Shown here: positions 1 through 64,000 of the stretch, piece by piece
Position numbering within the stretch: the first letter of the stretch is position 1
Layout of the letters: every line of letters begins with the position of its first letter
Source: a virus
Virus record (IMG/VR): IMGVR_UViG_3300010430_000025
Location: 1 to 64,000 of that record
Reading direction: 5' to 3' (one strand)
DNA length: 64,000 nucleotides
The notes under the pieces: generated by a model
What the model was told of the DNA's origin: nothing
Seen by the model: only the letters and a program-made list of their open reading frames with translations
The model's database searches: none
Program-made: the position numbers and the translations under genes

Positions 1-300
1 CCTTTTTTCACAATCAATAAAGTATTGGCGGGCTTGCTTGCCTTTGGCGTTACCTTCTACCATAGCCAGTTCTTTAGCAGCATCTATTGTCAGTACATAA
101 TCGATTGAAGGCCTGCCGCCTAATGGGTTTACCCCCGATTGGGTGAAAACTGTATAGTCTTGGTTTTCAACTAAGCCATATTTGTCTATACGGTTTTTAA
201 TCCATGCTGAGAAGTCTTTTTTGCTTCCTAAAAACAAATGCAGGTCTTTTGCGCTTATTGCAGCATTTCCATTTTGGGTAGATATTTTTATCAATTCCAT
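1..300 (-). CDS. AntA/AntB antirepressor domain protein, C-terminus cut by window edge
   Basis: The reverse strand gives an uninterrupted 100-codon frame from ATG at 300 to the window edge. It starts MELIKISTQNGNAAISAKDL and continues through a segment resembling LGSKKDFSAWIKNRI, then NPLGGRPSIDYVLTIDAAKELAMVE-type sequence and QARQYFIDCEKR. This is the conserved AntA/AntB fold core, roughly residues 5-75. In known phages these proteins counteract a repressor and can trigger lytic development; that role is inferred here. Any C-terminal DNA-binding or KilAC-like part lies outside the window. It is divergent from a small XRE gene, so the pair may form a genetic switch. The start codon lies 4 nt after a TACATTTG box, which supports this start and a leaderless message. 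Confidence 0.88.
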   Translation of the reverse strand, partial: MELIKISTQNGNAAISAKDLHLFLGSKKDFSAWIKNRIDKYGLVENQDYTVFTQSGVNPLGGRPSIDYVLTIDAAKELAMVEGNAKGKQARQYFIDCEKR

Positions 301-304
301 GTTA

Positions 305-336
305 CAAATGTAAACAAAACACTTGTAATACCCAAA
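305..336 (-). promoter_or_regulatory. Bacteroidetes-type promoter for the antirepressor
   Basis: Read leftward, a TTTG (333-336) and TACATTTG (305-312) are separated by 20 bp, which fits the Bacteroidetes -33/-7 consensus. The -7 box ends 4 nt before the ATG at 300, so the transcript should start at or next to the start codon. Confidence 0.7.
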
Positions 337-388
337 TAAAATGTTTTACTTTGCTACGTATTATTAAAAGCCATCGAGAAAACATAAC

Positions 389-592
389 ATGGAGGTATTT
401 AAAGAGAAGAGAAAAGATAAACATTTGCGTTTACAAGATATAGCCGAAACGATAAAGGTTCCACGCCAAAGAATAAGCCTTTTTGAAAAGGGCGAAGACT
501 CAATGAGTTTTAAAGAAGTTCTTAGCTTATGCAGGGAACTTGGTTTTAGGGTAACAATAAGCGACGAGAGAACAACATTTGATTGTAAGTAA
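389..592 (+). CDS. Small XRE-family helix-turn-helix regulator
   Basis: The 67-residue protein has a helix-turn-helix at about residues 14-40 (LQDIAETIKVPRQRISLFEKG), followed by FKEVLSLCRELGFRV. This is the layout of short Cro/XRE-type regulators. It is divergent from the AntA-type antirepressor with an 88-bp gap, so it may act on that intergenic region. The palindrome at 603-615 just after the stop is another possible target. Its ligand and its repressor or activator role are unknown. The start ATG is the first in frame. Confidence 0.8.
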   Translation: MEVFKEKRKDKHLRLQDIAETIKVPRQRISLFEKGEDSMSFKEVLSLCRELGFRVTISDERTTFDCK

Positions 593-602
593 ACACCTAA
601 AC

Positions 603-615
603 GCAACAATGTTGC
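603..615. promoter_or_regulatory. Short palindrome, possible operator
   Basis: GCAACA-A-TGTTGC is a perfect 6-bp inverted repeat around one base, located between the XRE gene and the next gene. It could be an operator, but no second copy was found to support this. Confidence 0.25.
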
Positions 616-659
616 AAAAAACAAAATGCTATTACAATTAATCACTAATAAATAATAAT

Positions 660-845
660 ATGACAGACAAAGAATTAAGAATGCAATGCTTACAGTTAGC
701 CGCAGGAAGTAGTTTAGGCAACGACGAGAAAGAGACAATTAAAACCGCTAAAGAGTTTTATGATTTTGTAAGGACTGGTGTAAGGAAAAAGACTGAGGAA
801 GAAGTATCTGAGGCTAACAGCCCAAGAGGAGGCTCACACGATTAA
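660..845 (+). CDS. Hypothetical small acidic protein
   Basis: A 61-residue hydrophilic protein of unknown function (MTDKELRMQCLQLAAGSS...). The stretch CLQLAAGSSLGNDEKETIKTA followed by a helix EFYDFVR suggests a small helical protein. Similar short proteins are frequent in Bacteroidetes phages, but no function is known to me. It begins after an A/T-rich leader and is followed by an RNA hairpin (846-888). Confidence 0.6.
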   Translation: MTDKELRMQCLQLAAGSSLGNDEKETIKTAKEFYDFVRTGVRKKTEEEVSEANSPRGGSHD

Positions 846-888
846 ACCCTACATGGTGCAATGCCCTGTTTCGATTACAGGGTAGGGT
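846..888 (+). other. Stable RNA hairpin between genes
   Basis: Outer arms ACCCTA (846-851) and TAGGGT (883-888) pair perfectly, and inner arms CCCTG (864-868) and CAGGG (878-882) pair around a 9-nt loop, leaving a 12-nt bulge on the 5' side. There is no T-tract, so it is not a classical terminator. It could be a processing or stability element, or a protein-binding site. Confidence 0.4.
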
Positions 889-913
889 GCAAAACAGAAT
901 AACTTATGAGAAA

Positions 914-1066
914 ATGAGCGACTTTGAACATTTCACAAAACGTATAGAATCACTCCACAAACGTATCGACATATTAAGCAGTCAACTGTGGTTTGCTTAT
1001 ACTATTGCTGTTATAGCTATTTTGTTTGGGCTTATCTCCATTACGGGCTTATTTATAAAACAATAA
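914..1066 (+). CDS. Small single-pass membrane protein
   Basis: A 50-residue frame (MSDFEHFTKRIESLHKRIDI...) has an amphipathic coiled-coil-like N-terminus (about 1-24). One transmembrane segment follows at about residues 26-48 (WFAYTIAVIAILFGLISITG). The stop codon overlaps the start of the next gene in TAATG, supporting translational coupling. The architecture resembles small phage membrane proteins, including some holin or anti-holin types, but nothing specific identifies it. Confidence 0.55.
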   Translation: MSDFEHFTKRIESLHKRIDILSSQLWFAYTIAVIAILFGLISITGLFIKQ

Positions 1067-1236
1067 TGGATAACCTTAAAATATCCCCCTGCGAGACTAT
1101 AACAGATATAGAAGGCTTTATAAAGGGGCATGAAGCTATAGTAAACGGTGGAACTGAGAAGTGGCGATTGATTTACAAGGAACGATTAGAAAAAGTAAAA
1201 GCAATGATAAAAAATGAACCACACTATAGTAGCTAA
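1066..1236 (+). CDS. Hypothetical protein, 56 aa
   Basis: The frame begins at ATG 1066, sharing bases with the preceding TAA. The upstream in-frame GTG would overlap the membrane protein heavily and was not chosen. The sequence (MDNLKISPCETITDIEGFIK..., ending KVKAMIKNEPHYSS) is hydrophilic and helical, with no recognised family. Its 3' end overlaps the next gene by 23 bp. Confidence 0.55.
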   Translation: MDNLKISPCETITDIEGFIKGHEAIVNGGTEKWRLIYKERLEKVKAMIKNEPHYSS

Positions 1237-1474
1237 AAAAATTGGCTTTGATACTCAGAAAGAAAAGCCTGAGCTTATGACTTATTATATTCCGATAAGT
1301 GAAATAAAATACATTTCAGAAAAGAAGGGTGAGTTTGTTCAAATACATTTTAAGCCTTCTTTTTTTGAGATAAGCAAATCTTATAGCGAGAAACCATATT
1401 ATTTGCAAAGCGAATCCCCTAACGAATTTGAAATTATTACAAAAAAAATAGATGAGCAAACCAAAACTACCTAG
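1214..1474 (+). CDS. Hypothetical protein, 86 aa
   Basis: A hydrophilic alpha/beta protein of unknown family starting MNHTIVAKKIGFDTQKEKPE. It overlaps both neighbours (23 bp each), which is typical of a coupled early phage operon. No signal peptide or membrane segment is seen. Confidence 0.55.
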   Translation: MNHTIVAKKIGFDTQKEKPELMTYYIPISEIKYISEKKGEFVQIHFKPSFFEISKSYSEKPYYLQSESPNEFEIITKKIDEQTKTT

Positions 1475-1748
1475 ACCACAGACAAAAAGCGAAACAGTAA
1501 AACAGCTTAGAGAAGACATGAAAGAGCTTCAAAAAGTTATATTCGCTCAAAACCAAAACATAATGGTAATAAGTGAAAACTATCTTTTGATAGTCGATAT
1601 GATAAAAAGCATTGTGCCAAAAGTCAAGTTTGAAAAAAAAGAAAAGGGAGAAAAGGCGTTACCTCTTTATAATGAAAAGGGACGTGTTATTTACCTTGAA
1701 GACAGTAAAATATTTGAGTATAAAGAAAAAGAGGAAGAAAATAAATAG
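1452..1748 (+). CDS. Hypothetical coiled-coil protein, 98 aa
   Basis: A Lys/Glu-rich protein with a probable coiled coil at about residues 15-55 (VKQLREDMKELQKVIFAQNQ...). It is the last gene before the virion block and ends just ahead of the TACATTTG box at 1754. Function is unknown. Confidence 0.55.
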   Translation: MSKPKLPRPQTKSETVKQLREDMKELQKVIFAQNQNIMVISENYLLIVDMIKSIVPKVKFEKKEKGEKALPLYNEKGRVIYLEDSKIFEYKEKEEENK

Positions 1749-1753
1749 TTTAG

Positions 1754-1761
1754 TACATTTG
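1754..1761 (+). promoter_or_regulatory. TAnnTTTG box, leaderless start of first virion gene
   Basis: TACATTTG lies 4 nt before ATG 1766. A good -33 TTTG at the usual distance is not visible. Confidence 0.6.
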
Positions 1762-1765
1762 TACT

Positions 1766-2563
1766 ATGGCTTTAGTACCTAAAAATTCTGCTACACCAAC
1801 AACCAACCCCAACTTAATACTCTTTAATGATATTACTGGGGAATATGATGCTACTACTAACCCTACAGGTTTTGGAACACCTAACCCTGATAGGGCAGAT
1901 GTAACAGCAGTATCTTTGAGCGTGCTAAAACCTAATTCAACTACAGCTTTAGTCGTTGATGTTTTGCCATTTCCATATAGGTTATTTAGGCTTAATACTG
2001 TTTTATATGTTACCCCTGATTTATTTGGAGGGAGCGTTATAGGGACAGAAATAACAGGCGCATCTAACGCAACCCCTATTGTTATAACAACTGACACAGC
2101 ACACGGTTTAACTACTGGGCAAAATGCTACGGTACAAAATGTTATAGGCAATTTAGCTGCTAATGGCTATTGGCAAACAACAGTATTAACGAGTACAACA
2201 TTTTCTTTAGACGGTAGCGCAGGTAGTGGTGCTGATGGGGGTAGCGGGGAAGATGCTGTTACGAGACTAGCTACGCAAACAGATTTTGTAGATGGTGTTT
2301 GGAAGTTTGATATAGCCACTACTATAGACAGCGTAGACTATACCACCACCACATATTATCTTCACACAGCATTAATAGAATGTTGTATATCAAAAGAAGT
2401 GGCGAGGGCGGCAGATGCAGGGTGTAAAAACTTTGATAAGTATGCTGAATATGAGAATACATTACAATACGCTAGGGATGCTTTTGATTGCGGCTTATAC
2501 GATATAGCCCAAGATACTATAGATAGATTAACCAAATTATGTAATTGCGATTGTGGCTGCTAA
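1766..2563 (+). CDS. Structural protein with FCCH-like beta domain and Cys-rich tail
   Basis: A 265-residue protein. Residues about 93-150 (ATPIVITTDTAHGLTTGQNA, then GNLAANGYW and TTFSLDGSAGSGADGG) match the beta module often annotated as 'E1 FCCH-like' in phage tail proteins. The C-terminal 65 residues are helical and rich in cysteine, ending LCNCDCGC. The next gene is also cysteine-rich and overlaps by 11 bp, so the two products may interact. A virion or tail-appendage role is inferred from the domain and position; the exact role is unknown. Confidence 0.65.
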   Translation: MALVPKNSATPTTNPNLILFNDITGEYDATTNPTGFGTPNPDRADVTAVSLSVLKPNSTTALVVDVLPFPYRLFRLNTVLYVTPDLFGGSVIGTEITGASNATPIVITTDTAHGLTTGQNATVQNVIGNLAANGYWQTTVLTSTTFSLDGSAGSGADGGSGEDAVTRLATQTDFVDGVWKFDIATTIDSVDYTTTTYYLHTALIECCISKEVARAADAGCKNFDKYAEYENTLQYARDAFDCGLYDIAQDTIDRLTKLCNCDCGC

Positions 2564-2879
2564 ATACCCTTTTACAACAACCGACCTTTTAAGAAGTATT
2601 TTAAACCTAAAATGTGCTATTGGCACAGAGGTGGGAAATATGAATACTGATTTAAAAAACGGTAAGGACGTAACTAAAAGACAGATTAAACTAAGCGATA
2701 TGCGGGTAGTGTTAATCTCTTTAGAAAGGTATAACCCCTTTTACTATGCAGATACGTCTATAAATTGTTTAACCATAGACCAAGTTGGTATATTAATGCA
2801 AAAAGCAAAGCAATACGGTGAAAGCTGTAATTGCAATTCCCCTACTCGACCAGTTACTATCCCCTCTTTCTATTATTAA
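2553..2879 (+). CDS. Hypothetical virion-associated protein, 108 aa
   Basis: The gene starts with GTG 2553, inside the end of the preceding gene. The protein (MAAKYPFTTTDLLRSILNLK..., ending SPTRPVTIPSFYY) has four cysteines, including a CNC near the C-terminus that echoes the CNCDCGC tail of its neighbour. The family was not recognised. A paired structural or assembly role with 1766-2563 is inference. Confidence 0.55.
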   Translation: MAAKYPFTTTDLLRSILNLKCAIGTEVGNMNTDLKNGKDVTKRQIKLSDMRVVLISLERYNPFYYADTSINCLTIDQVGILMQKAKQYGESCNCNSPTRPVTIPSFYY

Positions 2880-2903
2880 TAAGATATATTCCTATAAAAA
2901 TAC

Positions 2904-2911
2904 TAAATTTG
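2904..2911 (+). promoter_or_regulatory. TAnnTTTG box before a GTG start
   Basis: TAAATTTG ends 4 nt before GTG 2916, the same spacing as at several other late genes. This spacing supports GTG as the start. Confidence 0.55.
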
Positions 2912-2915
2912 AAGA

Positions 2916-3632
2916 GTGCAAGTAAAACATATACCTTCTTCACAAGTATTAGCGATAGTAAAGCAAAGGCTTAGATTATCTACGGAAAACTATGATGGGT
3001 TTTTAAACTTAGAATTAGAGTTAATACTACAAAATATTTATTCTCCTGCGGTATATAATAGCTATGAAAGAGTAGTAGAGGTGTGTGATAGCTCTTTTAA
3101 AGTTGCTGGGGCAAAACGATTGTGGGGAGTTCAACTGTGTAGAAATGAAGGCACAGACTCTTCTCTATCACTAATAGACCTTTCAGGAGCTTTTTTTATG
3201 CTATATGATTTAGCTAAGACAACAGTTCCTGTATATGGGGGTTGTTTATTAGACGATTACGTTGTTTATCAAGATGGGTACTGGAAGTTTCATAACGAAA
3301 CTGACGAACTATACGCTAAAGTTTGGTACGAAGGATTTGCTATTGACGATGAAGGGTTTGTTCTTATACCAGAGAATTACCAAAGTTTTCTAGGAAACGA
3401 GTTATGCAGTAGATTTCTGACGAGCTTCCCTAATTATATGAATAACAACCCTAATCTTTCTTTACAATTAGCAAGGACATATAATAGAAAAGCAAGTTTA
3501 GAATACCTTAATGTTAATGGGCAAGACCAGCAGGTAAGAGCCGACGAGACTAAAAACCAATGGAGGTTTGCTAATAGTAAGATAAGAATGAACAGTCCAT
3601 ATTGGAGCGGATATGCTTTTAACAGGATTTAA
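2916..3632 (+). CDS. Hypothetical virion protein, 238 aa
   Basis: Starts with GTG 2916 (MQVKHIPSSQVLAIVKQRLR...). It has an N-terminal helical part and a C-terminal part rich in aromatic residues and Asn. No recognised motif is present. It sits between the Cys-rich pair and the lectin-like protein, so a tail or baseplate-adjacent role is plausible but unproven. Confidence 0.55.
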   Translation: MQVKHIPSSQVLAIVKQRLRLSTENYDGFLNLELELILQNIYSPAVYNSYERVVEVCDSSFKVAGAKRLWGVQLCRNEGTDSSLSLIDLSGAFFMLYDLAKTTVPVYGGCLLDDYVVYQDGYWKFHNETDELYAKVWYEGFAIDDEGFVLIPENYQSFLGNELCSRFLTSFPNYMNNNPNLSLQLARTYNRKASLEYLNVNGQDQQVRADETKNQWRFANSKIRMNSPYWSGYAFNRI

Positions 3633-3634
3633 TT

Positions 3635-4411
3635 ATGAGTATTGGATTTCGATTTGGGTTACAAAAAAAAAGGCGCAGACTTGACCCTGATGCAGCTAAC
3701 TTTTTTACTGTGACGGGTATAACAGACCCAACACAAAAAGAGGCTGTAAATTATTTAGCAACAGAGTTAAAGTCTGAGAGTTTGTGGAGCAAAATGGATG
3801 TGATTTCTCCCTTTGTAGGCGGCAATGCGTCTGCCCATAGTTATAATTTAAAAGATACTTCTCAAAATCAAATAACTTGGAGCGGGACAGTAACACATAA
3901 TGCAAACGGAATAACAGGAAACGGAGTTGATGGTTATGGCGATACAGGTTATATAATAGACCCTGCAAACCAAAACGATTTACACATGAGCATATACCAT
4001 CGAAATAATATTACTACAGGGGTAACAATAGGTACTTTGGGTGCAGCTAATGTTTCTTTTATCATTATACCGTATAACGGCATCGAATATGAGTCTCGAA
4101 GCAATAGCTTTGCGGGCGGCAATACGGCAAACGCAAATTCTACAGGTTTTTTTCTTTCTTCAAGAAACGGATTGACGGATGCAAAGTCATACAAAAATGG
4201 CTCTGTAATATTAACCGATGCGCAGGGTACTAATACGCCTTCTCTATTCCCAACATACATTTTGGCACGAAATAACAATGGAACGGCAGATTTTTTTACT
4301 TCTTCTAACTTAGCTTTTGCGAGTATCGGTGAAAAATTAAATGATGCAGAAGCCTTGCTGTTTTATAATATCGTTCAACAATATCAAACATTATTATCAC
4401 GTAACGTCTAG
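3635..4411 (+). CDS. LamG/concanavalin-like tail appendage protein
   Basis: A 258-residue protein. The segment from about residue 50 (SLWSKMDVISPFVGGNASAH, then SYNLKDT and TWSGTVTHNANGI) through the C-terminal IGEKLNDAEALLFYNIVQQY follows the pattern of phage lectin-like beta-sandwich proteins that bind surface glycans. Starts 2 bp after the previous stop. A receptor-binding or adhesion role is inferred from the family-like pattern and from neighbouring fibre genes. Confidence 0.6.
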   Translation: MSIGFRFGLQKKRRRLDPDAANFFTVTGITDPTQKEAVNYLATELKSESLWSKMDVISPFVGGNASAHSYNLKDTSQNQITWSGTVTHNANGITGNGVDGYGDTGYIIDPANQNDLHMSIYHRNNITTGVTIGTLGAANVSFIIIPYNGIEYESRSNSFAGGNTANANSTGFFLSSRNGLTDAKSYKNGSVILTDAQGTNTPSLFPTYILARNNNGTADFFTSSNLAFASIGEKLNDAEALLFYNIVQQYQTLLSRNV

Positions 4412-4415
4412 GATT

Positions 4416-6395
4416 ATGCCAACAAAACCAATACAAACAGAATTTTTAAAGGGACTTACCGAAGCTCCTTCAAGTATAGTATCAGGATTATCTTTCGTTA
4501 CTCAATCAGGAGGTAAAGAGTTAGCCTACAAGGTTGAGATAGCAAAAATAGCGGAATACATTAATTCTTCTACTGTTATACCTGTAAACCAAGTAACCTA
4601 TTCAGAGGCAGCGACTAAAGTTAGTAGTAATACCCTAAGCGCAGGAGAGATTTATGAGATAACAGACGCAACGCAAGCAAACGGAGGGAAAGGAAGCGTT
4701 TTCTTAACAGCAATTAATGGTAATATATTCTCTAATGACGCTATATGGAAGATAACCTCAGACTTTAAAGGCTTTGCTTGGATTGACTTAGGAGGAACTA
4801 TGACGGGTGGCGATACCGTTACAGTAGTTAGTATAGATAGTGTAAACCAGCTTTCAGCACCCGTAGCTTTTGCAACAGATTATGATGCCTTAGCGATAGC
4901 TATTGCCGCAGATATAAACGCTAACGCTAGTGCTACATATACTGCTTTTGCTATTCAAAGAAGAGTTATATTGATAAATAAGAACACAGGTTCTGCGTCA
5001 AATGGAGATACGGTTGCGGCAACAGGAACTAATTTAACATTACAAGACACTCAAGATGTTACAAACGGTCAAGAGGATGAAATACTCTACATTGATATAA
5101 ACTATGATTTCTTAAAAAACCAAATATATTCAGCGTATTATAATTTTTCCAACGTAAACATAACTACTACAGACAGAAATATATCAGACTTAGGGCATAA
5201 CCCTATTTATTATTTCCCTTTTGGAGATAAAAATAGTGCTTATGGGAGTAGTAGAGACACATTTGAAAATAGTAATTTTAATGGGCAAACATTTAAAGAT
5301 GTTTACTATGTAGATTCATATTTTAATGATAGCAACTTTCATTCAAGTTTAACATGGACGGTAACAGACGGATGCGCTTTAAGAAAAGCAGTATTTGAGA
5401 AAGCAGAATATATAGGGGGAACAATAAACCTAAGTGGAAGTATACATACATTTACAGGGGCAACGGACTATTTTAACCTTAGCAGGTGTATTTTTTATAA
5501 TGATAGTAATTATGATTTCTCTAATACAATAATTGGAGGGAAAGACTTTTCTTTTGGTAGGGAAATGGGAGACGTTAACCTAGATTTAAGCGGAAGCACC
5601 ATAACTCTAGCGCAGAATAGTAAATACGTTGCTAAAACAAACGGTAGTTTTACAATGACAGATACCGTTTTTAACGGGACGTTATTAATACAAGCAGAAG
5701 ACAATATTACTATTGATGCGACTGGAATAACTACAACAAGTGAAATCAAAGTAGATAATTATCTTACAGAAAATATAAATATAGACTTATCAGGGGCTAC
5801 ATTATCAGGAAACTTCAACCTCACAGGGGTAATAACCGATTCGGTAATGGATTTTAGTGGCTGTACAATCGGTGGCGTTTCTATAGTAGATAGCCATCTA
5901 AGAAATTTTGATATTACCGCTACACAAAACTATGGGTCAAAAACAATTACTATACAAAACAGTAATTTATCTGATTATAGCTGGACTGTTCCAGTTTCAG
6001 TAGCCGAAAATATATTTATAAATAAAACTGAGTGGGCTAATGATGTATTTAACTTTAATGTAGATTTAACTTTAGATGGTAGCGCGGGAAGTGGCGAGGG
6101 AGGTGATTCACTAACAGTAGAGCAAAGTGTCCCAGATAACTGGTTTGTAACATCTTCATTTAGCGAGGGTAATTTAGCGGGGTCAGGAAACGTTGAGGTG
6201 GGCATGACAGGGGCTACTACGACTATTATTCCTGCAACCGCAGCAACCTCTTTAAATTCTATTATAGAGCAAACAGTAATAAAAACTAAATCTACTGATA
6301 TTATTAGGGTTTTAGGAGCGATAAGCGGGTCTACCCCTACTAACGACGTTACAGGACAATTAAAAATTTGGGTACAAGGTAAAATAGGAATATAA
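4416..6395 (+). CDS. Beta-helix tail fibre or spike-like protein
   Basis: The start is placed at ATG 4416 (MPTKPIQTEFLKGLTE), 5 bp after the previous stop. An upstream in-frame ATG would overlap the lectin-like gene by 70 bp. The 659-residue protein has an N-terminal region that may attach to the virion. From about residue 280 there are repeated short strands of the type SNFNG, SNFHS, SGSI, SGCTIGG and NSNLSD, as in right-handed beta-helices or pentapeptide-like solenoids. It also carries a DGSAGSGEGG motif like that of gene 1766-2563. Likely a tail fibre; no catalytic residues were identified. Confidence 0.6.
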   Translation: MPTKPIQTEFLKGLTEAPSSIVSGLSFVTQSGGKELAYKVEIAKIAEYINSSTVIPVNQVTYSEAATKVSSNTLSAGEIYEITDATQANGGKGSVFLTAINGNIFSNDAIWKITSDFKGFAWIDLGGTMTGGDTVTVVSIDSVNQLSAPVAFATDYDALAIAIAADINANASATYTAFAIQRRVILINKNTGSASNGDTVAATGTNLTLQDTQDVTNGQEDEILYIDINYDFLKNQIYSAYYNFSNVNITTTDRNISDLGHNPIYYFPFGDKNSAYGSSRDTFENSNFNGQTFKDVYYVDSYFNDSNFHSSLTWTVTDGCALRKAVFEKAEYIGGTINLSGSIHTFTGATDYFNLSRCIFYNDSNYDFSNTIIGGKDFSFGREMGDVNLDLSGSTITLAQNSKYVAKTNGSFTMTDTVFNGTLLIQAEDNITIDATGITTTSEIKVDNYLTENINIDLSGATLSGNFNLTGVITDSVMDFSGCTIGGVSIVDSHLRNFDITATQNYGSKTITIQNSNLSDYSWTVPVSVAENIFINKTEWANDVFNFNVDLTLDGSAGSGEGGDSLTVEQSVPDNWFVTSSFSEGNLAGSGNVEVGMTGATTTIIPATAATSLNSIIEQTVIKTKSTDIIRVLGAISGSTPTNDVTGQLKIWVQGKIGI

Positions 6396-6799
6396 TGGCA
6401 ATAGAAAGTGATTTTAAGTTTCTCGGAAATACAACCGATAAATTAAAGGTTAGAGCAACCCTTGAAGAGTTGCAAGATAATATGTCTCCGACAGAAAGTT
6501 CGGAAAACACTACGGAAAATCGTTCGGTCTCTGTTCCTGCGGGGTATGTAATAAATCAAATTATTATACAGAACACTACTGCTAACCTAGTAACAATAAA
6601 TATAGGAACGACAGATGGAGGCTCTGATGTGGTGAGTGGATTAATAGTGGCTATATCTTCTTTGGGGGCACTCTTGGATTCTTTAATTTTAAAAAGAGTT
6701 TTTAATTTAGCAGCATCACAAACATTGTATATAACATCTTTGAATTGGAATAGTGCTTCCTTAAATGTTTATATAAAACTAGAGAAGCTAATATATTAG
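6395..6799 (+). CDS. Small virion appendage protein, 134 aa
   Basis: The start overlaps the previous stop (TAATG). The sequence is beta-rich (SVSVPAGYVINQIIIQNTTANLVT...) and resembles small trimeric appendage or decoration proteins found next to phage fibres. No family assignment is certain. Confidence 0.5.
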   Translation: MAIESDFKFLGNTTDKLKVRATLEELQDNMSPTESSENTTENRSVSVPAGYVINQIIIQNTTANLVTINIGTTDGGSDVVSGLIVAISSLGALLDSLILKRVFNLAASQTLYITSLNWNSASLNVYIKLEKLIY

Positions 6800-6815
6800 A
6801 AAATAGCTTTTGACC

Positions 6816-6848
6816 TTTGAATAAGTATAAACTTTGTACTTATATTTG
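6816..6848 (+). promoter_or_regulatory. Promoter for secreted appendage genes
   Basis: TTTG (6816-6819), a 21-bp spacer and TATATTTG (6841-6848) match the Bacteroidetes promoter consensus. The box ends 3 nt before ATG 6852. Confidence 0.65.
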
Positions 6849-6851
6849 GGA

Positions 6852-7220
6852 ATGAAAAAAATATTTTATCTGCTACTATTTCTAGGAATAAGTTATAGCG
6901 CAAACTCACAAACACTTACAGACACCCTGTATGTAGAGGTGATTGAAGGAGCAAAAACAGATTTCACCTCCACAGTTACCCTTACTAAACGTGTAAAAAT
7001 ATCCGATACTTTAGGGGCAAAAGTTGTAATTTTAAATGAGACCTCTCAGATTACCTCTGACAACGATATTATTTTGTTTAAGTCTAATGGGATAGGGTTG
7101 CCTCAACTCACATCCGCGCAACGCCTAGCGTTAATTAGTGTAACTATTGGAACTGCGGTATTTGACACTACAATTAATCGCCCTTTATTTTATGATGGAG
7201 CTAATTGGATAATTTATTAA
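6852..7220 (+). CDS. Secreted hypothetical protein with signal peptide
   Basis: The start is set at ATG 6852 because it gives MKKIFYLLLFLGISYSANSQ, a clear type I signal peptide with probable cleavage after about residue 18-20. An upstream TTG lies within the promoter. The 122-residue product ends in GIGLPQLTSAQRLAL... DGANWIIY, a motif style seen in Bacteroidetes phage appendage proteins. The signal peptide is unusual for a virion protein, so export or surface display is possible. Confidence 0.6.
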   Translation: MKKIFYLLLFLGISYSANSQTLTDTLYVEVIEGAKTDFTSTVTLTKRVKISDTLGAKVVILNETSQITSDNDIILFKSNGIGLPQLTSAQRLALISVTIGTAVFDTTINRPLFYDGANWIIY

Positions 7221-7222
7221 CT

Positions 7223-9190
7223 ATGAGAAAAATACTACTAATAGGATTTCTGTTTACAGTACTAAATGGATTTTCACAAACGATAGATTATTCTACTCGA
7301 CAGATATTAGAGAGAGAAGATTCAAAAAACAAGTTGTGGATGCAGTATGATTATTACCAAAACAAATACGACTTAGATTCTTTAAAAGGAAATAATTATT
7401 TCTTTTGGAGCAACGTAATGATGATTGATGACACCCTGAATCATATTGTATGGGTTAGGAAACATCATGGAGATATAGGTAATGGATTTATGCCGCAAAC
7501 TAAAGTAATTATAGGGGCTGATACCACACGAAGCTACTATGAAACAAAAGTAACTGAAGGAGGTGTTGATATACCAATTTTAAATAGGTCTTTAGCTTAT
7601 AGCGATATAGACGGCACGGGAGACACCATTATAGGCTTACAGCATAATCCAGTTACGTATGCTCAGGACACACTATTGTATTTAAACAGAAACATGGGGC
7701 TTCTTAAAAAAGTATATTTCGATAAGGCTTCTCTAGGGTTTACTAGGTTATGGGATATGTCCCCTATAATTTCTGCTTATGGAAAATGGTGGATGGCTGC
7801 ATACCAGCCTTTAACAGCAACAAACTATACTACATACATATTAAGCAGCCCAAATAGAGGCTTATCTTGGAATATTGTAGATAGCGTATTACCTGTAATA
7901 AACAGGTTTCGACCCGAAGAGCCAAGTATAACTTTGGCAGCTAATGGCGATTTATTGGTTTTTAGTAGAAGCGATATAGGAAACTATACTTGGGTAAGTA
8001 GAAGTATAGATAGCGGTCAATCTTGGCTACCTCCCGTAAAAGCATTTCGAGGAGGAAACCATCCAATGTCTATAGCTACTAACTCTGGAGTTCTAGTGGT
8101 TGCCCCCTCAAGGCATATTGCACAAAACAGTCAAGGAGAACCATTAAAAGAAATGAATGACACTTTCTTTTATGACAACCTTATTCTACAAAATGGATTT
8201 ACGTATTACACTAATGTACAGGTATCATGGGATAACGGCTATACTTGGCATGAGTATATAGTAGACAAAGAGAGGGCGGAGAGACAATGGAACTTACCTG
8301 ACGGGGCAAGTGTAGTAGAATTGCCAAACGGAAGGGTAAGAATATATTGGAGTACAGGAGTAGGAGGATTTACAGGGAATGACGTTGCAGACCACAGGTA
8401 TGCAGATATGGAAATAGGGACACTTGAAGGCGATGTTAGATTTGTTGGTGGTACTAGCGTATTAGATTACCACGTAAGCGACCCTAATAACGGAACAAAA
8501 GTATTCTTTGAAGTAGATAGCAATGAGTTTCATACTAAAAAAATAGGAGTAGACAAATACATGTTAGATACTACTTTAATAATAAAAGGCAAGCTAGGAA
8601 TAGGGACAGACACGCCAATATATGATTTCGACTTTAGCTCTGATGGCTCCGCAAGATGGAACAACTTTCAAAACATGAGGGGTTTTTTCTTTCAGAATGG
8701 GGCGGGAACTTTTATAGGAAGAATAATGCGTAACGATTTATTTGGGATGCAATATACTTCATTTGACGGGTTTGGGTGGAGTGTAAACGACCCTACAGGG
8801 ACTTCTAATACAGCGCAAATGACTTTAAATAGTCAGGGAGAGTTAAGTATAGAAAATGTCCCTACAAGCACCTCTTCAAACGACACAGCATTGTACATTG
8901 ATTCTAACAACAGGGTAGTAAAAAGAGCAATACCTCCTTCTCAGTTAACAGGGAGCGCAACACTCGATTTTGCCACTACCCCTGCGCAGCAAAGCGCAGA
9001 TTTAACAATTTCAGTTGTAGGGGCAGCAATAGGAGACCCAGTAACCATAGGATATAACCCCACGAATAATGATGTTACATTCACAGCATTTGTTAGTCCC
9101 GCTAACTTTGTTACGATTAGGTTTAACAACTATAGTACATCCGCAGTCAATCCTTCGCCAATGCTTTTTAAAGCAATAGTTTTCAAATAG
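7223..9190 (+). CDS. Secreted sialidase-like (BNR/Asp-box) protein with fibre-type C-terminus
   Basis: The start ATG 7223 gives a signal peptide (MRKILLIGFLFTVLNGFSQ) 2 bp after the previous stop. Asp-box-like motifs sit near residues 209-216 (SPNRGLSW, degenerate), 261-268 (SIDSGQSW) and 335-342 (SWDNGYTW), consistent with a six-bladed sialidase-type propeller. RFRPEEPSI near 228-236 recalls the region before the first blade. The C-terminus from about 460 (LGIGTDTP... and GSATLDFATT) resembles phage fibre ends. It probably acts on host surface glycans, but substrate and activity are unproven. At 655 residues it is larger than a bare sialidase domain. Confidence 0.65.
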   Translation: MRKILLIGFLFTVLNGFSQTIDYSTRQILEREDSKNKLWMQYDYYQNKYDLDSLKGNNYFFWSNVMMIDDTLNHIVWVRKHHGDIGNGFMPQTKVIIGADTTRSYYETKVTEGGVDIPILNRSLAYSDIDGTGDTIIGLQHNPVTYAQDTLLYLNRNMGLLKKVYFDKASLGFTRLWDMSPIISAYGKWWMAAYQPLTATNYTTYILSSPNRGLSWNIVDSVLPVINRFRPEEPSITLAANGDLLVFSRSDIGNYTWVSRSIDSGQSWLPPVKAFRGGNHPMSIATNSGVLVVAPSRHIAQNSQGEPLKEMNDTFFYDNLILQNGFTYYTNVQVSWDNGYTWHEYIVDKERAERQWNLPDGASVVELPNGRVRIYWSTGVGGFTGNDVADHRYADMEIGTLEGDVRFVGGTSVLDYHVSDPNNGTKVFFEVDSNEFHTKKIGVDKYMLDTTLIIKGKLGIGTDTPIYDFDFSSDGSARWNNFQNMRGFFFQNGAGTFIGRIMRNDLFGMQYTSFDGFGWSVNDPTGTSNTAQMTLNSQGELSIENVPTSTSSNDTALYIDSNNRVVKRAIPPSQLTGSATLDFATTPAQQSADLTISVVGAAIGDPVTIGYNPTNNDVTFTAFVSPANFVTIRFNNYSTSAVNPSPMLFKAIVFK

Positions 9191-9212
9191 TATCACGACG
9201 TTAATCTTTAAT

Positions 9213-9247
9213 ATCCCTTTACAAATATTTCTGTAAAGGGATTTTTA
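9213..9247 (+). terminator. Rho-independent terminator after sialidase-like gene
   Basis: ATCCCTTTACA (9213-9223) pairs perfectly with TGTAAAGGGAT (9232-9242) around an 8-nt loop and is followed by TTTT. The next promoter box starts 2 nt later. Confidence 0.85.
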
Positions 9248-9248
9248 T

Positions 9249-9256
9249 TATCTTTG
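9249..9256 (+). promoter_or_regulatory. TAnnTTTG box before lysis cassette
   Basis: TATCTTTG lies directly behind the terminator and 4 nt before GTG 9261. No -33 element is visible because the terminator stem occupies that place. Confidence 0.6.
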
Positions 9257-9260
9257 GTGA

Positions 9261-9758
9261 GTGAAAAATAATACAAAAAACAGCCCTAAGACTAATCTAA
9301 TAGGATATATCCTATTAGGAACGGGTATATTAATATTTATTCTTTCTATATTTTCTGAGGTAAAATTAGACTTATCGGAATACGGGGGGATATTTGGCTT
9401 AATAGCTGCGGGCGTTTTATTCCTTTTAGGAATGAGTGATGAAGCACTTTTAATATTAAAACTAAATAAATCAAGTAATCAAACAGAATCAACAATGGCA
9501 TACGAAGAAACAACTAGAACCACAGGGTTTTTAACAGATGGGACAGAGGTAGAAGTTTTTTCATGGAGAGAAGAATCTACTGACCCTTACACGGATGAAG
9601 TTCAATTAATAGAAAATGATGCTAGTTCATCAACTGGTATATGGGTGTATTGGAATAGTAATACTTCTAATTATATAGGGCAGACAACTGCGCAATTTAA
9701 AGCGGCTAGTTTCCCTCGTAAACCAATTAAAAGGGGCGGAACACCACCATCAGCATAA
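9261..9758 (+). CDS. Two-TM membrane protein with soluble C-terminal domain
   Basis: Starts with GTG 9261, 4 nt after a TATCTTTG box. Two transmembrane segments lie at about residues 12-31 (LIGYILLGTGILIFILSIF) and 41-60. A hydrophilic C-terminus of about 95 residues follows (MAYEETTRTTGFLTDGTEVE...). An internal ATG at 9495 could give this C-terminal domain alone. It is first in a run of membrane proteins ahead of the endolysin, so it may be a holin-like or lysis-timing protein; this is positional inference. Confidence 0.55.
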   Translation: MKNNTKNSPKTNLIGYILLGTGILIFILSIFSEVKLDLSEYGGIFGLIAAGVLFLLGMSDEALLILKLNKSSNQTESTMAYEETTRTTGFLTDGTEVEVFSWREESTDPYTDEVQLIENDASSSTGIWVYWNSNTSNYIGQTTAQFKAASFPRKPIKRGGTPPSA

Positions 9759-10129
9759 TGCACTACGTTATTATAATAGGGTCAATCCTTTCTACTCTTA
9801 TAGGGTGGAGCATTACATACGAACCTTTTGGTAAAATAAGTGATGTAAATTATTGGTATATTTATGATAACGCTAAGTCTATTCCTTTATTTTTGGGATT
9901 TATATTGCCTTTTTTAAGGAAGCCAAATAATAGAGAAAGGAAATTATTACTATTATTGTGTATTTACTTTGGAATTAATGCTGTTGCAGATGTTTTTGGG
10001 GTAAATGAAAAAGGCAACTGGTTTACTTATATGTCAGGGGCTTTATTTATATATATTATATTTGCATTGTTGACCCCTAAAAGATGGGCATTTTACTTGA
10101 AATCATTAATAGGTATGGAGAAGCCTTAA
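9758..10129 (+). CDS. Polytopic membrane protein, probable lysis cassette member
   Basis: The start overlaps the previous stop (TAATG). The 123-residue protein has three to four hydrophobic segments (MHYVIIIGSILSTLIGW, IPLFLGFILPFL, LLLLLCIYFGINAVADV, MSGALFIYIIFALL). It lies between two other membrane proteins and the endolysin. Its 3' end overlaps a nested small frame starting at 10084. A holin or lysis-regulator role is plausible but not shown. Confidence 0.55.
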   Translation: MHYVIIIGSILSTLIGWSITYEPFGKISDVNYWYIYDNAKSIPLFLGFILPFLRKPNNRERKLLLLLCIYFGINAVADVFGVNEKGNWFTYMSGALFIYIIFALLTPKRWAFYLKSLIGMEKP

Positions 10130-10230
10130 CTGTTACTCAAATAATAGCTTTTACCGCTTTTGCTTTATCTCAAGCGTTAACAGCCATAGATAAAATAATA
10201 ACATGGTATGAAAGACAGCGTAATAAATAA
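10084..10230 (+). CDS. Nested 48-aa protein in lysis cassette
   Basis: ATG 10084 opens a 48-codon frame (MGILLEIINRYGEALTVTQI..., ending KIITWYERQRNK). It overlaps the upstream membrane gene by 46 bp and the next by 23 bp. The centre (about residues 17-38) is hydrophobic or amphipathic and the tail is basic, as in small holins or anti-holins. Translation is supported only by the tight overlaps that fill the 78-bp gap. Confidence 0.45.
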   Translation: MGILLEIINRYGEALTVTQIIAFTAFALSQALTAIDKIITWYERQRNK

Positions 10231-10435
10231 CTCATTTTTTGAAGTGTTTAATAGCAACCCTATACTAGCAGTAATCCTTTCGGTTTTCGCTGGGTTCTTA
10301 GCTGAATACGAGCCTATTATAAGGTTTGCTTTTTACAGTATTGCGGGGCTTATAAGTGTATTTACACTACTAAACAAGATGTGGGATTTTTATATAAGGA
10401 TTAAAAAAAATCAAAGAAGAAGAAAATCTAAATGA
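10208..10435 (+). CDS. Putative holin
   Basis: The 75-residue protein has two hydrophobic segments at about residues 18-35 (PILAVILSVFAGFLAEY) and 38-58 (IIRFAFYSIAGLISVFTLL), and a strongly basic C-terminus (IKKNQRRRKSK). This matches class II holins. It overlaps the endolysin start by 4 bp (ATGA), the usual holin-endolysin coupling. Holin identity rests on topology and position. Confidence 0.65.
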   Translation: MKDSVINNSFFEVFNSNPILAVILSVFAGFLAEYEPIIRFAFYSIAGLISVFTLLNKMWDFYIRIKKNQRRRKSK

Positions 10436-11019
10436 AACAAACTAACATATTCCTTTCTGCTGGGCACTCAAATACAGTAGGCAAGGATAGGGGGGCAGTT
10501 GGCAACGGTTATATAGAAGGCGACCTTACAGTAGAATTAAGAAACATTGTAGCTGACAACCTTAGGTGTTACCCTGACAAGTTTTATATAGTAGAAGATA
10601 AGGACGATGAAACAACTGGCGATAGCACAAGAAGATTTGACCTTTTATTAGGCAGAACAAAAGATAAGGATATTGTTTTAGATATACATTTTAATGCAGA
10701 TGTCCCTTCTGCAAACGGCACAGAGTGCGTAATAAGAAAAGACTATACCGTTCAAGAGCATAAATTAGCTACTATGCTATCGAAAGCGATAAGCGAGGAA
10801 TTAGGCACTAAAAACAGAGGCGTAAAAACAGTAGACCAAACAGCAAGAAAAAAACTATACATAACAGACCGTATAGACAAAGGAGAAGCTATTGTTATAG
10901 TAGTAGAGGTATGCTTTATTTCTAATCTACCTGACCTAGAAAAATATATCCCTAATACAGCAGGGACAGGGAAAGCAATAAGTAATACCACAATAGAGTT
11001 TACTAATTCGTTAAATTAA
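10432..11019 (+). CDS. N-acetylmuramoyl-L-alanine amidase endolysin (Amidase_3)
   Basis: The 195-residue protein is a single zinc amidase domain that should cut the MurNAc-L-Ala bond of peptidoglycan. Likely zinc ligands are H12 in SAGHS, E29 in YIEGDLT and H86 in DIHFNA. E159 in VVEVCFISN is the probable catalytic glutamate. There is no signal peptide, so release probably needs a holin; the putative holin is directly upstream with a 4-bp overlap. No cell-wall-binding domain is present. Confidence 0.88.
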   Translation: MKQTNIFLSAGHSNTVGKDRGAVGNGYIEGDLTVELRNIVADNLRCYPDKFYIVEDKDDETTGDSTRRFDLLLGRTKDKDIVLDIHFNADVPSANGTECVIRKDYTVQEHKLATMLSKAISEELGTKNRGVKTVDQTARKKLYITDRIDKGEAIVIVVEVCFISNLPDLEKYIPNTAGTGKAISNTTIEFTNSLN

Positions 11020-11022
11020 TTA

Positions 11023-11030
11023 TATCTTTG
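11023..11030 (+). promoter_or_regulatory. TAnnTTTG box
   Basis: TATCTTTG ends 7 nt before ATG 11038. The intervening AAAGGAA is purine-rich and could help ribosome binding. Confidence 0.55.
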
Positions 11031-11037
11031 AAAGGAA

Positions 11038-11580
11038 ATGACTACTACTCCAAAAACACTACAAGAAATACAGGCTGCTGAAACTGCTAAATGGCTAATG
11101 GGAACTAATTATAGTGGTTCTTCTAAGCCAAAGTTTTCTTTTACAAGACCTGCTGATACTACTGCTTACACCCTAGGAGACACCGTAGGGAGCATAACAG
11201 CCCCTAACTCTTATATTTCTGTCCCGTCAGCTTCTTATGGCGTTACAGGGCTTATACAAGGAGGGCAGCTTATATCAGACGATATTGTCTCTGGAATGGA
11301 AATAAATTGTTTTCTTTTTTCAGAAGACGTTACAAGGGTTGCTGATAATTTAGCCCCAACAGAAACATTTGCTAATATAAGTGATAGGCTGGTTGCCGTG
11401 ATAGTATTTACTTCTGCTTATCCTTTTGGAGCGTCAAATGTTTTAACGGGAGATGTTACGAGTTATAATTCTTTTTTAAGAAAAGGTAACGAAACTAAGC
11501 TATATCCATATTTTACGGCTGGAAGTGCTTTTACGCCAACCTCAGCACAGGGATTTACATTATTGTTAGACACTATATAA
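11038..11580 (+). CDS. Hypothetical virion-associated protein, 180 aa
   Basis: A beta-rich protein (SFTRPADTTAYTLGDTVGSI...) of a type common in phage structural clusters and often found with capsid or tail genes. No catalytic motif is visible. Its stop codon directly abuts the end of a convergent gene at 11581. It may be a decoration protein, but this is uncertain. Confidence 0.55.
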   Translation: MTTTPKTLQEIQAAETAKWLMGTNYSGSSKPKFSFTRPADTTAYTLGDTVGSITAPNSYISVPSASYGVTGLIQGGQLISDDIVSGMEINCFLFSEDVTRVADNLAPTETFANISDRLVAVIVFTSAYPFGASNVLTGDVTSYNSFLRKGNETKLYPYFTAGSAFTPTSAQGFTLLLDTI

Positions 11581-11943
11581 TTATCTTTCTATGCCTCTCA
11601 TTCTATCAATAGACTCAATGTTTTGCGACATAAATGAGATTAGAGAGACTTTAGCGTAGGCTGCGGCAGCGCACCATATAAGAATATCAAAACGCTGTCT
11701 TTTTACCTTTAATGCTGGATTACGATAGTTTATTATTTGGTCTATATGATTTTTTCTTAATCGAGCGCATTGACCGTGTTTTGACAATACCTCTGTAAAC
11801 TGCTGTAATGTTCCTCCTTTTTCTCTAAACTTTAAGGCGAGATATGCTAAATTCACAGATGCGTACTCTATTATTTTTCTTGTTTCTTCATAATCTTCGT
11901 AAGTAGATGCAAATGCCGAAGCTGCTATTATATGTTTTGCCAT
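11581..11943 (-). CDS. Orphan leftward gene inside the virion block (possible moron)
   Basis: The only leftward gene within 37 kb of rightward virion genes. ATG 11943 is preferred because it lies 6 nt after a TATTTTTG box. The 120-residue protein is helical and hydrophilic (MAKHIIAASAFASTYEDYEE...), with basic stretches such as ARLRKNHIDQIINYRNPALK. No recognised family. Its own promoter, opposite direction and exact abutment with the 11038-11580 stop suggest an inserted accessory gene. Confidence 0.6.
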   Translation of the reverse strand: MAKHIIAASAFASTYEDYEETRKIIEYASVNLAYLALKFREKGGTLQQFTEVLSKHGQCARLRKNHIDQIINYRNPALKVKRQRFDILIWCAAAAYAKVSLISFMSQNIESIDRMRGIER

Positions 11944-11949
11944 TGTTTT

Positions 11950-11957
11950 CAAAAATA
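11950..11957 (-). promoter_or_regulatory. TAnnTTTG box for orphan leftward gene
   Basis: On the reverse strand, TATTTTTG ends 6 nt before ATG 11943. It is back to back with the portal box, 14 bp away. Confidence 0.5.
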
Positions 11958-11971
11958 AAGATTTAAAACGC

Positions 11972-11979
11972 TAAATTTG
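11972..11979 (+). promoter_or_regulatory. TAnnTTTG box for portal gene
   Basis: TAAATTTG ends 4 nt before ATG 11984. Confidence 0.6.
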
Positions 11980-11983
11980 AAAA

Positions 11984-14092
11984 ATGGAGACTAATTTTTT
12001 AGCGGTAAAAACTGAGGAAGAAAAAAATGCAGACAACGGTAAATGGTACACCGAGTATGCTAAGTTTATCTTATCAAGATATAACACTCAGACAAGTATT
12101 GATTCCAATAATTTAATTAATGAAGAGACGGGCGGTAATGTAGCTTCTTTTTCCCCCATAGAAGCCATAAGGAGGAACTTTTCTTATTTTGCTAATAAGC
12201 AAGACAATAAGCAGTTTGGATTCATTACACAAGATAATTCAGGGGAGGCATTAGATATTGGAGTAGTTTGGCAAAGGGTTCCCCGCATACAACAGTTGGT
12301 AAATGATTTTGTTGGAGACATACAAAAATCAATGAAGTATTACGATATGTATGTGTATTCCGTTAGCCCCTCAGCGCAAAATGAAAAAACAAATAAACTT
12401 GGATTAACACGATTAAAACAGCAGAATAACGAAAGATTTAAAGCTCTTGAAGAGTTGGGGGTGGTTTTTAGCCCTTTAGGGGATATAGAAGAAGATTTTG
12501 ATTCTATTGATGATATTGAATCGTTTATAGAGAATGATTACAAAACACCGCTAGAAATATATGCTGATATAATAAAAAAAGATATTTTAGACCGTAATGA
12601 CTATATCACGTATTGCGACAAAGCATTAAAATATGCTACTATAGCAGGGATAATAGCCACAGAAATAAGGAAAAAAAATGGCAAAGTTTATTGGCATATA
12701 TATATGCCAGACAGAATAATATGGGACAATAGCGTAGATACTCAACACCATAAAGATATAAGGTATATTGGCTTAATAGATTATATGACCCCCTCTGAAA
12801 TAATAGAAACTTGGGGCGAGGAGCTAAGGTCTACCGACGAAGGTATTGAGGCTCTTGAAAAATTAAAACAAATAACAACAGATAGAGGTGTAAACGGAGA
12901 TACAGGGTTTAACACAACACTTCCATTAACTTCACGGTCTAACAATATTCCGTTAATTACTGTTGTAAAAAACTATTGGAAAGCTCTTAAAAAAACCGAA
13001 GAGGAACAATACGACACCTACTATCAATGCGTACAAATTGCTGATATTATAACGGTAGAGAAAAAAGAAGTAGAAAACTTAGTAGAAAACTATAAAGACA
13101 GGAAAGTGGTTTATCCTCCTGTCTCTATATGGACACCAGAAGTGGTGCAAGGAGAAGCGCACAGCCTTGTGGGCAGAATGATACATAATGCTGACCTAAT
13201 AGACTTTTATAAAAACAGAATAAACCAACGTATTTTACAGTCAAAAGGAAGGGTAGCTATTATTGTTGCCGAAAATTTAGGCTCTAAAGGTATGGTTGAG
13301 ATTACTAATGATTGGGAAAGAATGGGAGCGACTGTTATTAACAGGCAAAACCCATTAGACTATGAAGCGGTAAATTCTGGACGGTTCGCAGAGGTTTTGG
13401 ACTTCTCTAATACGCAAGAAATACAGATGTTAGTATCGATACTTGACAGGGAGGAGCAAATGATGGAAAGAATAACTAACGCAACTGATATTACGTTAGG
13501 AGAGCAACAGCAATACGTCAGCACCGTAACACAGGGACGTTCTATTGAGCAAAGTAAAAAGGGTGTTTTTGGATTTTACGAAGGCTTTTTAAAGCATATA
13601 GAGCATTTAACATTACTAAGCGTTAATATACAAAAAGACTTAGTCGCTGACGAGAACAATAATTACGCTATCCCTTTATTGAGCCGATTTGGGCAGGATT
13701 TCTTAAAGAAAATAAGAAACATTACCCTCGAAGATTTTAACGTATCTTTTAAATTTTTAGACCCTATTACCGAAGCAAAATCACAGGCTATACTTACTTA
13801 TATAGAAAGAAAAGCCTCAGACCCTAATAGTGGTTTTACTGACGAAGATTTTGCAAATGCTATTTCTTTCAGAACACTTACTCAGTTACAAAAGTATTTT
13901 AAGAAAATAACTCGTAGGCAGAAAAAAGAAAGGGAAGAACAAGCAATGCTTGCGGCACAACAACAGCAACAAGCTATTGAAGCAAAAAACAATACTGATA
14001 TAGAAAAGGCTAATGTTAGTGCAGGTGGAGTAGTTGAAGCAGCAGAAATAAAAGCGGAAGCAGACTTAGCAAAAGAAGCTATGAAAAGCTAA
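11984..14092 (+). CDS. Portal protein
   Basis: The 702-residue protein forms, by inference, the dodecameric ring at the capsid vertex through which DNA is packaged and ejected. Support comes from length, its place directly before scaffold and capsid genes, and portal-like content. That content includes RVPRIQQLVNDFVGDIQKSM near residue 100, HIYMPDRIIWDNSVD near 245 and the mixed alpha/beta middle. The C-terminal helical region (about 620-702) is rich in Q, K and E, as in large podoviral portals. A TAnnTTTG box 4 nt upstream supports the start. Confidence 0.75.
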   Translation: METNFLAVKTEEEKNADNGKWYTEYAKFILSRYNTQTSIDSNNLINEETGGNVASFSPIEAIRRNFSYFANKQDNKQFGFITQDNSGEALDIGVVWQRVPRIQQLVNDFVGDIQKSMKYYDMYVYSVSPSAQNEKTNKLGLTRLKQQNNERFKALEELGVVFSPLGDIEEDFDSIDDIESFIENDYKTPLEIYADIIKKDILDRNDYITYCDKALKYATIAGIIATEIRKKNGKVYWHIYMPDRIIWDNSVDTQHHKDIRYIGLIDYMTPSEIIETWGEELRSTDEGIEALEKLKQITTDRGVNGDTGFNTTLPLTSRSNNIPLITVVKNYWKALKKTEEEQYDTYYQCVQIADIITVEKKEVENLVENYKDRKVVYPPVSIWTPEVVQGEAHSLVGRMIHNADLIDFYKNRINQRILQSKGRVAIIVAENLGSKGMVEITNDWERMGATVINRQNPLDYEAVNSGRFAEVLDFSNTQEIQMLVSILDREEQMMERITNATDITLGEQQQYVSTVTQGRSIEQSKKGVFGFYEGFLKHIEHLTLLSVNIQKDLVADENNNYAIPLLSRFGQDFLKKIRNITLEDFNVSFKFLDPITEAKSQAILTYIERKASDPNSGFTDEDFANAISFRTLTQLQKYFKKITRRQKKEREEQAMLAAQQQQQAIEAKNNTDIEKANVSAGGVVEAAEIKAEADLAKEAMKS

Positions 14093-14133
14093 TATCAAAC
14101 AATATTATACCCCTGTTAGTAATCGTTTGCCTT

Positions 14134-14231
14134 AACATTTGTATATACAAATTATACATTTACAATTATTGTTAATAAAACACAAGTAATTTTAACATTT
14201 GTATTTCCAACATTTGTATATACATTTGTAT
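14134..14231 (+). promoter_or_regulatory. Repeat-rich promoter of scaffold-capsid operon
   Basis: Four copies of (A/T)ACATTTGTAT start at 14134, 14194, 14209 and 14221. The last contains TACATTTG (14221-14228), and the TTTG of the second (14198-14201) lies exactly 19 bp upstream, giving a full -33/-7 pair. ATG 14248 follows 19 nt later, so this message has a short leader. The other copies could be activator sites or overlapping promoters. The 155-bp gap 14093-14247 holds no gene. Confidence 0.65.
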
Positions 14232-14247
14232 AAAAAATATATAACGA

Positions 14248-15288
14248 ATGATAACCGCAAGTGAAATCGACAAAGAAGCCGAAGAAATATTAGCCGAAAC
14301 TCAAGGGGCGGTAGTTGAAGAAACTACAACCGAAACAACAGTTGAAGAGACAGCCCCTAAAGTAGTAGATGAAACTACTGAGGATAAAACCCCTGCCGAT
14401 GAGGCAATAGAAGAAGCTAAACAAGAAGAAAAGGCAAAAGAGGAAACTGTAGAAACAGATGCAGAAAAAAAGAAAAATCCTTTTTTAGAAACGGAAGAAG
14501 AAGAGAAATCTTCTGTAAATGTCGAAAGTATTATTGCTGAAAAAAACGAACTACAAGAAAAATACGACTCTCTATTAGAAATTGTTAATAATGATGGAGT
14601 TCGTTTTTTATTAGACGCAATGGAAAAAGGGAAAAACCCTTTTGATGCTTTAAAAGAAATTGCTCCTCTTGATGTTGACAGAATACCCTACGAAGAGTTA
14701 TTAGAAATTCGTATAGATAGAATAAAAGAAAGCAAAAGGCTTTCTAAAGATGAAGTAGAAGCGGAGAGAGAAAGATATGAAAACATGAACGCTCGTGATA
14801 GAGAAGAATTGTTGGAGATTGAGAGAGATAGAATAAGAAAAGAGCAGGACAGCAAGCCTAAAGAGTTTGAGTTTAAGGTAGAGGATAAAATCAATAAAGA
14901 AAAAGAGTTTAAAGCCAAGCTAAAACAACTTGAAGAGTCTTCATTGAAAGAACTAGAGAACGAAGTAGAAAGATTAATAAAAGGCGAATATATTACCCCT
15001 GAGCAGAAAAAAGAGTTTTATACAGAACTTGATAACGTTCCTCCTTTATACTTTGTTTCAGACGGTATTGCCACGCCTAACCAAAAAGTAGCTGCAGAGC
15101 TTGTATACCTAAGAAAGTTCTACACCAATTCGGTAGAGAAGGCAGTCTCTGAGGCTGAAACTGAGGTACGTATACAAGAGGCTAACAAAAGAAAAAATAA
15201 TAATACCGATAAGAATCCACAAACTATTACACCCCCAAGTGAATCACGAGAAGATTTAATAGAGTGGGCAATAAAGCAACCTAATTAA
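14248..15288 (+). CDS. Capsid scaffolding protein (putative)
   Basis: The 346-residue, very acidic protein has an E/T/A-rich N-terminus (about 1-95) and long charged helices at about 145-250 and 290-320. It lies between portal and capsid genes. Composition and position are those of phage scaffolding proteins, which shape the procapsid and leave before DNA packaging. Sequence similarity is usually poor for this class, so the call is by context. Confidence 0.65.
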   Translation: MITASEIDKEAEEILAETQGAVVEETTTETTVEETAPKVVDETTEDKTPADEAIEEAKQEEKAKEETVETDAEKKKNPFLETEEEEKSSVNVESIIAEKNELQEKYDSLLEIVNNDGVRFLLDAMEKGKNPFDALKEIAPLDVDRIPYEELLEIRIDRIKESKRLSKDEVEAERERYENMNARDREELLEIERDRIRKEQDSKPKEFEFKVEDKINKEKEFKAKLKQLEESSLKELENEVERLIKGEYITPEQKKEFYTELDNVPPLYFVSDGIATPNQKVAAELVYLRKFYTNSVEKAVSEAETEVRIQEANKRKNNNTDKNPQTITPPSESREDLIEWAIKQPN

Positions 15289-15302
15289 CAAACAATTTAT
15301 AA

Positions 15303-16673
15303 ATGGCAACTTCAACAGGACTCAATAGTAAATCTCTATATAATAATATAGATTATTTGAGATTACAGAAACCTTCAAAAGCAAGGAACGCTTACAAGGA
15401 CTTGCTTACCAACTATGACAGGATTACCATGTTTATAAACATGATGAACCCTGCGGGAAGTATTAGAGAGGACAACTTTAAATACGACTTTTTTACTTCG
15501 ACTGGTTTATATACCCCGCTTTATGCAAGCTCTAATTCAACGTTACTTCCAAACAAAAACTTAGAAGTAAATGTTGCGTTACCAGCAGGTGTTACCGACT
15601 TACGGGAAACAATAAGGGAAACCAATATCCTTTCAGACGGAAACAACAAGCAAGGGCGAGTAGTAAAAGTAAATACTACGTCTGTAGAGTTAGAAATTAG
15701 TGGGGCTACTACCTCGTGGGATGCCGCTACTGATTTTACCTCTAATACTTCTGTTACAATAGAGGGTAATGCTCAACCCTTTATTTCTGGTGGTATATCT
15801 TCTTTACATACTATTCCAACAGAAGACTTTAACTACCACCAAATTTCAAGAGACGGGCATCAATTTGGTCGTAACGAAATAATACAGCCTACGTGGGCTA
15901 CTTATGGTGAAAAAACATGGCAAAATTATGATATAACCAGAGCGGCTTATCGTGTTTTTAAAGACATTGCAAGAACAGACTATTATGGACAAAGGTCTTT
16001 AACAGGTTCTGGCTCTAACAGGGTTTACAGAAGTAGAGGAATAAGAGAATCTATTATACAAAGAAACCCTGAGTTATACTTCCCATTAAGTTCTGTTTTA
16101 AACGAAACAAAACTAAGAGAAATGATAACTAAGTACCGTGCACTTACAGGTGGTGTTGTAACAGAGCTTATATGCTGCACAGGAAGTTACCAGCTTGCCA
16201 ATATTCAGAGTTTCATGTCTCAATATATCGTTACTGCGGGTAATACAAATACTTTTGGCGGAATGGATGTATCAGGACTGAATATAGTAATGTACAATTT
16301 CTGCGGTATAAAAATCATGTTTGAGATTGCAGGAATATTTGACGACCCTATAAAAGGTCAAATAAGCCAAATCACACAAGAGCCAAAAGAAAGTGGTAAC
16401 ATGTTTTTCTTCACAAATAAAAAAGTTGAGAAAGTAAACGGACTTGCTCCATCGATTACTATTAAACATGCGGGACCAAAAGAAATACAAGCAACCTTCT
16501 TACGTGGTATGGTAGAAAAAGAACTTTTAGAGGGACACGACCTTTCAGGGATAACCTTAGAAGGCGGAATGCCAGTAACAAGTTTAACTGACGGAGCTAC
16601 TTTTGGAGTGTATTCTACTCGCTCTTTAGAGATTGACCCTAAATACATGATGCTTGCAGAATACATTAACTAA
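15303..16673 (+). CDS. Major capsid protein (putative)
   Basis: The 456-residue protein begins MATSTGLNSKSLYNNIDYLR and has the mixed alpha/beta composition of HK97-fold coat proteins. It follows the scaffold after 14 bp and is preceded by the strongest promoter of the virion block. The region from about 240 to 300 (SRGIRESIIQRNPELYFPLS...) would fit the spine or P-domain. Identity is by order and size. Confidence 0.7.
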   Translation: MATSTGLNSKSLYNNIDYLRLQKPSKARNAYKDLLTNYDRITMFINMMNPAGSIREDNFKYDFFTSTGLYTPLYASSNSTLLPNKNLEVNVALPAGVTDLRETIRETNILSDGNNKQGRVVKVNTTSVELEISGATTSWDAATDFTSNTSVTIEGNAQPFISGGISSLHTIPTEDFNYHQISRDGHQFGRNEIIQPTWATYGEKTWQNYDITRAAYRVFKDIARTDYYGQRSLTGSGSNRVYRSRGIRESIIQRNPELYFPLSSVLNETKLREMITKYRALTGGVVTELICCTGSYQLANIQSFMSQYIVTAGNTNTFGGMDVSGLNIVMYNFCGIKIMFEIAGIFDDPIKGQISQITQEPKESGNMFFFTNKKVEKVNGLAPSITIKHAGPKEIQATFLRGMVEKELLEGHDLSGITLEGGMPVTSLTDGATFGVYSTRSLEIDPKYMMLAEYIN

Positions 16674-16694
16674 CCCTTTAATAATAATAATAAA

Positions 16695-17993
16695 ATGACA
16701 TATACACCAGTTAGTCAAGAGTTTGATATAAAAAACACTATAGCAGGAACCGATGCTTATTATAAGGATGGTCGCCTTTCTATACTTGACACAGAAAATG
16801 GATTTCCTCAAATATGGACAAAGGGGATAACCAACGCCCCTTATTTTACCAAAAGTTTGCAGGAAATTTTACAAGCTCGCACATATACGTTTGTAGCGGC
16901 AGTTAATACAGTTTATTCTGTGGACATTTCTCAAACCATAAAAAAAGACGGCAGTAGAACCACCAAAAAAATATCTTTTGATAGTACGGGCACATCTGCT
17001 ACTAACGCTGTTATTTTAGCGGGGCTTATTGCTTCTGCTAATAATTTAGGGTTAGAAATAACTGCGGCAGGTGCTTCGGCTACCTCCTTTACTGTTACTG
17101 CTAAAACAGGTTATGCTACTTTCTATGAAAGCGGCTTGACAAATTTAACAGTAGCAAGCGCACAAACAACGTATGCCCCAAGTGGTACTGCTAGTGCGGC
17201 TATAACAACTGTTATTGCCCCTGCAAGTACTGCGGCTGATAGGATTAGCGGAACTAATGTTGTTACTGTAGAAACTGCTGCTGCACATTTACTTCGCCCA
17301 GGCGATTATGTTCAGATAGCTACAACTACTGGTTTTTTAATGACTTATACCGATAATGTCCCCTTGTCTAATAATACTGATTTTGGAAAAACGTTTTCGG
17401 GAGCAATAGGAGGTAAATTCAGAGTAGCTACCGTTCCTACATCAACTACTTTTACACTTGATGGAGTAACAGGGAATGGCGGCACAAACACAGGAGCCTG
17501 TACTATTAACACTATCAATGTAGCGTTTTTAACTACTTTAGGTTCTGAAACTATAGCAACAGGTAAAACATTAAATGTTGTAGATGTAGCTACTATGACT
17601 GTAGCCTCTGTATCAAGTAATGACACGGTTGGAACAGCAGGAACAAGCGGTTCTTTTAGAGTAGGTGTTGGTGGAACAGGAACACGATTCTTAATCGAAG
17701 GTATAAACACTAACGGTTCTTTGAATAGTGGAACAATAACAATAACTGAGGTAGCTCAAAACTCAAGATTTACTTACAACGATTTAACTAATCTTATAGG
17801 GCAACCTTCTGCTATAAGCGGAGACACTTATTCTACTATTAGTTTTACTTATAGTGAGTCTGACGGTAATTTTGTTGGGAGCAACGGGGGTATGGGTAAA
17901 TTTGTTTCGCTTTATGTGAACGAAAGCCAAACAGCCTCTTCTTTGTTTATGTTCAATCTTTATAAGGCTCTGGAATCAGGCAACGTTCGATAG
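16695..17993 (+). CDS. Second capsid-operon structural protein with FCCH-like segment
   Basis: The 432-residue, Thr/Ala/Gly-rich beta protein is co-transcribed with the capsid gene and closed by a terminator at 18007. Residues about 180-275 (NVVTVETAAAHLLRPGDYVQ ... TTFTLDGVTGNGG) match the FCCH-like beta module seen in four other proteins here. It could be an auxiliary or decoration capsid protein or an abundant tail protein. Its position suggests high expression. Confidence 0.6.
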   Translation: MTYTPVSQEFDIKNTIAGTDAYYKDGRLSILDTENGFPQIWTKGITNAPYFTKSLQEILQARTYTFVAAVNTVYSVDISQTIKKDGSRTTKKISFDSTGTSATNAVILAGLIASANNLGLEITAAGASATSFTVTAKTGYATFYESGLTNLTVASAQTTYAPSGTASAAITTVIAPASTAADRISGTNVVTVETAAAHLLRPGDYVQIATTTGFLMTYTDNVPLSNNTDFGKTFSGAIGGKFRVATVPTSTTFTLDGVTGNGGTNTGACTINTINVAFLTTLGSETIATGKTLNVVDVATMTVASVSSNDTVGTAGTSGSFRVGVGGTGTRFLIEGINTNGSLNSGTITITEVAQNSRFTYNDLTNLIGQPSAISGDTYSTISFTYSESDGNFVGSNGGMGKFVSLYVNESQTASSLFMFNLYKALESGNVR

Positions 17994-18006
17994 TTATATT
18001 TTTTTT

Positions 18007-18031
18007 AAAAGGGGTTTATAGCCCCTTTTTA
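18007..18031 (+). terminator. Terminator after capsid operon
   Basis: AAAAGGGG (18007-18014) pairs with CCCCTTTT (18022-18029) around loop TTTATAG, with a T-run. Confidence 0.85.
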
Positions 18032-18065
18032 TACAATCCATAAAACAAAATAATTTTTTAAAAAA

Positions 18066-19097
18066 ATGACAAAAACAGAATTAAATTCTTTTGTATCATT
18101 ATACAATAATTGGGAAGGCAAAAAGGGAGTTCAAAGGGTTTTAATACACACTTTGAATGAGATTGGAGCTAATTTAAGTGCTGACTACAAGCTAACCTTA
18201 CAAAACGAAAAAGGGCAAACAACTTTCAACAACAATATTACTATGTTGTATAACCCAGACAGGGTTGTTATTGGAGAGAATAAAGAACAAACACTGTCTA
18301 TATTTATACGCAAAGGTGCACCATTGGTAAAAACCATAGACTTTGATACAGATGAAGGGAAAGCGTTTTGGCTTGCGCTAATAATGCATCCTATGGTAAG
18401 GGCTAAAGGCGAAAAAGAGCTAAACAAAAAATCAACGTTATCGTTTGAGGCGGAAGTTCCTGCTGAAACAGCTACAAAAAACGTTAAGCTAATTAAAGAA
18501 AAAAATGCTTTTTCTATTACTTTATTTTCATACCCTGAAAAGGATTTGCAAAATTTAGCATTCTATCTTAAAAAATCTCCCTTTTCAGCCCCTAATATTT
18601 ACATGAATAGAGAAGAGCTTTTAAGCGCATTAATAGGTGTTGATTATCAAGGGTGGGCAATGACAGACTTAGAAAACTATAAAAAATTCCACACCTCTTC
18701 TGACACAAAAGAAAGAGCGGCATTAGTGCTTTTACAAAAAGGAATGGCTTATGGATTTATTACTATAAAAAGTGGGTTATATGAGTTTGACGGCTCTGAC
18801 ACTATTGGAAGTAGCGAAAGCGAAAGCGTACAGTTTATCCTAAGCGAGGATAACGTTTATTTAAGGTTAAGCCAAAAAGTGGCGTATATTGAAAATAGAA
18901 TGGATGGAGAACCCTTATCTAAAGACGATATTTTAAGTAAACTAAAGGAATTAAATATAACGGATGAAAAACTAATTTCTAAAGTAAGAGAACGAAAAGA
19001 AAAAGGAATGACCGCAGCCGCCATTTCAAAAGAGCTAAAAGAAAACCCTATAGCGGTTAGTCAAATTTACAAAGAACTACGAAATGAAGGAAGCTGA
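18066..19097 (+). CDS. Hypothetical protein with C-terminal HTH-like tail, upstream of terminase
   Basis: The 343-residue protein is hydrophilic. The last 40 residues (LISKVRERKEKGMTAAAISK, followed by ELKENPIAVSQIYKEL) look like a DNA-binding helix-turn-helix. It overlaps the next small gene by 14 bp, which in turn overlaps TerL by 1 bp. A packaging-recognition role, as in terminase small subunits, is possible but unproven; its size is larger than usual for TerS. Confidence 0.5.
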   Translation: MTKTELNSFVSLYNNWEGKKGVQRVLIHTLNEIGANLSADYKLTLQNEKGQTTFNNNITMLYNPDRVVIGENKEQTLSIFIRKGAPLVKTIDFDTDEGKAFWLALIMHPMVRAKGEKELNKKSTLSFEAEVPAETATKNVKLIKEKNAFSITLFSYPEKDLQNLAFYLKKSPFSAPNIYMNREELLSALIGVDYQGWAMTDLENYKKFHTSSDTKERAALVLLQKGMAYGFITIKSGLYEFDGSDTIGSSESESVQFILSEDNVYLRLSQKVAYIENRMDGEPLSKDDILSKLKELNITDEKLISKVRERKEKGMTAAAISKELKENPIAVSQIYKELRNEGS

Positions 19098-19395
19098 AAA
19101 ACTTAAAGATTTTTCTATAGGTGATTTAAAAGAAGATTACATTAATTCATTAATTCGATGCGTAAAAAGGTTTACAAAAGAATTAAATGAGGAGATGGAT
19201 AATGATGCTTCATTAATCACTTGTGAAGATAAAAGGTTTGAACGCATAAGAGCATTAGTAAATGATAGCAACAAAACAATAGAAATGTTGGGGGCTATTG
19301 ACAAATCTTTAACTGGCGGGGAGGAGGGGAAACATATAACTACCCGTAACGGTAAAAGAATCCGTACCGCAGATACAGAAAAAGTCCATATATAA
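19084..19395 (+). CDS. Hypothetical protein, possible terminase small subunit
   Basis: A 103-residue helical charged protein (MKEAEKLKDFSIGDLKEDYI...). Its stop overlaps the ATG of the terminase large subunit (TAATG), a common TerS-TerL arrangement. It has no obvious HTH of its own, while the upstream gene has one, so either could be the DNA-recognition subunit. Confidence 0.45.
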   Translation: MKEAEKLKDFSIGDLKEDYINSLIRCVKRFTKELNEEMDNDASLITCEDKRFERIRALVNDSNKTIEMLGAIDKSLTGGEEGKHITTRNGKRIRTADTEKVHI

Positions 19396-21218
19396 TGTTG
19401 TTAAATAGGAAAAAAAACGGGGGGTATGAGTATGTTCCGCCCCCTAAGTTTTTTAAAACCACCTTAGAGGCTCAACGCTTTTACATGAAAGAGAAAGAAG
19501 CGTGGATAGAAGGATTTGAAGACCTTTGCGGCAGACATTATAGATTCTTAACGCAGGGTATAGTAGAAAGCGGTAGGGGGGGCTTTAAAAGACCTTCATA
19601 CAGGTTTGACGACAGGGCTGTATTTGAAGAAATAACAAAAGGGCTGAATAACTGTGAAGACCTGCTTGTATATTCAGGTAGGGGGGTGGGGAAATCATTA
19701 TGGCAATCAGATGCTGTTGGGTATAATTCTAACGTATTCCCGGGCTGTACACAAATAATAACGGCTTGTGATTTAGACCGTATAACAAAATTTTTTAACA
19801 ATAAAATAGACGGAAACTTTAAACATGTTGACAAGCATATATCGCCAACACTAAGGGGGTATAGCAATGCAAAAGGTTATCCCGAAAGAGAATATACTTA
19901 TAATATAATTAACAATTTCGGAGAAGAGGATTTAGCGCACTCTAAAGTTTTTGGTCGACAAACCAGTCTTTCCTCAAAAGATGTTACAAATATTTCTGGT
20001 TCTCGTGGTATTTTAATTGCGGTAGACGAGCCGTTTCTACATCCTTATTTAAAAGAATTAATAGCTACATGCGTTGAGGTTTTAACAGAAAATAAAGAGC
20101 GTATAGGAAGTATGTTCATGGCTGGCACACTAGAGCATGATAGCCCTCAATCGTGTATAGAGCAGCTAAAGTTTTTATTAGAACACAAAGAAAAGCTAAA
20201 CATAAGAGATTTATTTCTGCCGTTTTATCATGGGGGAGCATTAAGAGACGACGGAACCTCAGACCATAAAAAACTAATAGATGAATGGGAAAAGAAGTGT
20301 GAGGAATACGAAAAGATGGAGGATAAAACATTTTTATATAACTATAAGAAAAATAATCCCCTTACCGAAGAAGACGTTTTAACCTTATCTATGGAGGGAG
20401 CGTTGCCAGCAGAGGTGTACGCAAATATTGAAGAGCAAAAAAAAATAATCTTAAATACAAAGCCGCCTATTGACAGGGTAAGGGTAGGCAAAGAAGGGTT
20501 TAGTTTAAGCTCATCAGGAAAAATATTATTGTATGAAAAACCAAAAGAGGGAATTAAGTATATAGCTGGTACAGACCCTATTCAAGCGGAAAACACCGCA
20601 AGCAAAGAGGGTTCTCAATTAGTAACAATAATATATAATACTTTTACTAATACACCTGCTGCTCTTTATGCAGAAAGAACACCTTATTCGGATATTTTAG
20701 CTAATAACGTTATAAACCTTTGCGACCATTACAATAAGGCGGTTAATATGATAGAGGCTAATGCGGGGCATATACTAATAGGTAAAATAAAGGAGTTAAA
20801 TAGGAGGGATTTGTTAGCAAAGCAACCTAAAAGAACAGGTTTAGCGGTGAAAGCAACATCTAAAGTACCCATATATGGTGTTCGTATAACGGGAAGTACG
20901 CAAGCGCAAGAACTTGCTCACGAACTGCTAATAAAAGAGATGCTAAATAACTCAGGGAATATATGGCACTTAGATATATTAAACGACTTTGCAAATTATT
21001 TAGCAGGGAACTCTGATTATGTGGACGCTTATAAAACACTTCTTATTTATAAAAAAGAGATAGAACTCCGTTCTGCGGTAATGAAAAAAATTAACACAGA
21101 ATATAAATATGTTCCTCTAACCAAGATAGACCATACAGGAAGAAGGGTTAGAACGCTTGTTAAATTTCCTGTGCAAAAAGAAGAAGTTATAAAAAATAGA
21201 CGTGATGAAGAAAGTTAG
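19395..21218 (+). CDS. terL: Terminase large subunit (TerL)
   Basis: The 607-residue DNA-packaging motor has an ATPase domain followed by a nuclease domain. Walker A is SGRGVGKS (94-101), Walker B is ILIAVDE (206-212), and the coupling motif is AGTLEHDS (about 243-250). Nuclease acidic residues are likely D394 (AGTDPI), E454 (MIEANAG) and D541 or D544 (NSDYVDA). It should dock on the portal and cut concatemeric DNA. In many phages it precedes portal and capsid; here it follows them. Confidence 0.93.
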   Translation: MLLNRKKNGGYEYVPPPKFFKTTLEAQRFYMKEKEAWIEGFEDLCGRHYRFLTQGIVESGRGGFKRPSYRFDDRAVFEEITKGLNNCEDLLVYSGRGVGKSLWQSDAVGYNSNVFPGCTQIITACDLDRITKFFNNKIDGNFKHVDKHISPTLRGYSNAKGYPEREYTYNIINNFGEEDLAHSKVFGRQTSLSSKDVTNISGSRGILIAVDEPFLHPYLKELIATCVEVLTENKERIGSMFMAGTLEHDSPQSCIEQLKFLLEHKEKLNIRDLFLPFYHGGALRDDGTSDHKKLIDEWEKKCEEYEKMEDKTFLYNYKKNNPLTEEDVLTLSMEGALPAEVYANIEEQKKIILNTKPPIDRVRVGKEGFSLSSSGKILLYEKPKEGIKYIAGTDPIQAENTASKEGSQLVTIIYNTFTNTPAALYAERTPYSDILANNVINLCDHYNKAVNMIEANAGHILIGKIKELNRRDLLAKQPKRTGLAVKATSKVPIYGVRITGSTQAQELAHELLIKEMLNNSGNIWHLDILNDFANYLAGNSDYVDAYKTLLIYKKEIELRSAVMKKINTEYKYVPLTKIDHTGRRVRTLVKFPVQKEEVIKNRRDEES

Positions 21219-21495
21219 ATTTATAGCTAATAGGCAATATATAGAAGAAAAAATTGACTGCATATACCCTTTAATGAAATTGGTAAAAGGATATAGTTAT
21301 ATAGCAAATAAAGTTAACGCTCGATTAAAAAAAGAAGGAAGTACAAAAAAAACAACTACAGATGAAGTTTATAGGTGTATAAATAAGAAACACTTAGTTG
21401 ACGAGTATATACCCTTAATAATAATTGAAGAAACATTTTTATTTTTTAAACAAATAAAAAAGGCTATCCCCACCGAAGCATTAGACAAAGGATAA
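21205..21495 (+). CDS. Hypothetical protein after terminase
   Basis: ATG 21205 (MKKVRFIANRQYIEEKIDC...) overlaps the end of TerL by 14 bp; a GTG one codon earlier is also possible. The 96-residue, Lys-rich helical protein contains TDEVYRCINKK and may bind nucleic acid. Function unknown. Confidence 0.5.
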   Translation: MKKVRFIANRQYIEEKIDCIYPLMKLVKGYSYIANKVNARLKKEGSTKKTTTDEVYRCINKKHLVDEYIPLIIIEETFLFFKQIKKAIPTEALDKG

Positions 21496-21501
21496 TAATG
21501 C

Positions 21502-21509
21502 TATATTTG
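21502..21509 (+). promoter_or_regulatory. TAnnTTTG box before connector gene
   Basis: TATATTTG lies 25 nt before ATG 21535, leaving a short A-rich leader. Confidence 0.45.
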
Positions 21510-21534
21510 TGTATAAAGAAAATAAAGATTAAAA

Positions 21535-22578
21535 ATGTTGACAGGAGCCGACTTAGCAAAGTATCTTAACCTTAGACTTGATAAAGACTATAGCGGTTAC
21601 TTTAACCCTTCTAAACTAAACGCTGCTATAAGGGCGGGTTTTTATAAGATTGTAGAGAGAAAATACCAAGAGCTTAGTTCTCAAAAAACATACGATGAAT
21701 TAACGGGATTTATAAAGACTAATGTTGCAATAGACCTTTTTAATTCGCTGTTATTTATAGACCCCTTGCAGATTATAAATGTAACGGGAAGTTCCCCTGC
21801 TACAATAACCACTTTAAACGCACACAGGCTTGTTAACGGGCAATCTGTTACTATATCTGGTGTTGATGGCATAACAGGCGTTAACGGAACTTTTGTAGCC
21901 ACAGTAACAGGTGCTAATACGTTTACTATACCCCCAGCTACCACAGGGACATATACGGCAAATACAGGTAGTATTGTTCCATCAAACGGATTGTCGGATT
22001 ACCTACACCACCTAACTTCTTTTTCATATATATTAGGGCAAGATATTAACATATCATCTGTAACGGCAGGGACTAATACTATAGTAGCGACTTCTCAGCC
22101 TCACAATTTAAGAACAAAAGATAGTGTTTTTATAGAAAATGTTGTCGGTATAACAGGCATTAATCAGGAGCATACTAATATTACTGTGCTAAACAAAACA
22201 AAGTTTTCTATAGGGACGACAACAGGGACATATACTTCTGGCGGAACGGTAAATTTAGTAAATAATAACTCTACAAAACTAAGGAGAAGCAATGCAAAGG
22301 GATATTATGCTACTGAGCCTACAAATATATTTCCTACCCACGAAATGACTAATGGTACAATAGTTTTTTCACCAACTGCGAGTAAAGTAACATTAGATTA
22401 TATTACTAAACTACCTGTAGAGATAGATGTTAATGATGATGTTATTGACTTAGAAATAACCTATAACCCGAAATTTCTTTACTACTTAATAGATAATGTA
22501 GTATTTGATTTAAGTGGAGATAATAGAGACAGCCAATTAAGGGCAACAACATCACAAGATGTTGCTATGAACCCATAA
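21535..22578 (+). CDS. Head-tail connector/adaptor-like protein with two FCCH-like modules
   Basis: The N-terminal 70 residues (ADLAKYLNLRLDKDYSGYFN ... KIVERKYQELSSQKTYDELT) and the C-terminal 60 residues are typical of gp4- or adaptor-like connectors. The middle holds two inserted beta modules: SSPATITTLNAHRLVNGQSV at about 82-145 and TNTIVATSQPHNLRTKDSVF at about 180-245. Both follow the HGL...GD.V.I pattern. It sits between TerL and the giant stabilization-like gene, which supports a neck role. Confidence 0.6.
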   Translation: MLTGADLAKYLNLRLDKDYSGYFNPSKLNAAIRAGFYKIVERKYQELSSQKTYDELTGFIKTNVAIDLFNSLLFIDPLQIINVTGSSPATITTLNAHRLVNGQSVTISGVDGITGVNGTFVATVTGANTFTIPPATTGTYTANTGSIVPSNGLSDYLHHLTSFSYILGQDINISSVTAGTNTIVATSQPHNLRTKDSVFIENVVGITGINQEHTNITVLNKTKFSIGTTTGTYTSGGTVNLVNNNSTKLRRSNAKGYYATEPTNIFPTHEMTNGTIVFSPTASKVTLDYITKLPVEIDVNDDVIDLEITYNPKFLYYLIDNVVFDLSGDNRDSQLRATTSQDVAMNP

Positions 22579-22621
22579 GCTGTTGTAATGTCAAAATAAT
22601 AATTCTTTTCTTTTAATTAGT

Positions 22622-22629
22622 TACCTTTG
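22622..22629 (+). promoter_or_regulatory. TAnnTTTG box before stabilization-like gene
   Basis: TACCTTTG ends 3 nt before GTG 22633. Confidence 0.55.
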
Positions 22630-22632
22630 ATT

Positions 22633-25600
22633 GTGGCTTTTGAAGAAAAAATAACGCCCCGAGGGGGCATGGACAGCGAAACTGATTTAACAGACATCAG
22701 CAACGGTAACTATTTGCCCACAGCTTATAATATTAGGCATAAAACAACTGACGGCAACTCAACTAATCCCCCTCAAAACATATTAGGAAACGAGTATGTA
22801 TATACTGGAGGTTCTGTTACACGGCAAAATAAAAGAGTAGCTATAGCTATAAACGCTATTGCTGCTGGAACAGGAACTATAGTTTTTAAATCTTCGGGAA
22901 ACGGAACTGCTATAACAACCACGTCTTTTACAATACCTATTAATGATGTAGAAACAGCTATAGATAATGCCGTTTCGGCTGCTAATACTGCACTAACCTC
23001 TTATGGAGGTGTTACTGAAATAGCCTCAGAAAGAATTGTTAATAGCAACACCTCTGCTTCTTATGTTATAGAGATGGGGGGGCTATCACAGAACAATCAA
23101 GGGATAGACTGGCAGGTATCGGTTACGGGAAGTCAAACATTTTTATTCACTACGCAAGAAGCTATCCCAGAGGGATTGGCAGGAGACCTTATAAAAACAG
23201 CACATTTAGTATTAAACAATAATAATTTTCAGTATTGGACAACGCAACAGCTTTTACCTGAAACTAGACAGGTAGTGGAGGCTTCTAACGCTTCTCCTAT
23301 ACGGATAACAGAAGATACAGCACACGGGCTTAGTGTTGGCGACTTAGTAAATATTAGTGGTGTTAAAAGAAATACTAATGCAAATGGGTTATGGTTTGTT
23401 TCCTCAGTAGCGGATAATTTCACTTACGACTTAGCAGGGAGTGCGAGTTCGGGGACAACTGCTAGTATAGGAATATCAAGCGGTACACAATACCTATCAA
23501 CAGGAGAAATATTAATAACTACTAGCGGAGCGCATTCTATTAGTAATGGAGCGACTGTTTTTATAACAGGTTCTGATGCTAGTGCAAATGGAGAATGGGA
23601 AGCGTTAGTAATATCTACTACAACTTTAGTATTAAAAAGCAGTACTTACACGGGTAATTTTGGCGCAGGAGGAACGATAGTTCAAATAGCTAACGCTACT
23701 CATAACCCTGTTGGATTAGGAGAGATAGGAGTAGTTACTGTAGATTCTAATGACCTGCATACATATACAAGGCTAATTAGAAGTACTGAGTTTAATTTTA
23801 GAACTAAAAAACAACAAGATATTCGTGGGCAATTTTATAATGACACCTACGCCATTTACTGGGATGATGATTTTAATACAGGAAGGGTATTTTACTATGA
23901 CTATGTCGCCGCTAATGGCTTTGTAACTGACGGGGCAATAAATTATATTGATACCAACGGTAGATACACCTATGGAGACATATCTACAGGTTTAAACTTA
24001 ATATTAGTGCCTGACACCGTTGATATTGCTTTTGAAGGGCAATTACAAAGCGGGGGCGCATTAACAGCAGGAAATAAAAGGTATGCGGTAAGCCTAGTAA
24101 CAAGTTCTTTAGAGGGGACAGCCTTTTCTAAGCTATCACCCCCTATACCAGTTTATTCGGCTAATACTAATAACCCTACTAATATTCTAGGAAACGAAGC
24201 AGGGGAAGGTACATCAAAAGCAAACCAAATAAGGATAAGCGGTATAGACCCCGACGTATTTCCTTTTGTTCAAGTAGCGGTAGTAGATTATAGCGGTGGC
24301 TCTTTTTCAGGAACAATAATAGACAGGTATGAAGTGCCTGTAGGGGGTGAGTTGGTGGTAACACATTTTGGGAATGAATCTACCGCCCAAGACTTAGACC
24401 TTACTTTACTAAACCAAATTACAGCAGATATACAGTCTGCTAAAAACATAGAGATATTAGAAAATAGGCTTATAAGGAGTAATATTACCGCAACAGCAGA
24501 ATATGATTTAAGTGAGTGGGCACAGAATTCGAGTTATAGGCTAAAAAGAGGCTCTATGACCTCCGTAGGGAGTGGAGAAGCACCTGTATTTGGAGAGTAC
24601 CAAGACCCTTCCAATGTGTTTAATTTTACATCGGCTATGCTTAATGAAACCTATAGAATGGGTATTCAATTAGAAGATAGAGATACAGGGGTATGGACAA
24701 GAGTTTATCATGTGGGTGATTTTAAATTTGATACTTCTGCAATAGGAGGCAGAAAGCTAGAAACACTAACGGATTATAATTTAACTAATACTCCAACGCC
24801 ACCAGCAGATGCTACTGAAACATATTATTTTTATTTAACCTTAGAAGGGTTTGATTGGGATTATGTACTGCCTAACGGTAAAACGATAAGGGAACAATAT
24901 AAAAGCAGGAGGTTTAGTAGGGCTGAAATTAACACAAGAACTATTTTGCAGACGGGCATAGTTTGTCCAAAGTCTGACAAAGACCCTCTTGTGTTTTTTG
25001 GACCCGCATTAAACTCTTGTGTATTAAGTTCTACCACAGCCGTAACCTCGCCTAGTTTCCCTTACGCTCTGGGGGCGACAGATACAAGAAGGCAGTCAGG
25101 GGTGTTGTTTTCTCCAGATTATATCTTAGGAAGTGTTCAGCCAGAATACGTGAGTGGAGACGAGCTTTATACTTTTGGGCAGCCTCTTTTTCAAAGAATA
25201 AAAGACACAGGGACAGGCGCAGGGACAAGACCTACCGCTGGATATTCAACAATGACAGAGCTTTATGGGGCTGTTGGCACTTCTTTTGACACACATGATT
25301 TAGACGGAATTACCCCTATTACGAGTGATGAAACAGTTGTTATTTCGGGAGTAACAATAGAGGGGCTTGCTTTTTTAAACGGACTGAATACCCCCACTTT
25401 TAATAGAGTTCCGTCAGGGCTTGCTTTTGCCATTAACACCACCTTCATAACTGATACAGCGGGGTTGATGGCTAGTGATTATGCTGTTTATTATTATCAA
25501 TATTACCGTGCTTCATCTAACCAATATGGAAGCCCTGAAAATAATCAATGGATAGATTTAAGTGCTATTTACGAAATAACAAACGATACTTCTAGCTCTA

Positions 25601-27474
25601 CACAAGATGTAGTTTATTTACAAGACTGCTTTACTCAGAAAAGTTATATACGCATTTATGATGCTGCATTTACAGGGCAAAACGGAAAAGTTCTAGGGTT
25701 TTATTCGCAAAACTTAATTAATTCTCAACTAAGGAACGAAACAGGAGAAACAAATCAATTTATTTTTCCGAAAGGGAATGGGAGTAATAGTGGTTTTGAT
25801 GGCAGAATAAATGAAGTTACAGTATTTGAAAATACTGAACCGTTTGAATACAACTTAGGCTATAACCTTCCTGTGCAAATACAGTCGGAAGTGGGATATG
25901 ACTCTTTATTTCCAAAACAGACTAGATACCCTTCACGGGTATATTATAGTGCGTTTAAACCAAGTGGTTCATTAGTAGATTATTTTAGGACATTTTTACC
26001 TTTAGATTTTTACGACCAAGATGAAAAGTTTGGTGAGATTAACGGTATGCTTGCTGTTAACGGGGAACTTTATACATGGCAGGAATTTGCCCTTTATAGA
26101 CAATTCTTTAGCACACGAGCAGAGTTTAATAGTAGCGACGACACCCAAACAATAGTAGTAGGTAGTGGTAATGTATTTGCTCAGAGAGGAAGAATGGTTA
26201 ACTCTATAGGGTTAACCCATAAATGGGGAATTAATATAGTAAAAACAAACGAAGGACGAGACGCTGTTTACTGGATTAACGCTAAGTTAGGTAAGCTAAT
26301 GCGATTTGCGGGTGATGGGGCGAGAATTATTAGTGAAAACGAAAAAGGAGAAGGTAGAATGAGAGCCTTTTTAGCAAATAACCTTAAATGGACTATTGGT
26401 AAAGATACCCCCGCAGACAGTCAAGGAATACATATTGGTATTAACCTGCGATACTCTGAAATATACTTAACAGTAAGAGCAAAGAAAGAAACATCAGCAT
26501 ACGACAATTCTACCACCTATAGCGCAGGAGATAGTGTGCTTTACACCCCTAATTTATATGAACGCAACTTTGAACAAACAGGTGAAATATACGAGTATAC
26601 TAACCCTTCCCCTGCGTCAGGGAACCTGCCTACAGACACCGACTACTGGAGAAAGATACCTCACAGCGACAATAACTACTACAATGAATATACATTGGTG
26701 TATGACGAAGACAGAAATACTTTTGAATGTTTTTACCACGTAAAACCTACAATATGGGAATCGTGGAACGATAAAATATACAGCCCCAGACCTGTAACAA
26801 CTCGTTCACGTATGTACTTACATGAAAAAGGGTATTATGGAAGATGGTATGTAGAGAACGGAGAAACGCTAGGCTCTATAACAAAATCAGCAGGTTCTGT
26901 TTCTGTAAGCGGTTCTGGCACATCGTTTTTATCAGAGTTTCAAGATGGTTACGGGTTGTTAGTAAACGGAAATACTTTAATTGTAATAGCTGTTTCTGGT
27001 GATACAGGGTTGCGTATTGATGATATTTATATTGATGCTAACGGAGATGTGCAAACAGGGGCTACAGCATTAAGTTTTACAGGGGCTTCTTATGTTCCAA
27101 TAAGCCAACAGCTAAGACATTCTTATGTAGAGCCAATAGCTAATATGGAAAATGTTAGTATAAAGTGGTATAAAGCTATTCTTTTTTCCACTCTAATTAT
27201 GCCGTATTATGTGAATTTTAAAACCACTTCTCAGATTAGCTATTTAGATAGCGGAGACACTTCTTATGGAGACCCACAATTTATAGACAGAGAAGGGCTT
27301 TGGTTTAGCCCTATTCAAAACGACAGCACTTTATTAGGGATAAACAACGGAGACAGCTCCCAGCTATACGGGAAATGGCTAAGAATAAAACTAACATACA
27401 GATATTTGCTTTTTCAAGTTTTGGAAGACATAATTGTGAAACAAAATATTTCTAATAGAAATCACAGAAACTAA
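22633..27474 (+). CDS. Very large packaged-DNA stabilization / muzzle-like tail protein
   Basis: GTG 22633 is chosen (reading VAFEEKITPRGGMDSETDLT) because it sits 3 nt behind a TACCTTTG box; a TTG at 22627 lies inside that box. The 1613-residue protein opens with RGGMDSETDLTDISNGNYLP and TAYNIRH, the pattern at the start of P22 gp10-like and short-tail muzzle proteins. Residues about 215-355 carry two FCCH-like modules (DTAHGLSVGDLVNISGV and TTSGAHSISNGATVFITGS). The remainder is beta-rich with many Asn/Asp/Tyr turns. It probably closes the portal channel and forms the tail tip. It is far longer than P22 gp10 (about 470 residues). Confidence 0.65.
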   Translation: MAFEEKITPRGGMDSETDLTDISNGNYLPTAYNIRHKTTDGNSTNPPQNILGNEYVYTGGSVTRQNKRVAIAINAIAAGTGTIVFKSSGNGTAITTTSFTIPINDVETAIDNAVSAANTALTSYGGVTEIASERIVNSNTSASYVIEMGGLSQNNQGIDWQVSVTGSQTFLFTTQEAIPEGLAGDLIKTAHLVLNNNNFQYWTTQQLLPETRQVVEASNASPIRITEDTAHGLSVGDLVNISGVKRNTNANGLWFVSSVADNFTYDLAGSASSGTTASIGISSGTQYLSTGEILITTSGAHSISNGATVFITGSDASANGEWEALVISTTTLVLKSSTYTGNFGAGGTIVQIANATHNPVGLGEIGVVTVDSNDLHTYTRLIRSTEFNFRTKKQQDIRGQFYNDTYAIYWDDDFNTGRVFYYDYVAANGFVTDGAINYIDTNGRYTYGDISTGLNLILVPDTVDIAFEGQLQSGGALTAGNKRYAVSLVTSSLEGTAFSKLSPPIPVYSANTNNPTNILGNEAGEGTSKANQIRISGIDPDVFPFVQVAVVDYSGGSFSGTIIDRYEVPVGGELVVTHFGNESTAQDLDLTLLNQITADIQSAKNIEILENRLIRSNITATAEYDLSEWAQNSSYRLKRGSMTSVGSGEAPVFGEYQDPSNVFNFTSAMLNETYRMGIQLEDRDTGVWTRVYHVGDFKFDTSAIGGRKLETLTDYNLTNTPTPPADATETYYFYLTLEGFDWDYVLPNGKTIREQYKSRRFSRAEINTRTILQTGIVCPKSDKDPLVFFGPALNSCVLSSTTAVTSPSFPYALGATDTRRQSGVLFSPDYILGSVQPEYVSGDELYTFGQPLFQRIKDTGTGAGTRPTAGYSTMTELYGAVGTSFDTHDLDGITPITSDETVVISGVTIEGLAFLNGLNTPTFNRVPSGLAFAINTTFITDTAGLMASDYAVYYYQYYRASSNQYGSPENNQWIDLSAIYEITNDTSSSTQDVVYLQDCFTQKSYIRIYDAAFTGQNGKVLGFYSQNLINSQLRNETGETNQFIFPKGNGSNSGFDGRINEVTVFENTEPFEYNLGYNLPVQIQSEVGYDSLFPKQTRYPSRVYYSAFKPSGSLVDYFRTFLPLDFYDQDEKFGEINGMLAVNGELYTWQEFALYRQFFSTRAEFNSSDDTQTIVVGSGNVFAQRGRMVNSIGLTHKWGINIVKTNEGRDAVYWINAKLGKLMRFAGDGARIISENEKGEGRMRAFLANNLKWTIGKDTPADSQGIHIGINLRYSEIYLTVRAKKETSAYDNSTTYSAGDSVLYTPNLYERNFEQTGEIYEYTNPSPASGNLPTDTDYWRKIPHSDNNYYNEYTLVYDEDRNTFECFYHVKPTIWESWNDKIYSPRPVTTRSRMYLHEKGYYGRWYVENGETLGSITKSAGSVSVSGSGTSFLSEFQDGYGLLVNGNTLIVIAVSGDTGLRIDDIYIDANGDVQTGATALSFTGASYVPISQQLRHSYVEPIANMENVSIKWYKAILFSTLIMPYYVNFKTTSQISYLDSGDTSYGDPQFIDREGLWFSPIQNDSTLLGINNGDSSQLYGKWLRIKLTYRYLLFQVLEDIIVKQNISNRNHRN

Positions 27475-28157
27475 TGAAAGAAAAAACCTTAAAAGAACTT
27501 ACGCAAGATAGTATTGCTCAAGTTTCAGGTGCAGCGAAGGTAGATGAAAGTAAGTTTTATGAGCCTACCGTAGATAATTTAATACACGAAGTAAGGGCTT
27601 CTATATTATCTAAACAACAGAATATAATGAAGTCTTGGGTAAGTGAGTTTTTTCCTACTTACTCTACAGAATTGCAAGAAAATGATTATTGTACTATAAA
27701 AATAGAATCCCCCACGCCTATAATATTTCCAAATCAGGGTGAGGCTTTTATTTATGTAGGCTCTAAGAACGGCATTACACCTTTTAGAAGGATAGGAATG
27801 ATGGGGAGTATTGCTACTGATTACGCTCATCCTGCTACAAAGCCATCTCAAAAAAGAGTTAGCTATGATTTTTCTAACGAAGGAACGGGCTACACCTATA
27901 TAAGGGTGTACGGTAATGTAAGCATAGAAAATATTTTAGTAAAACTGATAGCCTTTAACCCAACGCAAATCCCAACTTTTAGAAGAGATACTGATATATA
28001 CCCAATAAGCGGAGAGCTAATACCCGAATTAAGATTAGGTGTTTTTAATAAACTTATGCAGCAAATGGCACAAACGCCACAAGATACTATTGCGGACGGT
28101 GAAGACCCTTTAAACGCTATTTATAGGGCAGCAAACGCAATGAAAAGGAATAGGTAG
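27474..28157 (+). CDS. Tail ring or neck-like protein, 227 aa
   Basis: The start overlaps the previous stop (TAATG). The protein has an N-terminal helical part, a central beta part (about 75-160) and a C-terminal helix ending in IYRAANAMKRNR. Position between the stabilization-like protein and ejected proteins suggests a tail ring or tube component, as in crAss-like podoviruses. No decisive motif. Confidence 0.5.
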   Translation: MKEKTLKELTQDSIAQVSGAAKVDESKFYEPTVDNLIHEVRASILSKQQNIMKSWVSEFFPTYSTELQENDYCTIKIESPTPIIFPNQGEAFIYVGSKNGITPFRRIGMMGSIATDYAHPATKPSQKRVSYDFSNEGTGYTYIRVYGNVSIENILVKLIAFNPTQIPTFRRDTDIYPISGELIPELRLGVFNKLMQQMAQTPQDTIADGEDPLNAIYRAANAMKRNR

Positions 28158-28178
28158 ATATATATGTAATTATTTAAT

Positions 28179-28186
28179 TAACTTTG
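28179..28186 (+). promoter_or_regulatory. TAnnTTTG box before ejected-protein operon
   Basis: TAACTTTG ends 3 nt before ATG 28190. Confidence 0.55.
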
Positions 28187-28189
28187 CTT

Positions 28190-28867
28190 ATGCCAATACC
28201 ATTAGCCGTGCCCATAGCAGGAGCCGTTGTAAAAGGAGCTACAGGAGCTTTTCAGACTTACAATGCAAATAAAAGAATAAAAGCATTAGGGAAAAGACCC
28301 TCTTTTTCTATTACTCCAGAGCAAGATAAAAGCTATAAAAGAGCAGAAAGAGAAGCTCTTTTTGGCTTTAGCCCCGAAGAAACAAATGCTTTTCAACAAA
28401 GAATAGCAAGGCGAAACAATACTATATTTAATCGAGGATTGGCAATAGGTGGGGGAGGCGTTAGTCAAGCTATTAATGCGGCTGTAATGGCAGGAGAATT
28501 GGGCGCAGAAATGGATTTTGCTTCTCAAGGGGCACGACTAAGAAGGGATAAAATACGTTATGCAGACCAAAGAGGTGATGTAATCTCTAACCAAAGAAAT
28601 AGAGATACTCAAGAGCGCATTTCTTATAGAAACGCTGTAGAACAGGCTTTAGGCAGGGCAAAGAGCGACGGAATGCTTAATTTTTCAGAAGCATTAACAG
28701 ATATACCCAACGCTTTTTTATTAAAAGATTACTACGATAATCCATTAATTATGGATTACTTAAAATCCCAAAACCAACCCACAGGTAGTGCTTCTTTGCC
28801 TAAATACGGAAAAGATAATTTTAGATACGCCCAACCTATATTAGGATATAACCAAAGAAAAACTTAA
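28190..28867 (+). CDS. Internal virion / ejection protein (small)
   Basis: The start is ATG 28190 (MPIPLAVPIAGAVVKGATGA); an in-frame TTG at 28184 lies inside the promoter box. The 225-residue protein has a glycine/alanine-rich hydrophobic N-terminus and a long Arg-rich amphipathic helix (about 50-150), features of ejection proteins that line or cross the host envelope. It is first in a three-gene run ending in the polyvalent protein, with TAATG coupling to the next gene. Confidence 0.55.
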   Translation: MPIPLAVPIAGAVVKGATGAFQTYNANKRIKALGKRPSFSITPEQDKSYKRAEREALFGFSPEETNAFQQRIARRNNTIFNRGLAIGGGGVSQAINAAVMAGELGAEMDFASQGARLRRDKIRYADQRGDVISNQRNRDTQERISYRNAVEQALGRAKSDGMLNFSEALTDIPNAFLLKDYYDNPLIMDYLKSQNQPTGSASLPKYGKDNFRYAQPILGYNQRKT

Positions 28868-30426
28868 TGGCAGAATTAGCAGGAGCAATAGGGCTACAAG
28901 GTAGACTAAGGGGAGACACTACAAAGAGTTTCCTTAATGATGCTATCCGTATAGGCGAAATACAAAAAAGAGACAGAGCCGCCCAACAAGCCCTTGTGCA
29001 AAAAGAAAAAAAAGGGTTAGACGATTTAATTGGAGGTTCTATAGGTGTTGACTACAATAAAATACACCCTTTTAATAGGGATAATGCTTTGCAAGCAACA
29101 AAAGATTTCGTTTCAAAATCTTACGAAACATCTCGCTCAGGCGACCCTCAAGCGAGGGTAAGTATTACAAACAGAGGAAGCGACCTTGAAAAGTATATAG
29201 CAGATTTAGGGGCTGCCAGTAAAAATCTTTATGCTTTTGAAAATTACGCTAATTCAGGGGGGTATTTGAACGAAGAAGACCAGAAATTTATGGCTTATGT
29301 TAGAACTAAGAACCCTAAGTATATAGAAAATCTTGACTTAACAAAAACAGCAGCAATAAAAGCGTTTGACCCAGAAACAGGAGATGTTGTTTTTACTCCT
29401 TTTAAAAGAGTTGATATAAAAAACGCAGGAATAAAAAAATATTTTAAGCCTAAAGAAAGAGATATAGGAGATTCAGGTAGATTTGATATTATAGGAGAAG
29501 TTTACGACCCGCAAGAGGTAAAAGCATCTGCAATGGCAGATTTTGCCGCCATGCAGGAGGACGACCCTTACTATCAAAACGCCTTAGTAATGTTTAAAAA
29601 ACAGGCATTAGAAAATTTACAGAAAAAAGTTAACCCTATTACAGGTGAAAAGATGTATGAAAACATCGATTCATACTCAATGAAAGACCCTTCCTTTTTG
29701 GAAGATTTAGACGCTGAAATAGCAGAGTTATACGGGAATTATTTTGCTGAAATGACACTTCCTAAAAAAGAAAAACTAAGGGCAAAACCAAAATCTGGTT
29801 CTAGGTCTTCAAGCAAAACAACAAACTACGGCTCTACCTTAACAGACTTCGGGTGGGAGCAGGGTTCTGACGGGTATTATAATGACGGAACAGGAGAGAG
29901 GAAATATACTTCTACATGGAAGGGAAGTACTCAGCCTGTATCTATGAACTTATCAGGGAGCCAAGATTTATTTAGGGCTTCTGACGGCACGTTTGAAAAC
30001 AAAACAGGTATTCAATCGTATGAAACGGGGCAGCCAGAAATAACACCTGTATATACTGAGGGTATCAATAAAGGTAAACCTGTGCCAGACGATAGATTAG
30101 AATTAGATAAGGGCAAGTACAAATATCAAGCGTTAATAAACTTATCGCAAACAACAAAAACTGGAAGTGGAGTAACAGCAGAGACGGTAGTAACACCGTA
30201 TTTAGCTCCTTTAAGTAAAGTTAAAACAGCATATTTATTGAAGTTAGATAAGAGCGAAAAGGAAGCTACACAAGCTCAGTTTTCTGTTATGGATAAAGAA
30301 ATAGAGAGATTAAACAGGGAGCTTAAAAACAGCACAACAACAAAAATCCCGACTACTAACAATGCAGACCCTTTTAGAAAAGAGTTTAATAACGCCAACA
30401 ATAAAAAAGCCCCAAGACCTAGATAA
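28867..30426 (+). CDS. Internal virion / ejection protein (519 aa)
   Basis: A helical, charged protein (MAELAGAIGLQGRLRGDTTK...) coupled to the previous gene by TAATG. A serine-rich linker near residues 310-325 separates a helical N-terminal half from a C-terminal half. It lies directly before the 2569-residue polyvalent protein. A cargo role is inferred from context only. Confidence 0.5.
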   Translation: MAELAGAIGLQGRLRGDTTKSFLNDAIRIGEIQKRDRAAQQALVQKEKKGLDDLIGGSIGVDYNKIHPFNRDNALQATKDFVSKSYETSRSGDPQARVSITNRGSDLEKYIADLGAASKNLYAFENYANSGGYLNEEDQKFMAYVRTKNPKYIENLDLTKTAAIKAFDPETGDVVFTPFKRVDIKNAGIKKYFKPKERDIGDSGRFDIIGEVYDPQEVKASAMADFAAMQEDDPYYQNALVMFKKQALENLQKKVNPITGEKMYENIDSYSMKDPSFLEDLDAEIAELYGNYFAEMTLPKKEKLRAKPKSGSRSSSKTTNYGSTLTDFGWEQGSDGYYNDGTGERKYTSTWKGSTQPVSMNLSGSQDLFRASDGTFENKTGIQSYETGQPEITPVYTEGINKGKPVPDDRLELDKGKYKYQALINLSQTTKTGSGVTAETVVTPYLAPLSKVKTAYLLKLDKSEKEATQAQFSVMDKEIERLNRELKNSTTTKIPTTNNADPFRKEFNNANNKKAPRPR

Positions 30427-30428
30427 TT

Positions 30429-33400
30429 ATGCCACAAGAACCTTCATATAGCCAACAAATTTATGATTATTTAGGGACGCTGGATAACACATACCAAAAA
30501 GACGTCTCTTTTGATAAATTTGAATCTTCTATGCAAGATAGAAATTTTGCACAAGAAACTTATGACTGGATAAACAGCGCAGACAACACATTTGGGAAAG
30601 ATGTTCCTTTTGAAAAATTTTATAGTTCGTTAAAAAAAAAAGACCTTTCGCTTCAAGAGCGATTACGACCTTCTGCAAATGGCTCGCAGACTATTTCAGC
30701 GTCTACTAAGGAAGTAGCAGAAATTCCTTTTCAAGAAAGGGAGGGAACCTTTAAAGAAAAACTACAGCCGACTAAAAAGCAATCTGAATGGTGGGAAATA
30801 ACGCCAAAGCCTGTTACAGAAGATGAAAAACCTTTTGACCTTACTACAGGCATACAAAACGCCCAAAGGATAAACGCTAAAAACATAATAGAATCATCTG
30901 TTAGAAAAAAACTAGAGCCTACAACGCCACCCGAATTGTTAGACCAGCAAGTTAGGGAGTATATAGATGAAAACACGGGAGAAAAGGCTGAGGAGAAGCT
31001 AAAAAATAGCAGAACACCAAAGTTTGTTGAGATAAGCCAAACCGAAATGGGCTTTGGTGAAGACTTGATTGGCAATTATAAGAAAACTATGACCCCTGAT
31101 GTGTTTAATACACTAACGCAAAGGGTTATTATTGATAAGCCTTATTTAAAACAGGCTGAACTTGATGAATACCCAAGTGAGATTATAGCTTTAAACGGCT
31201 TTGATAGAAACTCTTTAAGCGAGCCTGTAACAAGGAAATTACTACAACTACTTCAAGACAACCCTGTATATAAGAAAGATATACTAAGGGCAATGTCTCG
31301 AAAAGGTGATGATTATAAGAGTTTTACTTTATCTGCTAAAGACCAAGAAAAATATTTAAGGTTAGCAACGGTAGCGTCGCCAAGTACGCAAAAAGCTCAA
31401 GAGAATTTAAGAAATATAGAAAACTCTCCAATATATAAAGAGCAATTAAAACCTTTTTTTGAAGCCAAAACACAACTTGATAAAGATGCGGCGTTGTTTA
31501 ACGCAAAATACCCTAATCTAAAAGATGTGGAGCAAAGATTTGCTAAAAACCCTAACGACCAAACAGCAGCTTTATTTTTAAGGGATGTTTATGAAAACCC
31601 AGAATATCAAAGTTTATTACAAAGGCAGCAGGAATTAAACGCTGTAGAAAGTGGATTGTCTTCTGATATAGATAACTACATATCTAATGCAAAAACTGTT
31701 TACGAGGCTCAAAACCAATATCAAAAAGCAACTAATAATAGCAAGGCTATTTCTCAGGCTCGAATTGATGCTGATGTAAAAGAAATTAGCGATAGGGTTG
31801 AGGGAGTGATACCCAACATGATGAAAAAGTTTAGCAACGCTACTATTGACCTTGTAAAGGGGATAGAAACGGCTATACCTGAACTGTACAAAGGAGCGTC
31901 AGAAGCTGTATTAGGCGCAGAGGGTTCACGGGAAGACCCTCTATATAGGGGGGCTGATTTAATAAGTGATTATTTAGCGGAAGGTGTAGATACGTGGAAA
32001 ATGGGTGATAAGCCTACAGGAGGCTTTATGAATGAGGACGGCTCTTTTAATGGAGAAAATTTACTGTATAGTATTGCTGAGGCAGCACCATTGTTTTTAA
32101 CCTTAGCAGCAGGGAATCAATTAGCCGCTCCTAAAATAATGCAAACACTTGGAGTAGGGCAAAGAGCAGCTAATACTATAGCTACTGTTGGCGGAATGTA
32201 TGTTACTACCTACGCACAAAATGCTGACATAGCAGACCAAATGGGTATAACAGGCAGGGCTAAAACCTTATACGCCCAATCTATGACCTTAAACGAGGCG
32301 TTATGGGAAAGTATATTGCCGAACAACAAAGTATTTGGTAGAAGCCTTAAAAAACAGCTAATAGAAGAGTTTTCAAAAGAGCTTGTAGAGAAAGGCGAAA
32401 AGTATGCTGTAAAATCATTACTGAAAAAATCAGGAATGGTTATAGGTAGAATGGGGCTTGATGGTGGATTAGAAGGTATAGAAGAAATAGGCGTAAACTA
32501 CACACAACCCTTAATAAACGAGGCGGTGAATAACGTTAAGGATATGGGTCAAAATCTAAACACAGATATGCCTACCCTTGCACAAAATGTTAATGCCTTC
32601 GCTCCTGCATTTTTTATGAGTTCTATACCAAGTGGAGTATCAAGTGCTGCCAGTTTAAACTTAAGTCAATCACAATTAGCTGAAATGGCTGCTCAGGATA
32701 TTGAAGGCACATTAAAGATGCTTGAGAAAAGTGGTTTAAGCGTTGAAGATAAAAAGAATATAGCAGTAATATTAGAAACGTATAATGTATTAGGTAAGCA
32801 AATGCCCGATGCCAGTCAGGGTAAAAGGGCTTATGCTATACCGCGTATAACACGTATAGAAGAGTTACAAGCACAGGCGACTACAGAAGGTAGAAACCCA
32901 ACATTAGTAAAAGCTGATGAAAACGAAATCTCTAAACTTCAAAAAGAGGTAGAAGACGCTTTAGCTATGAGTGATGAGGAGTTTAAAAGCATTTACGATA
33001 AAGAAATGGCTGCTTCTATAGAAAAAGAATATGGCGCGCCTGACGAGGTGGAAGATGTAGTTGACTCAAAAGAGTCTACCGTCAAAGAAGAAAAAGTTTC
33101 AGAAACTATTGAAACTCCAACAGGTGAAGCTACTTTATCGGAAGAGCAAAAGGCAGAAAAATCAAAAGAAACACCTGCTAATACTGATGAGGTAATTGAA
33201 GATAAAATTAAACCAAACAATGAAGATACTAACACTAAAACAGTACAAGAGACTACACAAGTTGAGAAGCCTACAACACAACAGCCAGAGCAAGTCGTTG
33301 AGGCAAGTAGCGAAAACGTTTCTGAACAGCCTACTACAGTAGATAAACCAGTTAGTGCAAAAAATGCACCTACTGAAAAACCTAACATTATTCGCCCCAA

Positions 33401-36400
33401 TAAAAGCATAATTTTAGAAGAGCCAATAGTTTCAAAAGAAAAAGAAAAAATTTCTATTAGGATTGACGGGGGAGAAGAAATTGTAAGTGGACAAAAAGTA
33501 ACCATACCATATTACGAAGCCCTTGAATTATTTGCCGTAAAGGACGGAAAGCAATACATTATATATGAGAAAAACACAGGGATGTCTTTAGCCGCAAATG
33601 ATACCGTTCAAAAAGCAGCAAACAACGTATATCAAACTCTTTTGTATCAGCAAGCATTTAATGATAACGGATATCTTTCTATCTATCAAATTATTAATGA
33701 TAACATTGATAAAAATGGAGGAACTGTAAATAATGGCAAAAAATACACAGAAACCCCTATTGTTATCCCAATAACAGAAGATAAAATAAAAATACTTGAG
33801 AGGACAATAAAAGAAACGCAAAGTAAAATATCGGAAGAGGAAGCTCGTGCCAAAAACTATATGGCTCAGCCAAACACCGAATTTTTAGAGCAATATGTAA
33901 AAGAAACAAAAGAAAAAATAGAAAGGCTTAAAAAGCCAACAGCACCTACTGAAAAACCTGCTATCACCCCCGAAGAAACAGAAACCTTAAATAAGGAAGC
34001 TGAAAAATTAGGGTATGAAAATATTTTCAAGGCTACGAACTCGATTAATAAACGCTTAGGTACTGACTACAAAGACTACCGTGATATACCCAAAGAGGAC
34101 TTGCAAAAAGTTAGTGAGCAAAGAAAGGCAGAAAAAACACCTGTTGTAGAAGCAAAGGCTAAGTCTAAAAAGGGGAAAACGTATTCTAAAACAGTACAAA
34201 ACTTCGAGCCACAAGACATTACAGACCATATTGCTGAGTTCTTTTTAAAGGGGAGGGCAAGTATAGACAGTTATAAAAGCAATGGCGATAGTGTTGATAT
34301 AGAGCCTTCAAAATATATAAAATTCTTAAAAAAAGAAGGGCAACCGATAGACCAAATAGCGCAGGACTTAAAGTTTCTACCTCAATTTGAAAATATTGAC
34401 GAAAAAGAAATTATAGAAGCCATAGTTGACTTTATTAAAAACGAGCCTTCACCAGAAGGTTATATACAAAGAAAGGCTGATGAAAAAGAAATTGCAGAAA
34501 TCTACGAGCAAATTAAGCCAGAAGTTGAAGCAATAGACCAAACAACTACCGCAAACGAAGAGCGTATAAATAAGTTTTTAGAAAAATTTGATTACTTAGA
34601 CGAACTTGGGAATATTGATGCTGAAAAAGTATTACAAAACCTTGATGAATTTAACAATGACCCGACATATTTCGGGAATATACTTGATTTAAACGAGAAT
34701 GAAAGAGAACAGCTTAGACAAATCGCGGAAGAAAGAAAGTCCAGCGATGCAACTGGCGAGACTGCTAAAATTAGTAAAAGCACGAGCAGCGAAGAACCCA
34801 CCAAAGAATCCGAAGGACAATTAGACTTAAAAGCTAAAACCTTTTCTCAATCAAAGCCTGAGTTTATTGATAAAAATAGTTCTGAGTTTAAAAGTAAAGA
34901 AGAAGCAGGTAAATTCTGGGAGGACAGCAGGAATAAAGGCTCTGATACATTTTATTCTGAAAACCCTCAATACTTTGTTTTAGGGGCTACATCTAATATT
35001 AAAGGGCAAATAAATATTGACCCAATATATAATCAAACACCTAAAAAACTAAACGAAATAGTATTAGATTTAACCAAAAATTTCGAGAAAGATGTTTTAT
35101 ATACTAAAACAAAATCTAAAGGGCGTAGATATTTAGGGTATTATAAACCAAGTAATGCCGCCCTAGTTATAAAACACATTAACGACCTTAATACAACCGC
35201 GCACGAAATTGGGCACGCCTTAGATGATAGGTATGGGTTTTTAGAAAAACTGTTATCAAAAGAAGGCAGCCCGATAAAAGAGGAATTGTTACAGCTATCT
35301 AAAACGGGGTCAAAGCCGCCTAAAGATTTGCAAGACAAAAAGCAATACAAACTTGGAGAGGGAGTAGCTGAATGGATAAGAGCATTTATAATAAACCCTG
35401 ACGAAACAATAAATAAATACCCTGAAATATATAATTGGTACAAAGAAACTGTACCAGAAAAAGGACAAAAAGCAATAGATGTATTTAGTAATGATGTTAG
35501 GGTGTTCGCGGGAAGTACTGCTATAAACAAGATACAAGCAAATATAGTGTTTGACCCAGAAAAGAAAAAGGGCTCTATTGTAGAGTTTTTCAAACCTTCA
35601 GCAGCTTCTCAAGAGGGGTTTAACTTAAATTGGGGGGATAGATTATCTGTAAAATGGATTGATAGAACACAAGCTATAAAAACAGCTACTGATTACGCTA
35701 CAAACATTAACGGAACAGAATTGTTACCCAAAAATAACCCTGTTTTACTTGCTAGGCTAGTACTAGGAATAAATGAAAAGATGGATAACATCTTTGAAAA
35801 TGGAATGGTGGACGCTAACCTTAAAAGAATAGTAGATAAAAAAACAGGCAAGAATTTAAACATAGAATTTTTAATAGAGAATTTTGATAGCAGCAGCCTT
35901 GAATCAATAAAAGAAGAGCAACAGTTTACAGCGTCTGTCATGGTTGCTCAAAGGGTAAAAGAACTGTATAATCGGTTTGAAAAAGAAAATAGTGAAGCAA
36001 AAGAAAAAGGGTTACCTATTCCACATAGTAATATAGACAGGATTATAAATGCAGGGGGTGGATTGTTTAAAAACATGGATGTAGTTAATGAGGCTCTTAA
36101 TGAATTTGAGCAACTAAAAACAGATAACCCAGAAAAGGCGAAAAGAATTGAAGAAAGCGCAAGGAGATTAAGAGTATTTGCTGACGCATCATTACAATAC
36201 CTTAAAGATAACGGTAGAATATCCGAAGATTTTTATGAGCAAATAAAAGCAAACGGGATGGAGTATGTTGGGTTAGGCAGGGTAATGGAAGCTAATCCAA
36301 ACGAAAGGGTAACGGGATTTAAAAACAATAATGGAGGAGCGTTAGGGACTGTAGCTTCTTTTGAAAAAGTAAGTGGTAGCGAAAGAATGCTTAAAGACCC

Positions 36401-38138
36401 TTATTCTTTTTTAATTGAAACAGTTTATAAATCTGTAAAAGAGGGGGATAGAAACAAGGTTGCTTTGTCTTTTGTTAATATGCTTGAATCTACTCGACAA
36501 ATGTACGAGGGAGAACCAAATGCTTTAGCAACAGTAGGCAGACCCTCTAAAAAAGGCGAGCCAAATACTATAGAGGTTTTTAGAAACGGAGAACCTGAGT
36601 ACTGGCAGCTAAACCCTGATATATACGATGCCTTTAAAAACCTAAACTCATTAGCGGGTAAAATCCCTGCTGTATTTACTTTTTTACCCTCTATAATGCG
36701 ATGGACTGTAACTAACAGTCCCGTATTTGCTTTGCGAAACAGGGCAAGGGATTTACAGCAAAAAGCTATTTTAAATAAGGACGGGTTTAGATTTAGCGAC
36801 TGGCTAAATAAAAAAGAATATAAGGACAGGTATGCTTTATTTGGGGGGGGGCAAGCGGGCTACCATTTACTTAACGAAGATTTCTATTATAGAACGCTAA
36901 AAGAAAAAATGGAGGAGTTAGCGAAAGATAAGAATACTCTTTTGTTAGCCCCTAAAAAAATAGGGCAAGCGTATTCTAATCTATTAGCAAATAGCGAGAG
37001 AGCAACCCGACTAGAACAATATACGGCTACTTATAGAAAGGCTAAGAAAAAAGGGCTTGATGATTATGATGCAAATTTAGTAGCCGCTTATGAATCGAGA
37101 GACTTAATGGATTTTGCTGTTGCAGGGACATGGATGCAGTATATTAACCAGATAATTCCCTTTAGTAACGCAGCAGTAAGAGGAACAGAAAAAGCCATAA
37201 GAACAGCGTATAAAGACCCTGTAGGGTTTTCTGTAAGAATGATGTTGTACTCTGTTATTCCGTCTGTTTTAACGCTTTTAATAGCAAAAGAAATGGGTGG
37301 GGACGAGGATGATGATTGGTATTCTCAACTACCTGCATGGAGAAGAGATTTATTTTACAATATAAAAACGGGAGATAATTTAGTTATAGCTATTCCTAAG
37401 CCTTTTGAATTAGGAGTGGTTGGAAGTGGCGCAGAACGAGTGATAGATAGGACTGTTTATAAAAATGAAAAAGCCTTTGAAGGATATGGAGGGTCAGTTG
37501 CTACCTCTTTGTTCCCTTTTGATGAAAGTGCTATAGCGGGACCATACGGAACATTGGTAGAGATGGCAGCTAACTATGATTTCTTTAGAAAGAAAAACAT
37601 TATACCCTCTTACGAAGCTAATAAAAAACTCTCTTTAAGAGAGGGCGACAAATACGCAAGTAACTTAGGAAAAGTTATACAAAACGCTACTGGCGTAGAT
37701 GCCAGAAAAGTAGACTTTCTTATAAAAGATATGTTTACTTATTATGGTGATTGGGCAACAAAGGCTTCAAATATTGGAGACAGTACTAAAAGGTCGTTTG
37801 ATTTGCCTACTACTGGTTTTTTAAGAAACGATGCGGTATCTCAAAACTTAGATGTTAAATGGGTAGAGAATGCTGCCGAAAGTTATGGTATAACACAAAA
37901 ACTACCTTATAGATTAACTACAAGTAGGGATTTAGCTGTTTTACACGCAAGGTTAAGGTCAGATTTCTTTGCTTTGAAAGACGCTGAAAAGAAGTATTAT
38001 AAAATTAAGACTGATGAAGAAAAAGACTTAGCGGCAAAAGAGTTAAGAAAATTAGCAACTCTATTAAGGAAATCTTGGGAGAAAGACGTAAAAGAACTTG
38101 AAAAGTTACAGGTAGCGGTTCTTAAAGCGCAGGAATAG
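30429..38138 (+). CDS. Giant polyvalent ejected protein with zincin motif and LPD38-like domain
   Basis: A 2569-residue multidomain protein. Residues 1-75 contain two similar repeats (YDYLGTLDNTYQKDVSFDKF and YDWINSADNTFGKDVPFEKF). About 540-720 is hydrophobic and could insert into membranes. About 850-1000 is acidic and low complexity. HEIGH at 1592-1596, with downstream GVAEW, forms a zinc metallopeptidase signature. TNSPVFALRNRARDL near 2095 and YESRDLMDFAVAG near 2220 match LPD38-type domains. The C-terminus is helical. Polyvalent proteins are packaged and injected with DNA to act early in the host; ejection here is inferred from type and position. Confidence 0.75.
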   Translation: MPQEPSYSQQIYDYLGTLDNTYQKDVSFDKFESSMQDRNFAQETYDWINSADNTFGKDVPFEKFYSSLKKKDLSLQERLRPSANGSQTISASTKEVAEIPFQEREGTFKEKLQPTKKQSEWWEITPKPVTEDEKPFDLTTGIQNAQRINAKNIIESSVRKKLEPTTPPELLDQQVREYIDENTGEKAEEKLKNSRTPKFVEISQTEMGFGEDLIGNYKKTMTPDVFNTLTQRVIIDKPYLKQAELDEYPSEIIALNGFDRNSLSEPVTRKLLQLLQDNPVYKKDILRAMSRKGDDYKSFTLSAKDQEKYLRLATVASPSTQKAQENLRNIENSPIYKEQLKPFFEAKTQLDKDAALFNAKYPNLKDVEQRFAKNPNDQTAALFLRDVYENPEYQSLLQRQQELNAVESGLSSDIDNYISNAKTVYEAQNQYQKATNNSKAISQARIDADVKEISDRVEGVIPNMMKKFSNATIDLVKGIETAIPELYKGASEAVLGAEGSREDPLYRGADLISDYLAEGVDTWKMGDKPTGGFMNEDGSFNGENLLYSIAEAAPLFLTLAAGNQLAAPKIMQTLGVGQRAANTIATVGGMYVTTYAQNADIADQMGITGRAKTLYAQSMTLNEALWESILPNNKVFGRSLKKQLIEEFSKELVEKGEKYAVKSLLKKSGMVIGRMGLDGGLEGIEEIGVNYTQPLINEAVNNVKDMGQNLNTDMPTLAQNVNAFAPAFFMSSIPSGVSSAASLNLSQSQLAEMAAQDIEGTLKMLEKSGLSVEDKKNIAVILETYNVLGKQMPDASQGKRAYAIPRITRIEELQAQATTEGRNPTLVKADENEISKLQKEVEDALAMSDEEFKSIYDKEMAASIEKEYGAPDEVEDVVDSKESTVKEEKVSETIETPTGEATLSEEQKAEKSKETPANTDEVIEDKIKPNNEDTNTKTVQETTQVEKPTTQQPEQVVEASSENVSEQPTTVDKPVSAKNAPTEKPNIIRPNKSIILEEPIVSKEKEKISIRIDGGEEIVSGQKVTIPYYEALELFAVKDGKQYIIYEKNTGMSLAANDTVQKAANNVYQTLLYQQAFNDNGYLSIYQIINDNIDKNGGTVNNGKKYTETPIVIPITEDKIKILERTIKETQSKISEEEARAKNYMAQPNTEFLEQYVKETKEKIERLKKPTAPTEKPAITPEETETLNKEAEKLGYENIFKATNSINKRLGTDYKDYRDIPKEDLQKVSEQRKAEKTPVVEAKAKSKKGKTYSKTVQNFEPQDITDHIAEFFLKGRASIDSYKSNGDSVDIEPSKYIKFLKKEGQPIDQIAQDLKFLPQFENIDEKEIIEAIVDFIKNEPSPEGYIQRKADEKEIAEIYEQIKPEVEAIDQTTTANEERINKFLEKFDYLDELGNIDAEKVLQNLDEFNNDPTYFGNILDLNENEREQLRQIAEERKSSDATGETAKISKSTSSEEPTKESEGQLDLKAKTFSQSKPEFIDKNSSEFKSKEEAGKFWEDSRNKGSDTFYSENPQYFVLGATSNIKGQINIDPIYNQTPKKLNEIVLDLTKNFEKDVLYTKTKSKGRRYLGYYKPSNAALVIKHINDLNTTAHEIGHALDDRYGFLEKLLSKEGSPIKEELLQLSKTGSKPPKDLQDKKQYKLGEGVAEWIRAFIINPDETINKYPEIYNWYKETVPEKGQKAIDVFSNDVRVFAGSTAINKIQANIVFDPEKKKGSIVEFFKPSAASQEGFNLNWGDRLSVKWIDRTQAIKTATDYATNINGTELLPKNNPVLLARLVLGINEKMDNIFENGMVDANLKRIVDKKTGKNLNIEFLIENFDSSSLESIKEEQQFTASVMVAQRVKELYNRFEKENSEAKEKGLPIPHSNIDRIINAGGGLFKNMDVVNEALNEFEQLKTDNPEKAKRIEESARRLRVFADASLQYLKDNGRISEDFYEQIKANGMEYVGLGRVMEANPNERVTGFKNNNGGALGTVASFEKVSGSERMLKDPYSFLIETVYKSVKEGDRNKVALSFVNMLESTRQMYEGEPNALATVGRPSKKGEPNTIEVFRNGEPEYWQLNPDIYDAFKNLNSLAGKIPAVFTFLPSIMRWTVTNSPVFALRNRARDLQQKAILNKDGFRFSDWLNKKEYKDRYALFGGGQAGYHLLNEDFYYRTLKEKMEELAKDKNTLLLAPKKIGQAYSNLLANSERATRLEQYTATYRKAKKKGLDDYDANLVAAYESRDLMDFAVAGTWMQYINQIIPFSNAAVRGTEKAIRTAYKDPVGFSVRMMLYSVIPSVLTLLIAKEMGGDEDDDWYSQLPAWRRDLFYNIKTGDNLVIAIPKPFELGVVGSGAERVIDRTVYKNEKAFEGYGGSVATSLFPFDESAIAGPYGTLVEMAANYDFFRKKNIIPSYEANKKLSLREGDKYASNLGKVIQNATGVDARKVDFLIKDMFTYYGDWATKASNIGDSTKRSFDLPTTGFLRNDAVSQNLDVKWVENAAESYGITQKLPYRLTTSRDLAVLHARLRSDFFALKDAEKKYYKIKTDEEKDLAAKELRKLATLLRKSWEKDVKELEKLQVAVLKAQE

Positions 38139-38180
38139 CCTTATTCTTATAGTGCTGTAAATTTCTTTACAAACGATTAT

Positions 38181-38336
38181 TTATAAGTGCATAAAAGCTG
38201 TTCTATATTTGTCTCTTTCCTCAGTAACTTTTTTAAGTTTCTCTTCAAGTTCTGAATTTCTATTTCTCAGGTACTTTATGCGTTGCCACATCTTATATTC
38301 TCTTAGAGTGTGGCTTGAAATAAGTTTGAATTTCAT
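38181..38336 (-). CDS. Small coiled-coil protein, 51 aa
   Basis: The reverse frame from ATG 38336 reads MKFKLISSHTLREYKMWQRI, followed by a heptad-like region (YLRNRNSELEEKLKKVTEER) and ends RTAFMHL. Such short coiled coils are common at the ends of phage accessory operons. It is last in the leftward operon and converges on the giant gene. A weak hairpin TGTAAA-TTTC-TTTACA at 38155-38170 lies between them. Confidence 0.5.
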   Translation of the reverse strand: MKFKLISSHTLREYKMWQRIKYLRNRNSELEEKLKKVTEERDKYRTAFMHL

Positions 38337-38338
38337 AA

Positions 38339-38923
38339 TCAATTGTTTTTAAGTTCACTACTAACATTAATATGATTAGTTTTTAATTTGGGTATATCAA
38401 CATTCCAGTCTACAAAGTTATCACCACTATCCCAACGTAAAAATGTATTAGGGCTTATAGCAAAGTAACCGTTTTCTAATTGCAATACGTGATGTCCTTT
38501 AACGCTCTTATCATTAGCATAACCAAAAGGATATGTACTATTATAAACTTCTTCTATAGTAAATAGATACTTGCCCCTATACTTGCTTTTATTCCTTGAG
38601 GTAAATACAGCTTCGCAGTTATGTAGATACCAATATACTATACACTCAGCAGAGGAGCCCTGACTATCCCACCATGACAAGTTTTGCTGTATAGTTTCTA
38701 ACTCATCGCTTTTAAAGTCCTCTGCATTCTCATTCCATACAAAAGATGATATTGGCAGGTTATTGTATATAACACCGCTTTCAAGCATAATGTGAAAGGT
38801 TAAGGCGTTATTAAGGGCTATTTTAGCCGCAAATATCTCACAGGGTAAATACCCTTGCTCATTGCTTATAACGTCCTTACGGACAAAGCATGGGACAACT
38901 GGAGTGTTTATGTTGCTTGTCAT
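38339..38923 (-). CDS. Hypothetical protein, 194 aa
   Basis: A soluble protein of unknown family (MTSNINTPVVPCFVRKDVIS...) with many aromatic residues (WWDSQGSSAECIVYWYLHNC, RWDSGDNFVDWNVD). No signal peptide or catalytic signature was found. Its start overlaps the previous gene's stop by one base, showing operon coupling. Confidence 0.6.
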   Translation of the reverse strand: MTSNINTPVVPCFVRKDVISNEQGYLPCEIFAAKIALNNALTFHIMLESGVIYNNLPISSFVWNENAEDFKSDELETIQQNLSWWDSQGSSAECIVYWYLHNCEAVFTSRNKSKYRGKYLFTIEEVYNSTYPFGYANDKSVKGHHVLQLENGYFAISPNTFLRWDSGDNFVDWNVDIPKLKTNHINVSSELKNN

Positions 38924-39423
38924 TAATCAAATTTAGGTAGTGGAGCGTTTAAAATACTACCTGTAGGGGCAGAACCAATGGGGTATCCCTCAAAATCAAC
39001 AGGGGTATTGCTTTCCATTTCTTTAGCGCATATCTCCCTTTGCTCTTTACACTTTTGTTCAGCGTAGGCTATTATTAACTCTTTTAACCCTCTTTCGTGA
39101 AGAGTGTTTACTTCATCTAAAATATCTCCAGTTCCTACACCTATTAAGTGCGCTGCATCGTAATTAGATAATATATCTTCAAGATGCTCACTAAATTGTT
39201 GTCCTTCTTGTTTTTGTAAGTTTTCCAGTGTCATTTTTTCTTTAAAAATTATTATACTCCCTTTTTTGTAGTGTTCTACTATATCAAAAAAATCTTTTTC
39301 AAACCCCTCTTTTGTTTTAAGTGTTTTTGAGTGTATTACCTCATTTGTTTTGTTGTCAACAGCTAAATACTCTGTATTATCTTCTTTATACGGGTCAATC
39401 ACCATAGTATATCTATTTTTCAT
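38923..39423 (-). CDS. Hypothetical protein, 166 aa
   Basis: The N-terminus (MVIDPYKEDNTEYLAVDNKT) looks like a small alpha/beta domain. The C-terminal half contains a helix rich in Glu/Lys (ELIIAYAEQKCKEQREICAK) and ends PLPKFD, a layout seen in many Bacteroidetes phage proteins of unknown role. It is coupled to the next gene. Confidence 0.55.
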   Translation of the reverse strand: MKNRYTMVIDPYKEDNTEYLAVDNKTNEVIHSKTLKTKEGFEKDFFDIVEHYKKGSIIIFKEKMTLENLQKQEGQQFSEHLEDILSNYDAAHLIGVGTGDILDEVNTLHERGLKELIIAYAEQKCKEQREICAKEMESNTPVDFEGYPIGSAPTGSILNAPLPKFD

Positions 39424-39434
39424 TATCTATACTT

Positions 39435-39683
39435 TTAGTTTAATTTTACAAATCCCAAAACACAATACCCCTCTTTTATTCCCCATTCTTCACCTGTAAG
39501 AACATAAGATACATCTAAAGTTATTCGCTGCCCTGTATATTCGTTTGTGTTGGGTAAAAACTCTTGTAACAAGAGCGCGTCTCCAACTTTAAAATCCCTA
39601 TCGTTTTTTCTAACTTCAAAGGTTTTATCACCTAATTGAACATCCTTAAAATAAGGTGGTATTGTTTTTAACTCGTGTATCAT
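39435..39683 (-). CDS. DUF3850 (ASCH-like) protein
   Basis: The 82-residue protein matches DUF3850 throughout: HELKTIPPYFKDVQLGDKTF, EVRKNDRDFKVGDALLL, YTGQRI, YVLTGEEWGIKEGYCVLGF. The fold is a small PUA/ASCH-like beta-barrel thought to bind RNA or modified nucleotides. Its function in phages is not established. Confidence 0.85.
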   Translation of the reverse strand: MIHELKTIPPYFKDVQLGDKTFEVRKNDRDFKVGDALLLQEFLPNTNEYTGQRITLDVSYVLTGEEWGIKEGYCVLGFVKLN

Positions 39684-39697
39684 ACTATTAATAGTAT

Positions 39698-39904
39698 TTA
39701 AGTTTTCTTAAAAAATGTTTCTGGCTTCATTTCTAACCATGTTACTATCTTAGTAAAGGTTTTCATATCAACAGTTTTTTTGTTTATAGCTCTATTAACA
39801 GTCATACTGCCAATACCTATTAACTTAGCGACCTCTCTAACTCCCCTACCCTCAGACTTTAATTCTATAGCTATTGAAAACTTATCCTTATCAAACTCTA
39901 TCAT
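39698..39904 (-). CDS. XRE-family helix-turn-helix regulator
   Basis: The 68-residue protein has an HTH at about residues 20-45 (GVREVAKLIGIGSMTVNRAI). A C-terminal helix MKTFTKIVTWLEMKPETFF is typical of small Bacteroidetes phage regulators. It lies in the leftward accessory operon and could regulate it or the divergent early operon. Confidence 0.8.
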   Translation of the reverse strand: MIEFDKDKFSIAIELKSEGRGVREVAKLIGIGSMTVNRAINKKTVDMKTFTKIVTWLEMKPETFFKKT

Positions 39905-39919
39905 AAATATATATTTAAG

Positions 39920-40348
39920 TTAATCAGTGTATGCAATAAATTTAAAATGACCTCCCGAAAACCTATCAAACCTTCCGCCAAAAGTTCCTTTAACCTTTTC
40001 AAAAACATCCTCTTTAGTAATCCCTTCGGGATATACACCTTCACATATTTGAGTAAAAGATGTGTGACCACTCACTATATAATCAATCTTAGTATTATCT
40101 AAGTCTTGATAAGTTTTTATCTTGATAGGTGTGTATTTTACTTCAGCACGTTCGTTTTCTTTTTCTATTTGCTCCTCTCTACCGTCCCATTCGCAAGCGG
40201 GGCAATATTCAGAACTATTTACACAATAGCTGCAAGGAGGGTTAATATGGCAGCTACAAGAGCCTTCTTTTTCGTATTCATCTATAATACCAATACATCC
40301 GCCTCTATTACATGTTTCTCCTTTTAAATACCCTATTTCAATATTCAT
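39920..40348 (-). CDS. Cys-rich zinc-binding-like hypothetical protein
   Basis: The 142-residue protein carries a dense Cys cluster at about residues 12-53 (CNRGGC, CSCHINPPCSYC, YCPAC), suggesting two zinc sites like CxxC ribbons. The C-terminal half (KTYQDLDNTKIDYIVSGHTS ... GRFDRFSGGHFKFIAY) is a separate alpha/beta domain. Unknown function. Confidence 0.6.
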   Translation of the reverse strand: MNIEIGYLKGETCNRGGCIGIIDEYEKEGSCSCHINPPCSYCVNSSEYCPACEWDGREEQIEKENERAEVKYTPIKIKTYQDLDNTKIDYIVSGHTSFTQICEGVYPEGITKEDVFEKVKGTFGGRFDRFSGGHFKFIAYTD

Positions 40349-40386
40349 GATTCAAAGATACAGCTTATCTTTAATAATACAAGTGT

Positions 40387-40851
40387 TTAATCTACATAAT
40401 ATCTTTCGTCAATAGAATAATCAGCATCAGCATCTGGGATAACAACACCTAATTCCTCTGCTGCCCATCGGTGTATCTTGTCAATATACTCACTCATAAT
40501 ATCTGTACTAACTTCTCCTTTGTTAGACATACTAAGGGGGATTTTATATATTTCTGCTGTATCTTCATTAATTACTTCTTTGAATAAGAATTGTGATTTT
40601 AAGAATTGGTGTACCTGCTCTTGCGAAAACTCATTACCCATATCATTAAGGGCTTTTTTTACAAAACCAACACACACGAAGTAATACCTAAGTTGTGGTG
40701 AGGTACGTCTTTTAACTGCTTTTCTAAGTGTTAGTTCAATATTCTGCCCTTCAAACTCTGTAAGGTGTTTTAGGAACTTATCTCTTTTGTCGAGGGTTAG
40801 TTTACCTTCTTTTACTGTGCCTGTAAAGGCGTATATTAGTTTTTCAGGCAT
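40387..40851 (-). CDS. NinB-like recombination protein
   Basis: The 154-residue protein has the pattern of NinB/YmfL-type proteins: a short beta start, then RTSPQLRYYFVCVGFVKKAL near 48-67 (matching the 'rt..QN..yW..l' signature) and helical C-terminal ERYYVD. NinB binds ssDNA and aids recombination in lambda. Similarity is moderate, so the call is tentative. Confidence 0.55.
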   Translation of the reverse strand: MPEKLIYAFTGTVKEGKLTLDKRDKFLKHLTEFEGQNIELTLRKAVKRRTSPQLRYYFVCVGFVKKALNDMGNEFSQEQVHQFLKSQFLFKEVINEDTAEIYKIPLSMSNKGEVSTDIMSEYIDKIHRWAAEELGVVIPDADADYSIDERYYVD

Positions 40852-41171
40852 TACAATAGGTTGTTTTTAGAAGTCCACACAGGGCAATTTATACATAAAT
40901 CACTTGCTTTTTCATGTGCTGGGGTGAAGTGCTTATCATAATTAAAGTTTGGATTGGTACAATACCATTCCTTCCATGTTTGTAAAAATTGCGTCTCGCT
41001 CTCCATGCCGTTAGTGTTAATAGATTGTTTGCCGTGTTTACAGGTTTTACAAGTTCTGTATTTTGGATTAGTCCAGCACTTGCAGTTTTTTTCGTGGTTT
41101 AAGCAACTTTTTTTATCCCAATACCCTTTCCCGCAATCAGCGATATACCTTGTTACTTTTTTAGACTTCAT
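40851..41171 (-). CDS. Cys-rich hypothetical protein, 106 aa
   Basis: The protein contains repeated Cys pairs (DCGKGYWDKKSC, CKCW, CKTCKHG, CINCPVW), suggesting zinc binding. It overlaps the NinB-like gene by one base. The sequence after CKTCKHGKQ is similar in style to short Bacteroidetes phage zinc-ribbon proteins. Function unknown. Confidence 0.55.
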   Translation of the reverse strand: MKSKKVTRYIADCGKGYWDKKSCLNHEKNCKCWTNPKYRTCKTCKHGKQSINTNGMESETQFLQTWKEWYCTNPNFNYDKHFTPAHEKASDLCINCPVWTSKNNLL

Positions 41172-41178
41172 AATTATA

Positions 41179-41823
41179 TTATCTATTTATTGTAAGGTTA
41201 GTTTTTTGAAACATATCTTGCTGTAACAGGTGGTTTTCAATTCTATTAACAGCCGCATCAAAATAATCACTATCTAATTCGTAAGCATCTAAGTCAAAGC
41301 CGTAATCTGCACAAGCTATTCCTATTGAAAGGCTTCCGAAATGTGTATCTAATATCTTATCGCCCTCTTTAGCGTAGTTTTTTAAAAGCCATTTGTATAA
41401 GGCAACGGGCTTTTGAGTTGGGTGGATTTTGTTTTTTGAACTATTAGGGCTGTATAAAAACCCTTTTGGTACGGTATCAAAAGAAGTCCACGCAAATTCG
41501 TACATTGAAAAACTTACATTTTCAGAAAAAAGTTTGTCCCAAACAAGCAAACACTTTGTAGGTGGTAAATTAAAATAGTTTCCTCCCCAAATAATTTGAT
41601 TTTTAGAAACCCTAAATAGTTCTGTAAAAAATTCAGGTGTTGGAGGTTTGCTATCCCAATTAACTTTTTTGTGTCCGCTATGCGCATCGCCTTTTCTCCT
41701 GCCTATATTGTGATTAATGTTTATCCCATATGGCGGGTCAACAATAGCCAAATCAAAGGCATTATCGGGCATTTTTGCCATAGCCTCCATACAGTCGCCC
41801 AAGTGTAGGTTTATGTTATTCAT
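41179..41823 (-). CDS. DNA methyltransferase, beta class (N6-adenine or N4-cytosine)
   Basis: The 214-residue protein has motif IV DPPY at 29-32, KIHPTQKP at 132-139 and motif I-like ILDTHFGSLSIG at 158-169. The order IV before I defines the beta class. It should transfer a methyl group from SAM to DNA bases. No target recognition domain is obvious between the motifs, and no cognate nuclease is adjacent. A protective (anti-restriction) or regulatory role is likely. The serine in FGSLSIG replaces the usual glycine of FxGSG. Confidence 0.9.
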   Translation of the reverse strand: MNNINLHLGDCMEAMAKMPDNAFDLAIVDPPYGININHNIGRRKGDAHSGHKKVNWDSKPPTPEFFTELFRVSKNQIIWGGNYFNLPPTKCLLVWDKLFSENVSFSMYEFAWTSFDTVPKGFLYSPNSSKNKIHPTQKPVALYKWLLKNYAKEGDKILDTHFGSLSIGIACADYGFDLDAYELDSDYFDAAVNRIENHLLQQDMFQKTNLTINR

Positions 41824-42074
41824 TATATTATCTTTTTCTTTTTTAAGAACTCCATACTAAAAAAAGCAGTAGTAGCACCTGATGCAGCACCAAAGGCATA
41901 AACGATTTTATCGTATTCTGTACCTATGCTTATTTCTTTTACATTGCCAGCCCAAAGCCAACTAATAATAAATCCCGATATAAATATTATCAAAACTTTT
42001 TTATTAGCAAAAGCCCATGTGCTTACACCTACAAAAAATACTTGTAAGAAGCCTGTTAGGAAGAGTAATGTCAT
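41823..42074 (-). CDS. Two-TM small membrane protein
   Basis: The 83-residue protein has hydrophobic segments at about residues 3-18 (LLFLTGFLQVFFVGVSTWAF), 26-42 (KVLIIFISGFIISWLWAG) and 58-74. Similar small integral proteins are common in Bacteroidetes phage early operons; role unknown. The start is linked to the preceding gene by an AATATTATG context. Confidence 0.55.
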   Translation of the reverse strand: MTLLFLTGFLQVFFVGVSTWAFANKKVLIIFISGFIISWLWAGNVKEISIGTEYDKIVYAFGAASGATTAFFSMEFLKKKKII

Positions 42075-42078
42075 AATA

Positions 42079-42492
42079 TTACTCCTCGTAGTGTTTAGTT
42101 TGGTTTAAAATATCAGTAATTGTTTTGTTGTCTAAAAACACGTACTCAATATCTTGGTCTGCATTGCCACTATCTATAGTTAATAGACGGCTTCTCAACT
42201 CTATTATATCCTTTTGCATTTGCTCTGTCTGTGTGTTCAATTTAGAAATAACAGTATTTTGGTTGTGTATTATTCCATCAACTCCTAATTGAGTTGTGTT
42301 GTTTAAAACAGCTTCTGCGTAGCGTTCTGATATTTCATTGTAGATTTTATCTCTATCTAATAAAAATTCTACCATAGCTTTTTTAGATGTTATTCTACAT
42401 CTTGAATCGTTTTTTTGAGCATCTTCCCAACTGTCAAATCCCCATTCAGTAGCAATGTCGTCCTTAATTTTTTCTAATAATTCTTTACTCAT
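42079..42492 (-). CDS. Hypothetical protein, paralogue of the 59154-59477 product
   Basis: The 137-residue protein starts MSKELLEKIKDDIATEWGFD and ends NQTKHYEE. It shares MSKE-L--IK, QMQKDI-ELR--L and TKHYE with the protein encoded at 59154-59477 on the other strand, suggesting duplication within the phage. The middle has a coiled-coil portion. Function unknown. Confidence 0.6.
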   Translation of the reverse strand: MSKELLEKIKDDIATEWGFDSWEDAQKNDSRCRITSKKAMVEFLLDRDKIYNEISERYAEAVLNNTTQLGVDGIIHNQNTVISKLNTQTEQMQKDIIELRSRLLTIDSGNADQDIEYVFLDNKTITDILNQTKHYEE

Positions 42493-42505
42493 AATATTAT
42501 TGTTG

Positions 42506-42865
42506 TTATTGTAATTCTTCTACTTCTTTTTTAAGTTCTTTAATCTCGTCTTCTAAATGAGCTATATCGTTTTCAAGGTTTGATATAGTGTCTTGCGCTT
42601 CTCTTAATTGTTCATAGGTTTCATTGCCAAAATCTCTTAGGCTAACATTTGCGTCTCGCAACTTTTCTAAGGTCATTCGCTTTGCATATCTGTTTTCAGT
42701 TGTTATATGTAAAAGCTCTTTAATAACAAGCTCTAAAAAGTAGTTTTCGCCACCCAAATCATCTTTAATAACTGAGTTAATTTCTTCTACCTGTTTTTCT
42801 ATAACTTCTATTATAGAATCTATGTCTCCGCAGGTGTGTGGTACTCCTGTGTAATCCTTACTCAT
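42506..42865 (-). CDS. Hypothetical coiled-coil protein, 119 aa
   Basis: The C-terminal half (EAQDTISNLENDIAHLEDEI...) is a strong coiled coil. The N-terminal half (MSKDYTGVPHTCGDIDSIIE) has a TCGDID motif. Possibly an oligomeric scaffold; no family recognised. Confidence 0.55.
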   Translation of the reverse strand: MSKDYTGVPHTCGDIDSIIEVIEKQVEEINSVIKDDLGGENYFLELVIKELLHITTENRYAKRMTLEKLRDANVSLRDFGNETYEQLREAQDTISNLENDIAHLEDEIKELKKEVEELQ

Positions 42866-42868
42866 AGC

Positions 42869-43294
42869 TTAATCTATTTGTTTAATTATTTTACTAACGA
42901 TTTTTGCTTCTTTACCGTTTTTATGGTTAGAACTCCAAGTATATGCTTTCCCCAAAGCAGCATCTTTATCATAAGCATGTCCACTCCATACCCATAAAGA
43001 AAAAATGTCTTCATAAGTGTTTTGTAGAAAACCATGATTAACTTTTCTACACCTCATTAAAAGAGAAACTACAAAATAAGGTTCGCTTACTCCTTTTTTA
43101 TTACAGTAGTAGTTGTTTAGCGTACAAATCTTCTCGAAAGAGGGGTTTTTAGTTCTACCTCTTTCTATATCCCCAATTTGTTTTTCTGTTAAGCCAGTAG
43201 CTTCTGAAACGTCTTTTAGAGACAGATTAAGGTCGTTCCTGTAGTTTTGTAAGTCCTTAGCGGATAAGTGCTGTATTGTTTTTAGTTTATTCAT
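42869..43294 (-). CDS. XRE-type HTH regulator with C-terminal domain
   Basis: The N-terminal 60 residues form an HTH (LQNYRNDLNLSLKDVSEATG, then LTEKQIGDIERGRTKNPSFE). The C-terminal 70 residues (YNKDAA-like, KAYTWSSNHKNGK) are of unknown fold. It overlaps the next gene by 4 bp. It may control the leftward operon. Confidence 0.75.
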   Translation of the reverse strand: MNKLKTIQHLSAKDLQNYRNDLNLSLKDVSEATGLTEKQIGDIERGRTKNPSFEKICTLNNYYCNKKGVSEPYFVVSLLMRCRKVNHGFLQNTYEDIFSLWVWSGHAYDKDAALGKAYTWSSNHKNGKEAKIVSKIIKQID

Positions 43295-43770
43295 AATATT
43301 GGTTTATATGGATTAGTTGGTAATGTAGTAGCATCTATAGCTTGGTTGGTGGAGATGAGGTTGAATAGGTCGAAATGTTGACTTAATAAATGAATCATTA
43401 TTTTAGGTGCAAAAACATCTAAATATAGAGTGCGGTCTTTGCCATTATAATAATCATAATTTACAACTAGGTCATATTTTGGATTGTCTCTAGGTCCGTA
43501 CTTCTGTTTCCATAAACGTACATTACTAACTAAACCAGAAATTCCTCTAGTTAGTTTTATAAACTCTATCAACTCCTCATCTGTTATAGATGATAAGGGG
43601 CGAAGAATAGGCTTAACACCTTTAAAATTTTTTCGACTGTATTGTAAAAACCATGTAGGATTAAGTGTTCTTATGTAAATCAAAGGTTTGCTTGTGTCCG
43701 TGCTTATACTTTCAACTTGAACCTTACAGCCCATATACAAATGCCAGTCTTTAAATTGTGTTTCTTTCAT
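43291..43770 (-). CDS. Hypothetical protein, first gene of leftward operon
   Basis: The 159-residue protein contains GVKPILRPLSSITDEELIEF near the middle and HFDLFNLISTNQAIDATTL near the C-terminus. This pattern is seen in many Bacteroidetes phage proteins of unknown function. Its gene opens the leftward accessory operon downstream of the RNA-rich intergenic region. Confidence 0.6.
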   Translation of the reverse strand: MKETQFKDWHLYMGCKVQVESISTDTSKPLIYIRTLNPTWFLQYSRKNFKGVKPILRPLSSITDEELIEFIKLTRGISGLVSNVRLWKQKYGPRDNPKYDLVVNYDYYNGKDRTLYLDVFAPKIMIHLLSQHFDLFNLISTNQAIDATTLPTNPYKPIL

Positions 43771-44151
43771 GGTTTTTATTGTTTTATTGTTTTCTATAAT
43801 CTGTTGTTTCGTTCTTTTTCATTATGGTTTTTACATTTCTTCCCCTTTATCCTGACCTTACTAATTAATACACTCTAAGTATAAGAGAAATATTAAAAAA
43901 GGGTCTCGGAACACTGTTTACCCAAGCATTGACACTTCCTTCCTGTGCCTCTCGTGAGGTTTTTAGGTCATATATAACACACGTTATTGTTTTTTGTCAG
44001 GACTTGCTCGAAGGGGTCAAACGAAGCAAGATTTTATACGTGCCCTTAGTTATATAAGGTCAATGTGAGTGGCTATTTTTATCATCCCTAACTATTCCAA
44101 TAGGGCATTGAGGCGGTACAGCCCATATAGAACCGCCATTATGCTGTTAAA
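43771..44151. other. Non-coding stretch with several hairpins
   Basis: No convincing gene is seen on either strand. On the reverse strand it can form GGCGGT/ACCGCC (44112-44117 with 44132-44137) and CTTGCT/AGCAAG near 44000-44030. It also has a short CCTC-ACGA-GAGG hairpin near 43949-43960 and a GGGT...ACCC pairing followed by six T near 43905. It may be the structured leader of the leftward operon or further small RNAs. No good TAnnTTTG box was found here for gene 43291-43770. Confidence 0.4.
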
Positions 44152-44185
44152 CAAAAAACCCTCTCTAACCGAAGTTAGAAAGGGT
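44152..44185 (-). terminator. Strong leftward terminator with UUCG tetraloop
   Basis: Read leftward, ACCCTTTCTAAC pairs with GTTAGAGAGGGT (one mismatch in 12) around a C(UUCG)G tetraloop, followed by six T. It ends transcription coming from the tRNA and small-RNA region. Confidence 0.88.
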
Positions 44186-44223
44186 AACTAAACTATATTA
44201 TGAAATACTAAGAAAGGGAACTT

Positions 44224-44292
44224 AAAAAAAGAAGCGCCCTCACTATGTATACCAAAACAAAGAGCAGAAGGCGCTATATAATTTCGAAGATT
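44224..44292 (-). ncRNA. Candidate small RNA with own promoter and terminator
   Basis: A leftward TATCTTTG box (44298-44305) would start a transcript near 44292. It ends at AGCGCC/GGCGCT (44270-44275 with 44033-equivalent arm 44233-44238) followed by seven T (44224-44230). The roughly 31-nt loop contains CTCTTTGTTTTGGTATA, the complement of an arm upstream at 44334-44350. No start codon with a sensible frame is present. Existence as a stable RNA is inference. Confidence 0.4.
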
Positions 44293-44350
44293 TACTTCAA
44301 AGATAATACATGTTGTGCGAAATATTCTCATTTCTCTTTGTTTTGGTATA
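44248..44350. repeat. 17-bp perfect inverted repeat
   Basis: TATACCAAAACAAAGAG (44248-44264) is exactly complementary to CTCTTTGTTTTGGTATA (44334-44350), with 69 bp between. One arm lies in the loop of the 44224-44275 terminator and the other directly after a leftward TATCTTTG box. This geometry suits an antitermination or sponge structure. Confidence 0.7.
44298..44305 (-). promoter_or_regulatory. Leftward TATCTTTG box (proximal)
   Basis: Matches the -7 consensus on the reverse strand; no clear -33 TTTG is present upstream. Confidence 0.4.
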
Positions 44351-44351
44351 G

Positions 44352-44383
44352 CAAAGATAACGGTAAATAAATTTAAGATGCAA
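44352..44383 (-). promoter_or_regulatory. Leftward promoter (distal) inside tRNA trailer
   Basis: TTG (44381-44383), a 21-bp spacer and TATCTTTG (44352-44359) on the reverse strand. Its start point would fall at the edge of the 17-bp repeat arm. Confidence 0.45.
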
Positions 44384-44396
44384 GAAAAAGTTTTTG

Positions 44397-44481
44397 TGAG
44401 GCTAATTGGATTCGAACCAATTGTGTATCAAAGTACCAGTTTTACAGACTGGCGCAACTCCACCATCGTTGCCGTAACCTC
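44397..44481 (-). tRNA. tRNA-Tyr (GTA)
   Basis: The reverse strand folds as a class II tRNA of 85 nt. The acceptor is GAGGTTA/TAGCCTC, the anticodon stem CCAGT/ACTGG has loop CTGTAAA (anticodon GTA), and the T arm is ATTGG-TTCGAAT-CCAAT. The variable arm is 14 nt and the discriminator is A. CCA is not encoded in full. It is last in the leftward cluster of five. Confidence 0.9.
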
Positions 44482-44486
44482 ATTTG

Positions 44487-44571
44487 CGGAGAGTGAAGGA
44501 TTCGAACCCTCACCAGTGTTACCTGCACTCCGTTTTCAAGACGGGGGCATTACCGTTAATGCTAACTCTCC
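44487..44571 (-). tRNA. tRNA-Ser (TGA)
   Basis: An 85-nt class II tRNA on the reverse strand. The acceptor is GGAGAGT/ACTCTCC with discriminator G, as expected for Ser. The anticodon loop is CTTGAAA (anticodon TGA), the long variable arm pairs AGTG with CACT, and the T loop is TTCGAAT. It is separated from tRNA-Tyr by 5 nt. Confidence 0.9.
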
Positions 44572-44575
44572 GTTG

Positions 44576-44662
44576 CGGAAGAAAAGAGAATTGAACTCTT
44601 GCCGCTTTTACACGGACTACTTTAGCAGAGTAGCGCAACAAACCAACATTTGCCTTCCTTCC
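44576..44662 (-). tRNA. tRNA-Ser (GCT)
   Basis: An 87-nt class II tRNA on the reverse strand. The acceptor is GGAAGGA/TTCTTCC (one G-T pair) with discriminator G. The anticodon stem CTACT/AGTAG has loop CTGCTAA (anticodon GCT), and the T loop is TTCAATT. Four nucleotides separate it from tRNA-Ser(TGA). Confidence 0.87.
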
Positions 44663-44666
44663 ATTG

Positions 44667-44739
44667 TACTCGGAGCGGGATTCGAACCCGCAGCATACAG
44701 ATTTTAAGTCTGTCGTGTTTACCTTTTCACCACCCGAGC
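44667..44739 (-). tRNA. tRNA-Leu (TAA) with a short variable region
   Basis: A 73-nt tRNA on the reverse strand. The anticodon stem ACAGA/TCTGT has loop CTTAAAA (anticodon TAA), the T arm is GCGGG-TTCGAAT-CCCGC, and the acceptor GCTCGGG/TCCGAGT closes with a G1-T72 wobble; discriminator A. The variable region is only 5 nt (ATGCT), whereas bacterial tRNA-Leu normally has a long variable arm. The decoded amino acid is therefore inferred from the anticodon alone. Confidence 0.78.
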
Positions 44740-44744
44740 AATTG

Positions 44745-44819
44745 TACCTTGTATAGGATTCGAACCTATAAAATTTTTGTTCCTAAGACAAACGCGTATA
44801 CCAATTCCGCCAACAAGGC
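44745..44819 (-). tRNA. tRNA-Leu (TAG) with a short variable region
   Basis: A 75-nt tRNA on the reverse strand. It has a typical tRNA-Leu D arm (GGCGGAATTGGTATACGC), an anticodon stem TTTGT/ACAAA with loop CTTAGGA (anticodon TAG), and a T loop TTCGAAT. The acceptor is GCCTTGT/ACAAGGT with a G1-T72 wobble and discriminator A. The variable region is 6 nt, again without the long Leu arm. It is first in the leftward cluster. Confidence 0.82.
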
Positions 44820-44821
44820 AT

Positions 44822-44853
44822 AAAAAAAGCCCCAAGATTTCTCAAGGGGCTTT
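44822..44853 (-). terminator. Leftward terminator or attenuator before tRNA cluster
   Basis: AAAGCCCC/GGGGCTTT, a 12-nt loop and seven T on the reverse strand, directly ahead of tRNA-Leu(TAG). It ends the candidate small RNA described at 44822-44943. Confidence 0.8.
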
Positions 44854-44943
44854 GTATAAATATTATAATTTACTCAATATAGTCCCTTAGCGTGCCGTAA
44901 CGACAAACTTAAATAAAGACTATATAGAGTTGTTATCTTCATG
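44822..44943 (-). ncRNA. Candidate 120-nt small RNA upstream of the tRNA cluster
   Basis: A leftward promoter (44948-44977) should start a transcript near 44943. It first folds into a 13-bp stem with one mismatch (44918-44930 with 44872-44884) enclosing a 33-nt loop. It ends in a perfect 8-bp hairpin AAAGCCCC/GGGGCTTT (44846-44853 with 44826-44833) followed by seven T. Promoter, folded body and intrinsic terminator together indicate a discrete RNA. Partial read-through would reach tRNA-Leu(TAG) 3 nt later, so it may also act as an attenuator. Confidence 0.55.
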
Positions 44944-44947
44944 GCAA

Positions 44948-44977
44948 CAAAGATAAAACAAGAATTTATAAAAGCAA
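44948..44977 (-). promoter_or_regulatory. Leftward promoter of small RNA / tRNA cluster
   Basis: TTG (44975-44977), a 19-bp spacer and TATCTTTG (44948-44955) on the reverse strand. It is divergent from the early promoter at 44991-45020. Confidence 0.6.
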
Positions 44978-44990
44978 GTGAAAAATAAAT

Positions 44991-45020
44991 TTTGTTTTTA
45001 GTTTTTTATTCATACCTTTG
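44991..45020 (+). promoter_or_regulatory. Early rightward promoter
   Basis: TTTG (44991-44994), an 18-bp spacer and TACCTTTG (45013-45020) match the consensus well. ATG 45043 follows after a 22-nt leader, unlike the leaderless late starts. Confidence 0.7.
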
Positions 45021-45042
45021 AAGTGTTTAAAATTAAAACATT

Positions 45043-45303
45043 ATGAATATAAATATAGATTTGGATGAGTTTAGCGATGAAGAAGTGGTGAAATACGTTA
45101 TTAATAGGTATGAAAACAAAAGCCATTTTCCTCTTAATGAAGAGTTAAAACAGAAACTTGTAGAATCGGTTTCTGGAGTACAGCCCATTTCTGTATTATT
45201 TAATATTGAGTGTCAAAGCGTAGAGGGGCAAATAAAAATAGAACTACTACAAACAGCATTTGAAAAGTATAGTTTAGTTGAACTTGAAAATAAATTAAAA
45301 TAA
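45043..45303 (+). CDS. Hypothetical protein, first early gene
   Basis: An 86-residue acidic helical protein (MNINIDLDEFSDEEVVKYVI...) downstream of the early promoter. Unknown family; its first-in-operon place suggests very early expression. Confidence 0.6.
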   Translation: MNINIDLDEFSDEEVVKYVINRYENKSHFPLNEELKQKLVESVSGVQPISVLFNIECQSVEGQIKIELLQTAFEKYSLVELENKLK

Positions 45304-45304
45304 T

Positions 45305-45499
45305 ATGATTTTAGATACAGAAAAACTAAAAACGGTATCGAACTACGCTCACGACAACAGAATATCTATGCGATGGGTGTATGATTGTTTAAACAACGAC
45401 AAACACCCTTTAGAAGGCGTTTATATAGACGGTGTAAGGTTTGTGGTGGTTGATGATTCTATAAAAATGAAACCTAACAGCAAACAAAAAACAAACTAA
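45305..45499 (+). CDS. Small HTH (excisionase-like) protein
   Basis: The 64-residue protein (LKTVSNYAHDNRISMRWVYD... followed by VYIDGVRFVVVDD) follows the short MerR/excisionase-type HTH plan: helix, recognition helix, then a beta hairpin 'IDG..F.VVD'. It resembles the product of 52270-52458. It could be a DNA-binding regulator. Confidence 0.6.
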   Translation: MILDTEKLKTVSNYAHDNRISMRWVYDCLNNDKHPLEGVYIDGVRFVVVDDSIKMKPNSKQKTN

Positions 45500-45503
45500 T
45501 ATT

Positions 45504-45884
45504 ATGGGAATGTTTGATACATTATATATTGATACAGATAAGTTGCCCCTTTCTGATAAAGAAAAAAAGCTACTTGGTAAAAATCCCGACTTTCAAACAA
45601 AGGATTGGGACTGTGTAATGACAGAAATATTTATTACCGAGAACGGAGACTTAGAGGTGAATGAGTGGGAATATGAGGTTGTGCCAGAAAAAGATAGACC
45701 ACACCCTAACGATAAAGGAATACTTGGGATTATAGGTTCTTTAAAAAGGGTAGGAGAAAGGAGAGTTAAGCAAGACTATACGGGCTGTATTAATTTTTAT
45801 ACAGGCGGTAAATTAGGGTGGATAGAGTTTAATGCTAATTTTATAGAAGGTAATTTGAAAAGCATAGAAAAGATTAATGATTAA
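45504..45884 (+). CDS. Conserved phage hypothetical (MGMFDT-type)
   Basis: The 126-residue protein begins MGMFDTLYIDTDKLPLSDKE and contains FQTKDWDC and TGCINFYTG. This signature set occurs in a widespread phage family of unknown function. No catalytic residue is evident. The start has the AATATTATG context. Confidence 0.7.
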   Translation: MGMFDTLYIDTDKLPLSDKEKKLLGKNPDFQTKDWDCVMTEIFITENGDLEVNEWEYEVVPEKDRPHPNDKGILGIIGSLKRVGERRVKQDYTGCINFYTGGKLGWIEFNANFIEGNLKSIEKIND

Positions 45885-45894
45885 AAACTAAATT

Positions 45895-46341
45895 ATGTAC
45901 AAAGAAGATATAATAATCTGCTATTGTGGAGACCCTAAGCATCAAGTGCTATTACAAGTGGTAGAAGACGGAAAGAACCACGAGTTGACATTTACCCCGT
46001 TACTAAATACTAGTAAAAACCTTTTTCAAAGGATATGGGTATCTTTAAAGTATATATTTAAGGCTAAAGGATTTTATTACCATTGGGACACTCTTATAGT
46101 TTCAGATGAAGCAAGGCAAACACTATTAGCGTATTTAACAGAACACCCAAAATACACTCTTTATGTAGACGAAGAAGATTACAAAAGATATTTAGGAGAT
46201 AAGTGGTCGAGTAATGATTTTGACGATTTAGAAAAGCTTAAAATCAAAGCAGCTAAATTGAAGTGTTATGAAGCCGCAGCACACCTTAGAGAGGCGCAAG
46301 AAAAAATTGGTGTAAGCAACTTAATGAGCGAAACAACCTAA
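45895..46341 (+). CDS. Hypothetical protein with C-terminal UVR-like motif
   Basis: A 148-residue protein. Residues about 113-140 (LEKLKIKAAKLKCYEAAAHL, then REAQEKIG) match the UvrB/UvrC (UVR) interaction motif, which pairs helices between repair or stress proteins. The N-terminal part is alpha/beta with a hydrophobic face. A protein-interaction role is likely; it need not be in repair. Confidence 0.6.
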   Translation: MYKEDIIICYCGDPKHQVLLQVVEDGKNHELTFTPLLNTSKNLFQRIWVSLKYIFKAKGFYYHWDTLIVSDEARQTLLAYLTEHPKYTLYVDEEDYKRYLGDKWSSNDFDDLEKLKIKAAKLKCYEAAAHLREAQEKIGVSNLMSETT

Positions 46342-46352
46342 AAACTAATATT

Positions 46353-46688
46353 ATGATAAAAATAAACGGAATTACAATAGAAGGAAACTTATCTGGCGGA
46401 AGCTTAACTATAAAAAACAATAAGGTTTTTATAAACGGGAAAGACGTTACACCAGAAAGTACCACTATAAATATAGAGGTATCAGGACATTGTAGTAAAA
46501 TAGAAGCGGATTGCGTAGAAACCATTTCTGTAAAAGGAGGAGCAGGCTCTATTTCTACAACATCAGGAGATATTAACGTAGAAGGTAATGTAACGGGCTC
46601 TATTAGCACTATGAGTGGAGACGTGGACTGTTATAACGTAAACGGGAACATACAAACCATGAGCGGAAATATTAAGCATAAAAACTAA
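46353..46688 (+). CDS. Small repeated beta-solenoid-like protein
   Basis: The 111-residue protein has near-repeats in its C-terminal half: GSISTTSGDINVEG, GSISTMSGDVDCYN, GNIQTMSGNIKHKN. This recurring S-T-x-SG-D/N-I pattern is like adhesin (DUF4097-type) beta-solenoids. No signal peptide is present, so it is probably cytoplasmic. Role unknown. Confidence 0.6.
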   Translation: MIKINGITIEGNLSGGSLTIKNNKVFINGKDVTPESTTINIEVSGHCSKIEADCVETISVKGGAGSISTTSGDINVEGNVTGSISTMSGDVDCYNVNGNIQTMSGNIKHKN

Positions 46689-46692
46689 TATT

Positions 46693-46980
46693 ATGGAGTA
46701 CAGAATATTATCAAAACCAAAAAATAGTAAAGACTGGAAACTTTCAACTGCTTATTCAGGACAAAATTGGAAATTGCTATACGAGGGGACAGATGCTAAT
46801 GCAATACTTGAGTTTTTAGATACTCACTCAGCGAAGAACGTATTACAAGTTCAAATTAATAAAGACAAGATTTGGGATTCTTATCAAATAGGCACGTTTG
46901 ACGGAGAGAACTTAGAAATAGTGCAAGTATACGCAAAAGCAAAAAAGTACGACTTGATAAAAGAAACATTAACAAACTAA
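46693..46980 (+). CDS. Hypothetical protein, 95 aa
   Basis: A small alpha/beta protein (MEYRILSKPKNSKDWKLSTA...) of unknown family. It starts in the repeated AATATTATG context 4 bp after the previous stop. Confidence 0.55.
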   Translation: MEYRILSKPKNSKDWKLSTAYSGQNWKLLYEGTDANAILEFLDTHSAKNVLQVQINKDKIWDSYQIGTFDGENLEIVQVYAKAKKYDLIKETLTN

Positions 46981-46984
46981 TATT

Positions 46985-47221
46985 ATGGAATGGATAGATG
47001 TAAAAACTAAATTACCAAAAATGCATGAAGAGGTTTTGGTTTGGGTAAAATTTGATGGTGATTCTGAGTTTGATTGGAGCGAGGCTTGGCTTGATAACCA
47101 AAACACTCAAAAAAGCAAGTTTTCATACAAAGAACCAATAACAAATAAATATTGGCAACTGGGAAGTGCTAAAAACTATGTGATTACACATTGGATGGGA
47201 ATAACACCGCCTAAAAACTAA
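46985..47221 (+). CDS. DUF551 protein
   Basis: The 78-residue protein matches DUF551: WIDVKTKLPKMHEEVLVWVK at the start and VITHWMGITPPKN at the end. The family is common in phages of many hosts; its function is unknown. Confidence 0.82.
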   Translation: MEWIDVKTKLPKMHEEVLVWVKFDGDSEFDWSEAWLDNQNTQKSKFSYKEPITNKYWQLGSAKNYVITHWMGITPPKN

Positions 47222-47225
47222 CCTA

Positions 47226-47531
47226 ATGGAAAACAAAACTAAAGAGCAGGTCGAACCGCTAATCCACGCACTTGTGCTAAAGGCAAAAATAAAGGAAGAA
47301 ATAAAAGCGGCAGAAAAGAAACGGCTTATAATTAATAATAGTGGCGACAAATACAAATGGTTAGAATCATCGGGAATACATTACTATATAAAGGGTTTAA
47401 AAACGGCTCTAAAGTATATAAAAGACTTAGAAGCCATAACAGGCTTAGAGCACACTTATATAGCTGATATTAAAATGCCTGATGCTTATAAAAAAGCAAT
47501 AGAAGAATTAAAGGAGCGTCAAAAAAAATAA
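47226..47531 (+). CDS. Hypothetical protein, 101 aa
   Basis: A charged helical protein (MENKTKEQVEPLIHALVLKA...), perhaps a coiled coil in the first 40 residues. Family unknown. Followed after 3 bp by a small membrane protein. Confidence 0.5.
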   Translation: MENKTKEQVEPLIHALVLKAKIKEEIKAAEKKRLIINNSGDKYKWLESSGIHYYIKGLKTALKYIKDLEAITGLEHTYIADIKMPDAYKKAIEELKERQKK

Positions 47532-47534
47532 AAA

Positions 47535-47720
47535 ATGACAGGATTTTTAAAAAGATTTACAGTGCTTTTTTCGATTTGTAACCTTGTTTTTGGAATGATA
47601 TACGTACAAGATGTAAGCGAATCACAAGATACGGTTTATTTTGTTGGCGCATCAATAGCGCCTATACTTTTTTACATAGCTCTTTTACTTAAAGATATAA
47701 AAGACAAAATGAACCAATGA
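47535..47720 (+). CDS. Small two-TM membrane protein
   Basis: The 61-residue protein has hydrophobic segments at about residues 6-23 (RFTVLFSICNLVFGMIYV) and 34-52 (YFVGASIAPILFYIALLL), with a basic tail (KDIKDKMNQ). It overlaps the next gene by 4 bp (ATGA). Topology and coupling to a spanin-like lipoprotein allow a holin-like role, but it may also be an exclusion protein. Confidence 0.55.
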   Translation: MTGFLKRFTVLFSICNLVFGMIYVQDVSESQDTVYFVGASIAPILFYIALLLKDIKDKMNQ

Positions 47721-48214
47721 AACCAATAATATTAATCTTAGCCATATTCCTAACAGGGTGTTACACAAAAAAGAAGTGTGCACAGTTTTGCCCTGTGCCG
47801 ACAAAGCAATCCGATACGGTTATTATTGTAAAAACAGACAGCGTATTTACAACAGACAGCATTACTATTGTAAAACCTGTTAAGAATACCATATACATAA
47901 CCAACCCTTGCGACAGCGCAGGCAAGTTAAAAAAAGGAACTTACAAAACAGGTAGTGGAGAAGCTACTACAGAAGTAAACGTAACAGATACAGGTATAAA
48001 TGTAGTTAGCAAGTGTCCTGAGCAAATAAACAGGCTAAGGAAGGAGTATAAAAGCACGGTAGACAGTTTAATACGAATAACCGAAACAACATCAACAGAG
48101 CCAGTATCGGTATGGAGAGAGTTTTACTACAATATGAGGCTTGTAAGCTGGGGGCTGCTGTTGTATGTATTGTTACACATTTTATTTAAGGTATTAAAAT
48201 TTTTTAAAATATAA
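47717..48214 (+). CDS. Lipoprotein with C-terminal TM, candidate unimolecular spanin
   Basis: A 165-residue protein. The N-terminus MKPIILILAIFLTGC is a lipoprotein signal with lipobox LTGC (Cys15 lipidated). Residues about 25-110 are beta-rich with repeated 'ITIV/TDS' strands, and about 112-135 is helical. Residues about 140-163 (MRLVSWGLLLYVLLHILFKV) form one transmembrane segment. An outer-membrane lipid anchor plus an inner-membrane C-terminal helix in one chain is the u-spanin layout of phage T1 gp11. A superinfection-exclusion lipoprotein is the main alternative. Confidence 0.6.
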   Translation: MKPIILILAIFLTGCYTKKKCAQFCPVPTKQSDTVIIVKTDSVFTTDSITIVKPVKNTIYITNPCDSAGKLKKGTYKTGSGEATTEVNVTDTGINVVSKCPEQINRLRKEYKSTVDSLIRITETTSTEPVSVWREFYYNMRLVSWGLLLYVLLHILFKVLKFFKI

Positions 48215-48218
48215 TATT

Positions 48219-48584
48219 ATGGATATAGTAAAATTTGAATGGGATACGGGGTTACATGAAGATTATAACGGGAAGTCTCTAATAATAGGAGTGCCCCTAC
48301 CAAACTCGATTAGTGAAGAGGAATTAGAGAGGTTTGTTCCAGTTTATGGGTTTAGTATTGACATAAAAGATGAAAGCAAAGATTTTAGGCTAAAGCGGTT
48401 AAGCTGTTCCAGAAAATATGTTACAAGCGAAATAGCTAAAATAACTAAAGAAGAGGCTCGAAAACTTTGTATTAAATATATTGATGAGCAATTAAATATT
48501 CTTTATAGCAAAGAAGAAAATATATTAGCAAAAGAATATTTAGACAAAAAAAGCGAAGAAGAAAACGAAGGTGAAAATGATTAA
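48219..48584 (+). CDS. Hypothetical protein, 121 aa
   Basis: An acidic soluble protein (MDIVKFEWDTGLHEDYNGKS...) with a charged tail ending in EENEGEND. Unknown family; starts in the AATATTATG context. Confidence 0.55.
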   Translation: MDIVKFEWDTGLHEDYNGKSLIIGVPLPNSISEEELERFVPVYGFSIDIKDESKDFRLKRLSCSRKYVTSEIAKITKEEARKLCIKYIDEQLNILYSKEENILAKEYLDKKSEEENEGEND

Positions 48585-48618
48585 CCAAACAACGCTCTTA
48601 AAATTAAACCAATAAACC

Positions 48619-48927
48619 ATGAGCATATTAGAAAACCCAGAGTTTAAAGCCTTTATTAAAGATAGAGCAAAAGCAAAAGAGGATAAAAAAGTTTTATTTG
48701 GTCATGTTGAGGGCTGTATTGACGGTGCAGAAAAAGCTGAAGAAATCCTAACCAAACAGTTTGAGGAGGAGTTAAAAAACTACATATCTCTAAATGATAT
48801 GTTTGCTTTTCAAGAATGGTTAGATAAAAAAGCAAATTCACCTGATGAAATGACTTTTTGTTTTATAGATAAGGAATACCCTGAACTCTACCAACTATAC
48901 TTTAAAGAAAAGGAGAACAAGAAATGA
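48619..48927 (+). CDS. Hypothetical protein, possible paralogue of 56897-57199
   Basis: A 102-residue protein (MSILENPEFKAFIKDRAKAK...) ending LYQLYFKEKENKK. Its C-terminal half (FQEWLDKKA ... ELYQLYFKEKE) resembles that of the protein at 56897-57199 (FCEWINQKI ... ELKELYQKEKE). Function unknown. Overlaps the YopX-like gene by 4 bp. Confidence 0.55.
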   Translation: MSILENPEFKAFIKDRAKAKEDKKVLFGHVEGCIDGAEKAEEILTKQFEEELKNYISLNDMFAFQEWLDKKANSPDEMTFCFIDKEYPELYQLYFKEKENKK

Positions 48928-49319
48928 GCGAAATTAAAATTGATTTTATAGAGGATTTTGGCACGAAGTACGCTAAAAGATACCCGTTAACAGCTGCAGG
49001 AATATCTGAGTGCATGAATAATAATGAAGATGTTTTTTCTTGTTCTATTGGAGAGTATTTAGACAGAATATTAAAGGGTCATTACTCAAATATAAAAGCA
49101 ATAAGAGCAACTGGCATACAAGATAAAAACGGTAAAGATGTTTTTGAAGGGGATGCTGTAAAAAACTCCGCCGCAAAGTTTGTGGTTGTATTTAACAAAG
49201 GTTGTTTTGCCGTAAAACAAATTGGGCTACCAGATAGAGAGACGTATCTTGCTTTAAGAGCGGCAAAAGAAATTGAAATTATTGGCAATATTAACATCAA
49301 CCCAGAACTTCTAAAATAA
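48924..49319 (+). CDS. YopX-family protein
   Basis: The 131-residue protein contains ATGIQDKNGKDVFEGDAVK near residues 54-72 and EIIGNININPELL at the C-terminus, the two hallmark stretches of YopX proteins. These are common in phages and prophages. The domain is beta-rich; the molecular function is unknown. Confidence 0.85.
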   Translation: MSEIKIDFIEDFGTKYAKRYPLTAAGISECMNNNEDVFSCSIGEYLDRILKGHYSNIKAIRATGIQDKNGKDVFEGDAVKNSAAKFVVVFNKGCFAVKQIGLPDRETYLALRAAKEIEIIGNININPELLK

Positions 49320-49420
49320 AAAACCTCCTGCGGTTAAACAAGAGGCTAAACTTTTATTATGAATACAAAAGGAGACGTTTCCCAACGGTCATTTGTAGAT
49401 ACAGCAAAGATACACAAACA

Positions 49421-49783
49421 ATGGGAATAACCAAAATAGATGCTAAAACAGCGAAGTGGTACTTAGAAAGTGAAATAAAAGATATACAATGGGTTTTTGA
49501 ACACAGGTTCCACCCAAAGAGAAGGTGGAGATTTGATATGGCTAATATAGAAAACAAAATAGCTATTGAGATTGAGGGAGGAATATTTAGCAAAGGAAAT
49601 GGGCAAAAAGGGAGTGGGGCGCATAGCAGCGTAACTGGCATATTAAGGGATATAGAAAAGTACAACAATGCCACAGCATTAGGATGGAGGGTCATAAGAG
49701 TAGTACCAACAGTATCAAAACTTAATGATATTAAAGAACTTGTAATGGCTATAAAAAGTTTAGATAATGGAGTACCCTTATAA
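49421..49783 (+). CDS. PD-(D/E)XK nuclease-like protein (Vsr/DUF559 type)
   Basis: The 120-residue protein has HRFHPKRRWRFDMANIENKI, followed by AIEIEGGIFS. The FD...(15)...EIEGG arrangement is the core of Vsr/DUF559-like nucleases, with catalytic D about 39 and E about 51. WRVIRV near 100 is the final core strand. It may process recombination intermediates or degrade DNA. Similar single-domain proteins sit in many phage replication clusters. The 49320-49420 gap holds only a possible 23-codon frame at 49360. Confidence 0.75.
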   Translation: MGITKIDAKTAKWYLESEIKDIQWVFEHRFHPKRRWRFDMANIENKIAIEIEGGIFSKGNGQKGSGAHSSVTGILRDIEKYNNATALGWRVIRVVPTVSKLNDIKELVMAIKSLDNGVPL

Positions 49784-50048
49784 TATTTTAATATTAAGTG
49801 CTGATTGCAAGCACATTAGAGAAAAAATGATGCTCAAAAAACAAAAGAAAGAGCAAATAAAAACGGATATGGAAAAGTTCCCTGTAGGGAGCAGGGAAAA
49901 GGAGGCGGTAGAAACAAGATATACCAACATAAGTTCAGGGTGCAGAGCATTAAAAGCCCTTTTGTGTAAAAGGGAAGACAAGCTAACAGCTATGGTATTA
50001 GAATTTGAAAAACAATTAGAGTACGACAAACTTTTTAAAAACAACTAA
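49767..50048 (+). CDS. Hypothetical coiled-coil protein, 93 aa
   Basis: Overlaps the nuclease-like gene by 17 bp. A Lys/Glu-rich helical protein (KHIREKMMLKKQKKEQIKTD...) with two cysteines; unknown role. Confidence 0.5.
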   Translation: MEYPYNILILSADCKHIREKMMLKKQKKEQIKTDMEKFPVGSREKEAVETRYTNISSGCRALKALLCKREDKLTAMVLEFEKQLEYDKLFKNN

Positions 50049-50055
50049 ATAAATT

Positions 50056-50304
50056 ATGACAGATTTTAGGGGGCTAACAGAAGAGCAGAAGGTAGAACTA
50101 GCTAATTATTTAAGCGAGGGGGCGGACGACATACAGCTAAACAACAACGTAGTAACATTATACTTTGATGAACACGCTTTTAACAAGGTAGAAGCGGTAC
50201 ACTTTGATAATGAAAAAGTATATATATCAGGAAGGTTTAGCGACAATAGAGACAAGACAGAGCTAGCTGAGGAATGGTTAGAAAACAACAATTACACAGA
50301 TTAA
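50056..50304 (+). CDS. Hypothetical protein, 82 aa
   Basis: A small acidic alpha/beta protein (MTDFRGLTEEQKVELANYLS...). No recognised family. Confidence 0.5.
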   Translation: MTDFRGLTEEQKVELANYLSEGADDIQLNNNVVTLYFDEHAFNKVEAVHFDNEKVYISGRFSDNRDKTELAEEWLENNNYTD

Positions 50305-50314
50305 GAATAGGATT

Positions 50315-50473
50315 ATGAGAAAAATATTCATGTTAATACTAAAACTATTATTCCTTTATGCAATGTGCGCTTTACTGGGTGCTTCATTTAACCCTTTTGA
50401 GTGGGATTGGTATGCTAGGGTGTTTGCAGTAATAGGATTAGTAGCTTTTTATCTATCAAACGTAAGCGACTAA
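50315..50473 (+). CDS. Small two-TM membrane protein, 52 aa
   Basis: ATG 50315 opens MRKIFMLILKLLFLYAMCAL, followed by NPFEWDWYARVF and a second hydrophobic stretch AVIGLVAFYLSN. The two-helix topology resembles other tiny phage membrane proteins. It fits exactly between its neighbours, which supports expression. Confidence 0.5.
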   Translation: MRKIFMLILKLLFLYAMCALLGASFNPFEWDWYARVFAVIGLVAFYLSNVSD

Positions 50474-50523
50474 CCCTTAACTAACCCCTTTACTATTAAA
50501 GAAAACACGTATAAAACTTAATT

Positions 50524-50856
50524 ATGAATTTACTATTAGAACAAATCAAAAAAGATTTTAGAAAAAACAACAGCTTGCCTGAAAATGCAAGGTTATCCGA
50601 ATCCCAGCGAAACGAAATCGCTATTATATACGGCAATGAGTTTGCAAAAGAATATGTCGACTTTATTGATTATAAAGACTATAAACTTGCAGATGATGGT
50701 TTTTGGCGTGTCAACGGCAAAGGGGAAACATTTGAGTGCGATGATGTTATTGCTCAGTTACACCAACACCTTAATAAAGCTATAAAACAACATGGAATAA
50801 GCTATACAAATTATGGAAACAAAAAAAACAAGGGCTTTACCATCTCCAAAACTTGA
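50524..50856 (+). CDS. Hypothetical protein, 110 aa
   Basis: A soluble protein (MNLLLEQIKKDFRKNNSLPE...) with many Lys/Asp; family not recognised. Confidence 0.5.
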   Translation: MNLLLEQIKKDFRKNNSLPENARLSESQRNEIAIIYGNEFAKEYVDFIDYKDYKLADDGFWRVNGKGETFECDDVIAQLHQHLNKAIKQHGISYTNYGNKKNKGFTISKT

Positions 50857-50880
50857 TAACAAATAAAAGCTCTAAATAAT

Positions 50881-51294
50881 ATGAACCCAATATTTTACAC
50901 AACACTAGAACAGAGTAAAAAGCTAAAGGAACTAGGTATAGTTCAAGAGAGTGAGAATGCTTGGTTTACTTACGAAAAAATGGGTAATGAACAAACCCCA
51001 TCACTTCATTCTTTTTACCATAAGAACTGGCAAGAAGAAGAACAGAGAGCGTACAGAAACTACAAGTTTATAGCCTCAGCCTTTTCAGTAGGTGAATTAG
51101 GGTTGATGCTACAAAGGGGTACGCCTAATTATATTTCGTATATGCAAATGTGGTCTTACAGAGATGCAGGGGAACAGATTAGAAGCTATGACTACGAAGC
51201 ACAAGCAAGAGGTGAAATGCTTTTAGATTTTTTAGAGGCTTATTCTGGTGAAATTAAAACCATCAACCAAAGGTATTTAGAAGCTATTAAATAA
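50881..51294 (+). CDS. Hypothetical protein, 137 aa
   Basis: Mixed helical protein (MNPIFYTTLEQSKKLKELGI... LGLMLQRGTPNYISYMQMWS). The stop and the next start overlap (TAATG). Function unknown. Confidence 0.55.
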   Translation: MNPIFYTTLEQSKKLKELGIVQESENAWFTYEKMGNEQTPSLHSFYHKNWQEEEQRAYRNYKFIASAFSVGELGLMLQRGTPNYISYMQMWSYRDAGEQIRSYDYEAQARGEMLLDFLEAYSGEIKTINQRYLEAIK

Positions 51295-51512
51295 TGATAG
51301 AAGATGAAGAAAAACCAAAGCTAGTTGGATATTTAAACCGAAAATACGGATATAACGGTTTTGAACCAATAGAAGCAGGAACACCAGTATATGAATTGAA
51401 TAATAGATATTTTTTTGAAATGAAAATCACATTACCATCACATAATAGAAGCCTTGTTAGACAATGGTTTAGAAAGGATAGCGGACTACTTAATCACATA
51501 AACATCACATAA
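51294..51512 (+). CDS. Hypothetical protein, 72 aa
   Basis: A small protein with GYLNRKYGYNGFEPIEAGTP and YELNNRYFFEMKITL; begins in TAATG overlap with the previous gene. Unknown. Confidence 0.5.
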   Translation: MIEDEEKPKLVGYLNRKYGYNGFEPIEAGTPVYELNNRYFFEMKITLPSHNRSLVRQWFRKDSGLLNHINIT

Positions 51513-51525
51513 AAACTATAAAATT

Positions 51526-51933
51526 ATGAACGAATACCAAAAAAGAAACTTTTGCAACCACGACGCTAGTTTAGCTTTGAGGGGATTGGGGTATAAGGAA
51601 AAAAGCATCGCTGTACATTACAGCGAGAGTCTCTTTGAAGTTTGGCAAAAAGATATTTATATGAACTCCGTTCCAAACTGTATAGCCGCCCCCACTTTCT
51701 TAGATGCTATTGCTTATCTATGGATAGAGCACGGGATAGATGTGGTTGTGCATGTGTTAACCTATACTGCTGCAATGGAAGGGTATTATCATTGGAGCGT
51801 AGATGAGTTGATAGAAGATAAATTTGATATGTTTACACAATTAGAAGGTGAAGAAAAAACACGTCATCAAGCCTACAACACATCTATAATAAAAGCCTGT
51901 GAGTACATTAAGAAAGGAGAGAAAGATGAATGA
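51526..51933 (+). CDS. Hypothetical protein, 135 aa
   Basis: Helical protein (MNEYQKRNFCNHDASLALRG... AAPTFLDAIAYLWIEHGIDV), resembling phage proteins of unknown role that carry the 'PT..EAI.WL.EKG' style core. Overlaps the next start by 8 bp, with AAGGAGA as a possible Shine-Dalgarno for it. Confidence 0.55.
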   Translation: MNEYQKRNFCNHDASLALRGLGYKEKSIAVHYSESLFEVWQKDIYMNSVPNCIAAPTFLDAIAYLWIEHGIDVVVHVLTYTAAMEGYYHWSVDELIEDKFDMFTQLEGEEKTRHQAYNTSIIKACEYIKKGEKDE

Positions 51934-52171
51934 ATTGCCGCATTATAAAATAAAGTTTGACACAGCAGAATCTAGTAAGGAATTTCAAGAATATTGTTTT
52001 AATAATGGCTTTACAACGTGGTTTAGAAAACCTATTGATATAGATAATAGCCAGTATTTTCACATTTACCCAAATAAAGTATTAACTAAAATAACACCCG
52101 AAACATATCGAACAAGTTTTTATGAAGAGATAACATTTCAAAAGTTTAAAGAGAAAGAAATAACTAAATGA
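51926..52171 (+). CDS. Hypothetical protein, 81 aa
   Basis: ATG 51926 is chosen (MNELPHYKIKFDTAESSKEF) because an AAGGAGA lies 7 nt upstream; an upstream frame extension would overlap the previous gene more. Small alpha/beta protein, unknown. A 16-codon frame at 52168-52218 follows and is not counted. Confidence 0.5.
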   Translation: MNELPHYKIKFDTAESSKEFQEYCFNNGFTTWFRKPIDIDNSQYFHIYPNKVLTKITPETYRTSFYEEITFQKFKEKEITK

Positions 52172-52257
52172 CTAAAACAATAGAGATACCATTAAAGCTA
52201 TGGAGGGCTAACAAGTGAAATCGACAAAAAACTTTTTAAATTTACATTATAATATAT

Positions 52258-52265
52258 TATATTTG
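52258..52265 (+). promoter_or_regulatory. TAnnTTTG box ahead of replication genes
   Basis: TATATTTG ends 4 nt before ATG 52270, the same spacing as at late genes. It marks a likely separate start for the replication module. Confidence 0.55.
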
Positions 52266-52269
52266 AACA

Positions 52270-52458
52270 ATGGAATTAGATAAAACCTATGAGTACACTA
52301 TAAGCGAATATGCTACCCTTAAAAAGGTACACGTCCAAACTGTTTACGCATGGAAAGACGGGGGAAATCTTAATCGCCAGCCAGACTACATTTCCCACAA
52401 AAGAATTGGAACGGTTTGGATAATAATATCTTCTACTCCTAAAGAAATAAATGGGTAA
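52270..52458 (+). CDS. Small HTH (excisionase/MerR-like) protein
   Basis: The 62-residue protein (YTISEYATLKKVHVQTVYAW... DYISHKRIGTVWIIISS) has the helix-turn-helix plus beta-hairpin wing of short excisionase-like proteins. It is directly upstream of the replication initiator, overlapping by 8 bp, and may regulate or assist origin recognition. It resembles the product of 45305-45499. Confidence 0.65.
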   Translation: MELDKTYEYTISEYATLKKVHVQTVYAWKDGGNLNRQPDYISHKRIGTVWIIISSTPKEING

Positions 52459-53197
52459 ACTACCTGCACTTCAATTTTATCCTGCCGACTGGAGAAAAGA
52501 TATTGGCGTTCAGAGCCTTAGCCTTGAAGATAGAGCTATATGGTTTGAAATGATTTGCATTATGCACGAAAGTGAGCAGAGGGGGAAATTAGTAATAAAC
52601 GGAAAACCAATGACTGATGAAATGGTGGCAAGATTAATAGGAATTTCTGAAAAAAAATACAAAAAATCAAAAGAAAAAATGGAAAATTTCGGAGTTTTTT
52701 CTGTTTCAGATGGAGTAGTATTTAATAGAAGAATGGTAAGGGATGAATATATAAGAAATGTAAGAATAGCGGCTGGCTCAAAGGGTGGGAATCCTAATTT
52801 GACTAAAAATTTGGATAACCAAAAAATAAACCAAACACACGAGCAAACCGACAAGCAAAACACAACCCCTTCATCTTCATCTTCATCTTCAACTTCGATA
52901 AAGAAAGATAAGAGAGTTTCTACTCTTTTGGATTTTAGTAATTATGAACCTGAATTGGTAGATGCTTTAAAAATTTGGGTTGACTACCGAAAAGGGAGGG
53001 GAGGAAAACTTACAGTTAAAAACCAAAAATCACTCGACTTTCAAAGAGATAGATTAAAAAGACTGAGTAATAACAATAAAAAATTAGCGGATGCGATTGT
53101 AAAATGCGCTACCGAAACTAATTGGGACGGCTTATACCCTATTCCAGAAAATTTAAAAAGCGTGTATTTACCCGAAGAAAAAAGGATGGTAGTGTAA
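52451..53197 (+). CDS. DUF1376/YdaU-like replication initiator
   Basis: A 248-residue protein. LPALQFYPADWRKDIGVQSL, LEDRAIWFEMICIMHESEQR, GKLVINGKPMTDEMVARLIG match the N-terminal winged-helix domain of DUF1376/Lin1244-like replication proteins. A poly-serine linker (about 137-147) precedes a C-terminal helicase-loader-like half. It is followed immediately, in TAATG overlap, by the primase-helicase, supporting a loading role. Confidence 0.75.
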   Translation: MGKLPALQFYPADWRKDIGVQSLSLEDRAIWFEMICIMHESEQRGKLVINGKPMTDEMVARLIGISEKKYKKSKEKMENFGVFSVSDGVVFNRRMVRDEYIRNVRIAAGSKGGNPNLTKNLDNQKINQTHEQTDKQNTTPSSSSSSSTSIKKDKRVSTLLDFSNYEPELVDALKIWVDYRKGRGGKLTVKNQKSLDFQRDRLKRLSNNNKKLADAIVKCATETNWDGLYPIPENLKSVYLPEEKRMVV

Positions 53198-55044
53198 TGA
53201 TAGATAACGCAGTAATAGAAGAATTGTTATCTGCCGCAAAAATAAAAACGGTGGTAGAGTCTTATATTCCTTTAAAAAAGAAAGGAATAAATTGGGTGGG
53301 GCTTTGTCCTTTTCATGAAGAAAAAAGCGGGAGTTTTACAGTAAGCGAAGCAAAAGGCATTTACAAATGTTTTGGCTGCGGGAGGTCGGGCAACGCTATA
53401 AGTTTTTTAATGGAAAGGGGCGATACTTTTTTAGATTCTGTCAATTCATTAGCAAAAACTTTCGGGGTAGAAATTCCTGATTCAAAACCAAAAGAATATT
53501 TTAAACCACAAGAGGTAAAAACAGGGTTAACAGAAAAAGCAGAAAAATACTTAACTCAAACAAGGGGAATAAGTAAAAACACCTTGCTAAGATTTGAAAT
53601 ATGCTCTAAAAAGGAGTTTATGCCGCAAATAAGTAAGGAAACCGACTGTATATTGTTTAAGTATTACCGAAAAAAAAACCTTGTAAATATAAAATATAGG
53701 GACGGAGCAAAAAACTTTAAACTTGAAAAAGGGGCTGAGTTAATTTTTTATAACCTTGATGCAATAGAAAAAACAAAAGAGTGTATTATAGTTGAGGGGG
53801 AAATAGACTGTTTAACAGCTTACGACTGCGGAATACACAATGTAGTAAGCGTGCCTAACGGAGCTTCAAAAGGAAGTCAAAGACTTGAGTACTTAGACAA
53901 CTGTGTAGAATACTTTATTGATAAAGAAAAAGTAATAATAGCCACTGACAACGACCAAGCTGGGAAAACACTAAGAGACGAACTAACTAGGCGATTTGGG
54001 GTAGATAGATGTTGGCACGTAAACTATCCAAGCGGGTGCAAAGACTTTAACGATGTTAAAACAAAATTAGGGGCTGAAAAAGTTGTTGAATGTATAAAAA
54101 ACGCAGAACAACCACCCCTTGCGGGAGTTTTAACTGTAGCTGACATAGAAAAAGAGTTAGACACACTGTTTGTAGAAGGCTATCCTTCTATAGACGGGAT
54201 TGACTGGGTATATTTTGACGAGCTAATAAAATTTTCCTTTGGGAGACTAACCATAATTACAGGAATCCCAAATTCTGGGAAAAGCGATTTTATCGACCAA
54301 ATATCAGTTAGGCTAGCTAACAGGAGGGGATGGAAATTTGGCGTGTTTAGTCCTGAAAGGCTACCTTCCGAAATACATGTTTCAAAATTAGCTTCGGTTT
54401 ATATAGGGATGCCCTTTGTTGACTATCCAGATAGAAAAAAAATGTCAACAGACCAATATGTGCAGGCAAAGTATTTTTGTAATGAACATTATTATTTTTT
54501 GAATGTAGAGGAGGTTGATTGCACAATAGACGGCATTTTATCAAAGGCAGAAGAAATGGTTTTACGGTTTGGCATAAACGGGTTGATTATAGACCCGTAC
54601 AATTATATTGAAAGTAAAAGACCGAATGGAATGAGCGAAACCGAATATGTATCCCTTGTTTTAGGTAAAATTAAAATGTTTAGCTATAAGTATAAAGTTC
54701 ACCCGTTTTTAGTTGCTCATCCAACAAAAATGAAGAAAAACGCAAATGGAAAATACGATATAGCTACTTTATATGACATAAGCGGGAGCGCAAATTTTTT
54801 TAACAAGACAGACAATGGAATAAGTTTATACAGGAATTACGACACGGGGCTATTAGATGTGTATGTTCAAAAAGTAAAATATTTTTGGGAAGGAAAGGTA
54901 GGTTATACCTCTTTTAAATACGACCCTTATACTTCACGATACAGCACAGAAATGGGAGATTTTGAGCAAGAGTATAAATACGCCCCGTACTTTGCGCAGC
55001 CTACCGTAAAACAATTAGAAATTGAAGAAAAAGAACCTTTTTAA
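53197..55044 (+). CDS. Bifunctional primase-helicase (T7 gp4-like)
   Basis: ATG 53197 overlaps the initiator's stop; an upstream in-frame ATG exists but would overlap that gene by 76 bp. The 615-residue protein has a CHC2-type zinc finger with C37, H40, C58 and C61. A TOPRIM core carries E200 (VEGEID) and D251/D253 (ATDNDQAG). A RecA-like helicase domain has Walker A GIPNSGKS at 356-363 and LIIDPYNYIE as Walker B. It should lay RNA primers and unwind the fork. No DNA polymerase gene is visible, so a host polymerase is presumably recruited. Confidence 0.92.
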   Translation: MIDNAVIEELLSAAKIKTVVESYIPLKKKGINWVGLCPFHEEKSGSFTVSEAKGIYKCFGCGRSGNAISFLMERGDTFLDSVNSLAKTFGVEIPDSKPKEYFKPQEVKTGLTEKAEKYLTQTRGISKNTLLRFEICSKKEFMPQISKETDCILFKYYRKKNLVNIKYRDGAKNFKLEKGAELIFYNLDAIEKTKECIIVEGEIDCLTAYDCGIHNVVSVPNGASKGSQRLEYLDNCVEYFIDKEKVIIATDNDQAGKTLRDELTRRFGVDRCWHVNYPSGCKDFNDVKTKLGAEKVVECIKNAEQPPLAGVLTVADIEKELDTLFVEGYPSIDGIDWVYFDELIKFSFGRLTIITGIPNSGKSDFIDQISVRLANRRGWKFGVFSPERLPSEIHVSKLASVYIGMPFVDYPDRKKMSTDQYVQAKYFCNEHYYFLNVEEVDCTIDGILSKAEEMVLRFGINGLIIDPYNYIESKRPNGMSETEYVSLVLGKIKMFSYKYKVHPFLVAHPTKMKKNANGKYDIATLYDISGSANFFNKTDNGISLYRNYDTGLLDVYVQKVKYFWEGKVGYTSFKYDPYTSRYSTEMGDFEQEYKYAPYFAQPTVKQLEIEEKEPF

Positions 55045-55064
55045 CAACATAAACAATAAAAACA

Positions 55065-55706
55065 ATGGCAATTACAGCAACAAGCGAAGGAAGTACAAAT
55101 TTTGAACCAGTACCAGCAGGAACTTTCCCTGCAAGATGTTTTAGCATGATTCACTTAGGAACCATGAATGAAAACATTATGGGAACTGAAAAACAGTTAA
55201 ACAAAGTAAGGATAAGCTGGGAGCTACCTACAGAACTAAAAGTGTTTAAAGAGGAAAACGGGGAACAGCCTTTGGTAATAAGCAAAGACTTTACCCTATC
55301 TATGAATGAAAAAGCCACCCTCCGAAAATATATGGAAAGCTGGAGAGGTAAAAGCTACACAGAAGAAGAAGCAAAAAGCGTGGATATAACAAAATTGTTA
55401 GGAGTGCCGTGCCTTTTATCCATAATACACAAAACCAGTAAAAACGGTAAAAAATATGCGGATATATCTTCTGTTACAACTCTGCCAAAAGGGATGGAAG
55501 TTCCATCACAAATCAACCCTACTTTTGAGCTTAATTATGAAAACTTTGATAACGTTTTGTTTGAAACACTACCTGATTTTATTAAGGATAAAATGAAAAA
55601 AACACCTGAATATCAAAAGGCTATTAATCCAGAGAGCGAAAACCTTGAGGGAACTGATGACGATGTTCCTTACGTAGATGATGAGCAGGATGGATTGCCC
55701 TTTTAA
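55065..55706 (+). CDS. SSB-like single-stranded DNA-binding protein
   Basis: The 213-residue protein has a beta-rich core (residues about 18-130, with TKLLGVPCLLSIIHKTSKNG). Its acidic tail, ENLEGTDDDVPYVDDEQDGLPF-like in order, ends in a DGLPF motif as SSB tails do. It lies directly after the primase-helicase. Such tails recruit replication partners; ssDNA binding is inferred. Confidence 0.7.
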   Translation: MAITATSEGSTNFEPVPAGTFPARCFSMIHLGTMNENIMGTEKQLNKVRISWELPTELKVFKEENGEQPLVISKDFTLSMNEKATLRKYMESWRGKSYTEEEAKSVDITKLLGVPCLLSIIHKTSKNGKKYADISSVTTLPKGMEVPSQINPTFELNYENFDNVLFETLPDFIKDKMKKTPEYQKAINPESENLEGTDDDVPYVDDEQDGLPF

Positions 55707-55728
55707 ATTAACTGAAAATTAAACACTT

Positions 55729-56202
55729 ATGAATAACATTTTAGATGAACTAAGCATACTCCCTGAAAACTACAGGGAGTTAAATACTGCTATTAAGCAG
55801 ATAAAGGAGGGGGTAAAAAAAGAGGGGGTATCAGCTTTAAGGGTAAAAGCCCAGCTTAAATACATGGAGTTAATGATTAAAAGGGTTAAAGACATTGTAG
55901 ATAAGGCGGCTTTAGAAGAAGCGGACAGCTATGGTGATGAAGCCTTTAATAAATATGGTTTTGAGATACAAAAGTCGGAGAACGCAACTAATTATAATTA
56001 CGATAACTGCGGAGACCCTGAATTAGATTTGTATTTAGAAAAAGAGGCTATACTAAAAAGAGACAAGGAAGCAAGGCAGAACTTTTTAAAGTCATTGAAA
56101 GAAAAGTTTGTTATGATAGATGAAAAAACAGGAGATATACACGAGTTATACCCACCTGTAAAAACCTCTACAACAGGCTTAAAATTCACCTTAAAAAAAT
56201 AA
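55729..56202 (+). CDS. Hypothetical replication-cluster protein, 157 aa
   Basis: A helical protein (LPENYRELNTAIKQIKEGVK, ALRVKAQLKYMELMIKRVKD, EEADSYGDEAFNKYGFEIQK) of a type usually found beside SSB-like genes in Bacteroidetes phages. No catalytic motif. It may be an accessory recombination or replication factor. Confidence 0.6.
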   Translation: MNNILDELSILPENYRELNTAIKQIKEGVKKEGVSALRVKAQLKYMELMIKRVKDIVDKAALEEADSYGDEAFNKYGFEIQKSENATNYNYDNCGDPELDLYLEKEAILKRDKEARQNFLKSLKEKFVMIDEKTGDIHELYPPVKTSTTGLKFTLKK

Positions 56203-56205
56203 ACT

Positions 56206-56373
56206 ATGCACAATTATAAAAGAACAGTAAGCAACCCTCGTATGGCAATAATGCAATGTGAGAACTGCGGAGCAAAGAAAACTGACAGAAACGGGGTATA
56301 TACCTACCAAGAAAAGGATAAGCCTGAACAGAAGGTAGAACCTGAGTGTATAAGCAAGAGAGGTGTAAAATGA
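56206..56373 (+). CDS. Small zinc-ribbon-like protein, 55 aa
   Basis: ATG 56206 opens MHNYKRTVSNPRMAIMQCEN with CENCG and a later CISKRG, suggesting at most a half zinc-ribbon. The stop overlaps the next ATG (ATGA). Unknown role. Confidence 0.5.
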   Translation: MHNYKRTVSNPRMAIMQCENCGAKKTDRNGVYTYQEKDKPEQKVEPECISKRGVK

Positions 56374-56894
56374 GAGTACTAACATTTGCAACAAGTTTCC
56401 CCTCAACACACCCACGAAAGGGTGAGCCTACATACTTTGTAGAAAAGATATTAAACTCCATAAACCACAAATATGAAGTTTCGGCTTATGAAGTTGATAA
56501 ACTTTTAGGGTTTAGCTTATTAGACCAGTTTGGAATAAAACTCCTTCCTAAACACCACACAATAAGGGCAGACAGAAAAGATGGGAAAAAATGGAAAGCT
56601 GGCGATTATTTTAGCCCGCGAGTTTGGAGTGGCAGACCACGCGTAAGCAAACAAATAGTAATAGCCCCGCCTATAAAGGTAGAGAAGGTTTGGGATATAA
56701 ATATATACCCGACTTACGATGTATGGATAAACGATGAAACCCTTTTACGTATAGGCTCGGAAGATTGGGAAACATTGGCGACAAACGACGGGCTAAACGG
56801 TAAAGATTTAACAGACTGGTTTATACCTAATCCTAAAAAGTTTAAAGGGTTTAGCGGTCAGATTATATGCTGGAATAACGAAATAAATTACTAA
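56370..56894 (+). CDS. ASCH-domain-like protein
   Basis: ATG 56370 is preferred (MRVLTFATSFPSTHPRKGEP); a GTG at 56346 would overlap the upstream gene more. The 174-residue protein contains KHHTIRADRKDGKKWKAGDY and FSPRVWSGRPRVSKQIVIAP, then IKVEKVWDI, matching the ASCH/PUA-like pattern. Related domains bind RNA or nucleotides; the role in phages is unclear. The second half (DETLLRIGSEDWETLATNDG) is typical for this phage family. Confidence 0.7.
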   Translation: MRVLTFATSFPSTHPRKGEPTYFVEKILNSINHKYEVSAYEVDKLLGFSLLDQFGIKLLPKHHTIRADRKDGKKWKAGDYFSPRVWSGRPRVSKQIVIAPPIKVEKVWDINIYPTYDVWINDETLLRIGSEDWETLATNDGLNGKDLTDWFIPNPKKFKGFSGQIICWNNEINY

Positions 56895-56896
56895 TC

Positions 56897-57199
56897 ATGA
56901 AAATAACAGATAACGAAGAGTTTAAAAAGGCAAGGCTGTCAAATTTAAAACTTAACAATAGCTCCGCTTATAACACGTCAAAAAGCAGGCATATAGACTT
57001 AGGCGCAACCTTAGCCCAAAGTATTTTAGAAAAAGAACATGAGGCTTTTTGTGAGTGGATAAATCAAAAAATTGCAGAAGATTGCCTAGAGGTGCAAAAT
57101 GAAAAGTGGTGCTATTCTTACGAAAATGGTTTAACTAAACCTTTAAATTACAGTGAACTTAAAGAACTATACCAAAAGGAAAAGGAGAAAACTAAATGA
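56897..57199 (+). CDS. Hypothetical protein, possible paralogue of 48619-48927
   Basis: A 100-residue charged protein (MKITDNEEFKKARLSNLKLN... HEAFCEWINQKIAEDCLEVQ) ending LKELYQKEKEKTK. Shares its C-terminal layout with the product of 48619-48927. Stop overlaps the next start (ATGA). Confidence 0.55.
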   Translation: MKITDNEEFKKARLSNLKLNNSSAYNTSKSRHIDLGATLAQSILEKEHEAFCEWINQKIAEDCLEVQNEKWCYSYENGLTKPLNYSELKELYQKEKEKTK

Positions 57200-57489
57200 A
57201 ATACGAGATTAAAACAATGTACACGCCTGTTATACAGGCTAACCACAATTTTTGCATAGCAAAGATAATGGAGGACGGTACTGTATATGAAATCGAAAAC
57301 ACTATTATAAATGGTGCTTACAGATGTTCTTTTAATACAAGCACTTCTGCAAAAGAAACCTACGACCAGTTTGGCTCTATAGCTCATATAGACTTATGGA
57401 ATGAAGCTATGGATATATTAATAGCACAGATAGGAGAATTATCAGAGGATATACATAGGACAGGAGAAGATGGGAAGAATAAAGGTTGA
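57196..57489 (+). CDS. Hypothetical protein, paralogue of 59829-60077
   Basis: The 97-residue protein shares NFCIAKIMEDGTVYEIE with NFCVARIEESGQLAEIE in the 59829-60077 product, plus the following Tyr/Gln-Tyr/Phe-Gly spacing, so they look like duplicates. Unknown function. Confidence 0.6.
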   Translation: MKYEIKTMYTPVIQANHNFCIAKIMEDGTVYEIENTIINGAYRCSFNTSTSAKETYDQFGSIAHIDLWNEAMDILIAQIGELSEDIHRTGEDGKNKG

Positions 57490-57703
57490 ATCAGATATTA
57501 TCTACACCGTTATAGGGGAGTTTGACTGTGAATGCGGGAAGCCCTTACTTATTAGTTTAGAAAACGAAAGTAACTATTGGGACACCTCCATATTAGAAGG
57601 AGAAAGAACCACTTGTATTAACAAAGAGTGCTTAAAAGAATATGTTATAGAGAAAGAAGAATACACGGGTGATTTAATAGCAAAAACAACTAATGGGAAC
57701 TAA
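57470..57703 (+). CDS. Small Cys-containing hypothetical protein, 77 aa
   Basis: Starts MGRIKVESDIIYTVIGEFDC with CECG and a later CINKEC, suggestive of a four-cysteine zinc site. Overlaps the previous gene by 20 bp. Unknown family. Confidence 0.55.
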   Translation: MGRIKVESDIIYTVIGEFDCECGKPLLISLENESNYWDTSILEGERTTCINKECLKEYVIEKEEYTGDLIAKTTNGN

Positions 57704-57881
57704 AGAGTACAAAACAGAAACAGTAGCGCAAAGAACTTCAAAAGAGGTTTTAAAGCGAATATTAATGATAAATGCTGCTTCAAAAGCTACAGCTAAAAAA
57801 ATAGCTCAACATTATACTAAAAAAGATTTTGCTTACCACTATGGAGGTACTGCAACACGTATAGAAACAATAGTAAAATGA
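57693..57881 (+). CDS. Hypothetical basic protein, 62 aa
   Basis: Lys-rich helical protein (MGTKEYKTETVAQRTSKEVL... KKDFAYHYGG). Overlaps both neighbours. Possibly nucleic-acid binding. Confidence 0.5.
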   Translation: MGTKEYKTETVAQRTSKEVLKRILMINAASKATAKKIAQHYTKKDFAYHYGGTATRIETIVK

Positions 57882-58342
57882 TACAGCGCAAACCTAAAAT
57901 ATGTATTGACTGCCAAGAAATGAAGTTAATATGGGCGCATAAAAGGTGTCAAACCTGCGATGGTAAGTATAGAAGCAAAAACACTAAGCCTAAGCCACGC
58001 AAGGCTATAAAGCAAAAGTACAACCCTACAGGTGAGAAAGAAGTGTTTGAAAAGATAGCCTTAGAACGACCTCATGAGTGTTATGTTACTGGAGAAGTTA
58101 TAAAACACTTAGGTATATCTAATTGTGCTCATGTTTTGTCAAAAAAGTCAGCCCCTTTATTTAGGTTAAACCCCGACAACATACAGTTTTTAAGTTTTAA
58201 GGCACACTACCTGTATGATTTTGGCACAAAAAAACAACGAGAAGATTTTGGGTATAGTGAAGGGTGGGAAAAGCTATACCTTTTAAAAGAAAAGTTACGT
58301 GAGGAATATAAGGAGCTTGAAAAAACATTAAAACTTATCTAA
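57878..58342 (+). CDS. NinG-like recombination/HNH-type protein
   Basis: The 154-residue protein has an N-terminal zinc finger (CIDCQEMKLIWAHKRCQTCD) and a C-terminal HNH-like region. The latter contains YVTGEVIKHLGISNCAHVLS, then NPDNIQFLSFKAHYLYDF. This is the plan of NinG-like proteins of Bacteroidetes phages. NinG assists recombination in lambda; nuclease activity is not shown here. Confidence 0.7.
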   Translation: MIQRKPKICIDCQEMKLIWAHKRCQTCDGKYRSKNTKPKPRKAIKQKYNPTGEKEVFEKIALERPHECYVTGEVIKHLGISNCAHVLSKKSAPLFRLNPDNIQFLSFKAHYLYDFGTKKQREDFGYSEGWEKLYLLKEKLREEYKELEKTLKLI

Positions 58343-58359
58343 TAAAATAATCTTTTTTA

Positions 58360-58389
58360 TTGTATTATTAAAAAGTATTTATATCTTTG
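58360..58389 (+). promoter_or_regulatory. Promoter of candidate structured RNA
   Basis: TTG (58360-58362), a 19-bp spacer and TATCTTTG (58382-58389). No start codon with a plausible gene follows for 128 nt. Confidence 0.6.
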
Positions 58390-58394
58390 TATTG

Positions 58395-58500
58395 CAATTG
58401 ATAGTTACCCGTTATGGTAAAAACAAAAGTCGAACCAAGTCTAATGCAAGGAAAGGGTTTAATGCTAAAATGCGGTAGGCGCGCATATAACGGGTTTTAA
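58395..58500 (+). ncRNA. Candidate structured non-coding RNA
   Basis: ACCCGTTAT (58407-58415) pairs perfectly with ATAACGGGT (58487-58495), closing a domain of about 90 nt. A nested hairpin ATGCG/CGCAT (58470-58474 with 58482-58486) stacks directly on that stem. TGGT (58415-58418) could pair with ACCA (58434-58437). AATGC occurs three times inside. It has a full promoter 12 nt upstream. It could be an independent RNA or a cis leader for gene 58518-58754; I do not recognise a known RNA family. Confidence 0.5.
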
Positions 58501-58517
58501 ATTTAGTAATAATTAAA

Positions 58518-58754
58518 GTGATGGTAACTGATAAGCAAATAACTGAAATAACTCATAGTTTTGTGCAGTCTACATCAATGAGTAATTCGTTTGCTGAAAA
58601 TGAAAAAGTAGGCAAAAATGGTGTAATTAAAATTACAGAGCATATACCAATGGGGGCTTTAGAAAAACATTACTTTGAGGTTGATTATGATAATGGATTT
58701 ACTAAAATGGTGTTCGAGCCTTATGAGGTAATTTATAAAACAGATAGTCGATAA
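58518..58754 (+). CDS. Hypothetical protein, 78 aa
   Basis: A small soluble protein (MMVTDKQITEITHSFVQSTS...) downstream of the candidate structured RNA, which may be its leader. Followed by a terminator. Unknown family. Confidence 0.5.
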   Translation: MMVTDKQITEITHSFVQSTSMSNSFAENEKVGKNGVIKITEHIPMGALEKHYFEVDYDNGFTKMVFEPYEVIYKTDSR

Positions 58755-58767
58755 TTGATAGTATGCA

Positions 58768-58800
58768 CTCTATTCAGTTGGGAAATAGAATAGGGTTTTT
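58768..58800 (+). terminator. Terminator before tRNA-Ala
   Basis: CTCTATTC (58768-58775) pairs with GAATAGGG (58788-58795; one T-G pair), followed by five T. Confidence 0.65.
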
Positions 58801-58804
58801 AAAT

Positions 58805-58877
58805 GGGGCAATGGTGTAACGGTTAACATATTCGGGTCGCTCCCGTTTGAGTTCAGGTTCGAATCCTGATTGCTCCA
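58805..58877 (+). tRNA. tRNA, probably Ala (CGC)
   Basis: A 73-nt cloverleaf. The acceptor GGGGCAA/TTGCTCC includes a G3-T70 pair, the alanine identity element. The D arm is GTGT/ACAT and the T arm is TCAGG-TTCGAAT-CCTGA. By position the anticodon is CGC. Discriminator A also fits Ala. The anticodon stem is weak: only CGG/CCG pairs plus two T-T mismatches, and position 37 is T rather than a purine. The isotype is therefore tentative. Confidence 0.6.
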
Positions 58878-58964
58878 CAAAACTAAAATCAAGGTGAATA
58901 AGAGCGACCTTACGCTTATTGATTAGCTACCAATGAGTGGACAAAGCAACCTTTAATTAAAGTT

Positions 58965-58990
58965 AGGCGGTGTAACAGCCGCCTTTTATT
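58965..58990 (+). terminator. Terminator after tRNA-Ala region
   Basis: AGGCGG (58965-58970) and CCGCCT (58979-58984) pair around loop TGTAACAG, followed by TTTTATTT. A further hairpin AATAAG...CTTATT lies at about 58896-58917 between it and the tRNA. Confidence 0.75.
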
Positions 58991-58998
58991 TAAAAATT

Positions 58999-59157
58999 AT
59001 GATTTGGAAATTAATAGCACTATTTGAGTATTTTATAATAGGGATAATACTTATAGGGAGTCCTAAAGAAAAAGGCGTTAGCAATCTTGTAATGGCGTTG
59101 TTTTGGGTAATATTAATTCCTATTGGAATGTGGCTAGATAGTAAAAATAAATTATGA
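58999..59157 (+). CDS. Small two-TM membrane protein, 52 aa
   Basis: MIWKLIALFEYFIIGIILIG and VMALFWVILIPIGMWLDSKN form two hydrophobic segments. Its stop overlaps the next ATG (ATGA). Unknown function. Confidence 0.5.
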   Translation: MIWKLIALFEYFIIGIILIGSPKEKGVSNLVMALFWVILIPIGMWLDSKNKL

Positions 59158-59477
59158 GCAAAGAAATATTAGACGAAATAAAGAATAATGCGTCAAACAG
59201 GTTGTTTGGTGTAAGTTTTAACGATTTAATAAACTACTTTCAGGATGAAAGTAGTGTTGATGCGGTGGTTGAAGAGATTGTAAATGAATGCACCAATCAA
59301 ATGCAAAAGGATATTAAGGAGTTGAGGCGAAAATTATTTCATTTAAACGCATCAATCGACAATGTTTGGCATAATGGCAAAACCAATGAAAGCGTTAACC
59401 TTGTATGTAAACAACAGCAAAAAGTAAAATCATTACTCGAAAAAACCAAACACTACGAGGATGCTAAACCTATTTAA
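59154..59477 (+). CDS. Hypothetical protein, paralogue of 42079-42492
   Basis: A 107-residue protein (MSKEILDEIKNNASNRLFGV... QMQKDIKELRRKLFHLNASI) ending KTKHYEDAKPI. Shares three blocks (MSKE-L--IK, QMQKDI-ELR--L, TKHYE) with the leftward-operon protein at 42079-42492. Function unknown. Confidence 0.6.
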   Translation: MSKEILDEIKNNASNRLFGVSFNDLINYFQDESSVDAVVEEIVNECTNQMQKDIKELRRKLFHLNASIDNVWHNGKTNESVNLVCKQQQKVKSLLEKTKHYEDAKPI

Positions 59478-59480
59478 AAA

Positions 59481-59717
59481 ATGAATAGAGAAGATATAGA
59501 CTGGCAAAAACTGTCTGAACTTATAAAAGGCAAGGTTGCTATAAAAAAAGCAAAGGGAGAAGATTTAACTGTGTGTTTAGGGGAAATGAAGGTAAGCTAT
59601 AACACTTATCAAGAAATTAAAAACCTAAAGAAGAAAAGTATAAACACGGTAGTTCTTTTTAGGATAACTAATTGGCTAAACATTGAAGCCAAAGAAATTA
59701 TAAAAAAGGTGAAATGA
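59481..59717 (+). CDS. Small HTH-like protein
   Basis: A 78-residue protein with CLGEMKVSYNTYQEIKNLKK and TVVLFRITNWLNIEAKEIIK, giving an XRE-like helix arrangement (the last part resembles 'kI..WL.....'). Likely DNA-binding; target unknown. Confidence 0.55.
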   Translation: MNREDIDWQKLSELIKGKVAIKKAKGEDLTVCLGEMKVSYNTYQEIKNLKKKSINTVVLFRITNWLNIEAKEIIKKVK

Positions 59718-59821
59718 AAGCCTTAACTATTATACTATATTCCTTGTTATTATTTATAATAATAGGTATTTTTAGGGTAGTATTTTGGGTTATAAGCAGC
59801 GAGAAAAACAGAATTAAATAA
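59714..59821 (+). CDS. Tiny single-TM protein, 35 aa
   Basis: MKALTIILYSLLLFIIIGIF with a basic tail ISSEKNRIK; overlaps the previous stop in an ATGA arrangement. A membrane peptide of unknown role. Confidence 0.45.
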   Translation: MKALTIILYSLLLFIIIGIFRVVFWVISSEKNRIK

Positions 59822-59828
59822 ACTTATT

Positions 59829-60077
59829 ATGATATACAAAAAACTAACCACAGGCGAAGTGCGCGAAGGCAAAAACTTCTGTGTTGCCCGTATCGAAGAA
59901 AGCGGACAACTGGCAGAGATAGAAGGCAGATGGACAAAAGGATTGTTTACCGTTAGCCTACTCCACCAACCTGGCTATATAGAAACCTATAAGCAATATG
60001 GAATTGCTGCTACGAAAGGCGAGTGGACAGCCGCAGTTGCTTTATTGCAAAAACAAGTGAAAAGTTTAAAAAAATGA
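59829..60077 (+). CDS. Hypothetical protein, paralogue of 57196-57489
   Basis: An 82-residue protein with NFCVARIEESGQLAEIEGRW matching the 57196-57489 product, and YKQYGIA for its YDQFGSI. Overlaps the next gene by 4 bp. Confidence 0.6.
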   Translation: MIYKKLTTGEVREGKNFCVARIEESGQLAEIEGRWTKGLFTVSLLHQPGYIETYKQYGIAATKGEWTAAVALLQKQVKSLKK

Positions 60078-60244
60078 ACTACCTAACAGTATATTACCAA
60101 GATGTAGAAACCTTAGAAGTAGAAGAAAAAATCTACTCGTATAGGTTTAAGTGGATGGCTTATATACATATATGGTGGTTAGAAACGTATAATTACGAGG
60201 ACGACCCTAATCCAACAACACGAGTTAAATACGAATTGAAGTGA
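60074..60244 (+). CDS. Hypothetical protein, 56 aa
   Basis: ATG 60074 (MNYLTVYYQDVETLEVEEKI) is used, since it overlaps the previous stop by 4 bp (ATGA). Aromatic-rich (FKWMAYIHIWWLETYNYEDD). Unknown. Confidence 0.5.
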   Translation: MNYLTVYYQDVETLEVEEKIYSYRFKWMAYIHIWWLETYNYEDDPNPTTRVKYELK

Positions 60245-60783
60245 AAGAAATACAGGAACAAAAGGAATGGATAAAAAGCGGCGGTATCGGATGCTTGTTT
60301 GCAACAGCACTTTTAAATAGGGCAAATGAAATCGGGTGGGTGTTTCAAATAGAGCCAAAAAGATTAGAAATACCAAAAGACTGTTTCGTTTTGTCAATAC
60401 TATTCCCTAATAGCAACGCTGAAAAGGTTAGGCTGTGGGCATTAGATAATGGATTTTATATTGAGGACATAAACGAAATGTACGAAGGCTTAAGAATAAA
60501 TCTGAGTGAAGGGATTTCTTGGGTGCAGTATTTCGGTAAAGACAGCCATGTAAAAACAAGGCAATCACCTCACCCAATGTTATCGTTTACATGTAAAATG
60601 CCACCACAAACCTATTTTAAAGTTGGTTTTAATGGGGTATTACACTTAGCACACGCTTCTATAAAACATTTAACAAAATTAGCGGCAGATAAAATGTGGG
60701 AGAACTCACATAAAAAAACAGAAAAAATATTAGGGCATAAACCAACCATAAGAGAGGCAGCAAAAACAACATTTATAAAATGA
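60241..60783 (+). CDS. Hypothetical protein with conserved-looking SWVQYFG / HVKTRQSP block
   Basis: Starts GTG 60241, overlapping the previous TGA. The 180-residue protein has an N-terminal GCLFATALLNRANEIGW. Near residue 97 SWVQYFGKDSHVKTRQSPHP is followed by MLSFTCKM and FKVGFNGVLHLAHASIKHLT. The histidine/arginine block looks like an enzyme site, but I cannot name the family. It overlaps the UDG-like gene by 4 bp, so the two may act together. Confidence 0.6.
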   Translation: MKEIQEQKEWIKSGGIGCLFATALLNRANEIGWVFQIEPKRLEIPKDCFVLSILFPNSNAEKVRLWALDNGFYIEDINEMYEGLRINLSEGISWVQYFGKDSHVKTRQSPHPMLSFTCKMPPQTYFKVGFNGVLHLAHASIKHLTKLAADKMWENSHKKTEKILGHKPTIREAAKTTFIK

Positions 60784-61211
60784 AAATATTAATTATAGGG
60801 CAAGCCCCTCCATTACAAACGCAAAAAGTCCCTTATGACACCACGCTTTTATACGATATGTTAAGCTGGGTAAATATCACAAAGGAACAAGCTCAAGAAA
60901 TGTTTGAGTTTGAAGCTATGAGCAACACATTAAGAGGTGTAAAAAATGGAAATCATTTACAGCCTTTAGTTGGAGAAATGAGGGAGCGATATTATAACGT
61001 TCTTAGAGAAAAAATAGGAGAGGCTAATAAAGTTATTCTACTTGGTAATGTAGCTAAATACAACTGTTTTAAGTTTGGAATAAATTCAATAAAATTCCCT
61101 CAAAATATTTTGTGCTTAATCCATCCTAGTAGAAGAAATTACAATAAAATAATGGCTAACAAAGAAGAGATAACCAATAAGCTAAAAGTTTTTTTATACG
61201 AACTAAACTAA
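60780..61211 (+). CDS. Uracil-DNA glycosylase superfamily-like protein
   Basis: The 143-residue protein begins MKILIIGQAPPLQTQKVPYD with GQAPP at 7-11 (the UDG 'GQ.P' motif). It has VILLGNVAKYNCF in the middle and LIHPSRRNY near 113-121 (the 'HPS..N' motif). Members remove uracil or related bases; sequence is divergent enough that another base or no activity is possible. Confidence 0.72.
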   Translation: MKILIIGQAPPLQTQKVPYDTTLLYDMLSWVNITKEQAQEMFEFEAMSNTLRGVKNGNHLQPLVGEMRERYYNVLREKIGEANKVILLGNVAKYNCFKFGINSIKFPQNILCLIHPSRRNYNKIMANKEEITNKLKVFLYELN

Positions 61212-61217
61212 AATATT

Positions 61218-61505
61218 ATGATAAAAACAGAACCAAACGACGGGGCTTTTGCCTGCGAAGACAACGGAGATTTAGCAGAAGAGGGAATTAAATGTGCTCA
61301 AAAAGGCTTAACAATCCGACAATACTATGCAGGTTTAGCTATGCAGGGCTTACTTGCTGCACATCCAGAAGAAAACGCCTTTAATTACGAACAAACAGCA
61401 ATCAGTAGTGTAGATTTTGCAGATGCTTTAATAGCAGCACTAAACAAAACCACAACCAAAACCCTTCCCGAAGGGACAGAAGTTATAGGGGAAAACATAA
61501 GCTAA
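61218..61505 (+). CDS. Hypothetical protein, Bacteroidetes phage type, 95 aa
   Basis: Contains KGLTIRQYYAGLAMQGLLAA and SVDFADALIAALNK, a pair of helices frequent in small Bacteroidetes phage proteins of unknown role. AATATTATG start context. Confidence 0.6.
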   Translation: MIKTEPNDGAFACEDNGDLAEEGIKCAQKGLTIRQYYAGLAMQGLLAAHPEENAFNYEQTAISSVDFADALIAALNKTTTKTLPEGTEVIGENIS

Positions 61506-61509
61506 TATT

Positions 61510-61836
61510 ATGGAAGCAAAAACAAAACATACGCCCGCTCCATGGTTCCCCGTACAGTATGCCTATAAATACAACATTCAAACTGTTGATTGTTATGCAG
61601 AGAATGACGTGTTGGATTTAGAGTATAGCCCAAATGCAGAGGCTAATGCTCAACTAATATCATGTGCCCCTGAAATGCTTGAGGTTTTAATAAAGTTATC
61701 AGAGTGGCAAAGGAAATATCCTCCTCAAAAAGTATTTTCTCACGGGCAGATAGTGAAAATAGCAGAGGAACTTACAGAAATTGTAGAAAAAGGAGATGAA
61801 CTAATAACCAAAGCAACAACATTAAGGGAGGTATAG
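61510..61836 (+). CDS. Hypothetical 'ANAxLI-APEML' protein, 108 aa
   Basis: Contains HTPAPWFPVQ at the N-terminus and EANAQLISCAPEMLEVLIKL in the middle, a common phage family of unknown function. AATATTATG start context. Confidence 0.65.
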   Translation: MEAKTKHTPAPWFPVQYAYKYNIQTVDCYAENDVLDLEYSPNAEANAQLISCAPEMLEVLIKLSEWQRKYPPQKVFSHGQIVKIAEELTEIVEKGDELITKATTLREV

Positions 61837-61840
61837 AAAT

Positions 61841-62107
61841 ATGGGGGTTTATATTGATGATTATTTTGCTCCATACGGTAGAATGCTAATGAGCCACATG
61901 ATAGCAGACACACAAGATGAATTATTTGATATGGTTGATAAAATTGGAGTAGAGCGGAAATGGGTACAGGATTTTGATACTTACAGAGAGCACTTTGACA
62001 TATCAAAAGCTAAGAGAGAATTAGCTATAAAAAACGGGGCAAAACAGGTTACAGCTCGTGAGTTAGTATCAATAACATTAAAAAAGAAGGAGGTAAAAGG
62101 TGAGTAA
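61841..62107 (+). CDS. DUF4031 protein
   Basis: The 88-residue protein matches DUF4031: VYIDDYFAPYGRMLMSHMIA, DTQDELFDMVDKIGVERKWV, and FDISKAKRELAIKNGAKQVT. Function is unknown. Overlaps the next gene by 8 bp. Confidence 0.85.
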   Translation: MGVYIDDYFAPYGRMLMSHMIADTQDELFDMVDKIGVERKWVQDFDTYREHFDISKAKRELAIKNGAKQVTARELVSITLKKKEVKGE

Positions 62108-62291
62108 AGGCAAAAAAAACTTAGCGATGTTAGCGGCATTAATAGCTTTAGCAAATCCAAACGACACGCTTTTAAACGAGTTAAAACCCCGTGTAAGAGA
62201 GCATAAATCAACGCTTAATAGTAAGCAAAAAAAAGCACGAAGGAATAAGAACAAAGCCCGTAAACAGGGGCGCAGAAACAGTAAAAAGTAA
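62100..62291 (+). CDS. Hypothetical very basic protein, 63 aa
   Basis: GTG start. The C-terminus is almost wholly Lys/Arg/Asn (KQKKARRNKNKARKQGRRNS), suggesting nucleic-acid binding. Last gene of the rightward operon, before a strong terminator. Confidence 0.55.
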   Translation: MSKGKKNLAMLAALIALANPNDTLLNELKPRVREHKSTLNSKQKKARRNKNKARKQGRRNSKK

Positions 62292-62308
62292 AGTTAAACT
62301 AATAACAC

Positions 62309-62342
62309 AAAAGCCACCTATCATCCCGACTGGTGGCTTTTT
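62309..62342. terminator. Bidirectional terminator between convergent operons
   Basis: AAAAGCCACC (62309-62318) and GGTGGCTTTT (62332-62341) pair over 10 bp around a 13-nt loop, with T-runs in both directions. It serves the rightward early operon and the leftward 62370-63906 operon. Confidence 0.88.
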
Positions 62343-62369
62343 AACTTTTATATATGAAATTGAGAGCCT

Positions 62370-62582
62370 TTAATTTTCTTTTTCGTGCATTTCAGCAGAA
62401 TAAGAAGTAATAATATTTTTAAACTCTTCTATGGCTATATCGTGAGAAATTTCACCTATAACAACCGTAACAAATTTAGTAGGCTGTATAGATATTGCTA
62501 CACTATCAACTTCTGAAATAATTGCTGCATCATCTACCTCACGGGTAGCCTCTGCGTTCTTTAGTCTTGTAAATACTTTCAT
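62370..62582 (-). CDS. Hypothetical protein, 70 aa
   Basis: Small alpha/beta protein (MKVFTRLKNAEATREVDDAA...). Last gene of the leftward right-edge operon; overlaps its upstream neighbour by 4 bp. Confidence 0.5.
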   Translation of the reverse strand: MKVFTRLKNAEATREVDDAAIISEVDSVAISIQPTKFVTVVIGEISHDIAIEEFKNIITSYSAEMHEKEN

Positions 62583-62755
62583 AGTAATTTAGTTTGGTTA
62601 ATTTGAGTTTTTTTAGTACCTTTAGTAACCAGTAACTGCCACAATATACCGTTGTAGTATATTTTTTCTTGCTTGTCGGCAATTTTATCCGTTAAGGCTG
62701 TTATTTTTTTAAGGTTGGTTGGCTGCTCTTTTGCAAATAGTTCTTGTGGTGTCAT
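62579..62755 (-). CDS. Hypothetical protein, 58 aa
   Basis: Reverse frame from ATG 62755 (MTPQELFAKEQPTNLKKITA... YYNGILWQLL). Its TGA overlaps the next gene's ATG, and its start overlaps the upstream stop, so it fits the operon exactly. Unknown family. Confidence 0.5.
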   Translation of the reverse strand: MTPQELFAKEQPTNLKKITALTDKIADKQEKIYYNGILWQLLVTKGTKKTQINQTKLL

Positions 62756-62922
62756 ATAGTTTCTATATCAAATGTATATGGTTCTTTTAATTTATCGTTT
62801 TTAAGCCTTGTAATAGCTTTTCTATACGCAAGCACTACATTATCCTCTCGAACGTGTAAAACGTCTTTAGAAGGCTTGTTTTGCGTATTTAAAGCTGTAT
62901 ATTTAATTTTATACGTTGGCAT
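62752..62922 (-). CDS. Hypothetical protein, 56 aa
   Basis: ATG 62922 (MPTYKIKYTALNTQNKPSKD) is used instead of an upstream TTG. Overlaps both neighbours. It resembles, in size and strand pattern, the next small protein. Confidence 0.5.
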   Translation of the reverse strand: MPTYKIKYTALNTQNKPSKDVLHVREDNVVLAYRKAITRLKNDKLKEPYTFDIETI

Positions 62923-63097
62923 TTGGTTTAGCAAATCTACTTATAACAACAAAGCCGTGTTCTTTTGCTATTTTATCAGCCGCAAGCATTGCTTGTGTTT
63001 CGGTTGTAGAAGCTATATCTATAGTAATAGCATTAGTTGTTATTTGACCTTCTTTTTTGTGTACCTGTAGTACTACGGTGTATAGTTTAGTTTCCAT
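62909..63097 (-). CDS. Hypothetical protein, 62 aa
   Basis: Small beta-alpha protein (METKLYTVVLQVHKKEGQIT... AMLAADKIAKEHGFVVI). Overlaps the next gene by 14 bp. Unknown. Confidence 0.5.
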   Translation of the reverse strand: METKLYTVVLQVHKKEGQITTNAITIDIASTTETQAMLAADKIAKEHGFVVISRFAKPNANV

Positions 63098-63107
63098 TTG
63101 TTTTTAA

Positions 63108-63521
63108 TTAAGACCATCTCTCAAATGTTCCGTTTATTAATTTGGCAAAATCTACACTTTCAGAATAATATCCGTTTGATGAGCCGTACCATTTTATAGT
63201 TACAAATCCTTTTTCGGTAGCAATTTTATAAAAAGTCCAAGTATAAGAATCCTCATAATCTTCTTTGGGCAAGCTGCCTTCATCGCTTGGATATGAGCAG
63301 CTTTCTTCTGCTTGTAAAATAGGTGCATTTAGAAGGTCGGCTAAATCGCCATTTATGTCGTCAATACCAACACACTCACAACAATCTTGAGAATGATACA
63401 TTTTGTAAACTTCTCCCTCGCTTGTGTGAAAAATAATAGCATCCTCGCTATTGTCTTTTTCTCCTGCACGCTCTATTTTTAATAGGGTTTTCCCTAAAAT
63501 GTTTTCTATTGAAAAATCCAT
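63108..63521 (-). CDS. DUF7448-like protein
   Basis: ATG 63521 (MDFSIENILGKTLLKIERAG) is preferred over an upstream ATG and has the AATATTATG context. The 137-residue protein contains YKMYHSQDCCECVGIDDING, ILQAEES, SYTWTFYKIATEKGFVTIKW and YGSSNGYYSESVDF, matching DUF7448. Function unknown. Confidence 0.78.
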   Translation of the reverse strand: MDFSIENILGKTLLKIERAGEKDNSEDAIIFHTSEGEVYKMYHSQDCCECVGIDDINGDLADLLNAPILQAEESCSYPSDEGSLPKEDYEDSYTWTFYKIATEKGFVTIKWYGSSNGYYSESVDFAKLINGTFERWS

Positions 63522-63597
63522 AATATTAATTTTGTTTTTAATCCTAAGAGCAAAGTGCAAAAAATGCACAATGCTTTCGCTGTTTACACTTCGTCAG

Positions 63598-63906
63598 TTA
63601 GGCTTCTAAGCCGTTTTTATTATATCCAAGAGAAACTAAAGCGTCCTCAACTGTTATGGCGTTTGATCGTACGCTCATTAGATAGTTTCTGCCTTCATCT
63701 AACCGAGCAGCTATTTTGTTCAAAAACTGTATTCTATTTTTAAGGTTTTCTATTTCATTTTTTTGCCCCTCAAAACAAGAGGCGTATCCTTTGTTAGACA
63801 TAGTAGCATCTACTACCATACCTTGCAACCTCATTACAAATTCCTTGTCTGGTTCGTCTTTTCTTTGATCTAAGCTTTCAAAAGCTGATGGATATTTAAA
63901 ACTCAT
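63598..63906 (-). CDS. Hypothetical coiled-coil protein, 102 aa
   Basis: ATG 63906 (MSFKYPSAFESLDQRKDEPD) is chosen. Residues about 44-70 (EGQKNEIENLKNRIQFLNKI) form a coiled coil. First gene of the leftward right-edge operon in this window; its promoter would lie in 63907-64000, where no clear TAnnTTTG is seen. Confidence 0.5.
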   Translation of the reverse strand: MSFKYPSAFESLDQRKDEPDKEFVMRLQGMVVDATMSNKGYASCFEGQKNEIENLKNRIQFLNKIAARLDEGRNYLMSVRSNAITVEDALVSLGYNKNGLEA

Positions 63907-64000
63907 AATTTTTATATCTGTTACCCTATACACAGAGAGGTTTTAAGTTTAGTTGTTTATTGATTAATAAAAATTTCAGTTGAAAGGTTTAAAGCTATAA

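Follow-up and report, generated by a model that had tools for sequence, protein, structure and literature searches.

The cI gene of phage lambda, expressed from PRM, gives a leaderless phage mRNA that is transcribed from its own start codon. It is a single regulatory gene, whereas the trait predicted here for another phage covers core virion genes (portal and muzzle). In mycobacteria, leaderless genes with a 5'-terminal ATG or GTG have been shown by transcription start site mapping, ribosome profiling and mass spectrometry (PMC4633059). They carry RTG at the 5' end, not TTG or CTG, and the enrichment found in our phage shows the same triplet preference; the mycobacterial trait is cellular and measured, whereas the one described here belongs to a phage clade, concerns a different phylum and is predicted from sequence.

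The promoters most similar to those considered here are the sigma-ABfr promoters of Bacteroidota (-33 TTTG and -7 TAnnTTTG; PMC7366714, PMC6847099, PMC9723704), with which the phage shares the -7 box, the avoidance of G at its N positions, an AT-rich upstream flank and perhaps a weak -33 region. In Flavobacterium johnsoniae the promoter consensus is TAHHTTTG, with no G at the N positions, +1 sits 4-5 nt after the -7 box and there is no clear -33 element (PMC6847099), and in F. psychrophilum the -7 box spans -12 to -5 (PMC9723704). Host 5' untranslated regions (UTRs) have a median length of 24-32 nt (PMC7366714, PMC6847099, PMC9723704), whereas 79% of the scored boxes in the phage lie 3-7 nt from the start. 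Leaderless mRNAs are reported to be rare in the Bacteroidota species mapped so far: 3.7% of 5' UTRs are shorter than 10 nt in Bacteroides thetaiotaomicron (PMC7366714), and 5.5% are leaderless in F. psychrophilum (PMC9723704).

Among phages, the Bacteroides phages crAss001 and DAC15 have related late genes with upstream -7 boxes, as in our phage, but unlike it all 15 of their 15 scored boxes are leadered, with a gap of 25 nt at the crAss001 portal. The cultured Cellulophaga phage phi14:2 (KC821624) is the nearest isolate found in which the feature occurs: in its structural genes gp081 and gp104, 5 and 6 nt, respectively, separate a box from the annotated ATG, whereas the gap at gp103 is 29 nt, for a predicted leader of ~25 nt. 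It differs in a leaderless share of only 2/6 and in lying outside the clade of our phage in a muzzle tree. Literature searches returned nothing relevant on leaderless mRNAs in crAss phages or in the late genes of phages.

We analysed bases 1-64000 (hereafter the window) of an IMG/VR virus record of 73,393 bases in total. The features of this sequence and its relatives suggest that host-type promoters fused to start codons probably give rise, in a crAss-like phage clade, to mRNAs with no leader, or almost none, from most genes that have a promoter of their own.

Identity of the phage

The portal of the window phage matches PHROG 6547 (E 2e-32), its muzzle is of the crassvirus type (Pfam PF25731, E 4e-30) and its terminase matches PHROG 6681 (E 2e-7). 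Judged by these three homologues, it is a crAss-like phage, a relative of Crassvirales. The same three proteins had no match in named phage records (tblastn). A scan of genome contigs with the window portal led nowhere, as did a viral scan with window gene 18066, and a second portal scan returned only G001, a 48-kb relative already found, whose portal and muzzle are 53% and 70% identical to the window proteins. A muzzle-profile scan of IMG/VR yielded 31 loci. In the muzzle tree, the window phage lies inside an 11-row clade (support 100/100) that excludes crAss001, DAC15 and phi14:2, and it stands apart from the Steigviridae isolates.

Boxes at a fixed distance from start codons

The preliminary description had placed ten TAnnTTTG boxes a few nucleotides before start codons, three of them GTG. 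All ten are present with exactly the gaps given, as are the three GTG codons (2916, 9261 and 22633), and we found two further sites with a gap of 4, 40348 (-) and 52270 (+), as well as a less convincing one at 38923 (-) (Table 1). Additionally, leadered boxes occur in the window and, beyond it, at 66380 and 67736 (record coordinates).

Table 1. Boxes and an associated terminator-like hairpin in the window. Gap is the number of nucleotides between box and start codon.
Feature	Coordinates	Strand	Gap (nt)	Start codon	Gene and remarks
TACATTTG box	305..312	-	4	ATG 300	AntA antirepressor, PF08346 (E 4e-26)
TACATTTG box	1754..1761	+	4	ATG 1766	265 aa
TAAATTTG box	2904..2911	+	4	GTG 2916	238 aa
TATATTTG box	6841..6848	+	3	ATG 6852	122 aa
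Intrinsic-terminator-like hairpin	9210..9245	+			Stem -14.6 kcal/mol; T-rich tail enters next box
TATCTTTG box	9249..9256	+	4	GTG 9261	165 aa
TATCTTTG box	11023..11030	+	7	ATG 11038	180 aa; predicted leader 2-3 nt
TATTTTTG box	11950..11957	-	6	ATG 11943	120 aa; divergent from portal promoter
TAAATTTG box	11972..11979	+	4	ATG 11984	Portal, 702 aa
TACATTTG box, leadered	14221..14228	+	19	ATG 14248	Virion-region gene
TATATTTG box, leadered	21502..21509	+	25	ATG 21535	Virion-region gene
TACCTTTG box	22622..22629	+	3	GTG 22633	Muzzle, 1613 aa (PF25731)
TAACTTTG box	28179..28186	+	3	ATG 28190	225 aa
TAAATTTG box	38928..38935	-	4	ATG 38923	194 aa; weaker case, box overlaps upstream CDS
TATCTTTG box	40353..40360	-	4	ATG 40348	142 aa
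TACCTTTG box, leadered	45013..45020	+	22	ATG 45043	Early-region promoter
TATATTTG box	52258..52265	+	4	ATG 52270	62 aa

The spacing is tight and far from random, as had been claimed. TAnnTTTG stands 3-5 nt before the ATG or GTG of an open reading frame (ORF) of at least 60 aa at 14 sites in the 73-kb record, a few of which are probably no promoters (for example the intragenic 1922 and 16263), whereas the 29 other orders in which its letters can be arranged gave a mean of 0.66 sites and a maximum of 2. Plotted as a histogram, the gaps of the record form a single sharp peak at 3-4, with almost no sites at other values, and the triplets enriched at gaps of 3-5 are ATG and GTG only, with no enrichment of TTG, CTG, ATT or others. 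In a genome of 65% AT, one might attribute such a pattern to chance or to the composition of AT-rich intergenic DNA beside start codons. That explanation is vanishingly improbable, given the yield of the permuted boxes, the empty ATG gaps from 9 to 18 and the recurrence of the pattern in further contigs of the clade, and on the permuted-box test we rejected a chance origin of the gap peak. The permutation control for the clade comes out inflated, as it counts these sites again in a frame-shifted copy (AT..TTGT inside TATATTTGT).

Predicted promoter function and transcription start

Every listed leaderless site has an exact -7 box. At 47 pooled sites, G occupies 2 of 94 N positions compared with ~15% elsewhere (p = 3e-5), and the upstream flank is AT-rich. 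A -33 element (TTTG or TTG) would be expected ~19 nt upstream of the box; occurrences of TTG are concentrated 18-21 nt before it (14 among the 47 sites), many sites having none, and a -33-like TTTG element lies ~21 nt upstream of the box of gene 6852. A classical -33 element is absent from view at many sites, and F. johnsoniae likewise lacks a clear one. In their consensus letters and avoidance of G, the boxes behave as Bacteroidota sigma-A -7 elements, in support of the earlier reading of them as -7 elements.

Additionally, the T-tract of a terminator hairpin runs into the box at 5 of the 47 pooled sites, compared with 2 of 470 shuffles. As the terminator ends directly at the box, transcription must start afresh at these sites, either at the box or beyond it. 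Compact cassettes that join a terminator and its T-tract to a -7 box and a start codon occur at 9210-9256 of the window, at 11882 of G002, upstream of 8051 in L045, at 4611 in L048 and at 4767 in L051.

The motif could instead be a translation-initiation element on leadered mRNAs, and no promoter, with the true start sites further upstream. A ribosome-recognition element would likewise keep a constant distance to the start codon, and Bacteroidota, which lack Shine-Dalgarno sites, use other initiation determinants (PMC6847099). We consider this highly improbable. The motif equals the known -7 box to the letter and likewise keeps G out of the N positions; it also stands at gaps of 19-33 nt before other genes and occurs in crAss001 and DAC15; the fixed-gap peak is absent from the pooled hosts; and at the several boxes where terminators end, transcription must restart.

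The sequence shows the boxes, their spacing, enrichment and conservation, and start codons that are nearly forced; we infer from it that the boxes are used, where exactly +1 falls and that the 5'-terminal codon is translated. With a gap of 4, the published offset from box to +1 would make the first base of the start codon, A or G, the first base of the transcript. The preliminary description had held that late genes appear to be leaderless. The term is exact for gaps of 4-5 only, which fit the published +1 offset; sites with gaps of 6 and 7 have predicted leaders of 1-3 nt, and at the gap-3 sites (6852, 22633 and 28190) the usual +1 would land within the codon. At these last sites, either +1 shifts to a purine or the sites are weak.

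Putative divergent promoters also occur in the window: 40 bp separate the start codons at 11943 and 11984, and two -7 boxes stand back to back between them. A similar divergent pair, one box having a mismatch, lies at ~17510-17544 in G001.

Start codons

The box-proximal codon is at most sites preceded by an in-frame stop 3-30 nt upstream (48 nt in the case of the antirepressor gene), and no further in-frame ATG follows before codon 46, if at all. The start codons are therefore near-forced. Gene 1766 has no later in-frame ATG at all, and GTG 2916 has an in-frame stop 6 nt upstream and its next in-frame RTG at codon 56. The 6852 protein begins with MKKIFYLLLFLGISYSANSQ, which resembles a secretion signal. 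The revision of several start codons proposed earlier is supported: the longest-ORF starts at 22627, 28184 and 6834 move to 22633, 28190 and 6852. At the 47 pooled sites the start codons are 42 ATG and 5 GTG, the search having been designed for these two triplets.

The boxes could also be promoters with ordinary leaders, if translation began at an in-frame codon further along the gene. In the muzzle, codon 13 is an ATG, conserved in G001, that would give a 36-nt leader, gene 11038 has an in-frame ATG at codon 21, and gene 28190 has an in-frame GTG at codon 7. We regard this as very unlikely in general, because the remaining sites have their next in-frame ATG at codon 46 or beyond, or lack one, and because later starts would drop conserved sequence: the portal aligns with its G001 orthologue from M1, with residues 1-116 conserved. 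The 21535-type gene (MTG family) shows the same MTG N-terminus whether its orthologue is leadered, as in G001, or leaderless, as in L034-L046. Even at the muzzle, GTG is also GTG in G001, the N-termini align without gaps and the codons ahead of the ATG show synonymous changes. The specific enrichment of ATG and GTG at gaps of 3-5 also argues against downstream starts. Thus, by alignment and reading frame, the box-proximal codon is probably the true translation start at most sites, with the muzzle, 11038 and 28190 uncertain.

Conservation among relatives

Conservation of the spacing among relatives, which the preliminary description had made a test of its reading, was checked, and box and gap are kept in G001 and in clade orthologues. 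In G001 the arrangement is TAATTTTG-aact-ATG for the portal and TATCTTTG-tttt-GTG for the muzzle, TATATTTG-atga-ATG in the rearranged region of the 9261 orthologue and, at the orthologue of 11943, AATATTTG-cagg-ATG, with one mismatch in the box. The 60 bases upstream of the portal and muzzle show background identity only between window and G001 (16/60 and 20/60). Across the clade, a box precedes the ATG by 4-7 nt at portal, MTG-family, 28190-type, giant-protein and post-portal genes. Box and gap persist in orthologues of late genes, portal and muzzle among them, whose proteins are 26-70% identical, the clade portals and MTG-family proteins being ~26% identical to those of the window.

Gaps nevertheless vary between branches: they are 5-6 at the portals of L037, L039 and L045, and 5-7 at the 28190 orthologues of L037, L038, L039, L041, L045 and L046. 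In the branch of L036, L039, L045 and L046, gaps at many genes have jointly moved to 5-6, with predicted leaders of 1-2 nt, as if the start position of the polymerase or the tolerated leader length had changed. The orthologue of 21535 has a gap of 25 in G001 (box TAGCTTTG) and of 4-6 in L034-L046. The leader status of this gene is constant within branches and switches between them.

Late and early genes

The preliminary description had held that the tight spacing separates virion and lysis genes from early genes. This is not supported: the virion-region genes 14248 and 21535 are leadered, with gaps of 19 and 25, and the antirepressor (300), gene 40348 and the replication-region gene 52270, the first of a stretch leading to a replisome organizer and primase, all have a gap of 4. 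The ratio of leaderless to leadered is 8:2 in late genes and 4:3 in the rest (Fisher p = 0.59). With counter-examples both ways, we rejected a clean late/early split.

Leaderless share in phages and hosts

For comparison across genomes, we scored exact intergenic boxes before ORFs of at least 100 aa, with gaps of 3-7 taken as leaderless and gaps of 8-60 as leadered. The leaderless share is 11/14 (79%) in the window record, 28/47 (0.60) in the clade without the window phage and 0/15 in crAss001 and DAC15 together. A leaderless rule for all crAss-like phages was rejected, these two being wholly leadered. In Bacteroidota the share is 20/220 (9%) in 1.34 Mb from 80 genomes, a sample that leans towards Bacteroidales. 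The window record exceeds these pooled hosts at p = 1e-8.

Leaderless use seems to vary widely across Bacteroidota. A survey of box-N4-ATG in 118 Bacteroidota genomes revealed a few with an excess, and two, G048 (L164-L183) and G122 (L144-L163), stand out by a sharp gap-4 peak; their leaderless shares, 0.32 and 0.37, greatly exceed the published B. thetaiotaomicron and Flavobacterium figures. The phage might simply mirror a host lineage rich in leaderless genes, in which case there would be no phage trait, although the promoter mechanism would still apply. The absence of leaderless boxes from crAss001 and DAC15 fits this view, as Bacteroides rarely uses leaderless mRNAs (PMC7366714). The phage share of 0.79 is, however, above that of every sampled host genome (p = 0.002 against G048 and 0.013 against G122), and the clade share of 0.60 is also higher (p = 0.005 and 0.04). 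We consider mirroring of the host a tenable but somewhat less probable account; the leaderless habit may partly follow the style of the host.

Proposed mechanism and significance

In the reading that we favour, fusion of host-type promoters to start codons, the boxes would be -7 elements for the host housekeeping (sigma-ABfr-type) RNA polymerase, and transcription would begin on, or 0-3 nt from, the ATG or GTG start codon. Most separately promoted phage genes would then yield leaderless mRNAs, on which a ribosome reading the 5'-terminal RTG would initiate translation. Some cassettes would be tighter still, the terminator T-tract entering the box and 4 nt separating the box from the start codon. 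The trait would belong to the crAss-like clade and be set gene by gene: certain orthologues carry a leader in one branch but not in another. As late genes are closely packed, upstream read-through could be a source of leadered copies of the same cistrons. It is also conceivable, but rather unlikely, that the clade has shifted most of its expression to leaderless ATG/GTG mRNAs, with ribosomes or initiation factors biased late in infection to 5'-terminal starts and structural proteins made by a route unlike that of most host proteins. Searches for phage-encoded translation factors (S21 and initiation factors) gave no Pfam match among the window ORFs searched.

Shine-Dalgarno sites are scarcely used by Bacteroidota ribosomes. 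For the question of how these ribosomes choose start codons, a clade that appears to rely on leaderless core virion genes, GTG starts included, is a natural test set, and gp081 and gp104 of phi14:2 offer a ready laboratory test case in a cultured phage. Additionally, gene starts of crAss-like phages are corrected, and transcript 5' ends are predicted to within a base or two. The simple rule of a box, 4 nt and RTG may allow leaderless genes to be found in uncultured Bacteroidota, for which the peaks in G048 and G122 are examples.

Other features of the window

The AntA-type antirepressor at 1-300 (-) is truncated by the edge of the record, and may hint at a temperate ancestor or at superinfection control. 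Five tRNA genes (Tyr, Ser, Ser, Leu and Leu) form an array at 44396-44819 (-), with -7 boxes at 44948 (-) and 44298 (-), and a single tRNA-Ala(CGC) lies at 58805-58878 (+).

Follow-up and report, generated by a model that had tools for sequence, protein, structure and literature searches.

An exact inverted repeat between a promoter-like box and a terminator loop in a phage tRNA trailer, and a possible small RNA with a masked loop

The 73,393-bp virus record (35% GC) that is the source of the 64-kb stretch of DNA analysed here (the window) carries the sequence TATACCAAAACAAAGAG at 44248-44264 and, at 44334-44350, its exact reverse complement over 17 bp. One arm begins beside a promoter-like box and the other is enclosed in the loop of a terminator, which raises the question of whether the repeat serves an RNA that carries both arms, serves the DNA itself, or has no function. 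Both arm positions and their perfect complementarity were claimed in an initial annotation and were re-derived from the sequence. This is the sole inverted repeat of at least 14 nt, with arms at most 300 bp apart, in the whole 64 kb; in order-3 Markov simulations, repeats of at least 17 nt occurred in none of 60 windows and those of at least 15 nt at a mean of 0.017 per window. The repeat is beyond chance and therefore requires an explanation. The favoured one, which is tentative, is that the tRNA trailer contains a small non-coding RNA locus whose loop would be masked in a long form and open in a short one.

Promoter-like boxes and terminators in the tRNA trailer

Five leftward tRNA genes (Leu, Leu, Ser, Ser and Tyr; minus strand) were located by ARAGORN at 44396-44819, and a promoter-like site for this operon, TTG-N19-TATCTTTG, was recognized by its sequence pattern at 44948-44977 on the same strand. 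Read leftward, the operon promoter (44977-44948) and the tRNAs (44819-44396) are followed by a distal box (44359-44352), the 5' arm (44350-44334), a proximal box (44305-44298), the terminators T1 (44275-44224) and T2 (44185-44158), a non-coding stretch and then genes from 43770. Since tRNA-Tyr ends at 44396 on the same strand, the whole repeat element is situated inside the tRNA 3' trailer. The tRNA genes, which the initial annotation leaves out, matter because a read-through RNA, once tRNA-Tyr has been cut off, would be a third RNA carrying both arms. Sites of the TTG-N19-TATCTTTG kind, which is the Bacteroidota type, occur at four intergenic positions (40353, 44948, 49405 and 58360), and the host is probably a Bacteroidota bacterium, to judge from this promoter type and from the phages that come closest by primase.

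Two leftward promoters had been proposed within the trailer. Their TATCTTTG boxes are present at 44352-44359 and 44298-44305 (minus strand). The distal promoter-like site (44352-44383) has its TTG at a longer spacing, TTG-N21-TATCTTTG, and no TTG stands at the usual distance from the proximal box. The TAnnTTTG box of Flavobacterium psychrophilum spans -12 to -5 (PMC9723704), and with the box-to-start spacing taken from this species the predicted starts are 44347 (distal) and 44293 (proximal), the predicted +1 base being A at both. Given a start at 44347, the first 14 bases of the distal RNA, ACCAAAACAAAGAG, would be arm sequence and would pair exactly with the T1 loop. Among the 105 TAnnTTTG boxes of the 73-kb genome, the distal box alone has intervals +1..+25 and +30..+220 that are complementary over more than 10 bases; in other AT-rich loci, none of 261 boxes reaches 12 in the same arrangement. 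The positions of the boxes also agree with the claim that a transcript begun at the distal box would contain both arms and one begun at the proximal box a single arm. On its upstream side the repeat reaches 3 bp beyond the predicted distal start, a hint that the species that matters is the trailer RNA or that DNA copying took place.

In the leftward RNA the 5' arm reads UAUACCAAAACAAAGAG and the 3' arm CUCUUUGUUUUGGUAUA (both minus strand). The latter lies inside the loop of T1, where its first bases form weak pairs at the apex, in agreement with the earlier description of this arm as the loop of a terminator with seven T. The T1 stem is formed by AGCGCCUUC (44275-44267) and GAGGGCGCU (44241-44233) and is followed by UCU and a U run (44230-44224), so that a strong hairpin precedes seven U, as in an intrinsic terminator; its fold has a z value of -3.41, and none of 200 shuffles was equally stable. 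T2, also leftward and likewise not mentioned in the initial annotation, has a 12-bp stem and a 4-nt loop and lies about 40 nt downstream of T1. There is no gene between the two, and no regulated gene directly downstream of T1: T2 comes first, and 43770 is where the next leftward ORF begins.

The centre of the repeat, 44299, falls inside the proximal box, and a helix-turn-helix (HTH) protein is encoded nearby (42869-43294), two facts that would suit a function at the DNA level, either as paired operator half-sites or as an invertible promoter segment. Neither arm is palindromic by itself, however, the 69-bp spacer is short for inversion, and inversion would break up the terminator stem. An invertible promoter also implies a site-specific recombinase, and no Pfam phage integrase or resolvase domain was found in the 73-kb record, for which reason membership of this class was rejected and a DNA-level role as a whole is considered improbable. 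No strict rightward promoter-like site was found within the repeat. More doubtful still is a miniature transposon (MITE), of which the arms would be the terminal inverted repeats: these are perfect over 17 bp, enclose 103 bp and have TA at the ends, but a second copy was not found in the phage, a search of genome contigs for two exact arms 55-85 bp apart gave nothing, and the terminator stem crosses the boundary of the would-be element.

Pairing of the arms and termination at T1

The terminator and the pairing between arms were compared in knot-free models. The short (proximal) RNA adopts the terminator fold only (-17.9 kcal/mol), whereas arm pairing is preferred in the RNA from 44347 (-27.7 against -26.7 kcal/mol for the terminator) and in the tRNA trailer from 44395 (-37.1 against -30.1 kcal/mol); in an RNA starting two bases later, at 44345, the terminator is again preferred. 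By order of emergence, the arm pair forms before the polymerase releases the second terminator strand.

These results lend partial support to the proposal of the initial annotation that the repeat could switch termination, with arm pairing pre-empting T1 in the long RNAs, so that polymerase reads on, and the short RNA terminating. The predicted shift from terminator to arm pairing is indeed seen in the knot-free folds of RNAs that start at 44347 or further upstream, and pairing of the arms can come first, but the margin for the 44347 start is 1 kcal/mol and is reversed at 44345. Moreover, arm pairing takes up the T1 loop alone and leaves the strands 44275-44267 and 44241-44233 free; as no stem strand is sequestered, both helices may coexist. 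A crude estimate for the resulting pseudoknot lies between -26.7 kcal/mol (with a penalty of 15 kcal/mol) and -32.1 kcal/mol (with a Dirks-Pierce-type penalty of 9.6 kcal/mol), compared with -26.7 for the terminator alone and -27.7 for the arms alone, and is thus about as stable as either or more so. Such a structure, with helices of 14 and 9 bp and connecting segments of 2 and 9 nt, would be plausible on steric grounds, and termination at T1 may be unaffected by the pairing. Since T2 follows about 40 nt on with no gene between, a switch at T1 would alter non-coding RNA only. It is regarded as rather unlikely.

The locus resembles attenuators in having two competing helices beside an intrinsic terminator, formed in the order of transcription. 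A classical antiterminator sequesters a strand of the terminator stem; the phage arm at 44248-44264, by contrast, is placed between the strands 44267-44275 and 44233-44241 and pairs with the loop only, and no gene separates T1 from its backup T2. With the shared stem strand and the regulated gene directly downstream both lacking, the assignment to attenuators was rejected.

Searches for relatives and the origin of the repeat

A non-functional relic is nearly as likely as the favoured explanation, although unlikely when taken by itself: the trailer would have received an inverted copy of 17 bp through a template switch during replication, or the repeat would have some other unselected origin. 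Perfect identity over 17 bp fits a recent copy, the repeat runs past the predicted RNA start, and an intergenic setting would presumably be tolerant of such copies. What this model does not need is the coincidence that one arm falls at a predicted start while the loop of a strong terminator encloses the other.

No relative was found in which the repeat is kept, which counts for a neutral mutational origin and is the main reason why confidence in the favoured explanation is modest. The exact 17-mer had 18 matches in viral contigs, none of them with the second arm, and searches of viral contigs, phage records and genome contigs yielded no close relative with the region. Relatives traced through the portal, primase, terminase and neighbouring proteins were distant only, and all of them lack both the element and the tRNA cluster: the nearest by portal (53%, the only portal relative in viral contigs) is a 48-kb viral contig without the early region, and the others include a primase at 36% and one neighbour protein at 56% in a 125-kb contig. 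The host genomes contained no portal relative. For the portal and large terminase genes (11984-14092 and 19395-21218, plus strand) tblastn gave no match in 50,697 phage records; the phage lineage is poorly sampled. In Rfam, no family other than tRNA attained the gathering score, the best other match being far below the cut-off. The single match of a terminator-pattern search was in a coding region of a GC-rich phage and was attributed to chance, and a cluster of weak matches at 40.7 kb of G001 was rejected as it lies inside a structural gene.

A possible small RNA with a maskable loop

According to the favoured explanation, the 3' trailer of the tRNA operon would hold a leftward small non-coding RNA locus with two starts and two forms. 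The short form (about 44293 to 44224, 70 nt) would be essentially the terminator hairpin with its U-rich loop open. The long form (about 44347 to 44224, 124 nt) would have a 5' segment complementary to the T1 loop, which the tRNA read-through trailer would carry as well, and this segment would pair with the loop as soon as the latter is transcribed and mask it in cis, probably as a pseudoknot in which T1 is still able to terminate. Alternatively, the 5' segment may pair in trans with the short form in a sponge-like manner; the calculated net gain of such pairing is -8.6 kcal/mol for the tRNA trailer and -3.9 kcal/mol for the distal 5' end. Cis masking and trans titration are equally compatible with the sequence, which cannot separate them. 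In favour of the small RNA were counted the excess of the repeat over chance, the onset of complementarity exactly at the predicted distal +1, the tRNA operon with an N19 promoter, the strength of T1, the early emergence of the arm pair and the calculated energies of the pseudoknot and of trans pairing; against it were counted the N21 distal spacer, the proximal box without a -33 TTG, the failure to find a relative that keeps the region or a convincing target of the loop, and the 3-bp extension past the start, which selection acting on the distal RNA by itself would not call for.

The U-rich loop would suit the A-rich translation starts of Bacteroidota. The 118 phage ORF starts searched gave the T1 loop no convincing target (best -15.0 kcal/mol, ORF 57196, p 0.27); mean complementarity to ORF starts was higher than for shuffled arms (p 0.005), this being one of several measures and based on mononucleotide shuffles. 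The sequence TATACCAAAAGGAAAAG at 57168-57184 (plus strand) differs from the arm by 3 mismatches, and 11 nt separate its end from the ATG of ORF 57196; it is the best candidate for a loop-pairing site, at a level that is not significant.

A precedent for a regulatory tRNA trailer is the 3' external transcribed spacer of E. coli, 3'ETS-leuZ, which acts as a sponge of small RNAs (Lalaouna et al. 2015, described in PMC6191717). Both trailers have a base-pairing segment and a terminal intrinsic terminator, and in both pairing could titrate a small RNA, which in the phage is a calculation from sequence; the element lies in a tRNA 3' trailer as predicted for this type. The difference is that RyhB, the target of 3'ETS-leuZ, is encoded elsewhere, whereas the complementary loop of the phage is in the same trailer. 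Another parallel is offered by the intergenic small RNAs of Bacteroides, GibS among them, with their own TAnnTTTG-type promoter, a length of about 70-150 nt, high AT content and an intrinsic terminator; the phage locus has such a terminator, and its two boxes are candidate promoters of that type. GibS, however, directs a conserved 5' seed, which is single-stranded, at mRNA starts, while the 5' segment in the phage complements its own terminator loop (PMC7366714).

In a fuller version, which is a long shot, the short form would offer an open U-rich seed suited to those A-rich starts, the long form would cover the seed with its own 5' end, and the seed would be switched off by the choice of promoter or by read-through from the tRNAs. 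Were this true, the activity of a phage small RNA would be set by nothing more than the choice of promoter, a compact design, and that activity would be tied to expression of the phage tRNA operon; to our knowledge, few phage non-coding RNAs have been described in the Bacteroidota phylum. If not, the locus is a clean case of a perfect inverted repeat beside a promoter and a terminator without a demonstrated role.

Other non-coding features surround the trailer. In front of the tRNA cluster, a second promoter-stem-terminator unit (44824-44943, minus strand; start about 44943) has a long-range stem (44930-44919 with 44885-44873; fold z -4.08) and a strong terminator (44847-44830) just before tRNA-Leu, and resembles either a small RNA or an attenuator for the tRNA operon. 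On the other side, about 390 nt (43771-44157) are free of ORFs and strict promoters upstream of the leftward gene cluster that runs from 43770 to 38339. Within this gap, a candidate H-type pseudoknot could form on either strand at 44103-44137, with GGGC (44103) and GCCC (44121) interlocked with GGCGGT (44112) and ACCGCC (44132).

Follow-up and report, generated by a model that had tools for sequence, protein, structure and literature searches.

What is the function of a short, strongly folded and terminated RNA encoded immediately in front of the tRNA genes of a phage? This question is raised by a locus in the window, that is, the whole 64-kb stretch of DNA analyzed here, which derives from a 73,393-base virus record. 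The initial annotation described the locus (Table 1) as a discrete small RNA of an unrecognised family, and added in an aside that its terminator could also attenuate tRNA synthesis. The structural elements of that description are all present and the aside points to the best explanation; the headline of a discrete small RNA is not supported, since the codons of an ORF within the locus match the tRNAs of the operon, terminator and operon lie only 3 nt apart, and the same layout recurs in many phages with residues that depend on the tRNAs downstream. The locus is best read as a ribosome-mediated (trp-type) transcription attenuator acting on a phage tRNA operon, a reading to which a probability of about 0.88 is given.

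Table 1. Features of the leader locus and of the downstream tRNA operon (positions in the window).
Feature	Positions	Strand	Basis
Predicted promoter, TTG-N19-TATCTTTG (Bacteroidota-type)	44948-44977	-	Exact pattern search
Leader peptide ORF, 22 codons, MKITTLYSLYLSLSLRHAKGLY and stop	44874-44942	-	Best-ORF score versus dinucleotide shuffles
Regulatory codons CTA TAT AGT CTT TAT TTA AGT TTG TCG TTA (L Y S L Y L S L S L)	44898-44927	-	Sequence
Segment 1 of the 1:2 stem, spanning leader codons 5-9	44918-44930	-	Fold
Segment 2 of the 1:2 stem, ORF end	44872-44884	-	Fold
Antiterminator 5′ side, UAAGGG	44884-44889	-	Modelled pairing with 44848-44843, ribosome stalled in codons 8-14
CCCUUG, 3′ side of the antiterminator, lying within segment 3 (5′ arm of the terminator)	44843-44848	-	Modelled pairing
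Intrinsic terminator (3:4), then seven T	44822-44853	-	Present in MFE fold
tRNA-Leu(TAG), first gene of the operon	44744-44819	-	
tRNA-Leu(TAA)	44666-44739	-	
tRNA-Ser(GCT)	44575-44662	-	
tRNA-Ser(TGA)	44486-44571	-	
tRNA-Tyr(GTA), last gene of the operon	44396-44481	-	

Promoter, Terminator, and Leader ORF

The -33/-7 form TTG-N19-TATCTTTG is a known Bacteroidota promoter type, and the leftward promoter that had been proposed for the locus matches it exactly. Over the whole window the motif occurs at 17 sites versus 11.8 ± 3.4 in shuffles, an enrichment so weak that the promoter call relies on position as well as consensus. Its -7 box ends 5 nt upstream of the ATG of the leader ORF, and the mRNA is therefore probably nearly leaderless. 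Both the stem of 13 bp with one mismatch and the hairpin with seven T were recovered in the MFE fold of the leader RNA (approximately 44944 to 44822), whose energy is -35.2 kcal/mol versus -20.2 ± 3.7 in shuffled sequences (z -4.0), none of 200 shuffles being equally stable. As expected of a trp-type attenuator, the intrinsic terminator lies between the ORF and the first gene. The 3-nt spacing initially noted is also correct, with the T-run ending at 44822 and tRNA-Leu(TAG) starting at 44819, which leaves no space between the two for a separate tRNA promoter. Further along, a second TTG-N-TATCTTTG promoter-like site is found at 44352, in a gap without clear genes (44352-44158, minus strand); behind it come inverted GCGCC repeats and, at 44185-44158 on the minus strand, a strong terminator.

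Although the region in front of the tRNAs had been described as a gap without genes, it contains a minus-strand ORF (44942-44874) that reads ATG AAG ATA ACA ACT CTA TAT AGT CTT TAT TTA AGT TTG TCG TTA CGG CAC GCT AAG GGA CTA TAT TGA. Ten consecutive residues, LYSLYLSLSL, comprise only Leu, Ser, and Tyr, which is the exact amino-acid set of the five downstream tRNAs. A leader ORF rich in operon-linked codons belongs to the definition of trp-type attenuators, and when the upstream 350 nt were dinucleotide-shuffled 20,000 times, only 4 of the shuffled sequences equalled the match of this one to its own tRNAs. No other short ATG ORF of the window has such a run, and none with a comparable Leu/Ser/Tyr run was found in 830 kb of cellular control DNA; a BLAST search with the 22-aa peptide gave no phage matches.

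The genes that follow are tRNAs, not amino-acid biosynthesis genes, and in an Rfam scan of the whole window tRNA models alone reached the threshold, with no match to T-box or amino-acid operon leader families. Bacterial tRNA-Leu usually has a long variable arm; both tRNA-Leu genes of the window (44666-44819) are just 74-76 nt long (ARAGORN), with a short variable region, and annotated tRNA-Leu genes of 77 nt are also present in Bacillus phage P59. A lone tRNA-Ala(CGC) lies far from the cluster (58805-58878, plus strand) and has no leader.

Recurrence in Phage tRNA Operons

The first independent case came to light when tRNA-Leu genes preceded by a T-run were sought by pattern: in a 482-kb contig, MKTTLSLSLSLSLSLSGWTNRAM, a stop codon, and a terminator precede a Leu, Ser, Ser, Ser, Leu, Leu operon. 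This contig and the genomes LR756501, LR756502, and LR756504 (four phages of 482-735 kb) were surveyed by scoring the best short ORF upstream of each tRNA operon head for runs of own-operon residues, with dinucleotide shuffles as the null. A self-matching leader was found at P ≤ 0.01 in 16 of 88 operon heads, or 16 of 62 when operons of at least two tRNAs are counted. For instance, an operon of four Gln tRNAs is preceded by MTTSFQQQQQQQINRTD, one of Pro, Phe, Pro, Phe, Val, and Val by MKKVNNIIPQFQFVVPF.., one of Glu, Ala, Ile, Val, Gly, and Glu by MKTVNTNIAIVEIAVIGGAEEGV.., and one of Trp, His, His, Phe, Lys, and Ser by MLQTSKHSKHFSSSSKWF... Runs such as QQQQQQQ before Gln, LSLSLSLSLSLS before Leu/Ser, and SKHSKHFSSSSKWF before Trp/His/Phe/Lys/Ser illustrate how a leader names the amino acids of its own operon. 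Nearly all leaders share a common layout, namely ORF, stop, about 20 nt, terminator, and the first tRNA usually 6-30 nt further on; one hit, at 7675 of contig L037, has no terminator.

A terminator closely upstream of a tRNA was the sole criterion by which IMG/VR contigs were chosen, and 40 of 302 operons of at least two tRNAs reached P ≤ 0.01 among the matches listed; the same first terminator pattern gave no self-matching leader in 69 operons of cellular genomes, the P-values being per operon and the operons partly selected for terminators, as was the cellular control. A second IMG/VR scan with a different terminator pattern found self-matching leaders in 23 of 129 operons, again among the matches listed. 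The majority of tRNA operon heads have no detectable leader. One 132-kb contig (L144) carries at least three different self-matching leaders (2862-3912 and 12741), for example in front of an operon of Gln, Pro, Asp, Gln, Pro, and Asp, where the leader is MKNVNKNIVVMPQPMQDQD...

The dependence of leader on operon was also evident when the ORF was chosen blind: tRNA identity was ignored, and among ATG ORFs whose end lies 10-45 nt upstream of the terminator the longest was taken. The 122 viral leaders chosen in this way scored 827.6 against their own operons versus 310.6 ± 18.4 after permutation of the operons among them (z = 28; maximum 404; 0 of 20,000 permutations reaching 827.6), so that richness in operon-linked codons holds for the class as well as for the window. 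A smaller earlier version of the test gave 144.9 versus 44.2 ± 10.1. Under the blind rule the cellular set yielded just 3 ORFs and no own-operon signal. Taken together, the tRNAs of operons that have a matched leader cover all 20 amino acids. Specificity at the level of codon boxes was significant for Arg (P 0.0006) and not for Ser or Leu, and the matching signal may therefore lie at the amino-acid level. Upstream of 79 leaders, a TAnnTTT[GA] box occurs within 60 nt in 38, the expected number being 13.

Relatives and Cultured Phages

Searches by neighbouring proteins, portal protein, peptide, and tRNA-Leu did not find a close homologue of the window locus. The neighbouring and portal proteins led to two weak matches and one portal homologue of 53%, none with a comparable tRNA operon, while the window's own tRNA-Leu sequence retrieved three unrelated contigs, none with a leader. 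Leu/Ser/Tyr leaders do precede Leu/Ser/Tyr operons in four other contigs: MKRDLLYSSLSLLSLWRGR in L121, MKKLWCSYSSFLLLLSGRGS in L087, MRNLLLSYYSSLSLL.. in L099, and MQNQSLYSLLSLCYS.. in L327. The last of these also contains Cys, and the L327 operon has a tRNA-Cys. In L087, L121, and L327, as in the window, the ATG is preceded at a distance of a few nucleotides by a TAnnTTTG box.

Among cultured phages, three leaders are present in Cellulophaga phage phi38:1 (KC821614), and Calle_1 carries an identical set; the clearest of the three, MNVTLLHQEPLEQLRLPSRV.., stands in front of Pro, Glu, Gln, His, Leu, and Arg tRNAs (P 0.003). In Cellulophaga phage phi4:1, MKTNYCTYNNSNWSFSYDTG.. precedes Tyr, Ser, Asn, Trp, Phe (P 0.003), and Maribacter phage Panino is likely to carry self-matching leaders. 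None of the leaders is among the GenBank features shown for the regions concerned. Between about 7490 and 7575 of phi38:1, just before tRNA-Ser, there is an unannotated tRNA-Tyr-like sequence with GTA in the anticodon loop (identified by eye), and the leader upstream of it contains Tyr codons. Leaders were sought in T4, T5, crAss001, and Bacillus phage P59 with none found, and Escherichia phage ESCO13 and Vibrio phage VPp1 gave no convincing case.

Short leaders of a CWPP..GGMS type stand before Trp-Pro-Cys tRNA operons in L320, L322, L328, L347, L406, and other uncultured phage contigs. Covariation of residues and tRNAs in this family (Cys, P 0.047; Pro, P 0.14) is weakly informative, because leader residues persist when a tRNA has been lost or cut off. 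The sigma-70-like promoter of L320, TTGACA-N17-TATAGT as read by eye, hints that hosts may extend beyond Bacteroidota.

Alternative Folds

A further property of trp-type attenuators, a 1:2 hairpin joining the regulatory-codon region to the ORF end, is provided in the window by the long stem of the fold. Modelling predicts mutually exclusive folds. The terminator 5′ arm would be sequestered at 0.78 when the ribosome is stalled and at 0.06 when it is at the stop codon, compared with 0.52 in shuffled sequences (p 0.02). The 2:3 duplex of the window is short and on its own not significant (p 0.25), and in an equilibrium model the terminator has P = 1.00 for each stall position. Antitermination in the window would therefore have to be kinetic, and the trp attenuator model is likewise kinetic.

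Pairing of the ORF end with the terminator 5′ arm exceeds that of shuffles at p ≤ 0.05 in 21 of 33 leaders (13 of 33 at p ≤ 0.01), and perfect 2:3 matches of 12-14 bp are found in L020, in L038, and in the Lys leader of L041. Averaged over 47 leaders, modelled sequestration of the 5′ arm is 0.73 with the ribosome stalled mid-run and 0.12 at the stop codon, versus 0.47 in shuffles and 0.39 for cellular ORFs. Viral operon heads without a leader match partly follow the same pattern (0.60 and 0.22), which makes the structural test less discriminating than the residue match.

Proposed Mechanism and Alternative Explanations

The ORF, its residue match, the terminator, the spacing, the promoter motif, and the recurrence can be read from the sequence; that the leader is transcribed and translated, that ribosomes stall and polymerase reads through, and what the physiological signal would be, we infer. 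RNA polymerase would start at the TATCTTTG promoter, and a ribosome would load on the leader ORF at once. With Leu-, Ser-, and Tyr-tRNAs well charged, the ribosome would reach the stop codon and cover segment 2, the terminator would form, and the operon would be off. When charged tRNA is scarce, the ribosome would stall in the LYSLYLSLSL codons and cover segment 1, and the freed segment 2 could pair with the terminator 5′ arm before the 3′ arm exists, allowing readthrough into the Leu-Leu-Ser-Ser-Tyr tRNAs. The newly made tRNAs would relieve the stall and close a self-limiting loop. If the leader is untranslated, the 1:2 stem would form and the operon would remain off. The quantity sensed would thus be the charging level of the operon's own tRNAs, and likely occasions may be depletion of host tRNAs during infection or by tRNA-cleaving defences. 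A wider proposal, which we hold to be evenly balanced, is that phages possess an array of tRNA sensors, in which each operon senses the loss of exactly its charged tRNAs (e.g., through host anticodon nucleases or further defences that cleave tRNAs) and replaces them on demand in a closed loop, with all 20 amino acids covered across phages.

Other explanations have to be weighed against this attenuator. A discrete small RNA that acts in trans, is made from a promoter of its own, ends at its own terminator, and lies next to the tRNAs by coincidence is very improbable: promoter, stable fold, and terminator do delimit an RNA of about 120 nt, but an ORF listing the amino acids of the downstream tRNAs, recurring elsewhere with different lists, is left unexplained, and the 3-nt gap gives the tRNAs no promoter of their own. 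Unlike an independent small RNA, the RNA of the window has an ORF linked to the genes downstream. A northern band is compatible with both readings, because in the "off" state the attenuator, too, would build up a terminated leader RNA about 120 nt long.

The leader peptide could instead respond to a general slowdown of translation, as in ribosome inhibition or amino-acid starvation, the residue match reflecting only the usual demand of the phage. The weak codon-box specificity for Leu and Ser agrees with this idea; we nevertheless judge it very improbable as well, given that in the permutation test leaders list the set of their own operon and not a shared set. Dominance of the terminator at equilibrium and the weak 2:3 pairing of the window would also suit a passive device that senses nothing and determines tRNA dosage either as a partial terminator of fixed strength or as a hairpin for RNA processing. 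Such a device, the least probable of these alternatives, gives no role to the matching of residues and tRNAs or to the long perfect 2:3 complementarity of many leaders.

Significance and Comparison with Known Systems

The purpose of phage-borne tRNAs is described as having been unclear for more than 50 years (PMC10264068). If the attenuator reading is correct, the leaders state in the phage's own code when tRNAs are wanted, namely when the listed charged tRNAs run short, and the question would become directly testable in cultured Cellulophaga phages. The leaders would also link phage tRNAs to tRNA-cleaving defences, show that leader-peptide attenuation serves tRNA supply in addition to amino-acid synthesis, and allow hidden small ORFs of phage genomes to be annotated by a simple sequence rule.

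The mechanism class is known, ribosome-mediated attenuation having been analyzed for the trpL, hisL, leuL, and ilvBNC leaders of amino-acid operons (PMC1183508). Its use on tRNA operons is apparently undescribed, with priority not proven: no description of attenuated tRNA operons whose leaders spell their own tRNA set was found in the literature searched, a scope outside which most subscription papers fall. Numbers of tRNAs in huge phages were reported by Al-Shayeb et al. (2020; PMC7162821), who assigned the class above 634 kb to Bacteroidetes hosts; LR756501, LR756502, and LR756504 (636-735 kb) fit this class, and the word "leader" is absent from the text of that study.

Phage tRNAs replace host tRNAs cleaved by defence systems and can evade those defences (PMC10264068, PMC11555353, PMC13096335). 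These systems share with the window locus the product and a plausible purpose, the restoration of depleted tRNAs. The abstracts of these studies describe no regulated, demand-driven synthesis of phage tRNAs, whereas the window locus would be both sensor and switch. T-box leaders similarly couple tRNA charging to terminator readthrough; unlike the window leader, they bind uncharged tRNA directly and have no ORF. With the trpL, hisL, leuL, and ilvBNC attenuators the phage leaders share a short ORF with regulatory codons, predicted 1:2, 2:3, and 3:4 alternatives, and a terminator before the first gene. Those attenuators belong to cellular operons and act on genes for the synthesis of one or a few amino acids, while in the phage leaders the regulated product would be the tRNA itself, up to about 10 amino acids can be listed, and several different leaders occur in one genome.
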